This document shows positions 1 through 64,000 of a stretch of DNA of 64,000 nucleotides, in pieces (position 1 is the first letter of the stretch; each line of letters begins with the position of its first letter). The notes below the pieces were generated by a model. The model did not search any database and was not told the DNA's origin. It worked only from the letters and a program-made list of their open reading frames with translations. The stretch comes from Allobrachymonas sp. GTDB lineage: Bacteria > Pseudomonadota > Gammaproteobacteria > Burkholderiales > Burkholderiaceae_C. The stretch covers positions 1 to 64,000 of the forward strand of contig JAUMWT010000002.1 of assembly GCA_030529505.1 (NCBI GenBank), in the 5' to 3' direction. Position numbers and translations under genes: made by a program.

Positions 1-360
1 CCGCATGCCATCGCGGTGACAACAGCCAATGTGAGCGATCGTCAAGGGGCATTGCAAGCTTTGTGGCACAGTGCAAAGAGCTTGAGCCAAGTCAAAGCGT
101 TGTTGTGTGACAGTGGCTATGTGGGCAAGCCCTTTGCACAGGGCGTACAGGACATTCTGGGCGAGCACGTCAAGGTGCAGATAGCCAAGCGCAGTGAGTT
201 GCACACGTTCAAGGTGATGCCCAAGCGCTGGATTGTGGAGCGCAGCTTTGCCTGGCTGGAGAAGAGCAGAAGGCTGTGGAAGAACTGCGAGAGGCTTGTG
301 AACACCAGCTTGCAGTTCATCCACCTTGCTTTCCTGGCTCTTGTCCTCAAAAGATCGTGA
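1..360 (+). CDS. IS5-family transposase, C-terminal part (cut by window edge)
   Basis: The reading frame is open from base 1, so the N-terminal part lies outside the window. The visible 119 residues carry the end of a DDE transposase: an Asp in LLCDSGYVG and the catalytic Glu in WIVERSFAWLEKSRR, the spacing and wording typical of IS5-family (IS427/IS1031-like) enzymes. The stop at 358-360 lies inside the terminal inverted repeat of the element, as is common in compact insertion sequences. Whether the full transposase is intact cannot be judged here. The end of this element matches the ends of the dispersed short repeats in this window, so it is the natural candidate for the enzyme that moves them (inference). 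Confidence 0.85.
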   Translation, partial: PHAIAVTTANVSDRQGALQALWHSAKSLSQVKALLCDSGYVGKPFAQGVQDILGEHVKVQIAKRSELHTFKVMPKRWIVERSFAWLEKSRRLWKNCERLVNTSLQFIHLAFLALVLKRS

Positions 361-368
361 ACAGGTTC
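1..368 (+). mobile_element. Right end of an IS5-type insertion sequence
   Basis: The element runs in from the left edge and ends with the inverted-repeat sequence GAACAGGTTC at 359-368, directly followed by TAA. The next repeat copy starts right after that TAA with GAACCTGTTC. The two ends therefore form a perfect 11-base-arm palindrome (359-369 and 371-381) around one base. The left end is not in the window. Confidence 0.75.
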
Positions 369-371
369 TAA

Positions 372-552
372 GAACCTGTTCAAAATCCCCTCGTGGGCGC
401 TTGATGAATATGGAGGCGGGTGTTTTGCTGTGTTGCGAATCTGTCAATCATCTGACTCATGTTGCACGGGCGATGCACTGCGCCACATGCAAAGATGTAC
501 GCCTTGCATCCCATTCCCTATCCAACCGCCTGTTGAGATTTTGAACAGGTTC
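372..552 (+). repeat. MITE-like repeat, copy 1
   Basis: 181 bp bounded by GAACCTGTTC (372-381) and GAACAGGTTC (543-552), which are inverted repeats of each other; the match extends inward as CAAAATC and GATTTTG. The interior contains the block ending in GATGTACGCCTTGCATCCC that recurs in other copies. Three-base flanks are TAA (left) and CGA (right). No coding capacity. Confidence 0.85.
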
Positions 553-639
553 CGAGCTGAAGCGGCCGCATGGCGCGGGTGGAGGCAACTTAAAGCAGTC
601 GGATATATAGGTGCAATCCCTAATTTGCAAACAAATGTG

Positions 640-2001
640 TTACCACGTTTTGCGCAGGCCCAGGTAGAGCGTTTGCGCACGGGTGTTGAACAGTTGCAGA
701 TTGGCGCGACGGTGGATGGCTTCTGCCCCGGCGAATATTTCCAGTTCGGGCAGCTTGTGCGCATATTCCAGGCGCAGCAGGTGCTTGTGCACGCGGCGTT
801 TGCGCTTGTTTTCAAGCAGCGGGCTGTAGCCGTTTTGATCGCGCGTGTGTTCGTATTCGTAGTCCAGCTGCCAACGGTTGCGGCCGCGTTGCAGCCAATG
901 GCTGACGGCCAAGGCGGTTTGCTGCTGTTTGCCGCCTGCACGGTGGGCGGCATGGCTGGGGCTGTCTTGCCCGGCGCGCGCTTCCACGCGCCAGTTGGCA
1001 CACAGGCTGCGCGCTTGCAGGCCTTGGTAGTGGCTGTTGACGTTGCTGCCGCTGGGGAATTGTTGCAAGGCGCCTTCCGCGCCCAGGCGCAAGCGGCAGC
1101 CCAGGGCGGCCAAGTCCATGTCCCAGCCGATGGCGCCGCCCAGTTCGCGGTAGAAATGGCCCTTGTTGTTGAAGGCCGCGGTGACGTAAGCCTGTGCGAA
1201 GGGGCCGTGCGATTGGATGCTGGCGTTTTCAACCAGGCCGCGGGCCACGGCGTAGCTGGCGCGCTTTTCGCCGGGTGTTTGGTGCAGGCTGCCCGATAGC
1301 GCGCCATACCACATGCGGCCGGGGGCTGGGCCGGGGCTTTGAAAGCGCACGTGGCCGCTCAGGCGCCAGAACATGCCGGCGCGCGGGCCTTCGATCAGGG
1401 TCACGGGCACACGCCCGCCGGGCAGGGTCAGCTCGAACTGGCTGCGCACGGGGCTGGCGAGCAGGTTGTTGTCATGCCCCAGGGTGAGGCTGATCTGTTT
1501 TTGCCAGCCCGTTTGCTGCATGGCCAGGGGGGCAGAGGGGGCTGGGCTGGCCGTGGCCTGGGCCAGCGCCAGGCGGATGGGCGCTGGCAGGTCGGGCTGG
1601 CTGTCCAGCTCTTGCAACAGGGATTGCGCGGCCAGCGTATCGCCCATGCCTTGCAGGGCGAGGAAGAATTCAAAGCGCGATTCGGCATGCTGCGGGCGCA
1701 GCAGCAAGGCCAGCTCCAGCCGTTCGGCCGCTTCGGTGTGGCGTTGCAAGGCGTTGAGGACTTGGCCCAGCAGCAGCTGGTAATCGGCGTTTTTGCTGCA
1801 TTGCGCTTCGCGGGCGAGGTCGGTGTAGCCGGCGATCAGCTCTTGCTGCACCAGAGCGGGCGCGGGCAGTTCGCAATCGGCGGCCTGAATGTCGCTCACC
1901 GGCGCAGAAGCAGCAACAGCTGGCAGCGCCCACAGGGCCAAAGCAGCCAGTGGCGCAATGCCGCGCCAAGCGGGGGAGGGCATCAACGGGAGCAAGGCCA
2001 T
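640..2001 (-). CDS. TPR-containing outer-membrane beta-barrel protein
   Basis: 453 residues. An Ala/Leu-rich export signal (about residues 1-30) is followed by a helical, TPR-like section (about 35-165; LLGQVLNALQRHTEAAERLE and similar) and then about 280 residues of alternating beta-strand sequence, starting at ISLTLGHDNNLLAS and ending in an aromatic C-terminus (LRKTW), as expected of an outer-membrane barrel. The overall shape recalls Slam-type or other TPR-plus-barrel secretion proteins, but I do not recognise a named family. It starts 12 bases after the cyclase gene, so it is the third gene of the operon. Its role is unknown; an exported sensor or secretion partner of the FecR-domain protein is a guess. 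Confidence 0.7.
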   Translation of the reverse strand: MALLPLMPSPAWRGIAPLAALALWALPAVAASAPVSDIQAADCELPAPALVQQELIAGYTDLAREAQCSKNADYQLLLGQVLNALQRHTEAAERLELALLLRPQHAESRFEFFLALQGMGDTLAAQSLLQELDSQPDLPAPIRLALAQATASPAPSAPLAMQQTGWQKQISLTLGHDNNLLASPVRSQFELTLPGGRVPVTLIEGPRAGMFWRLSGHVRFQSPGPAPGRMWYGALSGSLHQTPGEKRASYAVARGLVENASIQSHGPFAQAYVTAAFNNKGHFYRELGGAIGWDMDLAALGCRLRLGAEGALQQFPSGSNVNSHYQGLQARSLCANWRVEARAGQDSPSHAAHRAGGKQQQTALAVSHWLQRGRNRWQLDYEYEHTRDQNGYSPLLENKRKRRVHKHLLRLEYAHKLPELEIFAGAEAIHRRANLQLFNTRAQTLYLGLRKTW

Positions 2002-2013
2002 GTGAAAAGGGAG

Positions 2014-3954
2014 CTAATCAGCCTGGGGCACACGGCGCTGCAGGGGATAGGCGTAGATGCGGCAGGGGTTGAGCATGCCGTCGAGCAAGAAGACGCCTTG
2101 CGATTCGAAGGGGTGATCTTCGCCCAGGGCAGCGACCAGGTTTTCGCCCGCCAGCAGGGGGTGGGCCAATTCGGTGCTCATTTTTTCCAGGCGAATGGCC
2201 AGAGTGACAGGATGCCCCAAAGCCAGATGGGTGCGGCGCCGCGCCGGGCCGAAGGAGCCGACCGTGGCGTGGCCGCTTTCCAGGCCCACGCCCAGCGCCA
2301 GCGGCTGCAGCACGGGGTCGTCGTTGAGTTGCGGCAGAAACTCGCCGGCCCGATCGAGCAAGGCCAGGCCCGCGGCCAGGGCCGAACTGGCCAGGCGCTT
2401 CATGTCTGCGGCGGCTGTGGGCGCATGCGCCGGGGTTTGCCAAACGGCCAGAATGGCATCGCCCTGAATGGATTCGATGATGCCGCCGTGCTGCTCGACG
2501 ATTTCCGTGGCCACGGCGATGAAGGCGTGCAGCACGGCCGCACTTTCTTCGGGCGGGCGCTGCTCGCAATAGGCCGAGAAGTTGCGGATGTCGGCATACA
2601 GCGCGACGATGCCGGAGCGGTTGGCCTCGATAGCGTCCGAAGGATCGCGCAATGCCAAGGCCGCGGCCACCGGGCGCGGCAGGTAGCTGGAGAGGTGCGA
2701 GTAGATGCGGTCGCGCTCATGGCGGCTCCAGGCGTATTCGAGCGCCGACAGATTGAGCGCGCTGAGCAGCACAAACAAAGCCGGCGGCACCCAGGCCAGC
2801 CACAGCGCCGCCTGCGCAAGCAACATGGCCTTGAGGCCAAACAGCAGCAGCGCCCCGGCCAATGCGCCCAGCAGCAAAGTGCTGCTGCGGTATTGGCGCT
2901 GCCTGCGCGCCAGGCAGCACAGCGCCACGGCGCCCAGCAGGCCCAGCGCCATGCCCCAGATCAGGCTGAAGCGCGGCTCGCGCGGAATGCGGCCATCGAG
3001 CAGGCCCACCAGAAACTGCGCATGCACCAGCACGCCCGAACCGGGCTTGCTGAAGGGGGTGGCGATGCGATCGTTCATGCCCAGGGCGGTGCTGCCTACC
3101 ACGGCCCAGGCGTTTTCGAGCAGGCCGGCGGGCACGCGCTGCTCCAGCAAATCGCGCGCCGAGATCGACACGAAGGCCTGCGGATGCACGCTCCAGGGCA
3201 CCCGCACATGGCCACGCGCATTGACGGCAATCGCCTGCTCGGCCAAAGGCAGGCCCGTCAGTTGCCAGGCCGGGGCCAGCAGACCCCTGCCCGGCTGCAA
3301 TTGCACTTGATCCATGCTGTGCGAGGCGCGCATGGCCGCAGCCAGAAACAGCGCGGGGTAGGCTTTGTCGTGGTGGCAGATGAAGGCGGGCTGGGCGCGC
3401 ACCGAGCCGTCTGCCGCCAGCTCGGGCGTGATGTGCCCGGCGGGCAGATCGGCAAAGCTGGCGGTGTTGCCCAAATAGTCGTTGGTGGCGGTAAACACGG
3501 CCGGGCAATGCGCCCAGGGCATGGCGCCGCTAAGCTGGCCCTGCTGCAGTTGCGCACCGTGAATGGCAAAAACCTGAGAGATGATGGCCTGATTGCGCGC
3601 CAGCGTGGTGGCCAGTTCCTCGTCGCCTTCTTTGCTGTCGGCAAACACCAGGTCGTAAACCTGCAGGGCGGTGCCTTCGTCGTGCAGGCGTTGGCTGAGT
3701 TGGGCGATGCGTTCGCGCGGCCAGGGCCAGGGGCCGAACTGCGCCAGGCTGGCTTCGTCGATGTCGATGATGATGACGCGGCGCTCGGTTTGCTGCGAGG
3801 CCGTTTGGCGCCAGACCCAGTCGGTCGAGCGTTCCTCAAGAACGGAGAGCGTGGACGAGAACCACGCCCCCACGCCTGCCAGCATCAGGCCGGCCAACGC
3901 CAGGGCGATGAGGCTGCGCTTCCAGAAGCCCGAGAACAGCGCCGACAGTTGCAA
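2014..3954 (-). CDS. CHASE2-domain adenylate/guanylate cyclase-like protein
   Basis: 646 residues. One N-terminal membrane segment (about 14-33), a CHASE2 sensor domain outside the membrane (about 40-320), three further membrane segments (about 330-410) and a class III nucleotide-cyclase domain (about 450-630). Both metal-binding Asp motifs are visible (LYADIRNFS and QGDAILAVW). The usual NxxxR transition-state motif reads TLAIR, so the Arg is kept but the Asn is Thr (codon at 2203-2205), which may alter activity. The start is TTG placed directly after the TGA of the upstream FecR-type gene; starting later would remove part of the first membrane helix. Expected product is a cyclic nucleotide; the divergent CRP-like regulator fits as receiver (inference). 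Confidence 0.85.
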   Translation of the reverse strand: MQLSALFSGFWKRSLIALALAGLMLAGVGAWFSSTLSVLEERSTDWVWRQTASQQTERRVIIIDIDEASLAQFGPWPWPRERIAQLSQRLHDEGTALQVYDLVFADSKEGDEELATTLARNQAIISQVFAIHGAQLQQGQLSGAMPWAHCPAVFTATNDYLGNTASFADLPAGHITPELAADGSVRAQPAFICHHDKAYPALFLAAAMRASHSMDQVQLQPGRGLLAPAWQLTGLPLAEQAIAVNARGHVRVPWSVHPQAFVSISARDLLEQRVPAGLLENAWAVVGSTALGMNDRIATPFSKPGSGVLVHAQFLVGLLDGRIPREPRFSLIWGMALGLLGAVALCCLARRQRQYRSSTLLLGALAGALLLFGLKAMLLAQAALWLAWVPPALFVLLSALNLSALEYAWSRHERDRIYSHLSSYLPRPVAAALALRDPSDAIEANRSGIVALYADIRNFSAYCEQRPPEESAAVLHAFIAVATEIVEQHGGIIESIQGDAILAVWQTPAHAPTAAADMKRLASSALAAGLALLDRAGEFLPQLNDDPVLQPLALGVGLESGHATVGSFGPARRRTHLALGHPVTLAIRLEKMSTELAHPLLAGENLVAALGEDHPFESQGVFLLDGMLNPCRIYAYPLQRRVPQAD

Positions 3955-5325
3955 TCAATGCCCCCACAGGGTCAGGCCGCTGATTTGCCCGTGGGCTGCG
4001 CGCTGCTCGAACAGATAGCCCGCCTGGCGGGCGTCGTGGCTCAGGCTGCCGGCCAGGTGCTGCCCGGCCGCTGCCTTGGGCAGCAAAGCGCCGTCGGGGC
4101 CGATGCGGCCTTCGGTCGCGAAGCGGGCCGAGCCCACCTCGCTGCCGCTCAAATCCAGCTGGGTGGCAAAAGTGCCGGCTTGAAAATTCACGTCCAGGCG
4201 CGGGTTGTGAATCGCCACGGGCTGCCCGAACAGGCCGGGGCGGCTGTAGGCGGCCGAGCCTTCCTTCATGGCAAAACTGGCTTGGCCCTGCCCGCCCAGA
4301 TAGTGCGGGTGGGTGAGTCCGTCTCGATAAAGGGTGGTGACGAAATTGCTCGCAATGGCCTGCATGCCTGCCATCTGCTCGGGCTGCTGGGGCCGCGCCG
4401 TGGCGATGCTGTTGGCAGGAATGCCCCAGCCAAAGGCGTTGCGCAGCCAGCGCATGGGCTTGTCGGCGGCGATTTCGACCGGGGGAGATGGCTGGGTGTC
4501 GGGGAGCGGGGCATCAGGGATGCTGCTGAGCGGGGCAGCATGGCTAGCAAATGCTTCCTTGATCTGGCTTTCGGCCGGACTCAGCTTGGTGGCCTCTTGA
4601 ATCTGCGTGGCGGCCAGCAGGGTGCTTGGCCCCAGAATCTGCGCAGGCGCAGCCGCGGCAATCATCTGGGGGCTGGTGGCGCCGCGCGATGAATCAAAGG
4701 CAAGCGTTTGCTTGCCCATATTGGCGCTCAGCAGCACGCCATCGTCGGGCTGGCAGTTGCCTGCGGGGCAGTCGTTGAGCGGCGTCATGACGATGGCGCC
4801 CGTGACGACGTGCGCCTGGGTTTTTTGCGGCTCGGTTTGCACCACGAAATCGGTGCCCTTGATGCCGATGGCCACCACCGGGGTATTGAGGCGGAAGCGC
4901 TCGCGGTTTTCCTCACCCCAGGCGCCGGTGATGGAGCGCATCACGCCTTGCTCCAGATTGAAATGGATGCTTGCCGAGGCGCTGCCTTGGTGGTTTTTGC
5001 CGCCCTTGCCCTTGTTGGCGTGGGCGTAGTTCTGAATGTGCAGGCGGCTCAAGGGGCGCACGCTGACCAGGCCGCCATCGACAAAGCGGATGTGCACATG
5101 GCCGCCAGCGGCCGTTTCCAGCCGGTCGCCCACCTGGATGCGCAGGCCGCGCGTGACGGCCCCGCGTACCTCGGGCGCATCGGCGCGGATCACGGCCGCT
5201 TGGCCGATGACCGTGGTAACCTCGCCCACCACCTGGGCGGCCAGTGCCTGCGCGGGCAGGCTGCCCAAGGCCAGAGTCAGGCTGAACAAGAGCTTGCGAG
5301 CGGGCAAAAAGCGTGAGCTGGGCAT
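3955..5325 (-). CDS. FecR-domain periplasmic protein
   Basis: 456 residues with a clear signal peptide (about 1-29, cut near AQALAAQ). Residues about 30-190 form a FecR domain: VGEVTTVIGQAAVIR, VGDRLETAAGGHVHIRFVDGG, and LNTPVVAIGIKGTDFVV. The C-terminal 250 residues are low in recognisable features. An AACGGAGG ribosome-binding site sits just ahead of the ATG. It is the first gene of a leftward operon with the CHASE2 cyclase and the TPR/barrel protein; FecR-type and CHASE2-cyclase genes often occur side by side in proteobacteria. The ligand or partner it binds is not known. Confidence 0.82.
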   Translation of the reverse strand: MPSSRFLPARKLLFSLTLALGSLPAQALAAQVVGEVTTVIGQAAVIRADAPEVRGAVTRGLRIQVGDRLETAAGGHVHIRFVDGGLVSVRPLSRLHIQNYAHANKGKGGKNHQGSASASIHFNLEQGVMRSITGAWGEENRERFRLNTPVVAIGIKGTDFVVQTEPQKTQAHVVTGAIVMTPLNDCPAGNCQPDDGVLLSANMGKQTLAFDSSRGATSPQMIAAAAPAQILGPSTLLAATQIQEATKLSPAESQIKEAFASHAAPLSSIPDAPLPDTQPSPPVEIAADKPMRWLRNAFGWGIPANSIATARPQQPEQMAGMQAIASNFVTTLYRDGLTHPHYLGGQGQASFAMKEGSAAYSRPGLFGQPVAIHNPRLDVNFQAGTFATQLDLSGSEVGSARFATEGRIGPDGALLPKAAAGQHLAGSLSHDARQAGYLFEQRAAHGQISGLTLWGH

Positions 5326-5714
5326 GATGGCCTCCGTTGCGCCTGAAGGCGGCGATAAGGGGTGGCTGTATCAGCGGAATCGGGATGTATAAGCAAGAAA
5401 ACATTCTACCCGCGTTGACGGCTCGTTACAATGAGCGCAAGCGCTTGCGCCGCGCGCTTTTCAGCGTCTTTTGAGCGTTTTTGTGGCTGGTTTTCACATC
5501 GCTTTTCATTCCGCCTTTTTCGTTCCGCTTTGGCCTGGCAGATGCTTCAAGGGTGATGCTTCAAGGGCATCTGCAATCTGCAGATGGGCGGCCCGCCGTC
5601 GGCCAGTAGGGCCAGCAGATACATGAATCGCACCGGCGCATGCAGGCCCAGCATGCGCCCGCGCAGTGAAGCAGCACTTCTCCGACCCACCCCTTTTCTT
5701 TTTTTCCCAGCCCT
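5326..5714 (+). promoter_or_regulatory. Divergent promoter region between FecR operon and CRP-like gene
   Basis: 389 bp between two divergent starts, so both promoters must lie here. It holds an imperfect series of GCGCTTTT / GCGTCTTTT / GCGTTTTT motifs (about 5451-5480) and a 14-bp tandem duplication GATGCTTCAAGGG(T/C) at 5541-5554 and 5555-5568. I could not fix -35/-10 boxes. Confidence 0.45.
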
Positions 5715-6416
5715 ATGCCGATACCGTTTCAGAGGCTCCTTCACGTGGGTTTGCTGGAGTCTTTGCCGGAAGAAGTTCTGTTCAGAATTTCCACGCAAGT
5801 GACGGAAAAGCAGTTTTCCCGCCGCGAAGTGGTGCTGGCCAAGGGGCAGGCCCAGGCCGGCTTCGGCTTCTTGATCGAAGGCAGCTTGCAGGGGGTGGAT
5901 TTCACCGTGGATGGGCGAAGCGCCGGCCTGTATTTCATCAACCCCGGGGATTTCTTTGGCGAGCTTTCCGTCATCGATCACCAGGCGCCGGCCGAACACA
6001 TCATCGCCACGGCCAAATCCTCCGTGGCCATGATGGACGCAGCCGTGGCGCGGCAGTGGATTTTGTCCACCCCCGTGCTGGCGCAGCGCGTCATGCTGCG
6101 GCTGGCCCAGCGCGTGCGCGAGGCCACGGCGCAACGCACCCTGCTGAGCCTGCCCAGCCCCATGCAGCGCCTGTGCGTGCAGCTGCTGCAACTCTCGCGC
6201 CAGGATGGCGGCGGCGCGCCCGGTATTGATCCGATTCCCACCCATCAGGAACTGGCCATCATGATCAACAGCAGCCGCGAAACCGTTACGCGCGCCTTTC
6301 AGGTGCTGGCCTTGCACCAAGCCATCAAGCGCGATGGCAGCGCACTGCGCCTCATGCGCCCCGATCTGCTGAACGACATCGGCCTGGGGCAATCCACCGA
6401 AGTGAGCCTGAAATAA
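5715..6416 (+). CDS. CRP/FNR-family transcriptional regulator
   Basis: 233 residues. The N-terminal half is a cyclic-nucleotide-binding fold (GFGFLIEGSL, then INPGDFFGELSVID, the GEL phosphate-cassette region); the C-terminal 80 residues carry the winged helix-turn-helix (PTHQELAIMINSSRETVTRA). No N-terminal cysteines, so it is not an oxygen-sensing FNR with an iron-sulfur cluster. It is transcribed away from the FecR / CHASE2-cyclase / barrel operon. That pairing suggests it reads the cyclic nucleotide made by the neighbouring cyclase and regulates the operon, but this is inferred from position only. A short repeat begins six bases after its stop. Confidence 0.88.
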   Translation: MPIPFQRLLHVGLLESLPEEVLFRISTQVTEKQFSRREVVLAKGQAQAGFGFLIEGSLQGVDFTVDGRSAGLYFINPGDFFGELSVIDHQAPAEHIIATAKSSVAMMDAAVARQWILSTPVLAQRVMLRLAQRVREATAQRTLLSLPSPMQRLCVQLLQLSRQDGGGAPGIDPIPTHQELAIMINSSRETVTRAFQVLALHQAIKRDGSALRLMRPDLLNDIGLGQSTEVSLK

Positions 6417-6422
6417 CCCTGA

Positions 6423-6608
6423 GAACCTGCTCAAAGCCCCCTCACGCGCACTTGACTTGAATGATGGCAGCGAGAGGGCGCTTGCCGTGTTGCAAATCTT
6501 GTCCCATGGCATGGGCTGCCTATGCGGTGGCCACATACACAGATGTGTGCCTTGCGCCCCATCCCGTTCCATGCCTAATCACCTCGCGTTGAGACTTTGA
6601 ATAGGCTC
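6423..6608 (+). repeat. MITE-like repeat, copy 2
   Basis: 186 bp with ends GAACCTGCTC and GAATAGGCTC (inverted, two mismatches). It starts right after a TGA triplet (6420-6422), six bases past the stop of the CRP-like gene. The interior has the family block CTTGCCGTGTTGCAAATCTT and the ACAGATGTGTGCCTTGCGCC stretch. Confidence 0.82.
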
Positions 6609-6957
6609 TGGGATCGCGGCCTGCTGGCAGGTTGCCGTGCCGCCGTTTTGATGAAGGCGGGCGCTGGCTGGGCGTGTTTGTGGCCATGTCGTTCGCATCA
6701 TCCGCATCTCGGCGAAAAGGCCTGAATCAGTCCAGCGGATGTTTGTGGCACAGCAGGCAATCCCGAGCGATGGCCTTGGGCCGCCCGCTTGCGTTGCCGG
6801 GGGCGGCCAATCCGGGGCTGTGCATTTGTTGCGCATTGCTTAGCTGGTGACGGCCAACAGCAGACTGCCTTGTCGGGTTAATGGGCTTGCGCTAAACTGC
6901 CCCGGATTGTCCGGCGCTGCCGGTTTTTCAGCTCATCGCAACAAGAAAGGGTTTGCC
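6609..6957. other. Intergenic region upstream of dps
   Basis: 349 bp with no convincing open frame. It must carry the dps promoter, but no OxyR- or sigma-type box was clear enough to place. The last bases (AAGAAAGGGTTTGCC) hold the ribosome-binding site. Confidence 0.4.
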
Positions 6958-7461
6958 ATGTCTCGTAAGAAGTTTCCTGCTTCAGTTCTTTCCGTCAACA
7001 TCGGGATCGACGCCAAGGATCGCAAAAAAATCGCCAATGGCCTGTCGGCACTGCTGGCGGACAGCTACACCCTGTATCTGATGACGCACAACTTCCACTG
7101 GAACGTGACCGGGCCGCATTTCAACAGCCTGCACGCCATGTTCATGGAGCAATACACCGAGCAGTGGAATGCGCTGGACGACATCGCCGAGCGCATCCGC
7201 TCGCTGGGCATTGCCGCGCCTGGCACTTATCGCGAGTTTTCCAAACTTTCTTCGATTCAGGAAGTCGAGGGCGTGCCTTCCGCCATGGAAATGGTGCAGC
7301 ATCTGGTGCTGGCGCAAGAGGCCGCTGCCCGCACGGCCCGCAAAGTGTTTGAAGCGGCCGAAGCGGCCAATGACCAGCCCACGTGCGACTTGTTGACCCA
7401 GCGCATGGACGTGCACGAAAAAACCGCCTGGATGCTGCGCAGCCTGCTGGAAACGGCTTGA
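6958..7461 (+). CDS. dps: Dps-family DNA-binding ferritin-like protein
   Basis: 167 residues, normal for Dps. The ferroxidase-site motif is seen in LMTHNFHWNVTGPHFNSLHAMFMEQY (His and Asp/Glu ligands continue in EQWNALDDIAERI), and the family helix MDVHEKTAWMLRSLLE closes the protein. It is a cytoplasmic dodecamer that stores iron and protects DNA against peroxide. An in-frame ATG lies 111 bases upstream, but the ATG at 6958 follows AAGAAAGG and gives the family N-terminus. A rho-independent terminator follows. Together with ahpC, ahpF and fur nearby it belongs to the oxidative-stress/iron set. Confidence 0.95.
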   Translation: MSRKKFPASVLSVNIGIDAKDRKKIANGLSALLADSYTLYLMTHNFHWNVTGPHFNSLHAMFMEQYTEQWNALDDIAERIRSLGIAAPGTYREFSKLSSIQEVEGVPSAMEMVQHLVLAQEAAARTARKVFEAAEAANDQPTCDLLTQRMDVHEKTAWMLRSLLETA

Positions 7462-7520
7462 TACAGCGCGCCTGGCGTGCATGCGGCACAGTCGGCTTGT
7501 TTGCGCGACTGCGTCTTTCC

Positions 7521-7548
7521 AAAAAAACCGGCCGAGCGCCGGTTTTTT
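7521..7548 (+). terminator. Rho-independent terminator after dps
   Basis: Stem ACCGGC / GCCGGT with a five-base loop, followed by TTTTTT. It lies 60 bp past the dps stop. Confidence 0.85.
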
Positions 7549-7817
7549 CATGGCCGGATTGTCGTTCGGCTTGGCTGCAGGTGCTGAGCCCAGCAGGGCG
7601 CTTGTTTGGGGCGCGCAGTGAACAATCAGCGCCAAGCTCGATGGAATGAAAAAGCAGGTATGAAGTGTGGGACAAACGGTGCGTCGGCTCCAAACCGGGT
7701 AGGCGATTCGCTTGCGTTGTGAGTGCAGCCACACCGGGACGACGCCTTGGCTGCTTGAAGCAACACTGGCGGGCACGGGCGCAGAGCATTCCTTGTTAGT
7801 TAAGTTGGGAGAGGCAA
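7549..7817. other. Intergenic region upstream of DUF2939 gene
   Basis: Open frames here are shadows. Nothing recognisable apart from the TTGGGAGAGGCAA ribosome-binding region in front of the next gene. Confidence 0.35.
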
Positions 7818-8516
7818 ATGAGCACGTCAAAGCAAGCAACAAAACCCTGGGGCCTTGCTGCGGTCATCGGCCTGATCCTGCTGTTGGCTGCTTACTACCT
7901 AGCATCGCCGTGGGTGGCCTTGGCGCGCCTCAAGGCCGATGCGCAGGCGCGCCGCACGGATCGCATGAGCCAATATATCGACTTTGCGGCTGTGCGTGCC
8001 TCCATCAAAGCGCAATGGCTCGCCCGCTTGCAGGAAGAAATGCCAGCCGACGACGCCAGGCAAGGGCTGGCCGCCTTGGGCATGGCGCTGGCCGGTGCGG
8101 CGCTGGAGCCAGTGGTGCACGTGCTGGCTTCGCCCCAGGGGCTGGTGGCCATGATGAATGGCGAAAACCCCCTGCCCGGCTTTGACCGCCTGGGCATTGC
8201 CGTGCCGCCGCCCGTGGTTGCAGAGCAGCGCCCTGCTCCGTCACCGGTTGTGCCCCCTGCGGATGCGGCGCAGGGGCAGGTGAATCGGCCGGGATCAGCC
8301 GGTCAGCCAGCCGCGCCGCAAGCCGGCTCTGGTGCCGATGCCGCATCGCCCGCCAGCACAGCAGCCAAGCGGCCCTGGCGCTTGCGTTATGAGGGTTTGA
8401 ACCGCGTGGTGATTCAGCGCCAGCCCGCACATGCGGACGAGCCCTATCTGCTCATGCACAGGCGGGGCTTGTTTGGCTGGCAAGTGGTGGACGTGCACTT
8501 GGGCCGCTTGTGGTGA
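7818..8516 (+). CDS. DUF2939 membrane-anchored protein
   Basis: 232 residues. One N-terminal membrane segment (about 12-30, GLAAVIGLILLLAAYYLAS) leads into SPWVALARLKADAQARRTDRM and YIDFAAVRASIKAQW, the signature of the DUF2939 family of small inner-membrane proteins in betaproteobacteria. A Pro/Ala-rich linker (about 130-180) separates this from a C-terminal beta-rich piece ending GWQVVDVHL. Function unknown. It stands alone between dps and the carbonic anhydrase gene. GGGAGAGG upstream supports the start. Confidence 0.8.
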   Translation: MSTSKQATKPWGLAAVIGLILLLAAYYLASPWVALARLKADAQARRTDRMSQYIDFAAVRASIKAQWLARLQEEMPADDARQGLAALGMALAGAALEPVVHVLASPQGLVAMMNGENPLPGFDRLGIAVPPPVVAEQRPAPSPVVPPADAAQGQVNRPGSAGQPAAPQAGSGADAASPASTAAKRPWRLRYEGLNRVVIQRQPAHADEPYLLMHRRGLFGWQVVDVHLGRLW

Positions 8517-8927
8517 TGCCCGTTTGCTGGCGAGCAGCCCAGTCGACCCAGCCCAAGCCATGATGTGTCGCAAATGCTCGCCTGGTGGCCAGGCCAGCGT
8601 CTGTGCCTGGCGCCTTGCCGTGACTGCCTTTGCCAAGCAAGGCGCATGATGCGAAGATTTCGAACAGGAGCAAGTCTTGGTTTTGCTGGCAAACGCGCGC
8701 AAGGCGTAAGCAAAGGTCAGCATTTGTCGGCAAAGGCGACCTCTTTCAAGACTTACTTCTTGCTACCCGCTGTTCGCAGGCAAGCGGCAGACAATGCCGC
8801 CTGCTTTTGCAAGCGTTTCTTCATGGTCTTTTCTGCCCCCAAGGGCGGGCTCGAATCAAAGGCCTTGGGCGGCGTCAAAAGCAAAAAACCTGAAATTAAT
8901 TTTGATAACAGAGAAAGAGGGGAAAGC
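8517..8927. other. Intergenic region upstream of carbonic anhydrase gene
   Basis: 411 bp. The first part (about 8545-8670) contains GTGTCGCAAATGCTCGCCTGG and ends near CGAACAGGAGC; it resembles the interior and right end of the dispersed repeat family but is too diverged to call. The remainder shows an AT-richer stretch (8880-8910) that could hold the promoter of the next gene. Confidence 0.35.
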
Positions 8928-9677
8928 ATGAAATTTCAACGCCACTTGATCGTCGCCACCTTGAGCCTGGCCACGGCCACTGCTTACGCCGCTGGCGACC
9001 ACGACACCAAATGGGGCTACACCGGCCACGGTTCGCCCGAATCCTGGGGCGAGCTCTCGCCCAAGTTCCGCGCCTGCGCCGAAGGCAAGAGCCAATCGCC
9101 CATCAACATCACCGAAACAGTGGAAGGCGATCTGCCCGCGCTCAAAGTGAACTATCGCCCGTCCAAAGTGGAAGTGATCAACAACGGCCACACCATCCAG
9201 GCCAATTATTCCGACAGCAACAACACCCTGCGCGTGGGCGACAAGGTCTATACCCTCAAGCAGTTCCACTTCCACGTTCCCAGCGAGAACCTGATCAAGG
9301 GCAAATCCTTCCCGCTGGAAGCGCACTTCGTGCACGCCGATGCCAAGGGCAATCTGGCCGTGATCGGCGTGCTGTACGAAAACGGCAAAGACAACAGCCG
9401 CCTGGCGCCCATCTGGCAAGCCATGCCTGAAAAGAACGGCGGCAAAACCGCGCTGAAGCAAAGCTTCAACGCTGCCACCCTGCTGCCCGCTTCGCTGGAT
9501 TACTACCGCTTCTCCGGCTCGCTGACCACGCCGCCCTGCAGCGAAGGCGTGAGCTGGATGGTCCTCAAAAGCTTTGACCACATCGGCAAAGCGCAAGTCG
9601 ACAAGTTCAGCCGCGTGATGGGCGGCCCGAACAACCGCCCGGTGCAGCCCGTGAACGCGCGCATCGTGGTGCAGTAA
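8928..9677 (+). CDS. Periplasmic alpha-carbonic anhydrase
   Basis: 249 residues with a signal peptide (about 1-21, ATAYAAG). Hallmarks of alpha-carbonic anhydrase are present: WGYTGHGSPESWGEL, the QSPINI motif, the zinc ligands in FHFHVPSEN and the third His in EAHFVHAD, and SLTTPPCSEGVSW near the active-site floor. It interconverts CO2 and bicarbonate in the periplasm. The frame is open further upstream, but AGAGGGGAAAGC in front of the ATG at 8928 and the signal peptide fix the start. No operon partner. Confidence 0.95.
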   Translation: MKFQRHLIVATLSLATATAYAAGDHDTKWGYTGHGSPESWGELSPKFRACAEGKSQSPINITETVEGDLPALKVNYRPSKVEVINNGHTIQANYSDSNNTLRVGDKVYTLKQFHFHVPSENLIKGKSFPLEAHFVHADAKGNLAVIGVLYENGKDNSRLAPIWQAMPEKNGGKTALKQSFNAATLLPASLDYYRFSGSLTTPPCSEGVSWMVLKSFDHIGKAQVDKFSRVMGGPNNRPVQPVNARIVVQ

Positions 9678-10132
9678 ACGAGGCGCTCAAAATCGCCCAA
9701 CGCTTCCGTGCGCGGGCGATTCAGTTGGCTTGTGAAAAGGCCGACTGATACCCTCAAGACATGGGGCGGACCAAGCAGCCTGTGGGCTGGGAAATACTCC
9801 CGGCGCACAGGCTGTCTGTTTTTGCGCTTCAGGTTTTTTGCGGGTTGGCAGCCAGGTGTGGTGCGACGAGCCAGATCGAAGCGTCAGGCTGCGCGCTGTG
9901 CCGGCCACGCCATTGCTTGCTTGGCCTGCGCCTTATGCCAGCCAATTCAGGCGATGGCTGGGTGCATCGCCATCCGAAGAAAGACTGTCGCTGGTGTGGC
10001 ATTCGTTCGGTTGTTGTTGCGCTTCTTGCGCAAACCGGCGCGCGGCCTGCGCAGTGCCCCAGTGCTGTGTTTTGCGGCTTGATGAACACTCTGGCAGACC
10101 GCTTCTTCTCGCCCAGGGCATGCAAACAGGCC
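9678..10132. other. Convergent intergenic region between carbonic anhydrase gene and ahpF
   Basis: 455 bp between convergent genes. A hairpin AATCGCCC (9691-9698) / GGGCGATT (9714-9721) follows the carbonic anhydrase stop but has no T-run. The open frames here look like shadows; nothing else is recognised. Confidence 0.4.
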
Positions 10133-11725
10133 CTAATTCTGCCCGCCATGGCGAATCAGCTCATCAAACGCCGATAGGGCCGCCTTGGCCCCTTCACCCA
10201 TCGCGACTACGATTTGCTTGTAGGGCACGCTGGTGCAATCGCCTGCGGCAAACACGCCGGGGGCGCTGGTGGCGGCGCGGCTGTCGATTTCGATTTCGCC
10301 AGCACGGTTGAGCGTCACGGCGCCAGCCAGCCACTGGGTGTTGGGCAGCAAGCCGATTTGCACGAACACGCCAGCCAGCGGCAGCTCGTGCGCGGCCTGG
10401 GTGTTGCGGTCAGTGTAGCGCAGGCCCGTGACGCGCTGGCCGTCGCCCATCACTTCGGTGACTTGTGAGTTTGTCAGCACGCGCACATTGGGCAGGGTCA
10501 GCAGCTTTTGCTGCAACACGGCATCGGCCTTGAGGGCCGGCTGGTATTCGAGCAGGGTGACGTGCTCGACGATGCCGGCCAGATCGATGGCGGCTTCCAC
10601 GCCTGAATTGCCACCGCCGATCACGGCCACGGGCTTGCCTTTGAACAGCGGCCCGTCGCAGTGCGTGCAAAAAGCAATGCCGCGCGTTTTGTATTGCGCT
10701 TCGCCCGGCACATTCATCTCGCGCCAGCGTGCGCCGGTGGCCAGCACAACGGTGCGGGCCTTGATCACCGCGCCATTGGCCAGCACCACTTCGGCCAGAC
10801 CGCCCGCTTGCGCAGCGGGCTTGAGTGCCGTGGCCTGCTGCCCGCTCAGCACGTCCACGCCGTTTTGGCGCACATTGTTTTGCAGCACGGCGGCGAGTTG
10901 CGGGCCGTCGGTTTCGGGGATGGCGATCAGGTTTTCGATGCACTGCGTATCGAGAATCTGCCCGCCCATGCGTTCGGCCAGCAAGCCGGTGCGAATGCCC
11001 TTGCGCGCGGCGTAGATGGCCGCGGCCGAACCGGCCGGCCCGCCGCCGATCACCAGCACGTCGTAAGGCGCTTTGTCTTGCAAGGCCGCGGCTTGCTGCG
11101 TGGCGTCATCGGGGTTGAGCTTGGCCAGGATCTCTTCCACGCCCATGCGGCCGTTGGCAAAGTGCTGGCCGTTGAGCAGCACGGTGGGCACGGCCATGAT
11201 CTGGCGCGCCTCCACCTCGGGCTGGAAAAGTGCGCCATCGATCACGGTGACCTGCACCCGCGGGTTGTGCACGGCCATCAGCGCCAGCGCCTGCACCACT
11301 TCGGGGCAGCTTTGGCAGCTCAGGCTCATGAAGACTTCGAAACGGTAGCTGCCCGGCAGGGCCTGAATGCGCTCGATGATCGCTGCATCGACCTTGGGCG
11401 GGTGCCCGCCCGTCCACAGCAGGGCCAGCACCAGCGAGGTGAACTCGTGCCCCAGCGGGATGGCGGCAAAGCGCAGATGCTGCTGCGCGTCTGGCCGGCC
11501 AATGGTGAACGATGGCCGGCGCACATCGCTGGCAGCGCTTGTGGTGCTGCTGGCGTTATCGGCCACCGTCAGCGTGATGTGCTCGCTCATGCTGGCGATT
11601 TGCTGCAGCAGGGTGTGCAGCTCGGCCGACTTGGCATCGTTGCCCAGCGAGGCCGTCAACGTGAGCGGGCGGCGCAGCATGCCCAGATATTGCTGCAATT
11701 GGGCGGCCATTTCCTGGTCGAGCAT
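10133..11725 (-). CDS. ahpF: Alkyl hydroperoxide reductase subunit F
   Basis: 530 residues, normal for AhpF. N-terminal tandem thioredoxin-like folds (about 1-200) include the CxxC of [12 protein letters not shown] thioredoxin-reductase-like part follows: FAD motif [19 protein letters not shown], redox CxxC in [13 protein letters not shown](P)H motif [12 protein letters not shown], and [15 protein letters not shown]. It transfers electrons from NADH to AhpC for peroxide reduction in the cytoplasm. AAGGAAAC precedes the ATG. Usually ahpF follows ahpC closely; here 531 bp with two repeat copies lie between them, so separate transcription is likely. Confidence 0.95.
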
Positions 11726-11789
11726 GTTTGTTTCCTTGGCGAATCAATGGGTGAGGGGCAATGGCGTTTCCATCATGGCCAGGCAGTCA

Positions 11790-11962
11790 GAGCCTGTTCA
11801 CGATCTCAACGCGAGGCGATTGGATATGGTGCGGATGGGATTCAAGGCGCACATCAAGGTACACGAGCGAAGGGCATAGCCCGTGCTATGGACGAGATTG
11901 GCAAGGTAGCAGATCGCCCGGCTCCGTATTCAAGCGCCCGTGAGGAGATTGTGAACAGGCTC
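11790..11962 (-). repeat. MITE-like repeat, copy 3 (inverted orientation)
   Basis: 173 bp, ends GAGCCTGTTC (11790-11799) and GAACAGGCTC (11953-11962), perfect 10-base inverted repeats that continue inward as ACGATCTC and GGAGATTGT (two mismatches). Both flanks are TCA (11787-11789 and 11963-11965), a perfect three-base TNA target duplication. The interior is in the opposite direction to most other copies. Confidence 0.88.
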
Positions 11963-12115
11963 TCAGGCGCGAGGCGCATGCCTGGGCGGCAAGCGCCGGA
12001 GAAAAGCCATGCTTTTGCAACAGATCAAAGCTCAATTCAAAGCTCAATTGGCCCTGGTTGCGCCTGAAGCTTTTGCGGCTGTGCGCGCAGCAAGGAGTGG
12101 CTGCCAGAAACCTTG

Positions 12116-12256
12116 GGAGTTGTTCAAAATTCCCTCATCCCCTTGCCGGTGCTTGAATGATGGGGCCGGGCGATGCGTGGCGCGATGGCAGGCGGCGAGG
12201 GCGCCTGCCCCTCCATGCCTCGTCATGTGCCTCGCCTTGAGACCGTGAGCAGCTTC
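12116..12256 (+). repeat. MITE-like repeat, copy 4 (short)
   Basis: 141 bp with diverged ends GGAGTTGTTC and GAGCAGCTTC. It lacks part of the interior. Its right boundary is followed by TCA (12257-12259), which is exactly the stop codon of ahpC read on the other strand. Confidence 0.7.
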
Positions 12257-12820
12257 TCAGATCTTGCCCACCAGATCCAGCGAAGGCTTGAGCGTTTCCG
12301 CGCCCTCCTGCCACTTGGCGGGGCAGACTTCGCCGGGGTGCTCGGCCACGTATTTGGCGGCTTTGAGGCGGCGCAGCAAATCCTTGGCATCGCGGCCGAT
12401 GCCGTTGTCATTTACTTCCATGGCCTTGATCTGGCCTTCGGGGTTGATGATGAAGGTGCCGCGCAGCGCCATGCCTTCTTCCTCAATCATCACCTGGAAG
12501 TTGCGGCTGATGGTGCCGGTGGGATCAGCCAGCATGGGGAAGCGGATTTTCTGGATGGTTTCGGACGCATCGTGCCAGGCCTTGTGGGTGAAGTGGGTGT
12601 CGGTGGAGACGCTGTAAATCTCTGCGCCCAGCTTCTGGAACTCGGCGTAGTTGTCGGCCAGATCGCCCAGCTCGGTGGGGCAAACGAAGGTGAAATCGGC
12701 CGGGTAGAACACGAAGACCGACCATTTGCCCTTGAGTGTGTCCTGGGTTACTACCACGAACTGGCCGTTGTGATAGGCCGTGGCATGAAAAGGCAGGACA
12801 GTCGTGTTGATCAGAGACAT
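12257..12820 (-). CDS. ahpC: Alkyl hydroperoxide reductase subunit C (peroxiredoxin)
   Basis: 187 residues, exactly the usual AhpC length. The peroxidatic Cys lies in [10 protein letters not shown] (near residue 47) and the resolving Cys in [10 protein letters not shown] near the C-terminus; a typical 2-Cys peroxiredoxin of the AhpC class. It reduces H2O2 and organic peroxides with AhpF as reductant. The frame is open eight codons further, but CAGGAGC sits ahead of the ATG at 12820. The stop codon abuts a short repeat element. Confidence 0.97.
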
Positions 12821-13760
12821 GGCAAAAGCTCCTGATGAATGCAAGGTTGGAAAAGAAAAACAAACCGAACAGGCAATGCCGCTTCAGCCATGCATGCCCA
12901 TGTGACTGGCGTTGCGACCGGCTGACCCTGGTTGTGCTGCCAGGGCGCCGGGTCTTGGACCTGCTGCATGCAGGCAAGCAATTGGCTGGGTGCGGCACAG
13001 ACGCACAGTATGCCCGACAAGTGAGAGGAGCGCACCATTTTCGGCTGCTTCCTCTTGGTTGAAGACTCGGCGTAAAGCACGGAGGTGCTGCACGAGCCAG
13101 CCGTGGCTTTGACCCTGCCGTGCAAGCGGCGAGGCTGTGTGGCTCAAGAGGCTCAAGAGTCACGGCAATGCCGGAGCCTGGTCCCTCGTCGTGCTCTGCG
13201 TCTTGATTGATGCACTGGCAGGCTGCGTCGCAGCATCAAAAGACGAGTGCTGATACAGGCCCTGGTGTCAACGAGGCCATCCGGCGCAGCGACCTGCGCA
13301 GCATGCGGGCAAAAAAAAGCCAGGGCAGAGGCCCTGGCAAAAAAGGATGTGCGAGAGATGGTTTTCGCATCCTGTGAGCCTGCAGCCGCAGCTGCCGGTT
13401 CGGGCCATATGGTGCCCCAGATGCTAAAAACAAGGATTCCGTAGGGGCAATGCCTGCAAACAATTGTCACAAACAGCCTCTTTTTTACGGTTATCTGACG
13501 GCAACTTGTTGAAATTTGGCGGGTGTTGGCTCGGAACGCGCTCAGAACAACAAGCAGGGCCTGCTGTGGCTTGCGTCTGCTGATGAGGCATCGCCTTTGT
13601 GTGGCTTGATGCGACAAGCGCATTGAAAATCGCGCTTTGCCAGCCATGTGCGCGCATCTTTCGTTAATTGCGTCCATTTTTATTGAGCAGAGTGCCCGGT
13701 GCTGGCCTGCGCTTGCCGCCCAGGTCGTGCGCCGGGCCAGAATCTGCTAAGGTGCCGCGC
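12821..13760. other. Long intergenic region upstream of ahpC
   Basis: 940 bp between divergent ahpC and the THUMP methyltransferase gene. Frames here give unlikely, Arg/Cys-rich products and I call none coding. The middle holds two tandem leftward terminator-type hairpins (listed separately). The ahpC promoter and the methyltransferase promoter must lie at either end; no clear OxyR site was found. Confidence 0.45.
13311..13373 (-). terminator. Two tandem leftward rho-independent terminators
   Basis: Reading leftward: an AGGATGCG / CGCACATCCT hairpin (13344-13373) followed by TTTTTT, then immediately GCCAGGG / CCCTGGC with a six-base loop (13319-13338) followed by eight T. There is no leftward gene upstream of them inside the window, so they either insulate ahpC or end a small RNA transcribed from about 13400-13560. 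Confidence 0.65.
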
Positions 13761-15176
13761 ATGAATGATCTGCTCACGCTCTTTTTGCCCTGTGCCGCCG
13801 GGGTGGAAGGCCTGCTGGCCGATGAAGTGGCCGGCCTGTTGGCCAAACACTGGGCCAAACACTGCGCCGATGAAACGCCTGCCTCTGCCGTGCAGGCGCA
13901 GCGCGGCGGCGTGCGCGTGCAGGGGCCGTGGCGGCTGGCTTTGCTGCTGAATCTGCACAGCCGCCTGGCGCAGCGGGTGCTGGTGCAAGTGGCGCATGCG
14001 CCCTATGTGCAAGAAGACGATCTGTACGCTGCGGCCAGCGCCGTGCCGTGGGAAGACTGGTTTGCCGTGCAGCAAACCTTCAAGATCGACGCCACCGCGC
14101 AGCGCTGCCCGCTCAAGAGCCTGAACTTTGCGGCGCTGCGCATCAAAGATGCCGTAGCCGACTGCTTTCGCGCCAGGGCGGGCAGCCGCCCCAGTGTGGA
14201 TGCGCAGCGCCCGGGCGTGCGCATTCACGCGCATCTGGATGCGCAGCACTGCACGCTGTACATCGACACCTCGGGCGAGCCCCTGTTCAAGCGCGGCTGG
14301 CGCGAAGACAAGGGCGATGCCCCGCTCAAGGAAACGCTGGCCGCAGCCATGCTAGCCGCCAGCGGCTGGCAGCCCGATTCGGGCCAGCCCCTGTACGACC
14401 CCTGCTGTGGCAGCGGCACCATCGTGATCGAAGCGGCGCAAATGGCCTGCCGCATGGCCCCGGGTCGGCAGCGCCGCTTTGCCTTCGAGCGCCTGCTGCC
14501 CTACCAGCCTGCGCCGTGGCAGCAATTGCTGCAAGCCGCGCTCGCGGCTGAAATCGTGCCGCCGGAAGTCACCATTTTCGGCAGCGATGTGGCCCACCGC
14601 ATGGTGGACTTTGCCCAGCGCAATGCCGAACGCGCCGGCGTGGCGCGAGCCGTGCAGCTACGCGGGGGCGATGCCTTGCAGCGCATGCCGCCCAGCGCGG
14701 TGCCGGGGGTGCTGCTGCTCAACCCCCCGTATGGCGAACGCATTGCCGCCGCAGGCGTGGCCGGGCGCGATGCCCTGGCGCGCCGGGCGCAACAGGCATC
14801 GTCTCGCAGCGCAGGGCGCGAGCGCGCCGTCATCACAGGTGCGGCGGCAGACGACGGCGCGGCCGACTTTTTCGAACGCTTGGCGCAGCACTGGAAGCGG
14901 CACTACCCGGGCTGGACGGCCTGGCTGCTCAGCCCCGACATGAAACTGCCGCAGCGCATGCGCCTGCAAGCCGCGCGCCGCGTGCCCCTGTGGAACGGGC
15001 CGCTGGAGTGCCGCCTGTTCCGCTTCGACATGGTGGCCGGGCGCTTGCCCAAGCAGGGGCCAATGTGCGTGGGCGGCGGCGAATCAGGCGCAGGGGCGGA
15101 AGCGGCCAGCGCATCTGGATCAACTGCTGCGGCCTGCGCCATGCCCCGCCCTGCTGCTCAAGGCCCTGGCGCATGA
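13761..15176 (+). CDS. THUMP-domain 23S rRNA/tRNA guanine-N2 methyltransferase (RlmL-like, short form)
   Basis: 471 residues. N-terminal ferredoxin-like/THUMP region (about 1-165), then a Rossmann methyltransferase with SAM motif YDPCCGSGTIVIEAA and the catalytic LLNPPYGER (NPPY, typical of N2-guanine methyltransferases). It matches the N-terminal half of RlmL, which makes m2G2445 in 23S rRNA, and lacks the second RlmK-like methyltransferase domain. The C-terminal 40 residues are low complexity. ATG at 13761 follows AAGGTG; the frame is open upstream but without a better start. The lipoprotein gene begins downstream. Confidence 0.85.
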   Translation: MNDLLTLFLPCAAGVEGLLADEVAGLLAKHWAKHCADETPASAVQAQRGGVRVQGPWRLALLLNLHSRLAQRVLVQVAHAPYVQEDDLYAAASAVPWEDWFAVQQTFKIDATAQRCPLKSLNFAALRIKDAVADCFRARAGSRPSVDAQRPGVRIHAHLDAQHCTLYIDTSGEPLFKRGWREDKGDAPLKETLAAAMLAASGWQPDSGQPLYDPCCGSGTIVIEAAQMACRMAPGRQRRFAFERLLPYQPAPWQQLLQAALAAEIVPPEVTIFGSDVAHRMVDFAQRNAERAGVARAVQLRGGDALQRMPPSAVPGVLLLNPPYGERIAAAGVAGRDALARRAQQASSRSAGRERAVITGAAADDGAADFFERLAQHWKRHYPGWTAWLLSPDMKLPQRMRLQAARRVPLWNGPLECRLFRFDMVAGRLPKQGPMCVGGGESGAGAEAASASGSTAAACAMPRPAAQGPGA

Positions 15177-15373
15177 AGCGCATGCAGCGACCTGGCCAAG
15201 CGCATCGCTTGCAAAGCCCCAACGAAGGGGGTGCGGCGGATGGACGCTCCGCCGGAGTCAGTGAGGATTGCAATGCAAACGCAACAGACCCCGCGTTTGG
15301 CATCCCCATCAACAACAGTGGCGGCCTTCTGGGCCGGATTGGCCTTGCCAGCGCGCGCGGCGTTTCCCCAGCA

Positions 15374-16798
15374 GTGGCTCTTCGGAAGAAGGGGAGTGGC
15401 TGCCCGCACATCTGGCACAAAAGCCTGCAAGCCCTGTGCCTGTTGCCGCTGGCCTGTGCCCTGGCGGGCTGTGCCGATAACGCCGCGCCGCCACATCCCC
15501 AGCCCCTGCTGCATCAGGGCGTGGCCACGGACATGCGCTACAACAGCTTGATGGATGCCGCCTTTGGCACGGAAAACGAGCGCATCGTGCCAGGCGAGGT
15601 GTATTGGCAGGCGCTGCTGCCCCTGCCGCAAGTTTTGCTGCAAGCCGCCTCGCCAGCGGCCTTGGCAACAGCCTCTGCTGCGGCAGATCAGGCAGGCAAA
15701 GCAGCCGCCCGGCCTGCGGGCAAATCGCGCCCGGCCAAGGCATGGCCTGCTGCCGCATCAGCAGCTGTTGAAAACCGGCCGGCGCTCATCCGCCCGCGCG
15801 AAGCGGTGCGCTTGAGCGACGAGCAAGTGGCGCTGGTGGTGGAGTCCTTGCCCTTGGCCGCTTTGTCCCAGCCGCTCCAAACAGGCAGTGGCCCGGCTGC
15901 TGCGCCTGCGGCTGCAAGCACATCCGCAGCGGCCGGTGCATCGGTCACGGGCGCAGCGCCCGCGCACATTGGCGTGGTCTTTTTCCGGGCCGATGCCGGT
16001 GCTGCCGCGGATACTGCAGCAGCCCAAGGCGGCCCGGGCAACAAAAACGAAACGGCCGCAGAACAATGGCGCGCCGTGCGCCTGGTGCCGCATGTGGATG
16101 CGCTGATGACAAGCCCCGCCCCGCCCGATGTGCAGGTGTACCGGCTGAGTGCGGGCCGCTACCTCGTCACCTACACGCAAACCCTGTGCCAGGCAGGCTC
16201 GTGCAGCCGTTGGCTCAAGGGCTACTTGCTGCAGCCCGAAGCGATGCGGGCCGTGTTCAGCGCCCGCCTGGCCAGCAGCAATGCCCAACAATGGGCCGAT
16301 TGCCCGGCGCGGCTGGGCTTGACGGCGCGTACCGATGACGCGCTGGCCGCCAGCGTGCGCCAGTTGCATGCGCAGGCTGGGGTTGATACGGGCGTGGCTG
16401 CTGGGGGAGCGGCCGCAGCGGCTGCGGCATCGGCCGCCACATCAAACCTGGCATCAACAAACGCATCAATGCGCATGCCTACGCCTGGGCCTGCACCGGT
16501 GCGGCCCCAGCCAACAGGCAGCGGCCAGCCGGCCACCACACGCCCGGCTGTTGCCGCTCAGCAATCGGCCCCAGCGCCCAAAGCGCCCGCGCACAGCTGC
16601 CATGCGGTGTTGGGCGAGGTGCACCTCCTCTCGCGTGGCCGCGCCGATGCGGCCGACGTGCAAATCCGCTACAGCGGCGCGGTATCGGATGCGCCTGGCC
16701 AGTTGCGCCCCATCGCGCAGGCGCAACTGTTCCGCCTGCAAGGCGATCAACTGGTGCAAATCGATGGCAGCGCCAGCCCGGTGCCCGCACAGCCATGA
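15374..16798 (+). CDS. Putative lipoprotein of unknown function
   Basis: About 474 residues. A hydrophobic segment ending in the lipobox LACALAGC predicts a lipid-anchored envelope protein. The rest has alternating Ala-rich low-complexity linkers and two recognisably folded blocks (VQVYRLSAGRYLVTYTQTLC... and a C-terminal CHAVLGEVHLLSRG... region). Four Cys outside the lipobox could form disulfides. The start is uncertain: GTG at 15374 gives a normal signal peptide; an ATG at 15173 overlapping the previous stop would put about 97 residues before the lipobox. The next gene overlaps its stop (ATGA). I recognise no family. Confidence 0.6.
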   Translation: MALRKKGSGCPHIWHKSLQALCLLPLACALAGCADNAAPPHPQPLLHQGVATDMRYNSLMDAAFGTENERIVPGEVYWQALLPLPQVLLQAASPAALATASAAADQAGKAAARPAGKSRPAKAWPAAASAAVENRPALIRPREAVRLSDEQVALVVESLPLAALSQPLQTGSGPAAAPAAASTSAAAGASVTGAAPAHIGVVFFRADAGAAADTAAAQGGPGNKNETAAEQWRAVRLVPHVDALMTSPAPPDVQVYRLSAGRYLVTYTQTLCQAGSCSRWLKGYLLQPEAMRAVFSARLASSNAQQWADCPARLGLTARTDDALAASVRQLHAQAGVDTGVAAGGAAAAAAASAATSNLASTNASMRMPTPGPAPVRPQPTGSGQPATTRPAVAAQQSAPAPKAPAHSCHAVLGEVHLLSRGRADAADVQIRYSGAVSDAPGQLRPIAQAQLFRLQGDQLVQIDGSASPVPAQP

Positions 16799-17301
16799 GC
16801 GCCCTGCCGTTTTCTGCCCCCATGCCGGATACGAACGCCGCGATAGGCTTGGAAAGCGGCGTGGCGGATGATGCGCAGACCGCGCCCCGGCGCGTGGTGC
16901 TTGACACCAATATCGTGCTCGATGTGCTGCTGTTTCAGGCACCCGAGGCCGAGCCGCTGCGCGCCGCCTTGCAGGCCGGGCAAGTGCAGTGGCTGGCCAC
17001 CGCGCATATGCGCGAAGAGCTGCGCCGCGTGCTTGATTACGCCCACATCGCCCCGCGCGTGCAGTTTTACGGCACCACGGCCGAGCAGATTCTGGCGCGG
17101 CGCGACCAGTGGGTGCGGCCGGTGGAGGCCGCCCCGCCCTGCGTCTTTGTCTGCCGCGATGCCGATGACCAATGCTTCATCGATCTGGCCGTGGCGCATG
17201 GCGCGCTGCTGCTGAGCAAAGACGCACAAGTGCTCAAACTGCGCAAGCGCCTGGCGCGCCAAGGCGTGGTGGTGAGCCGCAGCTTTGTGCCCGTAGCGTG
17301 A
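16795..17301 (+). CDS. PIN-domain protein (VapC-like putative toxin/nuclease)
   Basis: 168 residues. The four acidic positions of a PIN nuclease are visible: Asp in RRVVLDTNIVLDVL, Glu in MREELRRVL, Asp pair in CRDADDQCFIDLA and a late Asp in LLSKDAQVL. This matches the PIN-family group annotated as putative toxin component. The first 30 residues are an extra N-terminal tail. No antitoxin-like small gene lies next to it; instead it overlaps the upstream lipoprotein gene by four bases and is likely co-translated with it. RNA cleavage is expected, the target is unknown. Confidence 0.82.
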   Translation: MSALPFSAPMPDTNAAIGLESGVADDAQTAPRRVVLDTNIVLDVLLFQAPEAEPLRAALQAGQVQWLATAHMREELRRVLDYAHIAPRVQFYGTTAEQILARRDQWVRPVEAAPPCVFVCRDADDQCFIDLAVAHGALLLSKDAQVLKLRKRLARQGVVVSRSFVPVA

Positions 17302-17392
17302 GCGATTGTTCTGCGTCGTGGCGTACGTAAACGCTGCGCGCTTCCAATCTGGTTCCTTTGGGCCGCTGCTTTTCTTGTGCGGGAAATGCTCG

Positions 17393-17577
17393 GAACCTGT
17401 TCAAAGTCTTCTCACGGGCGCTTGCCAATAGAAGGAAGCGGGCGGTCTGCTGTGTTGCCAATCTCGGCAACCATTTGGTGCATGTCACACGGGCCATGTG
17501 CTGCGCCACATACAAAGATGTGGCATCCCATCCCGCTCCATATCCAATCGCCTCACATTGAGATTTTGACCAGCTTC
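17393..17577 (+). repeat. MITE-like repeat, copy 5
   Basis: 185 bp, ends GAACCTGTTC and GACCAGCTTC, flanked by TCG and TCA. Interior includes CTGCGCCACATACAAAGATG and ATCCAATCGCCTCACATTGA, shared with other copies. It lies 91 bp after the PIN gene. Confidence 0.85.
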
Positions 17578-17595
17578 TCACAGGTTTCAACACAC

Positions 17596-17626
17596 CCAAA
17601 AAGAAACCGCTGCGGGTGCAGCGGTT
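17596..17626 (-). terminator. Leftward rho-independent terminator
   Basis: Perfect nine-base stem AACCGCTGC / GCAGCGGTT (17605-17613, 17618-17626). Read leftward it is followed by TCTTTTT. It probably ends the transcript of the BMP-family gene 250 bp upstream on that strand. Confidence 0.7.
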
Positions 17627-17874
17627 GCGGGGTAACGGGTAGATGGCAACAAGCGGTGGTGCAGAGCTTGTTTGTGATGCGGCGTGACCAGTTCGTGGTG
17701 CGTTGAAGGGGGCGTTCAAGCACCGAAGAGGTGGGTGGGCAGACGGATGATGCCACCCTACCCGTTTCATTCGGCCATGTCACTCGGCCATGTGCCGCTG
17801 CGGCGTCGAACGCATCCGTTCCATTGATGCGTGGCATCCGTCCTGGATGCCAGCGCAGGAACGAATTCACGCGA

Positions 17875-18987
17875 TCAGCGCTTGAAAGGTGCGGCCTGCA
17901 CGCCGGGCAGCAGCCAGTCCATGCGCAGGATTTGCGCATCGCTCAGGGTTTGGCCCGCAGGCAGGCTGAACTTGCCATCCTGACTTTGCAGCGGGCCGGT
18001 GAAGGGGTGCAGCTTGCCTGCGGCGATCTCGGCCTGGCGGGCCTGCACCTCTTTTTGTACGGCAGCGGGCACGGCCGGGCCGAAGTGGCCCACGCGCGTG
18101 GCGCCGTGCTTCACGCCCAGCCAGGCGTCCTGGCTCTGCCACTGCCCGGCTTGCAGCGCGCGAATGCGCTGCGCTTCGTAGTCGCCCCAATGGTGGGTCA
18201 CGGCCACGATCTGCGCCGTGGGCGCGAATTTGCGCATATCGCTGTGGTAGGCCACCACGTATTTGCCGCGCTCTTGCGCGGCCTTGGCTATCGTCGGCGT
18301 GCCGGTGTGAAAGGCCAGCACGTCCGCGCCCTGATCCATCAGCAGCATGGCCGCATCACGCTCGCGCGCGGGATTGAACCATTCATTGAGCCAAATCACG
18401 CGCACCTTGGCCTGCGGGTTGACCGAGCGCAGCCCCAACGTGAAAGCATTGATGCCCTGCAGCACCTCGGGGATGGGAAAGCCCGCCACATAGCCCACCG
18501 TCTGGCTCTTGCTCATGCGCCCGGCCACGATGCCAGCCAGGTAGCGCCCCTCGTAATGGCGGGCATTGGCCGTGGCCACATTGGGCGCGCGCTTTAGCCC
18601 GGTGAGGATTTCGAACTTCACGTTCGGAAACTCGCGCGCCACCTTCATGGCCGGTTCCATATAGCCAAAGCTGGTGGTGAAGATGATCTGGTTGCCCTGC
18701 TGCGCCAGATCGCGCAGCACACGCTCGGCATCCGGCCCTTCGGGCACATTGGCCACGTGGCTGGTGACGACGCTGTTGCCCAACTGCTTTTGCACCTGCT
18801 GGCGCGCCAGCTCGTGCTGGTGCGTCCAGCCCGCTTCGACGATGGGCGACATGTAAATCCATGCGGCCTTGGTCGGCGCGGCGGGCGCTGGGGCTTTGGC
18901 GGGGGAAGAAGCGGTTTGGGCAGATGTTGCGCTGGCAGCAAACACAGAGAAAGCGGCCACGAACGTGGCAGCGAGGTTTTTGTACAT
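17875..18987 (-). CDS. BMP-family ABC transporter substrate-binding protein
   Basis: 370 residues with a signal peptide (about 1-23). The rest matches the basic membrane protein (BMP/Med) family of periplasmic binding proteins: KAAWIYMSPIVEAGWTHQHE, QIIFTTSFGYMEPAMKVA, YEGRYLAGIVAG, and FHTGTPTIAKAAQERG. Known members bind nucleosides or related compounds for uptake. AGAGGAACACC precedes the ATG. No permease or ATPase gene is adjacent, so it is either an orphan or works with a transporter elsewhere. Confidence 0.88.
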   Translation of the reverse strand: MYKNLAATFVAAFSVFAASATSAQTASSPAKAPAPAAPTKAAWIYMSPIVEAGWTHQHELARQQVQKQLGNSVVTSHVANVPEGPDAERVLRDLAQQGNQIIFTTSFGYMEPAMKVAREFPNVKFEILTGLKRAPNVATANARHYEGRYLAGIVAGRMSKSQTVGYVAGFPIPEVLQGINAFTLGLRSVNPQAKVRVIWLNEWFNPARERDAAMLLMDQGADVLAFHTGTPTIAKAAQERGKYVVAYHSDMRKFAPTAQIVAVTHHWGDYEAQRIRALQAGQWQSQDAWLGVKHGATRVGHFGPAVPAAVQKEVQARQAEIAAGKLHPFTGPLQSQDGKFSLPAGQTLSDAQILRMDWLLPGVQAAPFKR

Positions 18988-19228
18988 GGTGTTCCTCTAC
19001 ATGGCTCCGGGTGAAAAAAGCTTGCCGTGTGGAGCAAAAACGGCAAGCGCGGGATTGTAGGGGAGCGCGGACAGGCATGTGCAAGCGCGGGCAAGAGGTT
19101 TGCTACCCTTCAGCCATCAAGGCTTGGCTGTTGCAGACAAGGCGCGTGGCTGCATGATCGCCTGGCCCATCAAGCGTTTTTGCCCATGTGCGATGAGACA
19201 GGCGGATGCATCAAATAGCAAGCAGGCA

Positions 19229-19882
19229 TCAAACGCGCGGGCCTTGTCCATGCCGTTTGCGCAGATGCTGGCGGTGAGCCGCATTGGTGGCGCGGCCCAG
19301 TGTCAGCCGCTTGGCCGCGATGGTTTGGCAAATGCGCTGTACCTCTTGCTTTGGCCAAATCACGTCACGAAAGCCCAGGATGTAGCGGTCGAAATGGCTC
19401 AGCGTGCAAACCTTGCTGGGCAAAGGCGTTTTGAATTGGGCATCGCCCGTGAAGACGACCAGGGAATGGATGCAATCGTGCTGGATGTTCAGCAACTGAC
19501 TCAGGGCCAAAGTGTGGCGGTAGTTTTGCCGCAGCGGGTTTTGAAAGCGATGTTTGCGGCGGCCAGTGGTTTGCGTCCATTGCGCGCCGTGGGTCGAGCC
19601 AAAAATCCAGCCCTTGTAGTTTTTCGTTTCCACTACGAACAGCCCGTAGGGTGAAACAAACAGGTGGTCAATTTGCGTGCTGCCTGTGCCATCTGCCAAG
19701 GTCACGTCATGAAAAGCGCGATAGGTATCGGCAGGCAGCTTGCGGCGGGCTTTGGTTTTGACCAGCCATTCTCCCAATCGCCCCTTGAACCAGGGCGACT
19801 GCAGCACGGCCACGCCAAGCAAAAAGGGAACGATCCACCACAATTGCCGCCCAAGCGGGGCAAGTAAGCGGGTGATTTCCAT
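19229..19882 (-). CDS. NERD-domain protein
   Basis: 217 residues. One N-terminal membrane segment (about 14-30) then a NERD (nuclease-related) domain with the expected Asp-Glu-Lys core: DGTGSTQIDHLFVSPYGLFVVETKNYKGWIFG. The C-terminal tail is basic (RHQHLRKRHGQ). NERD proteins are thought to act on nucleic acids, some with a membrane anchor; the role here is not known. It lies 70 bp downstream of fur on the same strand. Confidence 0.85.
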   Translation of the reverse strand: MEITRLLAPLGRQLWWIVPFLLGVAVLQSPWFKGRLGEWLVKTKARRKLPADTYRAFHDVTLADGTGSTQIDHLFVSPYGLFVVETKNYKGWIFGSTHGAQWTQTTGRRKHRFQNPLRQNYRHTLALSQLLNIQHDCIHSLVVFTGDAQFKTPLPSKVCTLSHFDRYILGFRDVIWPKQEVQRICQTIAAKRLTLGRATNAAHRQHLRKRHGQGPRV

Positions 19883-19952
19883 TGACGTATAAAAGGGGCG
19901 CTCAGCTTGCTGTGGATGAAGGCTTGCTCATGTGGCAGCGGCCCTGCATGAC

Positions 19953-20420
19953 TCACGCCTTGTCTTTTTCGCCCGGATCTTTCCCGTCCTTGTCCTTCTT
20001 TCCCTCGCAACGCACCTTGTTGCAGTGCGCGTACAGGCTCAGCGAGTGTTCGCCCAGGGTGTAGCCCTTGTTGCGGGCCACGGTGTTTTGCAGTTTCTCG
20101 ATTTCGGGGTCGTAAAACTCTTCGACCTTGCCGCAGTCCAGGCACACCAGGTGGTCGTGATGCAAGCCTTTGTCCAGTTCGTACATGGCCTTGTCTGTAG
20201 AGAAGTTGTTGCGCCGCAGCAGGCCGGCCTGCTCGAACTGGCCCAGCACGCGGTAGATGGTGGCCAGGCCGATGTTTGATCCCTGCTTTGCCAGGATGCG
20301 GTAAAGATCCTCGGCGCTCATGTGGCGGTGCTCTTGCGCCTGCTGGAAAACTTCCAGAATCTTCATGCGGGGGGCAGTGGCTTTCAGCCCGGCTTGCTTG
20401 ATTTCGTCGGCAATGCTCAT
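19953..20420 (-). CDS. fur: Ferric uptake regulator Fur
   Basis: 155 residues. DNA-binding helix region GLKATAPRMKILEVF and NIGLATIYRVLGQFEQAG; regulatory metal site HHDHLVCLDCGKVEEFYDPEIE. It represses iron-uptake genes when Fe2+ is bound. The C-terminus has an unusual Lys/Asp/Glu-rich tail (GKKDKDGKDPGEKDK). The start at 20420 is the family start; the frame extends 38 codons upstream without support. It is divergent from bamE, the standard arrangement in Burkholderiales. A Fur-box match precedes exbB at 36.0 kb. Confidence 0.96.
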   Translation of the reverse strand: MSIADEIKQAGLKATAPRMKILEVFQQAQEHRHMSAEDLYRILAKQGSNIGLATIYRVLGQFEQAGLLRRNNFSTDKAMYELDKGLHHDHLVCLDCGKVEEFYDPEIEKLQNTVARNKGYTLGEHSLSLYAHCNKVRCEGKKDKDGKDPGEKDKA

Positions 20421-20630
20421 ATGCGTATGGCCCTTGTGGATGCAGGAAAGTGGGGCGCCAGCACCGCCTTGCGGACGCCAGGGTTTTTGGGGCGAGCCGC
20501 TACAATGCGCCCAGCGAAACGGCCCGTTGCCCAAGGCGCGTGCTTTGCGAGTGTGCCAGGCTCGCGCACCAAGCCTTGGGGTGGCGATGCGCCGTCATCA
20601 TATTGTGTTTTGCCTGGATGGAGCATTGGC

Positions 20631-21158
20631 ATGCAAGCTACCCCTCTGAGTTGCCCTGGTTTGGGGCGCAAGGCGCTGCGCGCGGCGGTCTTGTCGCTGG
20701 CCTTGGGGGCTGCGGCCCTGTCTGGCTGCGCGGTGTATCGGCACGAAGTGTTGCAGGGCAATTTCATTTCCAAAGAGCAGGTGCAGGCCCTGCAGGCGGG
20801 CATGCCGCGCGAGCAGGTGCGCCAGATTCTGGGCACGCCGCTCATCACCGACATGTTCCGCGCCAACCGCTGGGATTACGTCTTCACCATGCGTCACCGC
20901 AAAGGGGTGGAGCCGCAAAAATACACGGTCACGGTGTTTTTTGAAGGCGATGCGCTGGCGCGCGTGGAGGGCGTTGACGAGCTGCCCACTAACCAGGACT
21001 TCGTGAACCTGATCGGCCGCAAGAAGAAGTACAAGGAGCGCGATTTGCAGGCCACGCCCGAGCAGTTGTCGCGCTTTGCCGACTCCAACCCGCCCCCGGC
21101 CGCGCCCATCCAGCCCACGGCCCCGGCCAGCAACGCCTACCCGCCCCTGCCGCAATGA
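20631..21158 (+). CDS. bamE: Outer membrane protein assembly lipoprotein BamE
   Basis: 175 residues. Lipoprotein signal with lipobox AALSGC, then the BamE/SmpA fold: [34 protein letters not shown] and RWDYVF. BamE is a periplasm-facing member of the BAM complex that inserts beta-barrels into the outer membrane. The C-terminal 40 residues form a Pro/Ala-rich tail. The start at 20631 gives a standard lipoprotein signal. Its ATGA overlaps dapB, so the two are co-transcribed. Confidence 0.94.
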
Positions 21159-22000
21159 GTTCGCCCGAAACCCGTTCTTTGGCTGCGGCTGCGCAGCACC
21201 GCGTGGCCGTTGCCGGCGCCAGCGGGCGCATGGGCCAGATGCTGATCGAAGCCGTGGCCGCCGCGCCCGATTGCACATTGGCCGCTGCGCTGGACCGCCC
21301 CGGCAGCCCCTTGCTGGGCAAAGATGCCGGTTCGTTCAACGGCCAGCCCAGCGGCGTGCTGATCTCTGACGATCTGCAAACCCTGCAAGGCGCGCATGCG
21401 CTGATCGACTTCACCCGGCCCGAAGGCACGCTGGCGCATCTGGCCGTGTGCCGCCGCCTGGGCGTGAACCTGGTGATTGGCACCACGGGTTTCAGCGAGG
21501 CGCAAAAGGCCGAGATCGCCGCGGCGGCGCAAGACATCGCCATCGTCATGGCGCCCAATATGAGCGTGGGCGTGAACGTCACCTTCAAGCTGCTGGAAAT
21601 GGCGGCCAAGGCGCTGGCCACGGGCTACGACATCGAAATCATCGAAGCCCACCACCGCCACAAGGTCGATGCGCCCAGCGGCACCGCGCTGAAGATGGGC
21701 GAGGTGATTGCCGAGGCCCTGGGCCGCGACCTGAAAGACTGCGCCGTGTACGAGCGCGTGGGCCACACGGGCGAGCGCGATCCGTCCACCATCGGTTTTG
21801 CCACCATTCGCGGCGGCGACATCGTGGGCGACCACACCGTGCTCTTTGCCGGCACGGGCGAGCGCATCGAAATCAGCCACAAAAGCAGCAGCCGCGCGGG
21901 CTATGCCCAGGGCAGCCTGCGCGCCGTGCGCTTTTTGGCTGGCAAACGCGCGGGCCTGTTCGACATGTTCGACGTGCTGGGGCTGCGCGAAGCGGCTTGA
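21155..22000 (+). CDS. dapB: 4-hydroxy-tetrahydrodipicolinate reductase
   Basis: 281 residues. NAD(P)-binding motif [24 protein letters not shown], and the substrate/catalytic motif [15 protein letters not shown]. It catalyses the NAD(P)H-dependent reduction step of the lysine/diaminopimelate pathway. It overlaps bamE by four bases. The ATG gives a 15-residue extension before the Rossmann core, which is not unusual. Confidence 0.97.
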
Positions 22001-22238
22001 TGGCTTGCGCGTCAAGCGCCGCACACAGTTGCCAGAGCGGCTGCCGGGTGTGCCGCGCGCACGCGCTGCGGCGTTCGGTCATGCGGATGTCGGCAGGCGC
22101 TGTGCGCTTGCATCGCGCCCTGGTTTTTCATCCATCCTTCAATCCTTCATTTGCGCCCGGCTCGCCTCTTGGTGCACGGGCTGTGGCCTGGCAGCAGCTC
22201 TGCGCCTGCGGTGCGGGCGCTTTCTTGATTCCTGACGC

Positions 22239-24071
22239 ATGGCTGCCAACCCTTCTTCTGCTGCCTCTTTACCCGATCCTTTCCGTGGCGGCTGGGGCCG
22301 TTTCTTGCGCGACGCCTGGCGCCTGGCCATGCCGTTTTTCAACTCCGAAGAAAAATGGCCCGCCCGCCTGATGCTGGCGCTGATTCTGGTGCTGAACCTG
22401 GCCACGGTGTACATGAGCGTGCTGTTCAACCGATGGTACAACGTGTTCTACAGCGCGCTGCAGGAAAAGGACGCCACCGTCTTCTGGCAGCAGATGCAGC
22501 GTTTTGCCGTGCTGGCCTTCACTGGCATCGTGCTGGCGGTGTACAAGTTTTACGTGACGCAACGGCTGGACCTGCGCTGGCGCGGCTGGATGACGCGCAA
22601 CTATCTGGACAAATGGCTGGCCAACTGCCGCTACTACCATCTGGAATTGCTGCGCCAAAGCGGCGTCTCCAGCCTGCCCGACAACCCCGACCAGCGCATT
22701 CAGGAAGACATCGCCCGCTTCACCGGCAGCGCGCTGGGCATGAGCATGGGCCTGCTCAACGCCACGGTCACGCTCGTGTCTTTCATCGGCATTTTGTGGA
22801 CGGTGTCGGGCAGCATCAGCTTCACGCTGGGCGCGCAAGTGGTGAGCGTGCCGGGCTACATGGTGTGGGTCGCCATTGCCTACTGCATCGTGGGCAGCGT
22901 GCTGGCGCACTTCATCGGCCGCAGGCTGATTCGCCTGAATTTTTGGCAGGAGTGGCGCGAAGCCGACTTCCGCTACAGCCTGGTGCGCCTGCGCGAATAC
23001 AGCGAAGCCGTGGCTTTCGACCGGGGCGAGGCCGCCTCGCGCCAGCATCTGGAGGGGCGCTTTGCCCTGGCGCTGGACAATATGCTGCGGCTCATCAAGG
23101 CGCAAAAAGGGCTGATCTGGTTCACCTCGTTTTTTCAGCAAGCCGCCATCATCTTTCCGTTTCTGGTGGCGGCGCCCCGCTACTTCAGCGGGGCCATCAA
23201 ACTGGGCGATGTGATTCAAATCGCCAATGCCTTTGGCAAGGTGCAGGATTCGCTGAGCTGGTTCATCGACAGCTATGCGGGACTGGCCAGTTGGCGCGCC
23301 ACCACCGAGCGTTTGGTCAGCTTCGATCGTGGCGTGGCGGCCGGCTTGAACGACTTGGCGATGCACGATGCCGCCGATGCCACCCAGGCATCGCGCGCAG
23401 CCCCAGGGGCCACGGATTGGCAGCATCGGGAAGCGGGCGATGTGCTGCGCCTGCAACAGGTGCGCTGCTTCTTGCCGCAAGGCAAATTGCAAGTGCAGGC
23501 CGATGCATTGCAGCTGCAGCCGGGCGAAGCGGTGCTGGTGCAGGGCCCATCGGGCAGCGGCAAATCCACCTTGCTGCGCGCGTTGGCCGGCATTTGGCCG
23601 CAGGCGGCGGGCAGCGTCACCTTGCCGGCGCAAAGCATGTTCTTGCCGCAGCGCCCCTATCTGCCACACGGCACGCTGCGCGCGGTGCTGGCCTATCCGC
23701 AGCCGCCCGATGCCTACGACGATGCCGCCCTGCAGCAGGTGCTGCACACCGTGCGCATGCCGCATCTGGCGGCTTGGCTCGATACCGAAAGCAACTGGAG
23801 CCACAAACTCTCGGGCGGCGAGCAGCAGCGCGTGGCGCTGGCGCGCGCCCTGCTGAAACAGCCGCGCTGGCTGCTGGCCGACGAGGCCACCAGCGCGCTG
23901 GATGAAGCCACCGAAGCGCATCTTTACGAGGCGTTGCTGCACATGGTGCGCGCACAAGGCGGCGGCCTGCTCTCGGTGGCGCACCGCCCGGGCGTGGCGG
24001 CCTTCCACAACCGGCGCTGGGTGCTGGAGCCGCAGGCCGATGACGGCTACCGCGTGGTGGACAAAGGCTAG
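22239..24071 (+). CDS. SbmA/BacA/YddA-type ABC transporter, fused permease and ATPase
   Basis: 610 residues. Six-helix membrane part (about 45-340) with the SbmA/BacA-like motifs FNRWYNVFYSALQ and TRNYLDKWLANCRYYHLE, then an ATPase (about 395-605): Walker A GPSGSGKST, signature LSGGEQQRVALARALL, Walker B WLLADEATSALD. The fused layout resembles YddA and the vitamin B12/peptide transporters of the BacA/ABCD family. Substrate unknown; cobalamin or antimicrobial peptides are known for relatives. Its TAG stop overlaps the first base of a repeat element at 24071. Confidence 0.88.
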   Translation: MAANPSSAASLPDPFRGGWGRFLRDAWRLAMPFFNSEEKWPARLMLALILVLNLATVYMSVLFNRWYNVFYSALQEKDATVFWQQMQRFAVLAFTGIVLAVYKFYVTQRLDLRWRGWMTRNYLDKWLANCRYYHLELLRQSGVSSLPDNPDQRIQEDIARFTGSALGMSMGLLNATVTLVSFIGILWTVSGSISFTLGAQVVSVPGYMVWVAIAYCIVGSVLAHFIGRRLIRLNFWQEWREADFRYSLVRLREYSEAVAFDRGEAASRQHLEGRFALALDNMLRLIKAQKGLIWFTSFFQQAAIIFPFLVAAPRYFSGAIKLGDVIQIANAFGKVQDSLSWFIDSYAGLASWRATTERLVSFDRGVAAGLNDLAMHDAADATQASRAAPGATDWQHREAGDVLRLQQVRCFLPQGKLQVQADALQLQPGEAVLVQGPSGSGKSTLLRALAGIWPQAAGSVTLPAQSMFLPQRPYLPHGTLRAVLAYPQPPDAYDDAALQQVLHTVRMPHLAAWLDTESNWSHKLSGGEQQRVALARALLKQPRWLLADEATSALDEATEAHLYEALLHMVRAQGGGLLSVAHRPGVAAFHNRRWVLEPQADDGYRVVDKG

Positions 24072-24311
24072 GGCCTGTTCCTCTTCCTTTGAAAGATGCG
24101 TTGCGCTTCAAAAGCTTGCTGGCCAGGCTGGCAACGCGGGCGATGGCCTTTTGAGCGCAACCCGAAGGGCAGCGAGATGCCAGTGCGTCACTCTTTGTTG
24201 TGCTTCTTGCGCTACACACCCGGTCTGCGCTGCCTCATCGTGTTGTGCGCTACACCTTTATTGGCCACCCTGGCAGGCCACTTTGCATGCCCAAAGGAGG
24301 TGAATAGGCCC
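24071..24311. repeat. Inverted-end repeat of a second type (about 241 bp)
   Basis: Bounded by GGGCCTGTTC (24071-24080) and GAATAGGCCC (24302-24311), inverted with one mismatch; flanks CTA and TCG. The interior (GCAACCCGAAGGGCAGCGAG and so on) is unlike the 180-bp family. It begins inside the stop codon of the ABC transporter gene. Confidence 0.6.
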
Positions 24312-24330
24312 TCGTCGGCGCAGAAAAAGA

Positions 24331-24358
24331 AAAGCGGCCCGTTGCAGGCCGCTTTTTG
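24331..24358. terminator. Bidirectional terminator between ABC transporter and LURP-like gene
   Basis: Stem AAAGCGGCC / GGCCGCTTT (24331-24339, 24347-24355) with T-rich sequence on the right and A-rich on the left, so it can work for both convergent genes. Confidence 0.85.
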
Positions 24359-24374
24359 TTGGGGGCGGGGATCC

Positions 24375-24998
24375 TCAACCGCGCATGCGTTCCAGCACCA
24401 CCACCATGAACAGGCTCAGCATCAGGCGTTTTTTCTCCAGTGCGGGCAGCGGGGCCAGGGCTTCCATCTTGAACACGCCTTCCCACATGGCGGCCTGCTT
24501 TTTCATGCGCATGACGGTGCGGCCTTGCTGATCTTTGATCAGGTAACTGGGGTTGAACACATAGCCCGAAAGCAGGCCGATGAGGGGCAGTTCCGAAAAC
24601 AGGCCATCCATCAGGCGCACGAAGGCGCTTTCTTCGCTCACCGTGTACAACGGCAGGTCGTTGGCATCGTGCACTTCGTAAGCCGCCTTCCACAGCGAGC
24701 GCATGCCCTTGCGCTTGAGCGCGCCCAGGGCTTTGCCGCTTTGCGTATCGTGCATGTGGTACACGGCGTTGAAGTCGATCACGCGGTCGGCATGGATGGC
24801 GTAGAGCTGCTTGTCTTGCTGCTCGTTGGCGTAAACGCGAATGTCTTCCTTGAACTTGAACAGCTTTTGCTTGACGTAGGCGATGGGCCGGTTGCGCTTG
24901 TCGCTTACGTAAAACTGCGGCGCCAGGGCCAGCAGCTTCATGCGCAGGGTGATGGGAAATTGCAGTTCTTCTTCGCGAATCGGGGCCAGGTTGTTCAT
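24375..24998 (-). CDS. LURP-one-related / scramblase-like protein
   Basis: 207 residues. The sequence fits the tubby-like LURP-one/YxjI fold: repeated strand pairs such as FYVSDKRNRPIAYVKQKLFKFKED, VYANEQQDKQLYAI and ALKRKGMRSLWKAAYEVHDAND, ending in a hydrophobic helix (RLMLSLFMVVVLE) like that of scramblase-type proteins. Function in bacteria is not established; membrane lipid binding is inferred. The start at 24998 gives MNNLAPIREEEL; the frame is open further upstream without family support. Confidence 0.7.
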   Translation of the reverse strand: MNNLAPIREEELQFPITLRMKLLALAPQFYVSDKRNRPIAYVKQKLFKFKEDIRVYANEQQDKQLYAIHADRVIDFNAVYHMHDTQSGKALGALKRKGMRSLWKAAYEVHDANDLPLYTVSEESAFVRLMDGLFSELPLIGLLSGYVFNPSYLIKDQQGRTVMRMKKQAAMWEGVFKMEALAPLPALEKKRLMLSLFMVVVLERMRG

Positions 24999-25239
24999 GC
25001 GGCGGCTTTCTGTTCTGGGTTGGCGGAAAACGAAAATTGTAGAAAGCGTTGCTCGCCTGAGCAGACGTGGGCGCATCGGTGTTTGCCCTTGGTCGCAGGC
25101 CTTGCCCGGCCGGGAGCTTGCAGCCGTTCGGCGCATGCAGGCGCTGTAGCATGGCGGTGCCGCTCATCCTTGTTGGATGGCGCGGGCGCACAAGGTTTTT
25201 CAGCCAGAGAAATTTTCAAACGGGAAAAGGAGCCGACCC

Positions 25240-26142
25240 ATGAGCAGGCAAGCTGCAGGATTCGACTTTGCGCAGTGGGGGCCGGGCTTTGATGCCTGGC
25301 AGCAAGCCGCGCAGGCGCATGCACAAGCACCGCATGCGCAGATGCCCGTCGGCAGCCTCGCCTGGGCGCAATGGCTGACGCCCACGCTCGATCCGCAAGA
25401 GGCGGCCCGGCGCATTCAGGAGTTGAAAAGCGTGCTCTTCTGGCTGGAGCAGAATGCCGCGGCGCTCAAGGCCAGCATTCAGGCGCTGGAGCTGCAGCAG
25501 CTCAACTGCCAAGCGTTGCAAGACATGCAGGCCCACTGGATGGGGCAGGCGGGAGGCGTGCCAACGCCCGCGCCGGAATCGGCTGCGGCCGCCGCTGCGG
25601 ATGCCGCCACCCATGCTGCGGCCGATGCGCAGCCCGACGCCGCTTCGGCCCCATCGGCCGACGCTTTGCAGGGCGCGATGGCACAGGCCGGGCAATGGTG
25701 GGCCAGCCTCTTGCACACCTTCGGGCACATCGTGCGGCAAACCGCCTGCATGCAGGCGCAGGGCCAAGACCCGCAGGCGCCGGATGTGGAAGCAGCGCCT
25801 GCCGAGGGCAGCACTGCAAGCGCAGCGACCACGGCAAGCGCAAAGCCACAAGCAGCGCGACGCGCCAAAACCGGTGCGGATGCCCGCGCCCGTGCCAACT
25901 CAAGCCCTGCGGCACCTGCGCCGCGCGCTGCGCCAGTCCAGCGTGCTGCACAGTCTGCGGCTACTCGGCGAGCACAAGATGCGCCAAGGGTTTCAGCGGC
26001 GGCCAAGCCAGGCGGTGCAAAGACCAATCGCTCCCAACAAAAATCAGCGCCAGCGGCTGCGCCATCTGCCGCCAAAGCAGCCGCGCCGCGTTCAACAAAA
26101 CGCGCCTCTTCAAAACGCGACATTTCGCGCAAGCGTGCTTAG
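25240..26142 (+). CDS. PhaM-like polyhydroxyalkanoate granule regulatory protein
   Basis: 300 residues. The N-terminal part contains LAWAQWLTPTLDPQEAARRIQELKSVLFWLEQNAAALKASIQALELQQL, the conserved helix of PhaM-type phasin-like proteins of Burkholderiales. Those bind PHA synthase, granules and DNA. The second half is an Ala/Pro-rich low-complexity region that turns basic at the C-terminus (KRASSKRDISRKRA), comparable with the DNA-binding tail of PhaM. AAAAGGAGCC sets the ATG at 25240. Its TAG stop overlaps the start of a repeat fragment. Confidence 0.78.
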   Translation: MSRQAAGFDFAQWGPGFDAWQQAAQAHAQAPHAQMPVGSLAWAQWLTPTLDPQEAARRIQELKSVLFWLEQNAAALKASIQALELQQLNCQALQDMQAHWMGQAGGVPTPAPESAAAAAADAATHAAADAQPDAASAPSADALQGAMAQAGQWWASLLHTFGHIVRQTACMQAQGQDPQAPDVEAAPAEGSTASAATTASAKPQAARRAKTGADARARANSSPAAPAPRAAPVQRAAQSAATRRAQDAPRVSAAAKPGGAKTNRSQQKSAPAAAPSAAKAAAPRSTKRASSKRDISRKRA

Positions 26143-26190
26143 GGCCTGTGCATGCGCTCAACGCGCGGTGATTGGTAGTGGGGCGTATGG
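26142..26190 (-). repeat. Fragment of the MITE-like repeat (copy 6)
   Basis: About 50 bp starting GGGCCTGTGC that aligns with the left part of copy 3 (CTCAACGCG, GATTGG, ATGG in the same order). Preceded by TTA. The other end is not recognisable. Confidence 0.55.
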
Positions 26191-26375
26191 AGCACAAGAC
26201 CCGATGCGTGGGCTTGACTGATCAATGTGGTGTGCACCTTGGATCGCCTGCTGTGGATTGCGCCGGGGGCATGCAGCCCGTCATGATTCCAATCGGTGCA
26301 CAGCCGTTGCGCCGGGTTGGCGCAGCCGGACTGTTTGCTGCGGCGCATCGTTTGCGCGCAGCGCCTAATCGATGA

Positions 26376-27206
26376 TCAGGTGTCGCGCAAGCCGAAGTGC
26401 ATATTGGCTTCGAGAAAGCCGCGCTTGTTGCCGCAGTCGAAACGTTTGCCGTGCAGCGGCATGCCCACGAACTGGCCGCTGTGCAGGCACGAGGCAATGG
26501 CATCGGTCAGCTGGATTTCGCCGCCCGCGCCAGGCGGCTGGGTTTTGAGCGCGCGCATCACATCGGGCGTGAGGATGTAGCGGCCCACCACGCTCCAGTT
26601 GGAAGGGGCTTCTTCGGGCTTGGGTTTTTCCACGATCGCCTCGATTTGCAGTGGCCAGGCATCGGCCTGCGCGGGGCGGATGATGCCGTACTGGTGCACT
26701 TGCGACAGCGGCACTTCTTCCAGCGCCAGCACGGCCTGCCCCTGGCGGCGGTGCAGTTCGGCCATTTGCGCCAGCGTGCTTTTGGGCGAGGCATCGATCA
26801 GATCGTCGGGCAGCAGCACGGCAAAGGGCTCGTCGTCTTGCAGCAGTTCGGCCGCGCACAGCACGGCGTGGCCCAGGCCCAGGGGCTGGGGCTGGCGCAC
26901 GTAAAAGCATTTGACGTGCGGCGGGATGACGTTGCGCACGCGCGCCAGCGCCTCGTGCTTGCCCTTGGCTTCGAGTTCGGCCTCCAGCTCGGGGTTGCGG
27001 TCGAAGTAATCGACGATGGCGTTTTTGCTGCGCCCGGTCACGAAGATGAGGGTGTCGATGCCCGCTTCCACCGCTTCGTCCACGGCGTACTGGATCAGGG
27101 GCTGATCGACCACGGTCAGCATTTCCTTGGGAATGGATTTGGTCGCGGGCAGAAAGCGGGTGCCCAGGCCGGCAACCGGAAAGATGGCCTTTTGCAGGGG
27201 TTTCAT
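26376..27206 (-). CDS. galU: UTP-glucose-1-phosphate uridylyltransferase
   Basis: 276 residues. Nucleotidyltransferase signature VAGLGTRFLPATKSIPKEML, FVTGRSKNAIVDYFD, QPLGLGHAVLCA, and LLPDDLID. It makes UDP-glucose for envelope polysaccharides. Normal length for bacterial GalU and all family blocks present. It stands alone, divergent from the NMN adenylyltransferase-like gene. Confidence 0.96.
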   Translation of the reverse strand: MKPLQKAIFPVAGLGTRFLPATKSIPKEMLTVVDQPLIQYAVDEAVEAGIDTLIFVTGRSKNAIVDYFDRNPELEAELEAKGKHEALARVRNVIPPHVKCFYVRQPQPLGLGHAVLCAAELLQDDEPFAVLLPDDLIDASPKSTLAQMAELHRRQGQAVLALEEVPLSQVHQYGIIRPAQADAWPLQIEAIVEKPKPEEAPSNWSVVGRYILTPDVMRALKTQPPGAGGEIQLTDAIASCLHSGQFVGMPLHGKRFDCGNKRGFLEANMHFGLRDT

Positions 27207-27409
27207 CGATTGGTTTCAGTGAAGGCAAAGAGAAAAGTGCGCAAGGTGCAATGCGCGCGCTATGCTGGCCGGTATCGTAATGTCATTTGCCCGCGCTTTC
27301 TCGGCCATCGGCTCTGCGCTGCCATGCAAGCAGAAGCCATGCGCAAGCAGCGTGGCGTCAATCGCCATGCAAGAAAGACAAACCCGTGCCACACACCCAG
27401 CAGCCATCG

Positions 27410-28045
27410 ATGCCGCCAAGCACTTCATCCAAGCACCGCCCTGCCTTCGACTACGCCGTGGCCATCGGGCGCTTTCAGCCCGTGCACCGGGGCCATGTGG
27501 CGCTGCTGCAGACGGGCTTGCAAATGGCGCATCGCCTGGTGGTGCTGGCGGGTTCGGCCGGGCAGGCGCGCAGCCCCAAAAACCCCTTCACTTGGCAAGA
27601 GCGTGCCGCCATGCTGCAGGCGGCCCTGCCCGAACAGGATCGCACCCGCCTGCGCGTACTGGGTTTGCAAGACCGGCCCGGGCGCGATGCCGATTGGGTG
27701 GCCGCGGTGGAAGCTGCCGTGCAGGCAAGCATGCGTGCCGATGGAGCCAATCCCGCCTCTGCGCGCGTGGCGCTGGTGGGGCATGTGAAAGACGCCAGCA
27801 GCTACTATCTGCGCCTGTTTGCGCATTGGCAATGGGTGCCGGTCGGGAACGTGGCGGGCATCAACGCCACCGATATTCGCGCCAGCTATTTGGCCGCTGA
27901 AAGCGGCCCCGATGCGCTGTGGCAGCAGGCGGCCATCGTGCCGCCATCGACCGTGGCATTTTTGCAGGGCTTTCGGCAAACATCGGCGTGGCAAACGCTG
28001 CGCCAGGCCTGGCAACGTCAGGCGGATGGCAGCCCGGCGGCGTAA
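27410..28045 (+). CDS. NMN adenylyltransferase-like protein (NadM type)
   Basis: About 211 residues. The nucleotidyltransferase motif AIGRFQPVHRGHVALL (GRFQPxHxGH) and the late NATDIRASY motif are those of NadM/cytidylyltransferase-like enzymes that form NAD from nicotinamide mononucleotide and ATP. In betaproteobacteria NadM is often fused to a NUDIX domain; that domain is absent here. The start is not certain: ATG at 27410 lies about 15 residues ahead of the conserved core, while the frame is open to 27287. Cytoplasmic; no operon partner visible. Confidence 0.8.
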   Translation: MPPSTSSKHRPAFDYAVAIGRFQPVHRGHVALLQTGLQMAHRLVVLAGSAGQARSPKNPFTWQERAAMLQAALPEQDRTRLRVLGLQDRPGRDADWVAAVEAAVQASMRADGANPASARVALVGHVKDASSYYLRLFAHWQWVPVGNVAGINATDIRASYLAAESGPDALWQQAAIVPPSTVAFLQGFRQTSAWQTLRQAWQRQADGSPAA

Positions 28046-28338
28046 AGTGTGCTGGCTTCGGTTGCTGCAGCAGCGATGGCGCTTGCGGTGAATGCGTGAA
28101 CCGGCTTTGGCAGCCCGTTTTGCCGCATGCGCATGCACCCCTCAACCCTCACGGCTGGCCTGTTATCGGGGCCAGCCCAGGCGGTTTCAAAGGGTTTGGC
28201 AGGGCAATGCCACTACAATCGCTGACAGCTTTAAAGACTTGTTTACAAGCCTGTGGCGCAGGCTTTCGGCGCGCTTGGGGCACGCTGATTCTGCAAGCCA
28301 GGCAATCCGCAAATTCATAGGCAAACACTGCTTCGGTC

Positions 28339-29133
28339 ATGAAAATTCTGCTGTGCAACGACGATGGTTACCAGGCGCAAGGCATCGAGGCGCTGTACGC
28401 CGCTCTGCGCGGCGTGGCCGATGTGGAAGTGGTGGCGCCCGAGTTCAACAACAGCGCCAAATCCAATGCGTTGACCCTGCATTCGCCGCTGTACGTGCAG
28501 CGCGCGGGCAACGGCTTTCGCTACATCGACGGCACCCCGGCCGACTGCGTGCACATTGCGCTCACGGGCCTGCTGGGCGAAATGCCCGATCTGGTGGTTT
28601 CGGGCATCAACAACGGCGCCAATATGGGCGACGACACGATCTATTCCGGCACCGTGGGCGCGGCGATGGAAGGCTATCTGTTTGGCGTGCCCGCCATTGC
28701 CTTTTCGCAAGTTCACAAGGGGTGGGAGCACATCGAGGCCGCGGCCGAAGCCGCCAAAAACCTGGTGCTGCAACTGGCCCCGCAGGTGCGGGCCTCGCGG
28801 CAAGAGGGGAGCGGGCCGGGCGGCCATCCGGCCTGGCTGCTCAACGTGAACATTCCCAATCTGCCGCTGGATCAGCTCAAGCCCGCGCGGCTGTGCCGCC
28901 TGGGGCGGCGCCATGCGGCCGAAAACGTCATCACCCAGCAAAGCCCGCACGGGCAAACCATGTACTGGATTGGCCGCGCTGGCGCCGCCAAAGACGATGC
29001 CGAAGGCACGGACTTTCACGCCACCGATAACGGCCACGTGGCCGTCACGCCCTTGCAGGTGGACCTGACCGATTACAAGGGCCTGAGCCAATGGCAGCCG
29101 CTGTTTGCTGCAACCTCGGCGACAGGGGCCTGA
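28339..29133 (+). CDS. surE: 5'/3'-nucleotidase SurE
   Basis: 264 residues. N-terminal metal site [16 protein letters not shown], then the second metal-site region [27 protein letters not shown], and [27 protein letters not shown]. It dephosphorylates nucleoside monophosphates in stationary phase and stress. It begins the surE-pcm-nlpD group, with only three bases before the pcm start. Confidence 0.96.
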
Positions 29134-29136
29134 TTC

Positions 29137-30018
29137 GTGGCGCGTCCCACTTTCCCGGCCCGTAACCAGTGGAGCGGCGAGGCGCAGCCAGCCGCCAAGC
29201 CGCAGCCGTCTGCGCCACGCGCGCCGCTGGCCGTGGCTTGGCCCCTGCCCCAGTCGCTCGCCAAGCCGCCTGTCAAGTCGCCTGCAGGCCAGCCTGCCGC
29301 CTTGCAGCCACACATCGTGCCGGTGCACACGCGCACTACGGTGGGCAGTGCCGGTGCGGGCAATGCCGATGCCCTGCGCGCGCGCATGGTGCAGCAATTG
29401 CAGCGCAGCGGCATTGGCGACGCGCGCGTGCTGGCGGCTATGCAGGCCGTGCCGCGGCATTGCTTCGTGGATAGCGCCCTGCTCAACCAGGCGTATATGG
29501 ACACCAGCCTGCCCATCGGCCTGCAGCAAACCATCTCCAAACCCAGCGTGGTGGCGCGCATGATCGAACTGCTGCTGGCCAGCCCGGCCATGCAGGCCCA
29601 GCCCGCCCATGCGCGCCTGGGCCGCGTGCTCGAAGTGGGCACGGGTTGTGGCTACCAGGCCAGCGTGTTGTCGCAAGTGGCTGACGAGGTGTACAGCATC
29701 GAGCGTTTGCGCGGCCTGCACGAGCAGGCGCGCAGCAATTTGCGGCCCTTTCGCATTCCCAACGTGCATCTGCTGCTGGGCGATGGCATGCTGGGCTATG
29801 CGCCGGGCGCGCCTTATGCGGGCATCATCGCCGCGGCGGGCGGGCATGCCATACCGCAAAACTGGATCGATCAGCTGGCCGTGGGCGGGCGCATCGTGGC
29901 GCCCTTGGCATCGGGGCCAGGCCAGGTGCTGGTGGTACTCGATAAAACGCCGCAGGGCTTGCAGCAATCGGTGCTTGAGCCGGTTTTGTTTGTCCCCTTA
30001 AAATCGGGCATGGCCTGA
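29137..30018 (+). CDS. pcm: Protein-L-isoaspartate O-methyltransferase
   Basis: 293 residues. PCMT core: RHCFVDSALLNQAYMDTSLPIG, the TISKPSVVARMIELL motif, SAM motif VLEVGTGCGYQASVLSQ and VHLLLGDGMLGYA. It methylates damaged isoaspartyl residues for repair. A Pro/Ala-rich extension of roughly 75 residues precedes the usual start. GTG is used as the initiation codon, three bases after surE, so translation is coupled. A diverged inverted-end repeat begins almost directly after the stop. Confidence 0.92.
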   Translation: MARPTFPARNQWSGEAQPAAKPQPSAPRAPLAVAWPLPQSLAKPPVKSPAGQPAALQPHIVPVHTRTTVGSAGAGNADALRARMVQQLQRSGIGDARVLAAMQAVPRHCFVDSALLNQAYMDTSLPIGLQQTISKPSVVARMIELLLASPAMQAQPAHARLGRVLEVGTGCGYQASVLSQVADEVYSIERLRGLHEQARSNLRPFRIPNVHLLLGDGMLGYAPGAPYAGIIAAAGGHAIPQNWIDQLAVGGRIVAPLASGPGQVLVVLDKTPQGLQQSVLEPVLFVPLKSGMA

Positions 30019-30020
30019 AA

Positions 30021-30175
30021 GGGCATTCTTCAAAATCTGCTTGCATGGTCTCATCCAAGTGCGCAAACCATCAAGGATTTTTTCTGGGGCGCTTGCTTGA
30101 TGAAACGACAGGAGCAAACGGGGCCTTTTACCCAACGCGGCTTCAGCCCTTTGCGGATTTTGAAGAATGTTTGGC
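30021..30175. repeat. Inverted-end repeat of a third type
   Basis: CATTCTTCAAAATCTGC at 30024-30040 pairs with GCGGATTTTGAAGAATG at 30153-30169 (17 bases, one mismatch). The inner part of these ends (TTCAAAATC) is the same as in the 180-bp family, but the outer bases differ. It starts two bases after the pcm stop. The rest of the gap to nlpD shows nothing recognisable. Confidence 0.6.
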
Positions 30176-30354
30176 CTTGCCGCATCGTTGCCGATGGCAC
30201 AGGGGCAGATGGTGGAATTGGGCTTGGGCCAGGGCATGAAAGCAGGCGCATGCACATGCGCCGCAGCAAGCAAGGCCCGGCCCACTGATAGACATGTCAT
30301 GCGGGCCTGCCGGAGCCAGAGGACGGCAGGCCCGTGCGAGGGGGAGTTGAAACC

Positions 30355-31251
30355 ATGATCCGTTCAGGAGCATCTTTGAACCAAGGGCGCATCACGCGCG
30401 TGGCCGTGGCCTTGGCCGCAGCCGGGACTTTGACGGCCTGCGGCTTTACCGGCGCGCGCGCGCCGGTCGAGAACCGTTCGCTCGGTGGCGGCGGCAGCCG
30501 CCCGCTGGCGCCGCGTGTTGATCCGGCCACCTTGCCGGGTGCGGAGTTTGCGGGCCGGCCCGGTTACTACACTGTGCAGCCGGGCGACACCATTCGCAGC
30601 ATCTCGCGCGCGCTCAATATCGATTGGCGCGATCTGGCGCAGTGGAACAGCGCCTGGATTCCCAATCCCGACGTGATTGAAATCGGCCAGGTGCTGCGCG
30701 TGGTGCCGCCCAGTGGCAGCAGCGGCACGGTAGCTACTCCAACGCCGGTGCGTCCGCGCCCCGTGCCTGTGCCCGTGCAGCCGGATCCTGCCCCAAGCCC
30801 TTTGCCCACGCCCGAACCTGTCGCTCCCAGGGTGCCCGTCACTCCAAGGCCTGCGCCCAGCGATGCGGCTGCGCCCCATATCGGCGTTGCATTGGCCTGG
30901 CCCACGCGCAACACGGGTGTCGTCACCTCGTTCGACGGCGTGCGCAGCAAGGGCATTGCCATTGCGGGCAAGGAAGGCGACCCGGTTTACGCCAGCGCCG
31001 ACGGCCGGGTGATGTACGCCGGATCGGGCCTGCGCGGCTACGGCAATCTGGTGCTGATCAAGCACAACAACACCCTGCTGACCGTGTATGCCCACAACAG
31101 CGCGCTGCTGGTGAAAGAAGGCCAGAACGTGAAGAAAGGGCAGCAGATCGCCTCGATGGGCAAAACCGATGCCGACCGCGTGAAGCTGCACTTTGAAGTG
31201 CGCCGCAATGGCAAAACGGTGAACCCGCTCAGCTATCTGCCTGCGCGCTGA
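30355..31251 (+). CDS. nlpD: NlpD-like murein hydrolase activator lipoprotein
   Basis: 298 residues. Lipoprotein signal with lipobox LTACG; a LysM domain (YYTVQPGDTIRSISRALNIDWRDLAQWN...IGQVLRV); a Pro-rich linker; and a C-terminal M23/LytM domain (GVVTSFDGVRSKGIAIAG, YAHNSALLVKEGQNVKKGQQIASMG, LHFEVR). The M23 zinc ligands are incomplete, as in NlpD/EnvC proteins that activate amidases during septum splitting instead of cutting themselves. GAGGGGGAG precedes ATG 30355. It follows surE and pcm; the rpoS gene that commonly comes next is missing. Confidence 0.92.
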   Translation: MIRSGASLNQGRITRVAVALAAAGTLTACGFTGARAPVENRSLGGGGSRPLAPRVDPATLPGAEFAGRPGYYTVQPGDTIRSISRALNIDWRDLAQWNSAWIPNPDVIEIGQVLRVVPPSGSSGTVATPTPVRPRPVPVPVQPDPAPSPLPTPEPVAPRVPVTPRPAPSDAAAPHIGVALAWPTRNTGVVTSFDGVRSKGIAIAGKEGDPVYASADGRVMYAGSGLRGYGNLVLIKHNNTLLTVYAHNSALLVKEGQNVKKGQQIASMGKTDADRVKLHFEVRRNGKTVNPLSYLPAR

Positions 31252-31582
31252 TTGCTCGTTTTTGCGCGCTGTTGGCGCATGCGGCAAGTCGGCTGCGGGG
31301 CCCGTCACTGGCCGGGTCTCGCGGCTATGCAAAAGCCGCTCGTGCGCGCGCATCGGAAGAGTGAGCGCCGCCTTCCGTGCTGGCGAGTCGCTTTCTCCCC
31401 AGCGGCTGAAGCAGCCCAGGGCCATTGCCCGCCGCAAGGCGGGCGTGTTTTTTTGATGAGCGGCTCTTGCCCTGCTCGCGCAGCTTGTGTTTCCAGGCGT
31501 TTGGGCTGGCCGCTGATTTTTCTTTTCTCAACAGGGCTTGGGCTGTGCGCGTGATGCGCGCCCGCCCAGGCTAATCAACACC
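31252..31582 (+). other. Intergenic region nlpD-rlmD (where rpoS is usual)
   Basis: 331 bp without a gene. A terminator with stem GCCCGCC / GGCGGGC (31427-31433, 31438-31444) followed by a run of T lies inside it. No trace of sigma-factor sequence was found in any frame. Confidence 0.6.
31427..31455 (+). terminator. Rho-independent terminator after nlpD
   Basis: Stem GCCCGCC, loop GCAA, stem GGCGGGC, then GTG and seven to eight T. Confidence 0.8.
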
Positions 31583-33142
31583 ATGGCCGTTACTGCCACC
31601 GAATCCCCCGTAACCTGTCAAGCCGCGCCTGCGGCCACGGCGGCATCTCTGTTGACAGAGCGATCCGCTGAGCAAGCACAACAAACTGCGCCAACAACAG
31701 AGCGCGAAGCATCAGGCGGGCATCTGCTCACACCGCCGCCCCACGCCCAGCCCGATTGGCTCTGGGTGGAATCGCTCGACCTGGAAGCGCAAGGCGTGGC
31801 ACACAAGCCCGATGGCAAAGTCGTCTTCATCGAAGGCGCTTTGCCGGGCGAATGGGTCAGCGCCCAGCGCCGCCGCAGCAAAAACAATTGGGAAGCGGCC
31901 ACGCTCACGCAGATTCATCAGCAATCGTCGCAGCGCGTGCAGCCCGCTTGCGATCACTTCGGCCTGCACGCAGGCGCTTGCGGCGGCTGCAAGATGCAGC
32001 ATCTGCACCCGGCCGCTCAGGTGGCCATCAAGCAGCGCGTGCTGGAGGACAACTTCTGGCACCTGGGCAAATGCCGCCCGCAGCAGGTGCTGCGCGCCAT
32101 TCACGGCCCGGCCTGGGGCTATCGCTGGCGCGCGCGCCTGTCGGTGCGCCACGTGCTGAAAAAGGGCGAGGTGCTGATCGGCTTTCACGAACGCAAAAGC
32201 CGCTACATCGCCGACATGCACAGCTGCGCGATTCTGCCGCCGCACGTCAGCGCCTTGCTCTTGCCGCTGCGCGCGCTCATCGCCAGCCTGGAGGCGCGTG
32301 ACACCTGCCCGCAAATCGAGCTGGCCTGCGGCGACGCCGTCACGGCCCTGGTGCTGCGCCATCTGGAACCCTTGAGCCAGGCCGACATCGACAAGCTGCA
32401 CGCCTTTGCCGCGCAGCATGCCGGCGTGCAATGGTGGCTGCAACCCAAGGGGCCAGACACCGTGCACTGCATCAGCCCGCACACGCCGCAACTGGCCTAC
32501 AGCCTGCCCGAATTCGGCATCACCATGCCGTTTCGGCCCACCGATTTCACCCAGGTCAACCCGCACATCAACCGCGTGCTGGTCAGCACCGCGCTGCGTT
32601 TGCTCGATGCGCGCCCGCACGAGCGCGTGATCGACTGGTTTTGCGGCCTGGGCAACTTCACCTTGCCGCTGGCCACCCGCGCCGGATCGGTGCTGGGCAT
32701 TGAAGGCAGCGAAACCCTGGTGCAGCGCGCGCGCGACAACCACGCGGCCAACAACCCCAACCACCACGGCCACGCGCTGGCGCCCATGCAATTCGTGGCG
32801 CGCAATCTGTTCGAGATGACGCCCGAAATGCTCGTGGCCGACGGCGTGGCCGATAAATGGCTGGTCGATCCGCCGCGCGAAGGCGCTTTTGCACTGAGCA
32901 AAGCCCTGGCCGACATTCATCAGCAGCGTCTGGGCCATGCGTCAGAAGGCAGCTTTGTGGCCCCCGCCGATTGGCAGCCGCCGCAACGCATCGTGTACGT
33001 CAGCTGCAACCCGGCTACCCTGGCGCGCGATGCGGGCCTGCTGGTGCACCAAGCGGGCTACACCCTCAAAGCGGCGGGCGTGGTCAATATGTTCCCGCAC
33101 ACCGCGCATGTGGAAAGCATGGCCGTGTTCGAGCGGGCGTAA
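31583..33142 (+). CDS. rlmD: 23S rRNA (uracil-1939-C5)-methyltransferase
   Basis: 519 residues. A TRAM-type start ([30 protein letters not shown]), the iron-sulfur cysteines in [20 protein letters not shown], the SAM/rRNA methyltransferase fold ([16 protein letters not shown]) and the catalytic-Cys motif [11 protein letters not shown]. It methylates U1939 of 23S rRNA. The first 55 residues are a low-complexity extension before the TRAM domain; the frame is open 15 codons further upstream. Confidence 0.95.
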
Positions 33143-33363
33143 GGCTGGGCAGACTTGCGGCCAAGAGTCGCCGCATCCCTTGGCTTAGCCCCAGCCGCGT
33201 ACTTGTAGCGCCAGCACGGTGCTGTTGGATGGCAAAGCTGCTTGCGTTGAGCAATCAGTCAGGCATCAATTGCCGGGCGATCAACTGTTGGTGTGGGAGC
33301 GATTGGCCGCTCGTCTTCCATGGTGCGTCAACCGATATGCAGCGCGGTTTCTTGTATCTGGCT

Positions 33364-34131
33364 TCATCCTTCCAAGGGCTTGAACACCTTGAGCCATTTC
33401 TGCGCGGGCAGGCCCGTGCGCGCTTGGATGATGGCGGCGCGCGCCGCCAACGCATCACGCGCAGGCCGTGTGGGCGTGCGCTGCGCCAGCACCACCGTGT
33501 TGCCCTCGCGCGTGGGCTTGAAGGCCCACAGCGCATCAGCCCCAAAGGCTTGCGCCATCTGCTGCACGCTGCGATCGAAACGGCTGCTGCGGCCAAACAG
33601 GTTCACCGTCATGCAGCCATCGGGCGTGAGGGTGGCGCGGCAGGCGCGGTAGAAATCGGCATCGTCCAGCACGGGTGCGGCCGCTTCGTGGTCGTACAAA
33701 TCCACTTGCAGTGCGTCGATGGCGCCTTGCCATTCGGGCTGCCGAATCACCTCGGCGGCATCGCCCAGCATCACGTTCAGGCGCGCATGGTTGTCGGGCA
33801 GGCGAAACCACTGGCGGCAGGCCTGGTACACCGCCGGATTCAGCTCCACGCAGCTGGTGAGCATGTTGAGCTTTTTGCTCGTGAACTTGGTCAGGCTCGC
33901 CGCGCCCAGGCCCAGCTGCATGGCGTGGCGTTCGGGCACCGTGTCGAAATCGACAAATAGCAGCCAGGCCATCATGCGCTGGATGTATTCCAGGTCGAGA
34001 GCCAGCGGGTCTTTCAGCCGCATGCTGCCTTGTATCCAGGGCGAATCCAGATGCAGAAAACGGCTGATGCCGTCTTCGGAAAAATGCACTTCGGGCAAAG
34101 CAGGCAGAGCGTTGGCAGCGGGGCGGGGCAT
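33364..34131 (-). CDS. Spermidine synthase-like protein
   Basis: 255 residues with a spermidine-synthase-like methyltransferase fold: QRMMAWLLFVDFDTVPERHAMQLGLGAASLTKF, CVELNPAVYQACRQWF, MLGDAAEVI and LQVDLYDHEAAAP. These proteins bind decarboxylated SAM or SAM; the active-site pattern of true SpeE is not well conserved, so the substrate is open. Start at 34131 gives a compact N-terminus; the frame extends 54 codons more without support. It stands alone. Confidence 0.72.
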   Translation of the reverse strand: MPRPAANALPALPEVHFSEDGISRFLHLDSPWIQGSMRLKDPLALDLEYIQRMMAWLLFVDFDTVPERHAMQLGLGAASLTKFTSKKLNMLTSCVELNPAVYQACRQWFRLPDNHARLNVMLGDAAEVIRQPEWQGAIDALQVDLYDHEAAAPVLDDADFYRACRATLTPDGCMTVNLFGRSSRFDRSVQQMAQAFGADALWAFKPTREGNTVVLAQRTPTRPARDALAARAAIIQARTGLPAQKWLKVFKPLEG

Positions 34132-34535
34132 GGCAAGGGGCGAGCGGCAGAGGGGTGAATCAATGAACGATGCAGCAAGGCGTGTGCACAACGCGGTTCG
34201 TGCGCCCGCGATTGTGCCTTGCCTGATGGTCGGGGTTTGGCGTGGCTGCAAGTGCTGCGGGATGGGACGCAGGCGAGGGCTTGGTTGGGCCAAGGGGGTG
34301 GGGCGCTTGTGGGGATGCCAGAAGCCTTCCTCGTCTGCCCTTGCTCTTGCAGCCAGGGGCAGAGCCGCTACAATCCCCGCTTTTGCGCCAAGCGCAGCAG
34401 GGTTGCACCAGTCTTGAAAGCTTGCGGTTCAGACGGTCGCGAACGAAAAAACATCAGTAAAACAACATATTAAAAAATATATTTCGGTGGCGGCGTTAGC
34501 GTCGTTTAGCAGATTCTTAGCACGTCACAGAATTA
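34132..34535. other. Intergenic region upstream of tRNA-Ser
   Basis: 404 bp. Last 90 bp are AT-rich (ACAACATATTAAAAAATATA near 34460-34479) and probably hold the tRNA promoter. No coding sequence supported. Confidence 0.4.
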
Positions 34536-34625
34536 GGTGGGTTGGCAGAGCGGTTGAATGCACTGGTCTTGAAAACCAGCAAGGATTTACATCCTTCCAG
34601 GGTTCGAATCCCTGACCCACCGCCA
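34536..34625 (+). tRNA. tRNA-Ser (anticodon TGA)
   Basis: Acceptor stem GGTGGGT (34536-34542) pairs with ACCCACC near the 3' end; anticodon stem CTGGT / ACCAG encloses CTTGAAA with anticodon TGA; a long variable arm (CAAGGATTTACATCCTTC region) marks it as a class II serine tRNA; T-loop GGTTCGAATCC; the 3' CCA is encoded (34623-34625). Confidence 0.95.
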
Positions 34626-34655
34626 ATTTCATGGATGTTCTGTAGCTCTTGAGGG

Positions 34656-35585
34656 ATGGTTGTGGGAGTCTTCGATCTGTTCTCTAAGCGTCAGAAGCGC
34701 GCCCGCGGCGAAATGCCCGATGTCTATGTCTATGACGACCTGCCGCAGCCACTGCGGGTACAGATCGTTCACATCATTCGCGACGCCTTTGGCACTGATA
34801 ACTACGGCTCTGACTATGCAGCAAAGGTGTACGAGTTCGTAAAGCAATCGCTTTGCCGTGAGTATGGGCTGTTCGAACTCGTCAAACATCCAAGATCCAA
34901 CCAAGAATCCGTCTTCAACTTCTTCTTGCAGGAAGAATCCGTCGAACGTGCGCTGGACGTTGTGGAGCTGTGCTTCAGGATCATCCAGATTCACATTGCG
35001 GACAATCAGTCGTACAAGTACCATACGAACAGAAAGATCGACTCCGACGATGCCACCGCCGAGTTGAACGAGCGCTTCAAGGAGCACGGGGTTGGCTACC
35101 AATTCGAGTCTGGCGAGATCATTCGTGTTGACTCTCAGTTCTTGCACGCGGAGGCGGTGAAGCCGACATTGGCAATTCTGCGCGATAAGAGCTTCAAAGG
35201 TGCGAACGAAGAGTTCCTGAAAGCCCATGAGCACTATCGACATGGGCGCTATAAAGAATCCCTTGTTGATGCGCTGAAGGCATTTGAAAGTACCATGAAG
35301 ACGATTTGTAGTCTTCGTGGTTGGCCGGCACAGCCAACGGACACGGCGAAGAATTTGATCGCTACTTGCATGAATAACGGCTTGTTTCCTGCGTACTTCG
35401 ATTCGCAGTTCTCGTCCATTCGCTCGCTGCTGGAAAGCGGTGTGCCAACAGTGCGGAACAAGAACGGTGGTCACGGGCAGGGTGCAGCGCCAGTCACAGT
35501 GCCAGAATACTTGGCGCGATATACGTTGAATCTCACCGCGACGACCGTTCTCTTCATGGTTGAAGCGCACCAAGCCACGAAGTAA
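34656..35585 (+). CDS. AbiJ N-terminal-domain-4-like protein (STM4504/CBY_0614 type), putative phage defence
   Basis: 309 residues. The N-terminus (VFDLFSKRQKRARGEMPDVY and QPLRVQIVHIIRDAFG) fits the AbiJ_NTD4 / STM4504-CBY_0614 family, known from abortive-infection-type proteins. The C-terminal third is helical (HYRHGRYKESLVDALKAFESTMKTIC, later NKNGGHGQG) and recalls Abi/HEPN-like C-terminal domains that cut RNA. G+C is visibly lower than in neighbours and it sits 30 bp behind a tRNA, both signs of horizontal gain. Start may be ATG 34656 or, with better ribosome-site spacing, GTG 34662. Defence function is inferred. Confidence 0.75.
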   Translation: MVVGVFDLFSKRQKRARGEMPDVYVYDDLPQPLRVQIVHIIRDAFGTDNYGSDYAAKVYEFVKQSLCREYGLFELVKHPRSNQESVFNFFLQEESVERALDVVELCFRIIQIHIADNQSYKYHTNRKIDSDDATAELNERFKEHGVGYQFESGEIIRVDSQFLHAEAVKPTLAILRDKSFKGANEEFLKAHEHYRHGRYKESLVDALKAFESTMKTICSLRGWPAQPTDTAKNLIATCMNNGLFPAYFDSQFSSIRSLLESGVPTVRNKNGGHGQGAAPVTVPEYLARYTLNLTATTVLFMVEAHQATK

Positions 35586-35703
35586 GCGACCTGTTCGCAG
35601 GAGGCTACGGCCTCGCGTTCGCCGACACGCCCAAAAATCGTTACCGAGTCTTGGAGACCTGTCTTGCAATGTGCGCACTTCAACCCGCACAGGAGTAACG
35701 ACG

Positions 35704-35844
35704 ATGGCAGCCAAGACCTACATCAAGCGCGAGAACGCCTGCCGTGCTGGTGTTGCCGCAGGGATAGCTCTGTGTTTGTTGTTCGACCTTCGCGGGCATG
35801 CGTGCCGCTACAGGCCGCGTACCGTGCTTGCTAGTACCCCCTAG
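35704..35844 (+). CDS. Small hypothetical protein (46 residues)
   Basis: A strong CAGGAG ribosome-binding site sits eight bases ahead of ATG 35704. The product starts MAAKTYIKREN and contains a short hydrophobic stretch (GVAAGIALCLLFDL). I recognise no family. It lies in the low-G+C stretch behind the AbiJ-like gene and may be a remnant of a larger gene. Confidence 0.3.
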   Translation: MAAKTYIKRENACRAGVAAGIALCLLFDLRGHACRYRPRTVLASTP

Positions 35845-35993
35845 CGGCGATGGGGTAGGTAGTGATCGTTGCTCCGCTGGCACGCAGCGCACGAGTAGTT
35901 AGCACGTATACCATTTGCAAACGCAGAAACCTCAAGTCCAACATAGCCTTTGTCGCATTCGGGCGCTTTGTGCATTAAGCTTGCGCCCCTTGT
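35845..35993. other. Non-coding rest of the tRNA-adjacent island
   Basis: Contains a short ACCCC...GGGGT hairpin near 35838-35860. I looked for a repeat of the tRNA-Ser 3' end (an attachment site) from 35586 to 36026 and found none. Confidence 0.35.
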
Positions 35994-36012
35994 CTTATTG
36001 AGAATCATTTTC
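35994..36012 (+). promoter_or_regulatory. Fur box upstream of exbB
   Basis: CTTATTGAGAATCATTTTC matches 14 of 19 positions of the Fur consensus GATAATGATAATCATTATC. It directly abuts the AGGAGAG ribosome-binding site of exbB, so Fe-Fur bound there would block expression. A fur gene is present in the window. Confidence 0.75.
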
Positions 36013-36026
36013 AGGAGAGTGCGGGC

Positions 36027-36452
36027 ATGCAGAGCATTGGTCCCTTGGTTGAATATGCGGTGTTTGCCGTGTTGCTGGTCTTGAGCATCATGGCCGTGGC
36101 CATCACGTTCGAGCGGCTGCGTTTTTATCGCACGCTGCAAGCCACGCGCTACAGCAGCCGCGCGCGGCTGGAGGCGGATTTGACGCGCCGCCTCAACCTC
36201 ATCGGCACCATTGGCGCCAACGCGCCCTATATCGGCCTGTTGGGCACGGTGCTGGGCATCATGATGACCTTCCAGACCCTGGGTTCGGGCAGCAATATGG
36301 ACGTGAAGTCGATCATGACGGGGCTGTCGCTGGCGCTCAAGGCCACGGCGGCGGGCATTGCGGTGGCGATTCCCTGCGTGGCGCTCAACAACATCCTGCG
36401 GCGCAAGGTGCGCGAGCATCTGGCGATTTTCGACGAGGCCAACGGCCAGTAA
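36027..36452 (+). CDS. exbB: TonB-system energiser ExbB
   Basis: 141 residues, the short ExbB form. Three membrane segments (about 8-27, 70-90, 105-125) with the MotA/TolQ/ExbB core: IGANAPYIGLLGTVLGIMMTFQ and MTGLSLALKATAAGIAVAIPCVALNN. With ExbD it forms the proton-driven inner-membrane motor for TonB. It is preceded by a Fur box. exbD follows after 23 bases. Confidence 0.93.
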   Translation: MQSIGPLVEYAVFAVLLVLSIMAVAITFERLRFYRTLQATRYSSRARLEADLTRRLNLIGTIGANAPYIGLLGTVLGIMMTFQTLGSGSNMDVKSIMTGLSLALKATAAGIAVAIPCVALNNILRRKVREHLAIFDEANGQ

Positions 36453-36475
36453 GTGCAGGCGGCGAGGAGTCAGTC

Positions 36476-36844
36476 ATGGACGAGGAAATGGACAACATCA
36501 ACATCGTGCCGCTGCTGGACATCATGCTGGTGCTGCTGACCATCGTGTTGACGACGGCGACCTTCGTCGTCAACGGGCGCATTCCGGTCGATCTGGCCAA
36601 GTCCAGTGCGGCCGCGCCCGCGCAAGCCGCCCCGCTGGTGCTGACGATGGCGGCCGACCGCAGCCTCTACCTCAACGACCAGCCCATTGCCGACCTGGCC
36701 AGCGGCCTGGCCGGCAAAGACCCTAACACGCCCGTGCTGCTGCGGGCCGATGGCAAGCTGGCCCTGCAAGACTTTGTGAGCACGGTGGATGCGATCAAGC
36801 AGCAAGGTTTTGCCAAGGTCAATCTGGAAGTGGAGCGGCTTTGA
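36476..36844 (+). CDS. exbD: TonB-system energiser ExbD
   Basis: 122 residues. N-terminal NINIVPLLDIMLVLLTIVLTT carries the essential membrane Asp (LLDIM), followed by a small periplasmic domain ending AKVNLEVERL. Partner of ExbB and TonB. AGGCGGCGAGGAG precedes the ATG. About 300 bp separate it from tonB. Confidence 0.93.
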   Translation: MDEEMDNINIVPLLDIMLVLLTIVLTTATFVVNGRIPVDLAKSSAAAPAQAAPLVLTMAADRSLYLNDQPIADLASGLAGKDPNTPVLLRADGKLALQDFVSTVDAIKQQGFAKVNLEVERL

Positions 36845-37152
36845 GGCGCGCGGGAAATTTTCTGCGCTCGCTTGAAGCGATAAGCGCCCGCTGCTCGACT
36901 TTTTGAACTTGTTCAATCTGGCAAATGCTTCGGTCAATGGGAACGGGCGATGTGCTGCGTGATGTGGTTCGAGGCCAGCGTGATGAATGCTTTTTGCATC
37001 TCCGATCTTGTTTCACCTTCAACCGTTCTGTGCCGAAACGTCGGTGAGCCAATGCTGAAAGCAAGGTTTCCGATCAGTCGCTTGCTGGCCACTCCTTCCC
37101 TTTATTTATGCCCCTTGCTTTTGTTTTTCCATGCCCACGTGATTGATTGCTT
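36845..37152. other. Intergenic region exbD-tonB
   Basis: 308 bp without an open frame or clear terminator; tonB may have its own promoter here, but none could be placed. Confidence 0.35.
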
Positions 37153-38337
37153 ATGAGCCCATCTGCGGCGCACCGCGCCTCATCCCCCCGCGTACAGCGC
37201 CCTTGGCAAGACTGGTTGCTGTCTCTGGCGCTGCATGCCATCGTGCTGGCGGCGCTGGCCTGGCTGACGCGCAGCGGCGAGCCGACGCCGCAGCAAATCG
37301 CCATCGACACCCCCATTGAATGGGCCGGGGGCGGCGGAGGGGGCGGCGGCGGTGGCGGAGAAGGTGATGGCCGCCTGGGTGGCGGTGGGGGCGGTGGTGA
37401 TGGCACCGAGCTGTTTGGTAAAGCTGGACGTAAACCTGCTGAAATCAATCAAGGTGCCAGTGATACTTCTGAACCAACGGCATCGCCTGCTGCGCCGAGC
37501 ACAGTCGATCAACGCGCAGAGGCGGTGAATACTGGCGCGTCAGCGCCGCAGGCTGATCGCAAAAAGCCAACCGCGAAAAAAGATCGTCCTAAGTCAGAGT
37601 CATCTGCCAAGCCCGCTAAACCTGCGCGAGCAGCCAGTGCGCCCGATGTTGAAGCCATCGTCGCGGCCAAAAAGCGCGAGCTGGCCGAGCAATTGGCCGC
37701 CCAGTATGGGCGCACGGAAAAAACTGGCATCGACGCCGCACAAACTGGCGGCATTGGCAGCGGTACGGGCACAGGCATCGGTTCGGGCAGCGGTACCGGC
37801 ATAGGCTCTGGCGAAGGCAGCGGCATTGGTGCGAGCAAAGGCTCGGGCACGGGCGGTGGCAGCGGGGGCGGCCTGGGTTCGGGCACCGGGCCGGGCATCG
37901 GCTCCGGTTCGGGCGGCGGTGTGGGTTCTGGAGAAGGCACAGGCACCGGTTCCGGCAAAGGCTCGGGCGTGGGCACAGGCGAAGGTTCGGGCGTAGGCTC
38001 CGGGGTGGGGTCTGGCGTGGGATCGGGCTATGGCGATGGCACCGGCCAAGCAAAAGCCAATTGGCAAAACGTGCTGCGCGCCTACCTTTCCAGCCGCAAG
38101 CGTTATCCGCAAGTGGCGCGCCGCCTGCGGCAAGAAGGCACGGTCAAGGTGCAAGCCAGCTTTGCGGCCGATGGCCGGCTGCTTTCGGCCACCCTGGCCG
38201 AAAGTTCGGGCATTGCCGTGCTGGACGAAGCCGCCCTGCAACTGGTGGCCGAAGCAGCCAGTGCCGCAGCGGCCAAGGCCCAGCCGGGGCAGGCGGTGCA
38301 GATCAAAGTTCCGGTGGAATATAAGTTGCTGGATTGA
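37153..38337 (+). CDS. tonB: TonB-like protein with glycine-rich spacer
   Basis: 394 residues. One membrane anchor (about 22-40, WLLSLALHAIVLAALAWLT) and a C-terminal TonB domain (about 305-394): NVLRAYLSSRKRYPQVARRLRQEG and VPVEYKLLD. TonB spacers are normally Pro/Lys/Glu-rich; here two Gly tracts (about 59-87) and a roughly 100-residue array of GxGSG-type repeats (about 199-297; DNA 37745-38046) make up the spacer, with a Lys/Ala segment between. It transmits proton-motive energy to outer-membrane receptors, most plausibly the receptor at 42.1 kb. ATG 37153 chosen as family-like start. Confidence 0.88.
   Translation: MSPSAAHRASSPRVQRPWQDWLLSLALHAIVLAALAWLTRSGEPTPQQIAIDTPIEWAGGGGGGGGGGGEGDGRLGGGGGGGDGTELFGKAGRKPAEINQGASDTSEPTASPAAPSTVDQRAEAVNTGASAPQADRKKPTAKKDRPKSESSAKPAKPARAASAPDVEAIVAAKKRELAEQLAAQYGRTEKTGIDAAQTGGIGSGTGTGIGSGSGTGIGSGEGSGIGASKGSGTGGGSGGGLGSGTGPGIGSGSGGGVGSGEGTGTGSGKGSGVGTGEGSGVGSGVGSGVGSGYGDGTGQAKANWQNVLRAYLSSRKRYPQVARRLRQEGTVKVQASFAADGRLLSATLAESSGIAVLDEAALQLVAEAASAAAAKAQPGQAVQIKVPVEYKLLD
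37745..38046 (+). repeat. Glycine-repeat-coding array within tonB
   Basis: Tandem imperfect short units such as GGCTCGGGC / GGCACAGGC / GGTTCGGGC encode alternating Gly-Ser, Gly-Thr and Gly-Ile/Val. Such arrays can change length by slippage. Confidence 0.8.
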
Positions 38338-38753
38338 GATCGTTAGCAGCTACAGCGGCCTAGCGGCAGATGATTTTTGCGGCAGGAGTAGTAGGAGGGG
38401 GCGGGGAAATGCGAGCGCGCAAGGCGTGGCTGCGTCGCTGGCAGCCCATCTGGGTAAAAAATGGATGGGCTTGGGGAGCATGTGTCTTTCGCAACTGATC
38501 TCCCTGCCGTTACTTGCCGTGCTTGCTGCTGCTCCATGCTGATCAACGCGCGCTGAGATGGCAAACAGTGGCAAGGCGTTTAAAAGACACAGATTCAGTA
38601 CAACGACGCCAGGCGAAGAGATCCGCCATGCTTTTCAGCAACAAAGGTTGAGCGTCAAACGGCGCAGGCGCTTGTGGATTGGGCCTTGATGCAGCTCTGA
38701 TGCACGAACATGGCTGCATATAATTTTTCTTTTCTGTGTGAAAAGAGTGTCTG
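38338..38753 (+). promoter_or_regulatory. Region upstream of methyltransferase gene with -10 box
   Basis: 416 bp. A perfect TATAAT lies at 38719-38724, 30 bases before the start codon, with a T-rich stretch after it; a matching -35 box is not clear. No coding sequence in the rest. Confidence 0.45.
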
Positions 38754-39701
38754 ATGCAAGCACATGTTCAACGCCCCTTGACTGCGGTACAGCCTTTGCC
38801 TCAAAGCGTAAAAGAGGCGCTTTCCGCCTGGGATCCCTCGCAGCCGCAATACTGGAACGCCCTGTGGCGCAGCACGCAAGAGGCTTCGCGGGCATCGGGG
38901 CGCGGCATCGAGTGCTGGCAAAACTGGGACGATCTGGCCGACGCCCGGCAGTATTGGCAGCGGGTATCAGCAAGTGAACAGAAAAATGAACGCGCGCACG
39001 AACTGCTGGCCGAGGTGCAGTCCCACTGGCGGGTGCTGGACATTGGCGCCGGCCCGGGCAATCTGGCCCTGCCCCTGGCGGGCAAGGCTGCGCACGTCAC
39101 GGCCGTGGAGCCGGCCAGCGGCATGGCGCAAGTCTTGCGCGAAAACATTGCGCAGGCTGGTTTGAGCAATGTGTCGGTCGTTCAAAAACGCTGGGACGAC
39201 GTGGATGTGGCCCAGGACTTGCAGGGCCCGTACGAGCTGGTCGTGATCTCTTTCGCCTTTGGCATGCTGGATTTGCTCGACACCCTTCGAAAAATTCTGG
39301 CCGTGGCCAGCCAGCGCGTGATTTTCTACTGGCATGCCGGCCCGCAAGCCTGGGATGTGGACGCCGTCAAGCTCTGGCCCCTGCTGCACGGCAAAACATT
39401 CACACCCATCCCCAAGGCCGAGGTGATTTTCAACCTGCTCTACACCCTGGGCATTTATGCGGACGTCAAGTCCATGCCGCGCTCGTTCACCACGGCGTTC
39501 GAGAGCCTGGACGAAGCCATGCAGGAATACGGCAAGCGTTACGCCGTGGCAGAGGATGATGCGCCGCGCCGCCAACTGTTGTTGCAGTATCTGCAAGCGC
39601 ATCTGGTGCAAGAGGATGGGCGCTATCTGCAACGCGCATACAACACCGGCATGCGCATCGCCTGGAACGTGCCGGCCGTCAATCCGCTCCAAACGCCTTG
39701 A
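38754..39701 (+). CDS. Class I SAM-dependent methyltransferase
   Basis: 315 residues. SAM motif I VLDIGAGPGNLALPLAG, acidic loop VEPASGMAQVL, and IRKR-type later motifs; the N-terminal 75 residues (YWNALWRSTQEASRASGRGIECW) form a substrate domain I do not recognise from a named family. It lies between tonB and the porin, on the same strand as the whole uptake cluster, so it may act on the imported compound or be unrelated. Cytoplasmic. Substrate unknown. Confidence 0.78.
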   Translation: MQAHVQRPLTAVQPLPQSVKEALSAWDPSQPQYWNALWRSTQEASRASGRGIECWQNWDDLADARQYWQRVSASEQKNERAHELLAEVQSHWRVLDIGAGPGNLALPLAGKAAHVTAVEPASGMAQVLRENIAQAGLSNVSVVQKRWDDVDVAQDLQGPYELVVISFAFGMLDLLDTLRKILAVASQRVIFYWHAGPQAWDVDAVKLWPLLHGKTFTPIPKAEVIFNLLYTLGIYADVKSMPRSFTTAFESLDEAMQEYGKRYAVAEDDAPRRQLLLQYLQAHLVQEDGRYLQRAYNTGMRIAWNVPAVNPLQTP

Positions 39702-40215
39702 TTGGGCAGGCTGTGGCTGGCAGCCGCATTGCCGCATTGCAGCCGAGGGATTGCGTTTGGACGCACTTCCACTTCATCGTGCGGCTCTCTCGCTTTTCTA
39801 TGTGGGCAGCGGTGGCTGCTGTAGTGACAGGGAATCGCGCCCGCAGACGGGCCCGCTGCCTGATGCATGCAGTGGCAAACATGCAAAGATCGGCCCGAGT
39901 GGTCTTTTCCCTGCGCAAAGCATGGCAATGTGTGAATATTTACAACACCTATCCACTCGTCTATCTGTCTGATTTCATTGAAATTTTTTGCACGATCAGA
40001 AAAAACGTTCAGAAAATGCGATCGAATTTAAGACTCATCCAGACAAGCATCATACAATTGGTGCTGTTACACAGTTTTCTTTTTGTTAAAGACTGGCTGC
40101 GTGGCGCATTGCGGAAGCTTTCTGGCTTGTGTTTGTACGTGTAACAAGCTGTTTTGGCCGGGGGGCGGTTTTTTCCGCACAGTGGTTTGCGCGCGGCTTT
40201 CCTTGGAGTTCTCAA
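39702..40215. other. Intergenic region upstream of porin gene
   Basis: 514 bp. The last 270 bp (from about 39945) are AT-rich and probably contain the porin promoter. TTGGAGTT is the ribosome-binding site. No coding sequence supported. Confidence 0.4.
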
Positions 40216-41376
40216 ATGAAAAAAACTTTGCTTGCTGCTGCCCTGATGAGTGCAGTGGGTGCCAGCTATGCGCAATCCGGCTCGGTCACGCTGTACGGTA
40301 TCGTCGATACGGGCTACGAGGTTACAAACACCAAGCAGGAAACATATACGGAAGCAACAAAAACCACCACAAGCACTAAAAACAGGAAAACAGGCTTGAA
40401 GAGCGGTGGGCTGGCTGGCCCTCGTGTGGGCTTCCGCGGTGAAGAGCCTCTGGGCAACGGCTTGTCGGCTACTTTCAACCTGGAAATGGGCTTCAATTCC
40501 ACCACTGGCGCATTTGCTTCTCCGTATAAGGGCAGCACTGGCTTCACACGCCGTTCCATCGTTGGTTTGAAGGGTGCTTTTGGTCACCTGAATTTGGGCT
40601 TGAACAACACCGCGGTTGACAATTTCGCAATGGATATCCAGGGGAATATCCGCGAGTCTTTCGTTACAGGCAAGGCTGTTGGCACTTTCTATACAGGCAA
40701 ATTCGGTGGCCTGTCGGTAGAAGCTTTTGCTGCGCACAACCGCGACAGCCAGACCAATACCAATGGCATCAAGGTCGAAGACAACTTCTCGGAGTTCGGC
40801 TATGGTGCGGGCCTCAAGTATGCGGCTGGCCCCTTCTCCATCAGCGCCGCAGCGCAGCAGTTCCGTGGCGGTAAAGTTGGGCGTCATCCAGTCACAGGCG
40901 TGGAAACCAGCAATTCGCGCACTCGCCGTGACGAATACGGCGTGGCTGCCAACTACAAGCTGGGCGACACGCGCTTCGTGACCCATTACGTGGCGGTTAA
41001 GGCCTCTCCCTACCACAGCGGTGCCTATTCCCGTTGGGAACATGCCAACTTCGGCGTAGAGCACAAGATGGGCAATGCAACACTGGTGGCAGAAGTTGGC
41101 CGCAACCGCGCCAAAGCCCTGAACAACACCGCCGTGTTGGGTGATTACGCCAAGCCCGTATCCGGCTTCGGCGGCGACTTCAGAGTCAAAGGCGCAGGCA
41201 CCAACTTCGTTGTGGGCGCCAACTACGCCTTCAGCAAGCGTACCGATGTTTATGTGCGCGTAGGTCGCAAGAAAGCCATGAACGCTTCTGTCTACAACGC
41301 GAACAATGGCGCGCTGCTCGGCAAAGTGAAAGGCCGCATGGACTACGCTTTTGCCGGTCTGCGTCACCGCTTCTAA
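40216..41376 (+). CDS. Neisserial-type general outer-membrane porin
   Basis: 386 residues. Signal peptide MKKTLLAAALMSAVGASYAQ, then SVTLYGIVDTGYEV, the standard first strand of the Burkholderiales/Neisserial trimeric porins, GFRGEEPLGNGLSATFNLEMGF, SIVGLKGAFGHLNLG, and a terminal Phe in GLRHRF. It allows diffusion of small solutes. A strong terminator follows. Codon choice is less G+C-biased than in neighbours, as often seen in highly expressed porin genes. Confidence 0.93.
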   Translation: MKKTLLAAALMSAVGASYAQSGSVTLYGIVDTGYEVTNTKQETYTEATKTTTSTKNRKTGLKSGGLAGPRVGFRGEEPLGNGLSATFNLEMGFNSTTGAFASPYKGSTGFTRRSIVGLKGAFGHLNLGLNNTAVDNFAMDIQGNIRESFVTGKAVGTFYTGKFGGLSVEAFAAHNRDSQTNTNGIKVEDNFSEFGYGAGLKYAAGPFSISAAAQQFRGGKVGRHPVTGVETSNSRTRRDEYGVAANYKLGDTRFVTHYVAVKASPYHSGAYSRWEHANFGVEHKMGNATLVAEVGRNRAKALNNTAVLGDYAKPVSGFGGDFRVKGAGTNFVVGANYAFSKRTDVYVRVGRKKAMNASVYNANNGALLGKVKGRMDYAFAGLRHRF

Positions 41377-41409
41377 ACGACAGGCGCTTTTTTCATTGCT
41401 CTCCTCTTG

Positions 41410-41440
41410 GCCGCAATCAAGCGATTGCGGCTTTTTTTTG
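41410..41440 (+). terminator. Rho-independent terminator after porin gene
   Basis: Stem GCCGCAATC / GATTGCGGC (41410-41418, 41423-41431) with loop AAGC and eight T. Confidence 0.92.
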
Positions 41441-41881
41441 GCGGGAAAGTGGGCAATGGCTGCCAGCTGTTTGCAAGTTGGCGCCATCAAGGGGTATCGG
41501 GATACGCAATGTGCCCGGCGTGCCCCAGGATGGGGTCGGTCAGGAATGTGCAGGTGGGGCTGCAACAGCGAATTCTGTCGAACCGCAGGTTGAAGCGGCA
41601 GAAAAATTCCCGAGTGCCTTTGTAAGAAAACCTGGTTTAAGAGAGAATGAGCACTTTCTCTTGCAAATCAAACGCTTGTTTTTGTTTTCGGCCTGTAACG
41701 GGAAGGCAAGGCGTACTGAAACGGTCCGCATCGTGTGTGCAAGGTGGCGCCTGTTTCGATGTGCTGCCTGGTTCAAGGCACTTATCGGTAACACGGCGTG
41801 TAGGGGATGGCGGCAGCCAGCAGCTTGTGAAGCGGCCTTGGCATGGCGCAGAGATCAGACATGGAGGCGCGCATGTGCCCA
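41441..41881. other. Intergenic region between porin terminator and repeat copy 7
   Basis: No gene supported. An imperfect palindrome AGAGAATGAGCACTTTCTCT lies near 41641-41661. I looked for a cobalamin riboswitch (B12 box and its partner elements) because of the CobN-like gene; isolated words resemble it but the order is wrong. Confidence 0.35.
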
Positions 41882-42051
41882 GAGGCTGTTCACGATCTTC
41901 TTGCAGGCGCTGGCATGATGGCGGCGGGCGGTTTGCGGCCTGGTCAAGCTTGCGGGCGGCGATGCGCTTCGCCATGCATGTACCTGGATTTGCGGCTTGC
42001 ATCCCGTCGCCCCATATTCAATCGCCTTATGTTGAGAGCGTGAACAGGCTC
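41882..42051 (+). repeat. MITE-like repeat, copy 7
   Basis: 170 bp with ends GAGGCTGTTC and GAACAGGCTC, right flank TAA. Interior ends CATATTCAATCGCCTTATGT as in other copies. Its right end is 43 bp ahead of the start codon of the TonB-dependent receptor gene. Confidence 0.8.
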
Positions 42052-42094
42052 TAAGCGTGCAGGCAGCAAGGTCGTTTTTTTAAAGGCATGTGAT

Positions 42095-44302
42095 ATGAAA
42101 TTTCGTTTGAACAAACTCACTTTTTTGCTTTTGGGTTGCGCGTACGGCGCGAGCTTTGCGCAGCAGCCAGGCATGACGGCATCTGCCCAGGCTGGCGCAG
42201 GCGCAACGGACAGCGCCACGCTGGAAGAAACGGTGGTCACGGCAACCCGCACGGCCACGACGGCCAATGAAGCGCCTGGCGCGGTTTTCGTCGTCAATAA
42301 AGAGAAGATGGAGGCGCGCAACATCCAGTCGCTGGATCAGGCGCTCAACAACGTGCCAGGGGTGTACAACAAACGTTCCAAGGGCTTGATGGACACGACT
42401 TCGGGCATCGTCATGCGCGGCATGACGGGCGAGGCGCGCAACCTGATCCTGCAGGACGGCATGCCGATGAACAGCCCTTATACGGGCAATGTGAGCTGGG
42501 GCGGCATTGCGGCAGACAACTACCAGAATGCCGAGGTGGCTTTGGGCGCGGCTTCCAGCCTGTATGGCAACCACGCCATGGGCGGGGTGGTGAACTTCGT
42601 CAGCCGCATGCCCAGGCAGCGCGAGTTCAATTTCAAGCTGGGCTATGGCGGGGGCCTGGGCAGCGATCTGGCGATGAAAAATCTGCGGCGCGGCTTCGTC
42701 TCGTTTGGCGACCGCCTGGCCAACGGCTTCTCGTACTATGCCTCGGTTGCCGGCGCTGCCACGGATGGCTATCGCACGGCTTATGTGCTCAACACCCGCG
42801 TGCCTGCCGGAACGACGGGCGCCGTGCCCACACGAACCAGCACGGGCGGGCGCACCCATATCCTGGGCGAAGGTGGCAACAATGAGTGGAAAGAAGGCAG
42901 CGTGACCTTGCGCGCGGCCTATGCCTTGCCCCAGAACGGCGAGGCTCGCCTGAGCTACATGCGCAATCAGTACCACTATTCCTATGACGGCGACCCTGTC
43001 ACCTATCTGCGTCAGGGCGGCAGGCCGGTCTTCAAGCCCAGCGAGCAGTCTTTTGCCGATGGCCAGGGCAAAACCATTGAAGACAATGTGCAGGCCAGCG
43101 TGGAAACGGCGCTGGGCGCGGGCCGTCTGCGCGTGAACGGCGGCTTGCGCAAGCAGGGCACCAACTGGTACACCATCGTCAGGCCGGGCGCCAAGCTCAA
43201 TGGCACGGGGCCGGGCGAACTCAACTCCACGCCCACCCGCATGGCTTATCTGGACGGGCAATACACCTTCAGCCCGTTTGACAAGCATCTGTTGGTGGTG
43301 GGCGCATCGCTGCAGGCCAACAAGGCCGACAACACCACTTCCAAACTGCGCAATCACGGCGATATCGGCTCCACCAACGGGCTGGTGTCGCGCATGGGCG
43401 GCAAAACCCGTCTGCTGGGCCTGTTCGTGCAAGACGAGATCAGCTTCACCGACCAATTGACCGCCACCGTGGGCCTGCGCTGGGATCAGATCCGCATGTC
43501 GGGCGGCTATCAAGACAACACTTCCTATCCGTCGGTCACGCACAGCGCCTTCAGCCCCAAGCTGGGCCTGCGCTATCACGTCAACGACAAGCTGTCGCTG
43601 CGCTCCAGCCTGGGCCGCTCTTTTCGCGCCCCCAGCGTGTATGACCTGTACCGCGTGTGGTATGGCAGCGGCGCCAACCCCATCGAATACGGCAACAACC
43701 CCTTCCTGAAACCCGAAAAAGCCATCGGCTGGGACATTGGCGCCGATTTCAAACCCTGGGAAGGGGCGGAAGTCAAAGCCACCTACTTCATGAACCGCTT
43801 GAGCGACATGATCTTCCGCAAGGACATCACGCCGAAGAAGAAAACCTGGGACAACGCAGGCAAGGCCAGGGCGCAGGGCGTTGAGCTGGACTTCCGCCAG
43901 AAGCTGGGGCCGAACTGGACGGTGATGGCCAATGCCACCTTCAACCACACGCGCATGCTGGATGTGCCCAACAAGCGTGCCATCGAAGGCAAGAAGTTCC
44001 AGTTCGTGCCCGATCGCATGGCCAATCTGGGCGTGGAGTTCAAGCAAGGCCCGTTCGATGCGTCGGCCTGGATGCAGCACGTTTCCAAGCGCCATGCCAA
44101 CGACATGAACAGCGATGTGGTCAACGGGGTTTCTGGCTCGCGCGATCCCTACACCCTGGTCAACCTCAAGGCGGGTTATCAGATCACGAAAAACGTGAAG
44201 GCTTCGCTGGCCATCGACAACGCCTTCAACCGCAAGTACTTCGACGTGACAGCGCGTGCGCCGGGGCGTTCTTACTACCTGGAGCTGTCCGGCAAGTTCT
44301 GA
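42095..44302 (+). CDS. TonB-dependent outer-membrane receptor (metal chelate / tetrapyrrole candidate)
   Basis: 735 residues. Signal peptide (about 1-22), TonB box ETVVTATR (near 45-52), plug domain (MRGMTGEARNLILQDGMPMNS, GAASSLYGNHAMGGVVNFVSR) and a 22-strand barrel ending in YYLELSGKF. A FRAP motif (F510-P513, SFRAPSVYDLYR) and NPFLKPE follow each other, the order found in haem receptors, although the intervening His of classical haem receptors is missing. It starts the receptor / CobN-like / ABC series. Substrate unproven: haem or another metallotetrapyrrole is favoured, corrinoids are possible. Its TGA stop is exactly the left flank of repeat copy 8. Confidence 0.88.
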   Translation: MKFRLNKLTFLLLGCAYGASFAQQPGMTASAQAGAGATDSATLEETVVTATRTATTANEAPGAVFVVNKEKMEARNIQSLDQALNNVPGVYNKRSKGLMDTTSGIVMRGMTGEARNLILQDGMPMNSPYTGNVSWGGIAADNYQNAEVALGAASSLYGNHAMGGVVNFVSRMPRQREFNFKLGYGGGLGSDLAMKNLRRGFVSFGDRLANGFSYYASVAGAATDGYRTAYVLNTRVPAGTTGAVPTRTSTGGRTHILGEGGNNEWKEGSVTLRAAYALPQNGEARLSYMRNQYHYSYDGDPVTYLRQGGRPVFKPSEQSFADGQGKTIEDNVQASVETALGAGRLRVNGGLRKQGTNWYTIVRPGAKLNGTGPGELNSTPTRMAYLDGQYTFSPFDKHLLVVGASLQANKADNTTSKLRNHGDIGSTNGLVSRMGGKTRLLGLFVQDEISFTDQLTATVGLRWDQIRMSGGYQDNTSYPSVTHSAFSPKLGLRYHVNDKLSLRSSLGRSFRAPSVYDLYRVWYGSGANPIEYGNNPFLKPEKAIGWDIGADFKPWEGAEVKATYFMNRLSDMIFRKDITPKKKTWDNAGKARAQGVELDFRQKLGPNWTVMANATFNHTRMLDVPNKRAIEGKKFQFVPDRMANLGVEFKQGPFDASAWMQHVSKRHANDMNSDVVNGVSGSRDPYTLVNLKAGYQITKNVKASLAIDNAFNRKYFDVTARAPGRSYYLELSGKF

Positions 44303-44490
44303 GAACCTGTTCGATGCCTCTTCACCGGCGTTTGAATGATGGAGGCGGACGGTCTGTTGCGTTGCCAATCTTGTCATCCGTTTTGCGGATGTCGAACGGC
44401 TACGCACTGCGCCACATACAAAGATGTGCGCCTTGCAGCCCGTCCCGCACGCTGTCCAATCGCCTCGCCGTTGAGATTTTGAACAGATTC
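44303..44490 (+). repeat. MITE-like repeat, copy 8
   Basis: 188 bp, ends GAACCTGTTC and GAACAGATTC. Left flank TGA is the stop codon of the receptor gene; right flank CGA. The interior shares CTGCGCCACATACAAAGATG with copy 5. Confidence 0.88.
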
Positions 44491-44544
44491 CGAGAACCGG
44501 AACAGCGCCCGTTCGCGTTGAAGATGGCCTTCAGCGCGAAACCG

Positions 44545-44584
44545 CCGCAGCGGCCCGCCGTCGGGCTGTTGCGGCTTTTCCGCC
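44545..44584 (+). terminator. Terminator-like hairpin between repeats 8 and 9
   Basis: Long stem GCCGCAGCGGCCCG / CGGGCTGTTGCGGC (a few mismatches) followed by TTTTCC. Probably the original terminator or attenuator after the receptor gene. Confidence 0.6.
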
Positions 44585-44592
44585 TCATCCGA

Positions 44593-44780
44593 GAACCTGC
44601 TCGAAGTCTCCTCATGGGTGCTTGAAAATGGAAGCAGGCGCTCTGCGGCGTTGCAAATCTTGTCGATCATCTTGCACATGTCGCACGGGCTATGCACTTC
44701 GCTCATGTGCCTTGATGTGCGCCTTGCATCCCATTCCGCCCCCTATCCAATCGCCTCACATTGAAACTTTGAACAGGTTC
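44593..44780 (+). repeat. MITE-like repeat, copy 9
   Basis: 188 bp, ends GAACCTGCTC and GAACAGGTTC; left flank CGA, right flank TGA. Direct orientation relative to copy 8, 102 bp apart. Its end is 27 bp ahead of the start codon of the CobN-like gene. Confidence 0.88.
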
Positions 44781-44807
44781 TGAGCAGTATTTCGAGGAGT
44801 CGGCTGC

Positions 44808-47800
44808 ATGAAAAAGATCAAGCTCTGTGCCATTGCCTGGAAAAACCACCTGTCGCTGCTGCTGCGCGCCGCGCGCCAATGCGACTGGCTGGACTTGGCG
44901 GTCTATTCCAGCGAGCAGCTGCAAGACAGGCCCGACAAGCTCGAAGAAGCCTTGCAGACGATGCTGGCGGCCGATGGGGTGTATTGCTACCGCTCGACCG
45001 AAGGCTTCTGGGCACAGGTGGAGGAATGGCTGGCGGCGCTGCCCAAGCAGCCGCCCACCGTGTGCATCGGGCATGATCCGGCGACCTGGGCAATGTCCAA
45101 CGTGGGCCTGCAAACGGTGTCGCGCTGCCACGATTATTTTGTTTATGGCGGCGAAGACAATTACGTCAATATGCTGCGTTACATCGCCGCCACGGCCCTG
45201 GGGCAGGAGGTGGCGTTCGAAGAGCCCAAGGTTTTGCCCTGGGAAGGCTTTTATCACCCCGGGGCGCCCCGGCGCCACTACGAACAGATCGGCGATTACC
45301 TGGCCTGGTACGAAGGGCAGTATCTGCAGCCGCAGCAGTTGGCGCAGCCTGTTGTGGGCGTGCTGATCGGCCGCGGCTATTGGGCCAGCGAGAACCTGGA
45401 GGTGGAAGACGCGGTCATCGCCGCGCTTGAGGCCGAGGGCCTGCGCGTGCTGCCGATCTTTGCCTACAGCATGAAAGACGATGCCCTGGGCGCACGCGGC
45501 AGCGCTGCGGCCGTGCGCGATGCCTTTTTGGCAGCCGACGGCAGCGCGCGCATCCAGGCCCTGGTCAAGCTGCAAGGCTTCTTCATGGGCACGCAAAAAG
45601 GCGACCGCCGCGGGGACAGCAAAAACGCCCGTGGCAGCGTCAGCTTGCTGCAGCAGCTCGATGTGCCCGTGTTCGGCCCCATCGTGACGCAGAAAAAGAC
45701 CCTGGCCGAATGGGAGGCCGACAACCAGGGCATTGGCAGCGGCATTGCCTGGTCGGTGAGCATGCCCGAATTCGAAGGCGTGATCGAGCCGATGGTGATT
45801 GCCGCGGCACGCAGTCTGGACAGCATCGATCCCGATCAGAATTTTTCGCACCGCCAGGCCATTCCCGAACGCTGCCAGCGCCTGGCGCAGCGCGTGCGGC
45901 AGTGGATCCGCCTGCGCCAAACCCCTGTGGCCGAGCGCAAGGTGGCCTTCATTTTGCACAACAACCCCTGCGCCTCGCTCGAGGCAACGATCGGTGGCGG
46001 CGCGCATCTCGACACCTTGCAAAGCCTGGCCAACGTCATGCACCGCATGCAAGCGGCGGGTTACCGCGTGACTCCGCCAAGCGATGGCAAAGAGCTGATC
46101 GACACCATCATGTCGCGCAAGGCCATTGCCGAGTTCCGCTGGACGACGGTGGATGAAATCGTCTCCAAAGGCGGCGTGCTGGGGCGGGTTTCCGTTGCCG
46201 ACTACGAGCAATGGTGGCAGCACTTTCCCGACACGGCGAAAAAACGCATGGTCGAGGCCTGGGGCAAGCCGCCGGGCGAATTCACCAACAACATTCCGCC
46301 CGCCATGGTGCACGAGGGCGCCATTCTGGTGACAGGGGTGGAATACGGCAATGCCGTGGTGTGTGTGCAGCCCAAGCGCGGCTGCGCAGGCCCCCGTTGC
46401 GATGGGCAGGTCTGCAAGATCCTGCACGACCCCGATGTGCCGCCGCCGCACCAGTACATGGCCACCTACCGCTATCTGGAAAACATCTTCAACGCCAATA
46501 TGGTGGTGCATGTGGGCACGCACGGCAACATCGAATTCCTGCCCGGCAAGGGCGTTGGGCTGGGGCAGGGCTGCATGCCCGATCTGGCCATCAACACCCT
46601 GCCGCATCTGTACATCTACAACTCCGACAACCCGCCCGAAGGCGCCATTGCCAAGCGCCGCAGCCTGGCGGTGCTGGTGGATCACATGCAAACCGTGATG
46701 CAGCAAAGCGGCTTGTACGAAGAGCTGGAAGAAATCGACCGCCTGCTGGGCGAGCATGAGCAGGCGCAAGTGAGCGACAAGGGTCGTGCTCATACGCTGG
46801 AGCACCTCATCATCGAGGCGATCGAAAAATCGAGCTTCAAGAACGACATGAAGTATTCGCCCAGCGACCCGATCGAAGAAACCCTGCGCAAGGCGCACGA
46901 GGGCCTGAGCCGCGTGCGCAACTCGCAAATTCAGGACGGCATGCACGTGTTTGGCAGCTTGCCGCAGGACGAGCGCCGTGTGGCCTTTCTCAACGCCGTG
47001 CTGCGGTACGACGCCGGGCAGCCCATCTCCATCCGCAAAATGTTTTGCCAGGCCATGGGCCTGCAGTTGAGTGATTTGCTGGCCGGGCAAGGGCAGATCT
47101 TCAAACCCTTCGGCCTGAGCGGCGGGCAGCTGCTGGAGCGCATCAGCGAGTGCGGGCGCGCCCTGATCCAGGCCGTGCTGTACGAGCCAGACAGGGATCT
47201 GGCCATGACGGTGAAAGACCTGCTGGGCCAGAAGCTGCAAGACGTTTCGGCGCTGGAGCAGTTGCCCGTGCTGCAGGAGCGCATCCTCGAACTGGCGGGC
47301 CGCCTGGAACAATCGAAAGAAATCGAAGCCCTGCTGCACGCCTTTGATGGCGGGCACGTGCTGGCCGGGCCTTCGGGCCTGATCATGCGGGGCCGCGACG
47401 ACGTGCTGCCCACGGGGCGCAATTTCTACTCGCTGGATCCGAGCATCGTGCCGACCCGTGCGGCCGCCATCGTGGGCGAGCGCCTGGCCAAGGCCCTGCT
47501 GGAAAAGCACATGGTGGATGAAGACCGCCTGCCCGAGAACGTGGCCATTTACTGGCAGGCCAATGACATCATGTGGTCGGACGGCGAAGGCATGGGGCAG
47601 ATCATGGCCTTGCTGGGCGTGCGCCCCAAATGGCTGGGCAACGGCAAGGTCAACGGTTTCGAGATCATCCCGCTGCAAGAGCTGGGTCGGCCGCGCATCG
47701 ACGTGACCATCCGCATGTCGGGCATCTTGCGCGACAACTTCCCCAACTGCATGGAGCTGGTGGACGAGGCCATCGTGGCCGTGGCCTCTCTGGACGAGCC

Positions 47801-48749
47801 CGTGGAGATGAACTATGTGCGCAAGCACGCGCTGGAAAACCTCGCGCGCGAGCAGGCAGAAGGCGGCGGCAGCGAGGCCGAGCTGTGGCGTCGCGCCACT
47901 TTCCGCATCTTCTCGGCCAAGCCCGGCACCTATGCGGCCGGCGTGAACCTGGCCGTCTACGCTTCGGCCTGGAAGAACGAAGCCGATCTGGCCGACATCT
48001 TCGTGTACTGGAACGGCTATGCCTATGGCAAAGATGCATTCGGGCCGCAATCGCAAAGCCAGCTCATCAACAATCTGCGCACGGTGGACGTGACCTTCAA
48101 CAAAGCCGTCTCGGATGAATACGATTTGTTCGGCTGCTGCGGCTACTTTGGCAACCACGGCGGCATGACGGCGGCGGCGCGCAATGTCTCGGGCCGCAAG
48201 GTCAAGGGCTATTACGGCGATACGCGCGAGCCGGAAAGCGTGGCCGTGAACGATCTGGCCGACGAAATCCGCCGCGTGGTGCGCACCAAGCTGCTCAACC
48301 CCAAATGGATCGAAGGCATGAAGCGCCACGGCTACAAAGGCGCGGGCGATATTTCCAAGCGCGTGGGCCGCGTTTATGGTTGGGAGGCCACCACCCAGGA
48401 AGTGGACGACTGGGTGTTTGACGACATCAGCAAAACCTTTGTGCTGGATGCCGAAAACCGCCAGTTCTTCAAGGAAAACAACCCTTGGGCGCTGGAAGAA
48501 ATCGGCCGCCGCTTGCTCGAAGCGCAAAGCCGCGGCTTGTGGCAGGCCGACCCCGAGGTGCTGGAGCAGTTGAAAGACCGCTATCTTGAAGTGGAGGGCT
48601 GGATCGAAGAAAGCATGGGCGATGTGCAAGGCGATTTCCAGGGCGGCGCCATCGACGTCATGGCGGCCGAAGATGTTGGCAACTGGCGGGAAATGATGCA
48701 AGGCGTGAAGCAGAAGATGGCGGCGGCGCGGCAGCCGGCCGTTGGCTGA
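44808..48749 (+). CDS. CobN/HmuS-family large chelatase subunit
   Basis: 1313 residues, in the size range of CobN (about 1275) and close to HmuS. Conserved core VHVGTHGNIEFLPGKG (H568, E576) and YNSDNPPEGAIAKRRSLAVLVDHMQ; this wording is closer to archaeal CobN/HmuS-like proteins than to aerobic CobN (inference from memory). A Cys cluster C519-x6-C-x4-C-x4-C536 could hold a metal or Fe-S centre. Known relatives insert Co or Mg into tetrapyrroles; Bacteroides HmuS has been reported to remove iron from haem. GAGGAG supports the ATG. It lies between a TonB receptor and a binding-protein transporter, with AAA+ partners eight kilobases downstream, so (de)metallation of an imported tetrapyrrole is the best guess. 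Confidence 0.9.
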   Translation: MKKIKLCAIAWKNHLSLLLRAARQCDWLDLAVYSSEQLQDRPDKLEEALQTMLAADGVYCYRSTEGFWAQVEEWLAALPKQPPTVCIGHDPATWAMSNVGLQTVSRCHDYFVYGGEDNYVNMLRYIAATALGQEVAFEEPKVLPWEGFYHPGAPRRHYEQIGDYLAWYEGQYLQPQQLAQPVVGVLIGRGYWASENLEVEDAVIAALEAEGLRVLPIFAYSMKDDALGARGSAAAVRDAFLAADGSARIQALVKLQGFFMGTQKGDRRGDSKNARGSVSLLQQLDVPVFGPIVTQKKTLAEWEADNQGIGSGIAWSVSMPEFEGVIEPMVIAAARSLDSIDPDQNFSHRQAIPERCQRLAQRVRQWIRLRQTPVAERKVAFILHNNPCASLEATIGGGAHLDTLQSLANVMHRMQAAGYRVTPPSDGKELIDTIMSRKAIAEFRWTTVDEIVSKGGVLGRVSVADYEQWWQHFPDTAKKRMVEAWGKPPGEFTNNIPPAMVHEGAILVTGVEYGNAVVCVQPKRGCAGPRCDGQVCKILHDPDVPPPHQYMATYRYLENIFNANMVVHVGTHGNIEFLPGKGVGLGQGCMPDLAINTLPHLYIYNSDNPPEGAIAKRRSLAVLVDHMQTVMQQSGLYEELEEIDRLLGEHEQAQVSDKGRAHTLEHLIIEAIEKSSFKNDMKYSPSDPIEETLRKAHEGLSRVRNSQIQDGMHVFGSLPQDERRVAFLNAVLRYDAGQPISIRKMFCQAMGLQLSDLLAGQGQIFKPFGLSGGQLLERISECGRALIQAVLYEPDRDLAMTVKDLLGQKLQDVSALEQLPVLQERILELAGRLEQSKEIEALLHAFDGGHVLAGPSGLIMRGRDDVLPTGRNFYSLDPSIVPTRAAAIVGERLAKALLEKHMVDEDRLPENVAIYWQANDIMWSDGEGMGQIMALLGVRPKWLGNGKVNGFEIIPLQELGRPRIDVTIRMSGILRDNFPNCMELVDEAIVAVASLDEPVEMNYVRKHALENLAREQAEGGGSEAELWRRATFRIFSAKPGTYAAGVNLAVYASAWKNEADLADIFVYWNGYAYGKDAFGPQSQSQLINNLRTVDVTFNKAVSDEYDLFGCCGYFGNHGGMTAAARNVSGRKVKGYYGDTREPESVAVNDLADEIRRVVRTKLLNPKWIEGMKRHGYKGAGDISKRVGRVYGWEATTQEVDDWVFDDISKTFVLDAENRQFFKENNPWALEEIGRRLLEAQSRGLWQADPEVLEQLKDRYLEVEGWIEESMGDVQGDFQGGAIDVMAAEDVGNWREMMQGVKQKMAAARQPAVG

Positions 48750-48883
48750 TGTTTGGCCCATGTGCCGTGCGTGATGTGCGGCTCGCCAGATGCGGTGAAG
48801 CAGCGGCGGCTTGCTTTGGCGCTTTCGTTTTTGCATTTTTGTTTCGCGGGCGCTTTTGCATGAACACCCTGATGGAGATGAGC

Positions 48884-50047
48884 ATGAAACCAAGCAAGCG
48901 GATAGCCCCTGTTTTCTGGGGCGTGTGGCTGGCGGCGCTGCTGGGCCTGTCGGCCTGCCGCCCGGCGGGCCCTGAAGAAGCGGCAGGGGCGGCCTCTGCG
49001 CCAGCGCCTGCCGCCAGTGCAGCGCAGCAGGCGCAGGCCGGTGCCGGGCCCGAGCGCCAGACGGCAGCTGCGGCGGCCGGATCGGCGGCGTCGGCCATGG
49101 CCAGAAGCCGGGCCGTGGCGGCCAGCATTCAGCAGCCGGTGCGCCGCATCGTGGTGTTGAACTCCGACGGCCTGGAAGCCCTGCGCCTGCTGGAGGCCGA
49201 TGATCGGGTCGTTGGCGTTTTTTCCGGCATCACGCACGAGGCGGGCCTGTGGCCGGAAAAAGCCAAGCTGCCCCATGTGGGGCGCTGGAGCGAGCCCAAT
49301 GTGGAGGCCATTGCCCAGCTGAAGCCCGATGTGGTGATCCACTATCACAAGAGCAGCGCGCATTTGGAAGATCGGCTGCGGCCCCTGGGCATCAAGGTGC
49401 TGCGCATGGACTTTTACAAGGTGCACACGCTGGAGCAGGAAATGAGCTTGCTGGGCGAACTGCTGGGGCGGCCAGAGCAGGCCCGGCGCTTCAATGCCTG
49501 GCATCGCGGCATTCTGCAGCGGGTGCAGCAGCAGTTGTCGGGCCTGCCTGCCAAGGCCAGGGTGTATCTGGAAAACTATTCCGACTACAGCGCCGCAGGC
49601 CCGGGATCCGGCCTGCACGAGCTTTGCGATCTGGCCGGCTGCCTCAATATCGCTGCGGGCCTGAAGACGCCCTACCCCAAGGTCACGCCCGAATGGGTGG
49701 TGGCGGCCAAGCCCGACATGCTGCTTAAGGTTTACGGCAAGGTGGATGGGTATACGCTGCAAGACGCTGGCGAATACAACCGGATTCGCCAGCAGATGAT
49801 GGCGCGCCCGGCCTGGCAACACATTCAAGCCGTGCGCGCCGGCCAGGTGCACGTGGTGGATGGCTCGCTCACATCGGGCCCGCGCGTGGGCGTGGCCGTG
49901 GCCTACATCGCGCATTGGCTGTACCCGCAGCAGATGCAATCCATCGATCCGGATGCCTTGCACCAGGAATATCTTGAACGCTTCATGCGCGTGCCTTTCA
50001 AGGGACGCTATTTTTCGGATCCCGCCCAGAACAGGGCATCGTCCTGA
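48884..50047 (+). CDS. Periplasmic binding lipoprotein for metal chelate (BtuF/HmuT-like), first copy
   Basis: 387 residues. Signal with lipobox GLSACRP, an Ala-rich linker to about residue 80, then a BtuF/FepB-type helical-backbone binding protein: RRIVVLNSDGLEALRLLEADDRVVGV, EPNVEAIAQLKPDVVI, VDGSLTSGPRVGVAVAYIAHWLYP. It shares its whole layout with the next gene, so the two arose by duplication. Two Cys in ELCDLAGC are conserved between them. Start could also be ATG 48860; GGAG ahead of 48884 favours the latter. It should hand the substrate to the FecCD-type permease. Confidence 0.85.
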   Translation: MKPSKRIAPVFWGVWLAALLGLSACRPAGPEEAAGAASAPAPAASAAQQAQAGAGPERQTAAAAAGSAASAMARSRAVAASIQQPVRRIVVLNSDGLEALRLLEADDRVVGVFSGITHEAGLWPEKAKLPHVGRWSEPNVEAIAQLKPDVVIHYHKSSAHLEDRLRPLGIKVLRMDFYKVHTLEQEMSLLGELLGRPEQARRFNAWHRGILQRVQQQLSGLPAKARVYLENYSDYSAAGPGSGLHELCDLAGCLNIAAGLKTPYPKVTPEWVVAAKPDMLLKVYGKVDGYTLQDAGEYNRIRQQMMARPAWQHIQAVRAGQVHVVDGSLTSGPRVGVAVAYIAHWLYPQQMQSIDPDALHQEYLERFMRVPFKGRYFSDPAQNRASS

Positions 50048-50052
50048 ATCAG

Positions 50053-51096
50053 ATGAACAAGCCGACGATTTTTGCAAAACGATGGGTCGCCATGCGCCTG
50101 ATGCTGGCTGCGTGCCTGCTGGGCCTGGCGCAGAGCGGCTGGGCATTGGCGGTGACGGATTCCACCGGGCGCACGGTGGAAGTCAAGACGCCCGTGCAGA
50201 AAATGGTGATCCTCAACTCGGCCGCCATGGAGATGGCGCGCATTCTGGGCGCCGAAGACCGGGTGTTGGGCGTTTCCACGCACATTGCCAAAGAGCTGCT
50301 GGCCATGGGTCTGCCCGCCAAGGAGGCGGTGGGTTCCTGGCAAGAGCCCAATGTGGAAGCCATCGTCAAGCTTGCGCCGGACGTCGTCATCGTCTATGCC
50401 GGCAGCGCCCTGCACATACAAGACAAGCTCAAGCCCTTTGGCATCGCCGTGCTGCGGCTGGATTTGTACAAGCTCAACACCATGCCGCAAGAGATTGATG
50501 CTCTGGCCCGCCTGCTGCACAAGCAAGAGCAGGCCCGGGCTTTTCTGGCGTGGCACACAGGCATTCTGCAGGGCCTGCAAAAGCGCATGGCGGCGTTGCC
50601 CCAGAAAACACCGGCCTACCTCGAAAGCTATTTCGACTATCATGTGGCCGGCATCGACGGGGGCCTGCACCAGCTGTGCAGGCATGCGGGCTGCCAGGAT
50701 ATTGCCAGCGACTTTTCCGCCGGGGTGAAACGGGTGCTGCCCGAGTGGATCGTGCGCGAGAACCCGGCGGCCATCTTCAAGATGTACAGCCGCTCAGACG
50801 AGTACCAGCTGCCGAGCCCGGCACCCTACAACCAGATGCGCGATGCCATCATGGCGCGCCCGGCCTGGCGCAGCATGCAGGCCGTGCAGTCCGGCCGGGT
50901 GCATGTGATGGAATCTTCCCTGTTCAGCACGCCGCGCAGCGCGGTGGGCGCGGCCTATATGGCCAAGTGGCTGCATCCGCAACAGTTGGCCGATATCGAC
51001 CCCGATGCCTTGCATGCGCAATACATGCAGCGTTTTTTGCGCCTGCCAGCGCGCGGCGTGTATTTTTCCACCAGCCCAGCGGCGGCTGCGCCATGA
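50053..51096 (+). CDS. Periplasmic binding protein for metal chelate (BtuF/HmuT-like), second copy
   Basis: 347 residues with a cleavable signal (about 1-32, SGWALA) instead of a lipobox. Same fold and phrases as the preceding gene: MVILNSAAMEMARILGAEDRVLGV, EPNVEAIVKLAPDVVIVY, QLCRHAGC, AYMAKWLHPQQL. One copy tethered and one soluble suggests division of labour, for example different substrates or capture and delivery. It starts five bases after the first copy and overlaps the permease gene. Confidence 0.87.
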   Translation: MNKPTIFAKRWVAMRLMLAACLLGLAQSGWALAVTDSTGRTVEVKTPVQKMVILNSAAMEMARILGAEDRVLGVSTHIAKELLAMGLPAKEAVGSWQEPNVEAIVKLAPDVVIVYAGSALHIQDKLKPFGIAVLRLDLYKLNTMPQEIDALARLLHKQEQARAFLAWHTGILQGLQKRMAALPQKTPAYLESYFDYHVAGIDGGLHQLCRHAGCQDIASDFSAGVKRVLPEWIVRENPAAIFKMYSRSDEYQLPSPAPYNQMRDAIMARPAWRSMQAVQSGRVHVMESSLFSTPRSAVGAAYMAKWLHPQQLADIDPDALHAQYMQRFLRLPARGVYFSTSPAAAAP

Positions 51097-52136
51097 GGAA
51101 CCCCGCCATGACCGTGGACTCGATCGCTGCCGACTACCAGGCGCGCACCCGCCGCCGCCTGGCGTTTTTGCTGCTCAGCGCCTTGCTGCTCGCGCTGGGC
51201 CTGCTGCTTTCCATCTCTTTGGGCGCGAGCGAAATGTCGGTGGCGCAAACCTTCGCTGCCTTGTGGAGCGGCCAGGGGCAGGATCACGACATCGTCTGGG
51301 CCTTGCGCATGCCGCGTGCGGCCATCGCCGCCGTGGTGGGTTTTGGCCTGGGCCTTTCGGGCACCGTGTTCCAGGCCGTGCTGCGCAATCCCCTGGCCTC
51401 GTCTTCGACCTTGGGGGTGGCTTCGGCATCCGGCTTTGGGGCGGTGTGCGTCATCATGTTTCTGGGCGCAGACAGCTCCAATCTGGTGGTGGCCAGCGGC
51501 GCGTTCACGTTCGCCCTGCTCTCGGCCTGTTTCATTTTCGTCATCGCCAAAGTCAAGGGGGCTTCGTCCGAAACGCTGATCCTGACCGGCGTGGCGCAAA
51601 TGTTCCTGTTTTCTGCGCTGACCTCGCTGGGGCAGTACTTCAGCACGGTGGATCAGCTCGTCAACATCGTGTTCTGGTCTTTGGGCAGCCTGTCCAAAGC
51701 CGGCTGGACGGAGATCGCCCTGGCCAGCGCCATGATCCTGCTGCCAGCCCCCCTGCTGCTGTGGCGGGCCTGGGACTTCAATTTGCTGGCCATGGGCGAC
51801 GACACGGCCAAGGCCTCGGGCGTGCATGTGGAGCGGCTGCGCCTGTGGGCCATCGCCATCTCTTCGCTGGCAACGGCCGGCGCCATCTGCTTCACCGGCG
51901 TGATCGGCTTCGTGGGCCTGGTGGCGCCGCACATCACGCGCATGGTCATCGGCAACGACCACCAATACCTGCTGCCAGCTTCCGGCCTGGTGGGGGCGTT
52001 GCTGGTGGTCATGGCCGATATCGTGGGGCGCAGCATGCTGGCGCCGCAGATCGTGCCCATCGGCATCGTCACATCCTTGCTTGGCGTGCCTTTCTTCTTC
52101 TATCTTTTGATGCGCCGCGCGCGGGACAGTTGGTGA
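51093..52136 (+). CDS. FecCD/BtuC-family ABC permease
   Basis: 347 residues, normal size, about ten membrane helices. Family motifs: RMPRAAIAAVVGFGLGLSGTVFQAVLRNPLA near the N-terminus and ITRMVIGNDHQYLLPASGLVGALLVVMADIVGR near the C-terminus, with the ATPase-coupling loop between. ATG 51093 overlaps the previous stop (ATGA); ATG 51108 has the better GAGGA spacing and is also possible. Forms the inner-membrane channel of the metal-chelate importer. Confidence 0.93.
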   Translation: MRNPAMTVDSIAADYQARTRRRLAFLLLSALLLALGLLLSISLGASEMSVAQTFAALWSGQGQDHDIVWALRMPRAAIAAVVGFGLGLSGTVFQAVLRNPLASSSTLGVASASGFGAVCVIMFLGADSSNLVVASGAFTFALLSACFIFVIAKVKGASSETLILTGVAQMFLFSALTSLGQYFSTVDQLVNIVFWSLGSLSKAGWTEIALASAMILLPAPLLLWRAWDFNLLAMGDDTAKASGVHVERLRLWAIAISSLATAGAICFTGVIGFVGLVAPHITRMVIGNDHQYLLPASGLVGALLVVMADIVGRSMLAPQIVPIGIVTSLLGVPFFFYLLMRRARDSW

Positions 52137-52141
52137 TGTCA

Positions 52142-52389
52142 GAGCCTGTTCACAGCCTTTCCATGCGTCCGCAGACCGCGGCGCGGGCCGCAGCCAATAT
52201 GGGCTGTCTTGGCAAGGGGGGTAACAAGGCGCATGGCCATTGGCTGTCTTGCCCGAAGGCTTGCTGCGCAAAGGCGGCATCTGCCGTGTTGCAAATGCTC
52301 GCCGGGCAGTTGGCCTGCCTGCGCTTTGCGCCTTGCAGCGACCACTTTTGCGCAGCAACGGGCGCGATGCAAAAATCATGAACAAGCTC
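52142..52389 (+). repeat. Diverged MITE-like repeat, copy 10, overlapping the ATPase start codon
   Basis: 248 bp from GAGCCTGTTC (52142-52151, preceded by TCA) to GAACAAGCTC (52380-52389). Interior keeps CTGCCGTGTTGCAAATGCTCG, like copy 2, but is longer and otherwise diverged. The right end contains codons 1-4 of the ATPase gene. Confidence 0.55.
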
Positions 52390-53196
52390 TTGCAAGCTCA
52401 CGATCTGGCCTTTGGCTACGGCACGCAGCGTATTTTCAGCGGCATCTCTCTGGACTTGCCCAGGGGACGCATGGTGTGCATTGCCGGGCCCAATGGCACA
52501 GGCAAAACCACGCTGGTGAAATGCATGGCGGGCATTTTCAGGCCGCAGGCAGGGCATGTCAGCATCGATGGCGTGGACACCCGCCAGCTGCCGCGCCGCG
52601 AGCTGGCCAGCCTGCTGGGCTATGTGCCGCAGAACATTCCTTCGCGGTTTCCGGCCACGGTGTTCGAAACGGTCTTGGCCGGCCGGCGGCCGCACATGGG
52701 GTGGCGGCCTTCCCAGCATGATTTGCAACTGGCTGCCGACAAACTCAGGCAGCTGCATCTGCAAGACCTGGCCATGCGCGACATGGCCAGCCTGAGCGGC
52801 GGGCAGGCGCAAAAAGTAATGCTGGCTCGCGCCCTGGCGCAGGAAACGCCGTATCTGATGCTGGACGAACCCACCAGCAGCCTGGACGTGCGGCACCAGC
52901 TCGAAATTCTCGACACCATTCGCGCCCTGGCGCGCGAGCGGGACTTGGGGGTGCTCATCATCATTCACGATCTGAATCTGGCCGCGCGCTATTGCGACCA
53001 GATCGTCATGTTGCATCAGGGGCGCGTGTTTTGCCAAGGCAAGCCTGCGGACGTCATCACCCCGCAGACCATGGCCGATGTTTATGGCGTAGAGGCTGAA
53101 GTGCGTCACAGCAATGGTTGCTTGCATATGCAGGTGCTGCGTGCGTTGCCCACTGCCGACGCGGACAGCCAGGAGGAGCAGCGCCTTGGTGCTTGA
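52378..53196 (+). CDS. Metal-chelate ABC transporter ATPase (FecE/BtuD/HmuV-like)
   Basis: 272 residues. Walker A AGPNGTGKTTLVKCMAG, Q-loop GYVPQNIPSRFPATVFETVLAGRRPH, signature LSGGQAQKVMLARAL, Walker B LMLDEPTSSLDV, H-loop IIHDLNLAAR. The C-terminal 20 residues continue beyond the usual end. The ATG at 52378 is supported by alignment with the family, although no good ribosome-binding site is visible and the codon sits inside the end of a repeat. Energises the FecCD-type permease. Confidence 0.92.
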   Translation: MNKLLQAHDLAFGYGTQRIFSGISLDLPRGRMVCIAGPNGTGKTTLVKCMAGIFRPQAGHVSIDGVDTRQLPRRELASLLGYVPQNIPSRFPATVFETVLAGRRPHMGWRPSQHDLQLAADKLRQLHLQDLAMRDMASLSGGQAQKVMLARALAQETPYLMLDEPTSSLDVRHQLEILDTIRALARERDLGVLIIIHDLNLAARYCDQIVMLHQGRVFCQGKPADVITPQTMADVYGVEAEVRHSNGCLHMQVLRALPTADADSQEEQRLGA

Positions 53197-54160
53197 GGCG
53201 CTCACGCTCACCTGGCAGCAGATGGCGCAGTTTGTGCCCAAAACCTTGCTCACCATGCTGCTTTCCATGGGCATGACCCACATGCTGATTGCCAAAGGCT
53301 TTTTGCGCCATCTCAGTCGCATCAGCCAGCCGTTGACGGCGCGCATGGGCCTGCCAGAAACAGTCATTGCCGCATCCGTGCTGGCGTTTGGTTCGGCCTT
53401 GAGCGCCAATGCCATGCTGGCCGAGCTGTACCGCAAGCAGCAGCTCAGCGAGCAAGAGGCTTTTCTGGGTGCGATACTCAACGGCGCATCCATCAACGTC
53501 AAGGAAATCTTCACCTACCAGCTGCCCGTCATGCTGCCGCTGTTGGGCTGGAAGGCGGGCAGCATCTACCTGGCATGCTTTTCTCTGGCGGCCGTCATGC
53601 GCTATGCCTATGTGCTGGTGCATGCTCGCAGGGCCAAGCGCCAACGCGCGCCTGAGCAGGCTGCGGCCCCTGCTGCATCTACTGCGTCTGCTGTGCTTGT
53701 GGCGCCATCAAGCAGCATGCGCAAACAGCTGCGCCAGTTTTTGAAAGTGGCGACCACCTATGTGCTCATCACTTTTGGCGTGCTGTTCGTCTTCCATGCC
53801 GGGGTGGGCGCGTGGTTCGAAAAAATGGTGGCGCCCATCAGCAGCGCCCTGCAATTGCCGGTGGCTGTGGCGGTGCCGATGGCCGTGTTCATCTTCAAGC
53901 CGGTGGCCGGGGCTTCAGCCATCAGCCTGCTGCGCAACAACGGCACGATCACGGATATCGATGCAGCGCTCACCGTGGTGGTGGGCAGCCTGCTGTTGCT
54001 GCCGCTTTACGGTTTTCGCAGCGGCTCCATCGCGCGCACGGTTTCTTTCTTCGGGCCACGGTTGGGGTTCAGAATTTCTGCCACTTCAACCTCGCTGGCG
54101 ATTGTTTCCCGCTTGATCTTTCTGGTTTTGCTCATGGGCTACAAGCTCACGGCAAATTGA
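53189..54160 (+). CDS. Gate-domain-like (nucleoside-recognition type) membrane protein
   Basis: 323 residues, about eight membrane helices. Two Gate-like halves: TMLLSMGMTHMLIAKGFLRHLSRI...SALSANAMLAELYRKQQLSEQEAFLGAILNGASINVKEIF and a second after a polar loop (about 150-185). Gate domains occur in FeoB-type and nucleoside-transport proteins. GTG 53189 is preceded by AGGAGG at a slightly long distance and overlaps the ATPase stop. Its position between importer ATPase and the chelatase partners suggests a role in moving the released metal or the tetrapyrrole (inference). Confidence 0.68.
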   Translation: MLEALTLTWQQMAQFVPKTLLTMLLSMGMTHMLIAKGFLRHLSRISQPLTARMGLPETVIAASVLAFGSALSANAMLAELYRKQQLSEQEAFLGAILNGASINVKEIFTYQLPVMLPLLGWKAGSIYLACFSLAAVMRYAYVLVHARRAKRQRAPEQAAAPAASTASAVLVAPSSSMRKQLRQFLKVATTYVLITFGVLFVFHAGVGAWFEKMVAPISSALQLPVAVAVPMAVFIFKPVAGASAISLLRNNGTITDIDAALTVVVGSLLLLPLYGFRSGSIARTVSFFGPRLGFRISATSTSLAIVSRLIFLVLLMGYKLTAN

Positions 54161-56223
54161 TGGCGGGGCTGCTTTCACACATCATGGACAGGGCCGTTTT
54201 TCCATTCAGCGCCATCATCGGGCAAGAGCGCCTCAAGCTCGCCCTTTTGCTCAATGCCGTCAACCCGCGCATTGGCGGCGTGTTGATCAAAGGCGAAAAA
54301 GGCACGGCCAAATCCACGGCCGTGCGGGCGTTGGCCAGGCTTTTGCCCGCCATGGATGTGGTGCAGGGTTGCCCCTATCGCTGTGCACCGCAGACGCCGC
54401 AAGCGCAATGCCCGCATTGCCAGGGGCGCGAGCACTTGCCGGCCGAGCGTGTGCCCATTCGCATCGTGACCTTGCCGTTGAACGCCACCGAAGACCGCTT
54501 GGTGGGCGGCATCGATTTGAACCAGGCCGTGCAACAAGGGCGGCGCACGCTGCAACCGGGGCTTCTGGCCGCCGCGCACCGGGGCATTTTGTATGTGGAT
54601 GAAGTCAACCTGCTGGACGATCATCTGGTGGATGCCATTCTGGACGCAGCCGCTTCGGGCCAGAACGTGATCGAACGCGAGGGCATGTCGTTTGTGCATG
54701 ACAGCGATTTCACGCTGGTGGGCACCATGAACCCCGAAGAAGGCGATTTGCGTCCGCAGCTGCTGGATCGTTTCGGGTTGTGCGTAGAAATCCAGTCCGA
54801 GGCCGATCCGTTTTTGCGCACCGTGCTCATGGAGCGGCGCGAACAGTTCGATGCCGACCCGCGCCAATTCATGGCCCGTTTTGCCGCAGAAGATGCGCGC
54901 CAAACGCAGCAAATCATCACGGCGCGCCATCTGCTCCAAACGGTGCGCATGCCGCAGCATCTGCGCCAGCACATCAGCGAACTGTGCATGGCCAACTGCG
55001 TGGCGGGGCACCGGGCTGACCTGGTGCTGGAGCAAGCCGCCCGGGCGCACGCCGCTCTGCGCGAGCGTGCGGCCGTAACGCTGGACGACATTGAGCAAGT
55101 GGCCGATATGGTGCTGCTGCACCGCAAGCGTGATGCCATGCCTCCACCGCCGCCTGCACCTCCGCCGCCGCCCGATCATGATCACGATCATGAAAACGAC
55201 AGCGAGCAGCCGCCACCCGAGCAAGATCCGGACGAGCAAGTCGAGCAAACTCCGCCCCCGCCTGAGTCAAACGATGCCAATCAGCCCGAGCCCGAGCAGC
55301 AAGCGCAGGAAGAAAGCGAAGAGCGCGACGGCGATGAGGCCGATCCTGCAGAAGACGATGCCGCAGGCGACCGCGTGGTGGATCGCATCTTCGATATTGG
55401 CGAAACCTTCAACGTCAAGAAATTTGCCACGGCTAAAGACCGCACCTACCGCCGCGGCTCGGGCAAGCGCTCGCGCAGCCGCATTGCGGGCAAACAGGGC
55501 TGTTACGTCAAAAGCGTGATGGGGCGCCATCTCGACGACATTGCCATTGATGCCACCCTGCGTGCCGCAGCGCCTTACCAGCTGGCGCGCAGGGCAGAGA
55601 GCGATTTGGCCATTGTGCTCAAGCCGCAAGATCTGCGCGGCAAGATCCGCGAGAAGCGCCTGGGCAATTTCCTGCTGTTCGTGGTGGATGCCAGTGGTTC
55701 CATGGGCGCGCGCAGCCGCATGATGGCATCCAAGGGGGCCATCATGTCGCTGCTGCTGGATGCTTACCAAAAGCGCGATCAGGTGGCCATGATCACCTTT
55801 CGCAAAGACGAAGCGGTGCTCAACCTGCCGCCGACTTCATCCATCGAACTGGCCGCTACGCTATTGCGGGAGATGCCCGTGGGCGGGCGCACGCCCTTGG
55901 CGTCGGCGCTGGTCAAGTCTTACGAAGTGCTGCGCAACCACCTCACGCGCGAGCCGACGGCACGGCCCATTGCCCTGTTGATCACCGATGGCCGATCCAA
56001 CGTGGCTTTGGGCAATGGCAAGCCGCAAGAGGAAGTGCTGGCATTGGCCGAAAAGCTGGCCTTGGACGAGCGCATCCGCTTCATGGTGGTGGATACCGAA
56101 TCGGACGGGCTGCTGCAATTCGGCCTGGCCCGGAAACTCGCTGCCGCCCTGCAGGCCGACTATTTCCAGATCAAAGACCTCAAGGCGGCCACCCTGCTGG
56201 ACATTGTTAGACAAGGAAGCTGA
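54160..56223 (+). CDS. ChlD/BchD-like chelatase subunit with active-type AAA+ and VWA domains
   Basis: 687 residues. AAA+ domain with intact Walker A (GEKGTAKST, from residue 45), Cys pairs (GCPYRC and QCPHC), Walker [14 protein letters not shown] and [17 protein letters not shown]; an acidic Pro/His-rich linker (about 327-400, containing DHDHDHE); and a C-terminal von Willebrand A domain with MIDAS motif DASGSMG (D510) and TDGRSN. It couples to ChlI to drive metal chelatases of the CobN/ChlH class. TGATG overlap with the preceding gene. Confidence 0.9.
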   Translation: MAGLLSHIMDRAVFPFSAIIGQERLKLALLLNAVNPRIGGVLIKGEKGTAKSTAVRALARLLPAMDVVQGCPYRCAPQTPQAQCPHCQGREHLPAERVPIRIVTLPLNATEDRLVGGIDLNQAVQQGRRTLQPGLLAAAHRGILYVDEVNLLDDHLVDAILDAAASGQNVIEREGMSFVHDSDFTLVGTMNPEEGDLRPQLLDRFGLCVEIQSEADPFLRTVLMERREQFDADPRQFMARFAAEDARQTQQIITARHLLQTVRMPQHLRQHISELCMANCVAGHRADLVLEQAARAHAALRERAAVTLDDIEQVADMVLLHRKRDAMPPPPPAPPPPPDHDHDHENDSEQPPPEQDPDEQVEQTPPPPESNDANQPEPEQQAQEESEERDGDEADPAEDDAAGDRVVDRIFDIGETFNVKKFATAKDRTYRRGSGKRSRSRIAGKQGCYVKSVMGRHLDDIAIDATLRAAAPYQLARRAESDLAIVLKPQDLRGKIREKRLGNFLLFVVDASGSMGARSRMMASKGAIMSLLLDAYQKRDQVAMITFRKDEAVLNLPPTSSIELAATLLREMPVGGRTPLASALVKSYEVLRNHLTREPTARPIALLITDGRSNVALGNGKPQEEVLALAEKLALDERIRFMVVDTESDGLLQFGLARKLAAALQADYFQIKDLKAATLLDIVRQGS

Positions 56224-56226
56224 TTC

Positions 56227-57297
56227 ATGACGACATCCATTCCACCCTCGGCCAAAAGCCAACGGCCCATCTATCCCTTCACGGCCCTTGTGGGGCAGGA
56301 GATGATGAAGCAGGCCCTGATCCTCAACGTCATCAATCCGGCGCTTTCAGGTGTGCTCATTCGCGGTGAAAAGGGCACGGCCAAATCCACGGCCGTGCGG
56401 GCGCTGGCCAAAATCCTGCCAAAAATCGAAGTGGCCAAAGGCTGCCCTTTCAATCGGCCGCCGCAAGAACCGGTGCTTGGTTGCACATGCCCGGCCTGCC
56501 AGAAACAAATCGCCAGCGGCCAAGTGCCCGAAGCAGAAATGCGCCCCGTGCCGGTGGTGGAACTGCCCGTAGGCGCGACCGAAGACCGCGTGGTGGGCAC
56601 CCTGGATCTGGAGCATGCTCTGCAAAAAGGCGAAAAGCGCATTGAGCCGGGCCTGCTGGCAGCGGCCCACCGCGGCATCTTGTATGTGGATGAAGTCAAC
56701 CTGCTGGATGACCACGTGGTAGACGTGCTGCTGGATTCGGCCGCGATGGGCGTCAACACCATCGAGCGCGAGGGCGTGAGCTTCAGCCACCCCGCGCGAT
56801 TTACGCTGGTGGGCACCATGAATCCCGAAGAAGGCGAGCTGCGCCCGCAGCTGCTCGATCGCTTCGGCTTGTGCGTGAGCGTGGGCGGCATTGCTACGCC
56901 GCAAGACCGCGTCACCATCATGGAACGGCGCGCCGCGTTTGACCAAGACCCGGAGGCTTTTGAGGCGCAATGGCAGCAGGCCTCGCAAGAGCTGGTGGAG
57001 CGGATCGAAAAAGTGCGCGAAATCCTGCCGCAGGTCGAAATCAGCCGCGAGCTGATGCTGGAAATTGCCCGTTATTGCTTGGATGTGGGGGTGGATGGCC
57101 ACCGTGGCGACATCATCATTTTGAAAACGGCCAAAACCATCGCCGCTTACCGGGGAAGAAAACAGGTGGCCAAAGAAGACATTGAGCAAGCCGCCATGCT
57201 GGCGCTGCCGCATCGCATCCGCCGCCAGCCTTTGCAGGATGTGGTGGTGGATGTGAACAAGCTGCGCCAGAACAATCAGGCCAGGCAAGCGGGCTGA
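56227..57297 (+). CDS. ChlI/BchI-like chelatase AAA+ ATPase
   Basis: 356 residues. [23 protein letters not shown], Walker [17 protein letters not shown], a Cys set ([17 protein letters not shown]), the [13 protein letters not shown] insert, Walker [18 protein letters not shown], and [17 protein letters not shown] in the lid. Magnesium/cobalt chelatase motor subunit. It is clearly a paralogue of the AAA+ half of the preceding gene. Three bases separate them. Last gene of the uptake/chelatase series. Confidence 0.93.
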
Positions 57298-57459
57298 CGG
57301 CGCAGCCCAAAGAATCCGATACCGGGCGCTTCGATTGACAGCGCCTGCCTGCATCGGTGTTGGCGTGAGGCGTCGCTTTTTTTGCTTACTCCATTCACGG
57401 GCAGCCACTTGCTCTCAAGCATCCATCTTGTGCTTCACGCCAAAGCGCTGCCAGCATTC

Positions 57460-59298
57460 TCAGGCTGCTTGCGTCGCTGGCGCAAAGTCAATCGCAATGG
57501 GCTGCATGAGGCGCAGCCGCGCCAGCCGTTGCCACAGCGTGAGTGGCCAGCGCGCAAAGGGGCTGTGCTGCAGGCCGCAGAGCGTGACCTCAAACACGGG
57601 GGCTGGGGTTTGCGCGATCAGTTCTTGGCTCCAGGCGGGCAGGGGCCGGCCGTAGGGACAGGCAGTGGCATTGCTTTCAGCGCTGGGCCGTGGCGTGAAA
57701 AACACCACTTGCTCACCCGCTTGCAGTGCGGCTTGCACGGCTTGCTGGCAGGCGTGCATTTCCGCGCTGTTTTCGTCGTTGTGGGTGGGGATGGCAATGG
57801 CCTTGCCCTGCCGGAGCAAGCTGCCGATGATGGGCTGATCGAAAAAGTTCTGCCCCACCACAAAGCGCACGGGGCGGCGGCAGGCGCTGGCGATGATGAG
57901 AGTATCGACGTGGCTGGCGTGATTGCTCACGAGCAGGGTCGGGCCGCTTTCGGGCAGGGTGTGCGTGCCTTGCTTCTTCAGGCGAAAGACCGAGTGCACC
58001 AGCAGCCAGGCCACAAAGCGCAGCAAGAATTCGGGCAGCAGGCGGTAGATGTAGAGCGCCACGGCGGCGTTGCACACGGCGGCCACGCCGAACAGGGCCG
58101 GAATCGACAGGCCCGCATGCAGCAAGGCCGCGGCGGCAATGGCCCCCACGACCATGAAGAGCGCATTGAGGATGTTGTTGGCCGCGATGATGCGGGCGCG
58201 GTGGCTGGCGCTGGATCGCAGCTGCATCAGCGCATACAGCGGCACGATGAAAAAGCCGCCGAACAGGCCGATGGCAAACAGATCCAGCAGCACATGCCAG
58301 GTGGATGGCAGGGCCAGCAAGGCCGCCATCGGCAAGGGCTGCGGCGGCAGGCTGGCCGGGCTGGCAAAGGCCAGGTCCAGCGTGAAGAGCGACAGGCCGA
58401 TGGAGCCAAACGGCACCAGGCCCATTTCCACCTGTTTGGACGAGAGCCGCTCGCACAGCAGCGAGCCGATGCCGATGCCCAGCGTGAAGATGCCCAGCAG
58501 CAGGGTCACGCTGGTTTCGCTGCCGCCCAGCACGTCTTTGGCGTAAGCGGGGAATTGCGCCAGCATGAGCGCGCCAAACAGCCAGAACCACGAGATGCCC
58601 AGAATCGAGAGGAAGACGGTGCGGTTTTCGCGCGCGAACTGGATGTTGCGCCAGGTTTCGGTCAGCGGGTTGGGGTTGATGCGCAACGCCGCATCGGGCG
58701 CGGGCGCGGCCGGAATGGCGCGGCTGGCCACATAACCGGCCAGGGCCACGATCAGGCCGCACACGGTGATCCAGAGCATGCCTTGCTTAAGGCTGGCCAG
58801 CAGCCCGCCGCACAAGGTGCCCACCAGAATGGCGACGAAGGTGCCCGCTTCGACCAGGGCATTGCCGCCCACCAGTTCTTCTTCACGCAGGTGCTGCGGC
58901 AAGATGGCGTATTTGACCGGGCCAAAGAAAGTGGATTGCAAGCCCAGCAGAAACAGGCAGCCCATCAGCAGGGGCAGGCTGTGTAGCCAAAAGCCCAAGC
59001 CCACCAGCGCCATGATGACGATTTCCAGCGCCTTGACCAAACGTGCCAGCAGGGCCTTGTCGTACTTGTCGGCCAGCTGCCCGGCCGTGGCCGAAAACAG
59101 GAAGAAAGGCAGGATGAACAAGCCCGCCGCCAGATTGGCCAGCAGCGCGGGCGAAAGGCGGCTCCACTGCGCGGTTTGAAACGTCAACAGCACGATCAGC
59201 GCGTTTTTGAACAGGTTGTCGTTGAACGCGCCGAGAAACTGCGTGAGGAAAAACGGGCTGAAGCGGCGGGTTTTGAGCAAGCCGAATTGAGAGCTCAT
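57460..59298 (-). CDS. MFS (LplT-like) lysophospholipid transporter fused to PlsC acyltransferase
   Basis: 612 residues. N-terminal 12-helix MFS part (about 10-400; FFLTQFLGAFNDNLFKNALIVLLTF is the LplT/Aas-associated start) and a C-terminal acyltransferase (about 425-600) with the motifs SNHASHVDTLII (HxxxxD) and a glycerophosphate-binding block further on. It would flip lysophospholipids to the cytoplasmic side and re-acylate them. In E. coli these tasks are split between LplT and Aas. It lies downstream of the aas-like gene on the same strand. Confidence 0.88.
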   Translation of the reverse strand: MSSQFGLLKTRRFSPFFLTQFLGAFNDNLFKNALIVLLTFQTAQWSRLSPALLANLAAGLFILPFFLFSATAGQLADKYDKALLARLVKALEIVIMALVGLGFWLHSLPLLMGCLFLLGLQSTFFGPVKYAILPQHLREEELVGGNALVEAGTFVAILVGTLCGGLLASLKQGMLWITVCGLIVALAGYVASRAIPAAPAPDAALRINPNPLTETWRNIQFARENRTVFLSILGISWFWLFGALMLAQFPAYAKDVLGGSETSVTLLLGIFTLGIGIGSLLCERLSSKQVEMGLVPFGSIGLSLFTLDLAFASPASLPPQPLPMAALLALPSTWHVLLDLFAIGLFGGFFIVPLYALMQLRSSASHRARIIAANNILNALFMVVGAIAAAALLHAGLSIPALFGVAAVCNAAVALYIYRLLPEFLLRFVAWLLVHSVFRLKKQGTHTLPESGPTLLVSNHASHVDTLIIASACRRPVRFVVGQNFFDQPIIGSLLRQGKAIAIPTHNDENSAEMHACQQAVQAALQAGEQVVFFTPRPSAESNATACPYGRPLPAWSQELIAQTPAPVFEVTLCGLQHSPFARWPLTLWQRLARLRLMQPIAIDFAPATQAA

Positions 59299-59461
59299 GG
59301 GCGGCTCCTTTTCTTGTTGGTGCGAAATCTGTGATGGTGCAGTGCGTTGCCGTTAAAGGCAAGGCAACGATGAATGCACTGAAAGCGAGCGGTGCGCGTT
59401 CTGGCTATGTGCGACGGCGTGAGCTGATCGTTCAAAGCAGCCGAGTACCGTCACTCAAACG

Positions 59462-61621
59462 TCAAGCAGCAAGCGCTTCAGCTGCGCGCACTTTGGCATC
59501 CGCCTCGGCCATGCGTTTCAGGGTCACGTAATCGGTCTTGCCCGAACCCAGCAGCGGGATTGATTCGACGTGGCGGATGACGCGCGGCACCGACAGTTCA
59601 GGCAGGCCCTGGCTCTGGGCGGCGGCCACCAATTGCTCGCGCGTGAGGGCGGGCGCGGTGGTGAACAACACCAGCGCCTCGCCCTTGGCGGCATCGGCGC
59701 GGGTCGAGGCGGCGTGCATGAACGAGGGGGCAGCCACCGTGGCGTTTTTCTCTACCACTTCCAGCGAAATCATTTCGCCCGCGATCTTGGCAAAGCGCTT
59801 GATGCGGCCCAGAATGGTGACGAAGCCGCGCTCGTCCATATCGACGATGTCGCCCGTGGCGTACCAGCCCTCGCCGCGCGCGGCCGGTGGCTGAATCACG
59901 CCAGGCTGGTCGAACAGCAAATAGCCTTTCATCACATTGGGCCCCTTCACATACAGGGCGCCGCCGCGTTCGATGCCGGGCACGGGTTCCAGCTCGTATT
60001 CAATGCCCGGCAGCAACTGGCCGACCGTGCCGATCTGGCAGGCCATGGGCACGTTCACGGCCACCACAGGCGCGCATTCGGTCACGCCATAGCCCTCCAG
60101 AATGCGGATGCCGAACTTTTCGATCCACAGGCGGCGCACGTCTTCAGAGAGCTTTTCTGCCCCGGCCACCACATAGCGCAGGCGTCCAAAGTCGTAGGGG
60201 TGGGCGTGCTTGCCGTAGTGGCCGAGGAAGGTGGAGGTGCCAAACAGCACGGTGCAGTTGCGGTCGTACACCAGCTCGGGGATGATGCGGTAATGCAAAG
60301 GACTGGGGTAAAGAAAGACTTTGCAGCCCGATACCAGCGGCAGCAGCACGCCGCAGGTGAGGCCGAAAGAGTGGAACAGCGGCAGCGCCATCATGAACTT
60401 GTCTTGCGGCGTGAAGTCGGCCACGGCGCGCACTTGCGCCACGTTCGAGAGCACCGAGTTGTGCGAATGCACCACGCCTTTGGGCTTGCCTTCCGAGCCG
60501 GAGGTGAAAAGCACAATGGCCGGGTCATCAGGTGTTTGCGCCACGGCTGCGCGCGCGGGAAAGCGCATGCGCCACAGCGTCCAGAGCTTGTCGGCCCAGC
60601 CAATTTCGGCCTTGAAGTCTTCAAGGTAATGAATGCTCAAACCGTCAAGCTGAGCGATCACACCTTCAAGCCGTGCTTTTTCGATGAAGGTGCGCGAAGC
60701 CACGATGTGTTGGATGCCCGCAGCCGTACAAGCTGCGCGCAAACCCTCGGCCCCGGCCGTGTAGTTCAGCAGGGCGGGCACACGGCGGCGCATCGACAGG
60801 CTGAGGATCAGCCCCAGCGTGGGCGCAGCATTGGGCGTGAGCAGGCCCACGATTTCGTCGGGCGCGGTTTTGCGATCAAGCACGCGCGACAGCGCCAGCG
60901 CCATTTTCAGCAGCGAGCCGTAAGACTGCTCCACCAGGCGGATGTCTTCCACCAGCTTGTAGTCGCGGCCGAAGGTTTGCTGCCCGTCCAGGAAGGCCTC
61001 GTACATCGTGCGCTGCGGGCGTGTGGCCACCAGCATGTCAAGCAGGATCTGGCGCATCAACTCGCCCGAGCGGCGGCGGCGCTCTTTGGCCGAAGGCAGA
61101 TCGGGCATGGGAATGTGGCGGCGCGGCAGCACGGCAATGCGCACCCTGGGAAACAGCTTGCGCGGATACACGCCCGCCAGGCGGCCAAAGTAGCTGCGGC
61201 TGGCGCCATCAATACGAATCGGCACGATGGTGGCGCCGGTTTTGGCGGCGACAAAAGCTGCGCCGTCGTAAATCTTCATCAGCGAGCCGGTTTTGGTGAT
61301 GCGCCCTTCGGGAAAAATCACCACGGGCTGGCCGCTTTCCACCAGTTTGACGATTTGCTTCATCGCCAGCGGGCTGGTCGAATCCACGGCCAGATGCGGC
61401 ACAAAGCGCAGCAAAAAGGCAAACACCGGGTGGTTGGCGATTTGCGAATGCACCACAAAAATCGCATTGGCCGGTGTCATCAGGCCGATGAGCAGGCCAT
61501 CGAGAAACGACTCGTGATTGGCCACGATGAGCGTGCGTTCGTTCTGGAAAACGCTCATGTCTCCGGTGCGCTCTACCCGGAACAAGACTTTGAGCAAGGT
61601 GCGCAAAATGGCTTTGAGCAT
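59462..61621 (-). CDS. aas: Aas-like bifunctional acyltransferase / acyl-ACP synthetase
   Basis: 719 residues. PlsC domain (about 1-210; NHESFLDGLLIG with HxxxxD, FPEGRITKTG) fused to an AMP-forming ligase (about 230-710; IVLFTSGSEGKPKGVVHSH, YGVTECAPVVA, GWYATGDIVDMDERGFVTILGR). It activates fatty acids and re-acylates lysophosphatidylethanolamine. Full length. Together with the downstream MFS-PlsC fusion it forms a phospholipid-repair pair. Confidence 0.92.
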   Translation of the reverse strand: MLKAILRTLLKVLFRVERTGDMSVFQNERTLIVANHESFLDGLLIGLMTPANAIFVVHSQIANHPVFAFLLRFVPHLAVDSTSPLAMKQIVKLVESGQPVVIFPEGRITKTGSLMKIYDGAAFVAAKTGATIVPIRIDGASRSYFGRLAGVYPRKLFPRVRIAVLPRRHIPMPDLPSAKERRRRSGELMRQILLDMLVATRPQRTMYEAFLDGQQTFGRDYKLVEDIRLVEQSYGSLLKMALALSRVLDRKTAPDEIVGLLTPNAAPTLGLILSLSMRRRVPALLNYTAGAEGLRAACTAAGIQHIVASRTFIEKARLEGVIAQLDGLSIHYLEDFKAEIGWADKLWTLWRMRFPARAAVAQTPDDPAIVLFTSGSEGKPKGVVHSHNSVLSNVAQVRAVADFTPQDKFMMALPLFHSFGLTCGVLLPLVSGCKVFLYPSPLHYRIIPELVYDRNCTVLFGTSTFLGHYGKHAHPYDFGRLRYVVAGAEKLSEDVRRLWIEKFGIRILEGYGVTECAPVVAVNVPMACQIGTVGQLLPGIEYELEPVPGIERGGALYVKGPNVMKGYLLFDQPGVIQPPAARGEGWYATGDIVDMDERGFVTILGRIKRFAKIAGEMISLEVVEKNATVAAPSFMHAASTRADAAKGEALVLFTTAPALTREQLVAAAQSQGLPELSVPRVIRHVESIPLLGSGKTDYVTLKRMAEADAKVRAAEALAA

Positions 61622-62373
61622 GGATGGTTTTCTTTCGTTGGTGATGGAATCGGTTGCGCCTCATAGCGGGCAACCTGGGCAGATGCATCAGCCCCTTCGT
61701 TCAGGCCCGAAGCATGCCAGAGGATGCATGCTGGTTTTGCCGCGCATTGCTGGAGTGCTGGAGGCCGCGCTGGCCGGTATCCGCAGGCGATACCCGCCGC
61801 TGTTTGCTGCCATTGGCTGCGACGTGTTTTCAGTAGCCCAGAGCATGTGTGCGGCAGGCCAAGCGCATCTGGCAAAAGCAAAAGGCGTGGTGCCGCGGCT
61901 TGCCTTTTTCCTGCACTTCTTCCCGCACTTTTCCCTGCATGGCTGGCCGTGCGTTACGGCTGGCACATGGGGGACCAAGGCGACGCCGACTGTGCGGCAG
62001 ACGCCAAGTGTAGGGGGCTTGACGGGGATTTGACGGGGGCTTGGGGCCCACATATTTGCGCAGGCAGACCGTGCGCCAGTCACTGCCCTCCCCAAGCCGT
62101 TGCTGCGAATGTGCAATGCGGCGCATGCCGCAACCCGCCAGATCCAAGCTCAAGCAGGGTTCCATGAGCCTGCGAGCAGAAAGCGGCGTTGGCCGCACAT
62201 GGCGCTGGCACGCCAGCAAACGGCAGGGCGTTTCCGGCACAGGTTCTAGAATCGTTGCCCCAGCCGCTGAATGCTTCAGTTCGGCGCATGTTTCACGCCC
62301 CGGCGGCGTTGCCTGGGCCCACACAGGGCATGGGCCGTGCAGCGCGGGGCGCTTGTCTGCCTGTTTGCTTGCC
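61622..62373. other. Divergent intergenic region aas-bioA
   Basis: 752 bp between divergent genes. Open frames are shadows. A doubled TTGACGGGG (62018-62040 area) lies in it; no BirA operator was recognised. Confidence 0.4.
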
Positions 62374-63792
62374 ATGTCTTCAAGGTCTTTGCTGTCTTCT
62401 TCCGCCCCCGATCTGTTGCAGCGCAGCCTGGCTGCGGTGTGGCACCCCTGCACGCAGATGCAACACCATCTGGCCGCAGGCCCCAATGCCTTGCCGTTGC
62501 TGCCCATCGTGCGCGGGCAGGGCGTGTGGCTGTATGGCGAGGCGGGCCAGCGTTGGCTGGACGGCATCAGCTCGTGGTGGACGAATCTGTTCGGCCACGC
62601 CAACCCGCGCATCAATGTCGCGCTGCGCGCGCAGCTGGATCAGCTGGAGCATGTCATGCTCGCGGGCTTCACGCACGAGCCGGTGGTGGCTTTGTCCGAG
62701 CGTTTAAGCGCACTCACGGGCGGGGCGTTGGGCCATGCCTTTTATGCATCGGATGGCGCATCGGCGGTGGAGATTGCGCTCAAGATGTCTTTCCACTACT
62801 GGCAAAACCGCGGCCAGAGCGCCAAGCGCCGCTACGTGTGCGTGGCGGGCAGCTACCACGGTGAAACGGTGGGTGCGTTGGCCGTGACCGATGTGGCCTT
62901 GTTCAAAGAGGCCTACGGCCCGCTCACGCAGCCCGCTTTTGTGGTGCCCAGCCCCGATGCCCGGCGGGCCCAGCCTGACGAAACAGCGGCCGACGTGGCC
63001 CGGCGCGCCGCGCAAGCGCTGGAAGAATTGCTGGCACGCGAGCACGAACAGATTGCCGCGTTGATTGTGGAGCCGCTGGTGCAATGCGCCAGCGGCATGG
63101 CGATGCACGACCCGGCCTATCTGGCGCAGGTGCGCGCCCTGTGCGACCGTTATCAGGTGCATTTCATCGCCGACGAAATCGCCGTGGGCTTTGGTCGCAC
63201 CGGCAGCTTCTTTGCGCACGAGCAGGCGGTGGTGGATGGCAAGCCCATCCGCCCAGATCTGCTGTGCTTGTCCAAAGGCATCACGGGCGGCTATCTGCCG
63301 TTGTCGGTGGTGCTGGCCAGCGACGCGATTTACGAAGCGTTTTTGGATGACCAACTCGCGCGCGGCTTTTTGCACTCGCACTCCTACACCGGCAACCCGC
63401 TGGCCTGCCGCGCGGCGCTGGCCGTGCTCGACATTTTCGCCAGCGACGATGTGCTGACTGCCAACCGCGCTAAGGCCGCGACGTTTAACGACATGCTGCG
63501 ACCGCTGGCGGCCCACCCGCGCGTGCGCCACCTGCGCCAGCGCGGCATGATCTGGGCGCTGGATGTGCAGACCAGCGACGCGGCCTTTGGCCGCCGCTTT
63601 TACCGCGAGGCCCTGGCGCGTGGCGTGCTGCTGCGCCCGCTGGGGCACACGGTCTATTTCATGCCGCCCTATGTGGCGACGCTGGATGAGCTGGAATTTT
63701 TGGCGACCCGCGCCATGCAAGCGCTGGAGGCTGCCTTGGCCGATGATGGCGCTGCGCCCAATGCCACCGCATCGCCCGTGTTTGCCGCGTGA
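62374..63792 (+). CDS. bioA: Adenosylmethionine-8-amino-7-oxononanoate aminotransferase
   Basis: 472 residues. Class III aminotransferase: [10 protein letters not shown] and [21 protein letters not shown] typical of BioA, PLP-binding region [28 protein letters not shown], and the PLP lysine in [13 protein letters not shown]. It makes 7,8-diaminopelargonate in biotin synthesis. The start at 62374 is the family start; the frame runs open upstream. Its TGA overlaps an ATG of the next frame, so bioF is co-transcribed. Confidence 0.95.
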
Positions 63793-63836
63793 TGGAAGTA
63801 ATGGAAGTGACGCAAGAAACGGAACAAGGGCCGCCC

Positions 63837-64000
63837 ATGATCTGGAACGAACTCGAATCCGCCCTGGCCCAGCGCCGCGCGCAAGGCCTGCTGCGCACGC
63901 GCCGCACCGTGCAATCGCCCGCAGGGCCGCAAGCGGTGGTGGATGGGCAAGCGCTGCTCTCCTTTTGCAGCAACGACTATCTGGGCCTGGCCGCCGATGC
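63837..64000 (+). CDS. bioF: 8-amino-7-oxononanoate synthase, N-terminal part (cut by window edge)
   Basis: 55 visible residues, [20 protein letters not shown] then [14 protein letters not shown] and [14 protein letters not shown], which is the BioF start (FxSNDYLGL motif). It condenses pimeloyl thioester with alanine. ATG 63792 overlapping bioA's stop is an alternative start, giving 15 extra residues; 63837 matches the family better. The rest lies beyond the window. Confidence 0.9.

Follow-up and report, generated by a model that had tools for sequence, protein, structure and literature searches.

The window, a stretch of 64,000 nucleotides from an Allobrachymonas sp. genome, carries the genes of a TonB-linked importer together with a CobN-like large subunit and its ChlD-like and ChlI-like partners (Table 1). 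All the named genes lie on the + strand, as the first-pass annotation had it, and the open reading frame check and profile searches confirm their coordinates. The starts of tonB, PBP1, the permease, the ATPase, the Gate gene and ChlD were picked manually.

Table 1. Features of the cluster, with positions in the window and the evidence for each (L174 and L176, same-genus loci)
Feature	Position	Strand	Evidence
Fur-like 7-1-7 site	35999..36013	+	13 bases ahead of exbB start
exbB (ExbB2 type)	36027..36452	+	TIGR02805 143.6 bits, cut-off 135.35; 89% identity in L176
exbD	36476..36844	+	best TIGR02804, 89 bits, below cut-off 123; 67% in L176
tonB, Gly-rich middle	37153..38337	+	TIGR01352, PF03544 (TonB C-terminus)
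Class I SAM methyltransferase	38754..39701	+	no NCBIfam family above cut-off
Trimeric porin (PorB-like)	40216..41376	+	NF040479 62 bits, far below cut-off
TonB-dependent receptor	42095..44302	+	best TIGR01785 (haem/haemoglobin), 215 bits, below cut-off 317; 50% in L174/L176
Dispersed ~190-base repeat, two copies, upstream of CobN-like gene	44301..44800	+	
CobN-like large subunit, cysteine clade	44808..48749	+	NF004646 1873.8 bits, cut-off 1468
Periplasmic binding protein 1 (PBP1), siderophore/haem/B12 type	48860..50047	+	61% in L176
Periplasmic binding protein 2 (PBP2), siderophore/haem/B12 type	50053..51096	+	47% to the L176 counterpart of PBP1
FecCD-type permease	51093..52136	+	74% in L174 and L176
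ABC ATPase	52378..53196	+	best haem-ABC profile 245 bits, below cut-off 261; 73-76% in L174/L176
Gate-domain membrane protein	53222..54160	+	PF07670 34.5 bits, cut-off 29.6
ChlD-like AAA+/VWA subunit	54160..56223	+	TIGR02442 804 bits, cut-off 779
ChlI-like AAA+ subunit	56227..57297	+	best TIGR02442, 497 bits, below cut-off

The AAA+ partners that had been counted into the cluster are well founded: the CobN-like, ChlD and ChlI set adjoins the importer, the Walker A motif (GEKGTAKST) is kept in both AAA+ subunits and DASGS in ChlD, and importer and chelatase set recur together in unrelated phyla. The Gate gene lies downstream of the ATPase in L174 and L176, and between CobN and ChlI in the Deltaproteobacterium locus L070. 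A gene similar to the methyltransferase adjoins the importer in L176 (64%), and another is close to the Methanothrix CobN locus L069 (34%). The porin is probably outside the system. The Fur-box match claimed for exbB holds, with the site agreeing at 12 of 14 positions with a 7-1-7 consensus; no other + strand site matches better, and across 50 mononucleotide shuffles of the window the top score was 11.

The host genome is a 2.39 Mb assembly of 100 contigs, 83.5% complete with 4.25% contamination. Contamination was considered as the source of the CobN-like gene. The right-flank gene at 57460-59298 has strong matches in 3 of 8 other genomes of the genus (84% in G764, 67% in G767, 47% in G770) and weak or no matches in the rest, and its neighbour at 59462-61621 also matches G764 and G767. 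Moreover, the ~190-base repeat has at least 42 listed matches in the genome, spread over many of its contigs, and the gene is thus taken as belonging to the genome. A single-protein scan of the genome contigs matched nothing. In GC and GC3, the CobN, ChlD and ChlI genes do not stand out from the range of the genes around them, and composition thus gives no sign of transfer. A tRNA-Ser lies upstream of the cluster (34536-34625); no repeat of at least 13 bases of its 3' part and the following bases occurs elsewhere in the window, and an island end is therefore not demonstrated. A comparison of the window CobN with plasmids gave 159 records, all below 60% identity, the highest among the 40 listed being 32.9%.

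The large subunit falls below the cut-offs of both TIGR02257 (aerobic CobN; 803 bits, cut-off 822) and TIGR02025 (Mg chelatase H; 808 bits, cut-off 829). In the tree it belongs to a separate clade shared with Methanosarcinales, ANME-1, Kuenenia, Sporomusa, Acetobacterium and sulphate reducers, and this chelatase branch occurs mainly in oxygen-avoiding microbes. The support of the clade is 100/100 after the trait columns were taken out (41 of the 76 rows, manually selected). It groups with ordinary CobN, the nearest large group, rather than with HmuS or ChlH, in a tree where the long branches of HmuS and L060/L062 join each other and the composition of many rows is dissimilar.

As far as sequence features tell, the window protein is not an HmuS, as most of the testable HmuS-defining features are missing and it is nearer to CobN (576 bits versus 342 to HmuS, with which it shares 24-26% identity). 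The label HmuRSTUV-like, given in the first-pass annotation, is thus not sustained. The N- and C-terminal membrane anchors of HmuS are missing: the window protein has no 19-residue stretch with a mean hydropathy of at least 1.6, whereas the HmuS proteins L042 and L043 have a hydrophobic stretch at each end (2.2-3.0); a further 10 proteins included a single case, the CobN of contig C99 (1.78). Of the two HmuS residues linked to the non-substrate haem, the column of His-254 is Gly (VKLQGFFMG), and that of Met-79 is Ser in a region of weak alignment. The HmuS motif LSLDHxxEFMGG is absent, the window protein reading YDLFGCCGYFGNHGG. For the Met-rich insertion of HmuS, the whole-protein methionine count is 38 versus 56 and 68. 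The hmu gene order (HmuT, ExbB-like HmuU, HmuV, no ABC) is not matched by the window cluster. The two Bacteroidota hmu loci examined read HmuY, receptor, CobN-like, hypothetical, ExbB-like and DUF2149; neither has the binding protein, permease and ATPase that had been ascribed to hmuRSTUV of Bacteroidota, an account in which the Yersinia hmuRSTUV was mixed in. The histidine of HFG(T/A)HG is kept (HVGTHG, H572), but as it occurs in 75 of the 76 rows, with one gap, it is not diagnostic of HmuS. KHG occupies this site in 39 of the 60 rows outside the clade; THG is also present in haloarchaeal CobN within a cob cluster and is thus no argument against a cobaltochelatase role.

The clade is distinguished by its cysteines. 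Positions 388, 526, 531, 536 and 1110 are Cys in all 16 clade rows and position 1111 in 15, and the window protein has C388, C526, C531, C536, C1110 and C1111, followed by G1112. In the 60 rows outside the clade, these columns lack Cys except for three rows at 1110 and one at 1112. The gating loop carries C-x4-C-x4-C (526, 531, 536), with C536 aligned to Phe-502 of HmuS. The facing strand (1110-1112), aligned to HmuS Leu-1207, Asp-1208 and His-1209, is Cys-Cys-Gly in the window, Cys-Cys-Cys in 13 of the 16 clade rows and Ser-Asp-Asp in CobN. By alignment, the cysteines would be close together in the fold. No literature describing the cysteine clade was found, subscription papers and preprints being largely outside the coverage.

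To call the system a proteobacterial machine is misleading, since in each of four overlapping samples no genome but its own reaches the family cut-off (1/399 in the order, 1/369 in the class, 1/120 among relatives and 1/398 in the phylum). In L174 and L176, from two genomes of the same genus, the importer is present and the corresponding place holds no CobN, ChlD or ChlI; the importer therefore does not need the chelatase. In phyla unrelated to one another, importer genes adjoin CobN genes of this clade. The Kuenenia locus (L065) has receptor, PBP, FecCD, ATPase, CobN, ChlD, ExbB, an ExbD-sized ORF and TonB, and the Thermodesulfovibrio (L073) and Thermodesulfobacterium (L075) loci have receptor, PBP, FecCD, ATPase and CobN, then ChlI and/or ChlD. 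Sporomusa (L071), Acetobacterium (L068, no receptor) and L070 also combine importer genes with a cysteine-clade CobN. Desulfovirgula L077 and Deltaproteobacterium L089 have one cysteine-type and one ordinary large subunit with one ChlD/ChlI set, which is what stripping and reloading would need. Cobalamin riboswitches occur in 3 of the 16 cysteine-clade loci scanned (L068, L079 and L089), ahead of the operon in L089 only, and the Kuenenia locus adjoins CbiM (above cut-off), a NikL-like protein (below cut-off) and CbiQ. The riboswitches and this CbiM/CbiQ cobalt/nickel transporter point to cobalt or nickel.

The reading that we favour, giving it slightly less than an even chance, is that a class I chelatase of thiol type, driven by ATP, demetallates an imported metallotetrapyrrole in the cytoplasm or exchanges its metal. 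The receptor, ExbBD-TonB, both binding proteins, the FecCD-type permease and the ATPase would carry a metal complex of tetrapyrrole size to the cytoplasm, where the soluble CobN-type chelatase, driven by its own ChlI/ChlD motors, would handle the metal of the ring. The superfamily histidine H572 would occupy one face of the cleft and Cys-Cys-Gly the facing side. The cysteine strand and the three-cysteine gating loop suggest a thiolate or Fe-S site that may take up or reduce the metal, from which we infer a net removal or exchange on a salvaged ring; importer and chelatase would share one compound, presumably a tetrapyrrole. The first-pass annotation had also proposed metallotetrapyrrole import with ATP-dependent metal removal or exchange, and of this the adjoining importer and chelatase set stands, while the likeness to HmuRSTUV does not. 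Against demetallation are the importers of L174 and L176, which have no chelatase beside them, the riboswitch and CbiM/CbiQ evidence for cobalt or nickel, the missing third cysteine (G1112), and the iron removal by HmuS, which needs no ATP according to PMC12583661.

Metal insertion, in which the complex would load cobalt, nickel or zinc into an imported ring that lacks a metal or carries the wrong one, is possible, though rather unlikely in our estimate. In Mg and Co chelatases, the motors drive insertion, which also counts against demetallation. The ChlI and ChlD motifs are intact, and the grouping with ordinary CobN, the transporter genes at the Kuenenia locus and the riboswitch ahead of the L089 operon all agree with insertion. 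However, the Ser-Asp-Asp of CobN is swapped for Cys-Cys-Gly/Cys, and a second, ordinary CobN on contig C99 (TIGR02257, 1544 bits) lies near cobalamin riboswitches in a cob gene context, so that cobalt insertion seems covered there. It is very improbable that the window protein is simply the aerobic cobaltochelatase of cobalamin synthesis, even though cobaltochelatase is the NCBIfam name of NF004646 and the protein groups with CobN. It stays below the TIGR02257 cut-off that the C99 copy passes, Cys-Cys replaces Ser-Asp, and the window has no cobalamin riboswitch. The absence of cobalamin-synthesis genes, noted earlier for the window, is borne out among the 20 ORFs profiled (31538-63792). A firm CobN grouping with a complete cobalamin pathway had been named as the contrary outcome; in the tree the protein does fall towards CobN, though within a clade separate from it, and the genome, at 83.5% completeness, gave only two matches to the tetrapyrrole-methylase family PF00590.

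Haem iron salvage, with haem import followed by ATP-linked iron removal, is unlikely. The Fur-like site ahead of exbB would fit it, but ExbBD-TonB is often under Fur control whatever the cargo. The receptor and the ATPase match haem profiles best, both below cut-off; however, no His lies between FRAP and NPFL in the receptor, where haem receptors have one by rule, and the 732 residues of the similar L073 receptor include 2 His. For PBP1, the haem-binding 2r7a is the first match among solved structures, but the Tyr of its GYW, presumably the haem ligand of this ShuT-type binding protein, is Arg in PBP1 (GRW). PBP2 matches other proteins first, with a nickel-binding one among 8 matches, and the HmuS features are missing. 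In Methanosarcina barkeri, PMC10846266 describes a shift of CobN-like proteins named BtuS with iron source, which would favour haem salvage if these proteins belong to the clade. It is likewise improbable that the importer serves a metallophore other than a tetrapyrrole, with the chelatase unrelated to it, as a neighbour or as a later insertion. The importers of L174 and L176, with no chelatase at that place, would agree with this, and the receptor and binding proteins also resemble siderophore types. On the contrary, the combination recurs in several phyla with receptors 37-38% identical in L073/L075 and weaker elsewhere, and Gate adjoins ChlI/ChlD in L070 too.

Beyond demetallation or exchange in this one genome, the clade may, more doubtfully, represent a third type of class I chelatase, next to an Asp type (Mg and Co insertion) and a His type (HmuS). 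It would be thiol- or Fe-S-based, found in anaerobes and fed by TonB/ABC or ECF importers of its own, and would reductively strip salvaged tetrapyrroles, with an ordinary CobN alongside in some species for reloading with cobalt. The analysis ties a clade recognisable by its diagnostic cysteines to importers in several phyla, and it becomes testable which ring, which metal and which direction are concerned. The chlD paper (PMC9227772) reports ChlD/ChlI-type proteins of Thermodesulfobacterium commune and Thermodesulfovibrio yellowstonii with no assigned function and no large subunit; in MAGs of other species of both genera, two ORFs together make up the large subunit, a split that may explain the earlier miss.

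Similar to HmuS/BtuS of Bacteroidota (the name BtuS being from Rodionov 2003, as cited in PMC6460266), the window has a CobN-type large protein with the HFG(T/A)HG histidine beside a TonB receptor and an ExbB-like protein. In contrast, HmuS is membrane-anchored, periplasmic, ATP-independent and NADH-dependent in its iron removal, as described in PMC12583661, PMC6460266 and PMC13227078, the two hmu loci examined lack ABC and AAA+ genes, and its second face has different residues at low overall identity. The soluble large subunit, the two AAA+ partners and the position in the tree resemble aerobic cobaltochelatase CobN, whereas Cys-Cys in place of Ser-Asp, the three-cysteine loop and the lack of cob genes seen alongside differ from it. 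Mg chelatase (ChlH/BchH with ChlI/ChlD) has the same three-subunit design and THG motif, but the window protein is in a separate clade and no bch genes are among the profiled window ORFs. Receptor, binding protein, FecCD permease and ATPase are shared with Yersinia HmuRSTUV, to which this ABC-importer order belongs; its HmuS, however, is described as a cytoplasmic haem carrier (PMC13227078), and PBP1 has Arg for the Tyr of 2r7a. Archaeal CobN without cob genes, whose functions are termed unclear in PMC12583661, may be the group to which the Methanosarcina, Methanothrix and ANME-1 sequences of the clade belong; unlike these, the window copy comes from a proteobacterium and is accompanied by a complete TonB importer.

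The CobN-like protein of the window (44808-48749) passes the cut-off of NF004646 only (1874 bits versus 1468) and falls slightly under those of CobN (803/822) and BchH (808/829). In comparison with solved structures, it reaches 576 bits for CobN 7c6o, 517 for ChlH, and 342 for HmuS. Its THG motif does not count against CobN. In a 76-row tree it forms one clade with 15 other rows that share a cysteine set (the Cys clade), and this clade (15 rows) is supported 100/100 in a 41-row tree built without the cysteine columns. The rows of the smaller tree were selected by the authors, with 35 of the 76 dropped, including the long rows L089, L090, L125, and L132_2. The first-pass annotation had likened the protein to both CobN and HmuS; the tree sets the Cys clade apart from HmuS (2 rows), ChlH (4), and B12-type CobN (9), and its sister group of 18 rows includes all 9 B12-type CobN. 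The shortest paths to the window protein lead to two Deltaproteobacteria MAGs, Desulfovirgula, Methanothrix, and Methanosarcina. Organisms of the Cys clade are mainly anaerobes. Because archaeal and bacterial rows are interleaved, transfer between archaea and bacteria is likely. The loci sampled are 80 of 588 candidates, which is no census.

In the alignment, C388, C526, C531, C536, and C1110 are present in all 16 Cys-clade rows and C1111 in 15, with glycine in L089. Outside the clade, cysteine occurs at 388, 526, 531, 536, and 1111 in none of 60 rows and at 1110 in three. Position 1112 is cysteine in 13/16 and glycine in 3/16, including the window protein, and cysteine in 1/60 non-clade rows; the partial Cys-type sequence L072 reads GCCC. 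With HmuS numbering verified against the Bacteroidota locus L042 (M79, H254, F502, H506, and H538 all where expected), C536 aligns with the gating-loop Phe-502, and residues 1110-1112 (the second face) align with Leu-1207, Asp-1208, and His-1209. The second face is Ser-Asp-Asp in most CobN, and its cysteines in the Cys clade may form a soft-metal or Fe-S site.

The genes named in the first-pass annotation all lie on the plus strand where it had placed them, and profiles recognise each, several below curated cut-offs. Spacing from CobN to ChlI (44808-57297) is -4 to 241 bases, which suits a single transcript. The gaps from exbD up to CobN measure 308 to 718 bases, and thus separate transcription of exbBD, tonB, methyltransferase, porin, and receptor is possible. 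The Fur box claimed at exbB was recovered as a Fur-like site 13 bases upstream, scoring 12/14 on a 7-1-7 consensus (at most 11 in 50 shuffles); on a 19-base consensus it scores 14/19, a value also reached in 1/5 one-strand shuffles. At 34536-35585, a tRNA-Ser precedes an AbiJ-N-terminal/DUF7014 gene whose GC is lower (0.53), and a small mobile insert may lie here. An Rfam Bcj11 match (67.5 bits, 58528-58649, minus strand) lies within an LplT/acyltransferase-like gene. A dispersed repeat has at least 42 matches genome-wide (40 of 210 first-look candidates scored); its termini resemble GAACCTGTTC ... GAACAGGTTC, and because of the look of these ends it is perhaps a MITE.

Copies of the dispersed repeat in the window
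Feature	Positions	Remark
Dispersed ~190-base repeat	371-557, 6530-6610, 11787-11964, 17393-17578	some of the copies in this and the next row are partial
Dispersed ~190-base repeat, further copies	41958-42056, 44298-44494, 44593-44784	

Besides the window, 16 Cys-clade loci were compared (L064-L075, L077, L079, L080, L089), of which L072 is partial and several end at contig ends. The proposed association of importer and CobN recurs: FecCD, periplasmic binding protein (PBP), or ATPase resembling those of the window lie beside CobN in nine (L065, L066, L068, L069, L070, L071, L073, L075, L089). Receptors occur in six (L065, L067, L071, L073, L075, and, behind a riboswitch, L079). ChlD and/or ChlI are found in 14/16, the exceptions being L067, covered only to 1.4 kb beyond CobN, and L069, covered only from 142 bases ahead of it. 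Methanosarcina L064/L080 and Deltaproteobacterium L067 have in common a membrane protein behind CobN and beta-propeller proteins ahead; L064 additionally has CbiQ and ATPases. A Gate-like protein is present in L070 (31%) and L066 (21%). A cobalamin riboswitch scan was negative in 13/16 loci; L089 has one upstream of the operon, and L068 and L079 have one downstream. Outside the clade, L076 carries one upstream of its operon. For part of the Cys clade, the context of these relatives favours a corrinoid or else cobalt, and it argues against a reading limited to haem.

The CobN-like gene is two ORFs in L073 (795+489 residues, overlapping by 1 base), L075 (800+492, overlapping by 8 bases), and L079 (509, starting near the contig start, +504), and that of L074 likewise covers two. 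L077 and L089 each hold an ordinary and a Cys-type CobN in one cluster with a single ChlD/ChlI set, and a radical-SAM protein is encoded at L077 as well.

Among nine genus genomes (own included), the receptor search was positive in G770 and G771 (52-54%). Their loci, L174 and L176, run receptor, single PBP (59-61%), FecCD (74%), ATPase (73-76%), and Gate (63-66%), with no CobN, ChlD, or ChlI in between or immediately after (genomes 76% and 71% complete). The same-genus importer locus L176 further has exbB (89%), exbD (67%), tonB (70%), and methyltransferase (64%), and its FmdE is matched at 33% by that of L070. A DUF2117 gene, of a family labelled archaeal, adjoins the importer at L174:2506-3558 (271 bits) and L176:5589-6641 (266 bits). 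None of the eight other genus genomes passes the NF004646 cut-off; G764 and G770 give weaker matches, and the former groups with the second CobN of the own genome, on contig C99. The Gate protein has a match in 1/399 sampled genomes of the family (own); G770 and G771, both expected to match, do not appear among those sampled genomes that were listed.

On C99, this ordinary CobN (TIGR02257, 1544 bits) is accompanied by two cobalamin riboswitches, CobO (NF004637), CobW, a ChlI-like protein, and a VWA protein. The first-pass annotation had seen no cobalamin-synthesis genes in the window; genome-wide, CobO and CobN of C99 and two PF00590 hits were found, with 16% of the genome possibly missing. 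HemH and two B12-binding proteins are also encoded. From HemH, the B12-binding proteins, and the PF00590 hits, the cell probably makes haem and uses B12, and, with reserve for the missing part, may be without its own corrin-ring building. In locus L005, a cobalamin riboswitch (6456-6654) lies upstream of a gene (4074-6422, minus strand) whose product resembles an anaerobic ribonucleotide reductase.

In the proposed mechanism, a ring-sized metal complex would be imported first, and its metal would then be handled in the cytoplasm, driven by ATP. That the chelatase removes or exchanges the metal is our tentative reading; removal is favoured because of the thiol face of the Cys-clade protein, because an ordinary CobN exists elsewhere in the genome, and because L077 and L089 hold both large-subunit kinds around one motor set. 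Metal insertion, to which the motors, the affinity of the large subunit to CobN, and the Kuenenia locus (L065) with its Co/Ni transporter point, is somewhat less likely. These two gradings overlap with the rivals over substrate and are not meant to add up to a whole. The haem assignment is unproven, with weaker support than the first-pass annotation held.

That annotation took Bacteroidota hmu loci to contain receptor, CobN-like protein, binding protein, permease, and ATPase. This fails at both loci examined, L042 and L043, where the order is HmuY, receptor, CobN-like, hypothetical, ExbB-like, and DUF2149, and the window cluster does not match the hmu operon arrangement. HmuS has membrane anchors, His-254, Met-79, and an LSLDH motif, whereas the window protein has no anchors, no LSLDH, and no counterpart of His-254 or Met-79 (alignment weak at Met-79); the superfamily His is kept in both. 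The enzyme is more unusual than that annotation had recognised. The combination of importer and chelatase is real and recurrent; no description of it turned up in the literature searched, and it adds a further variant to the class I chelatase systems already known.
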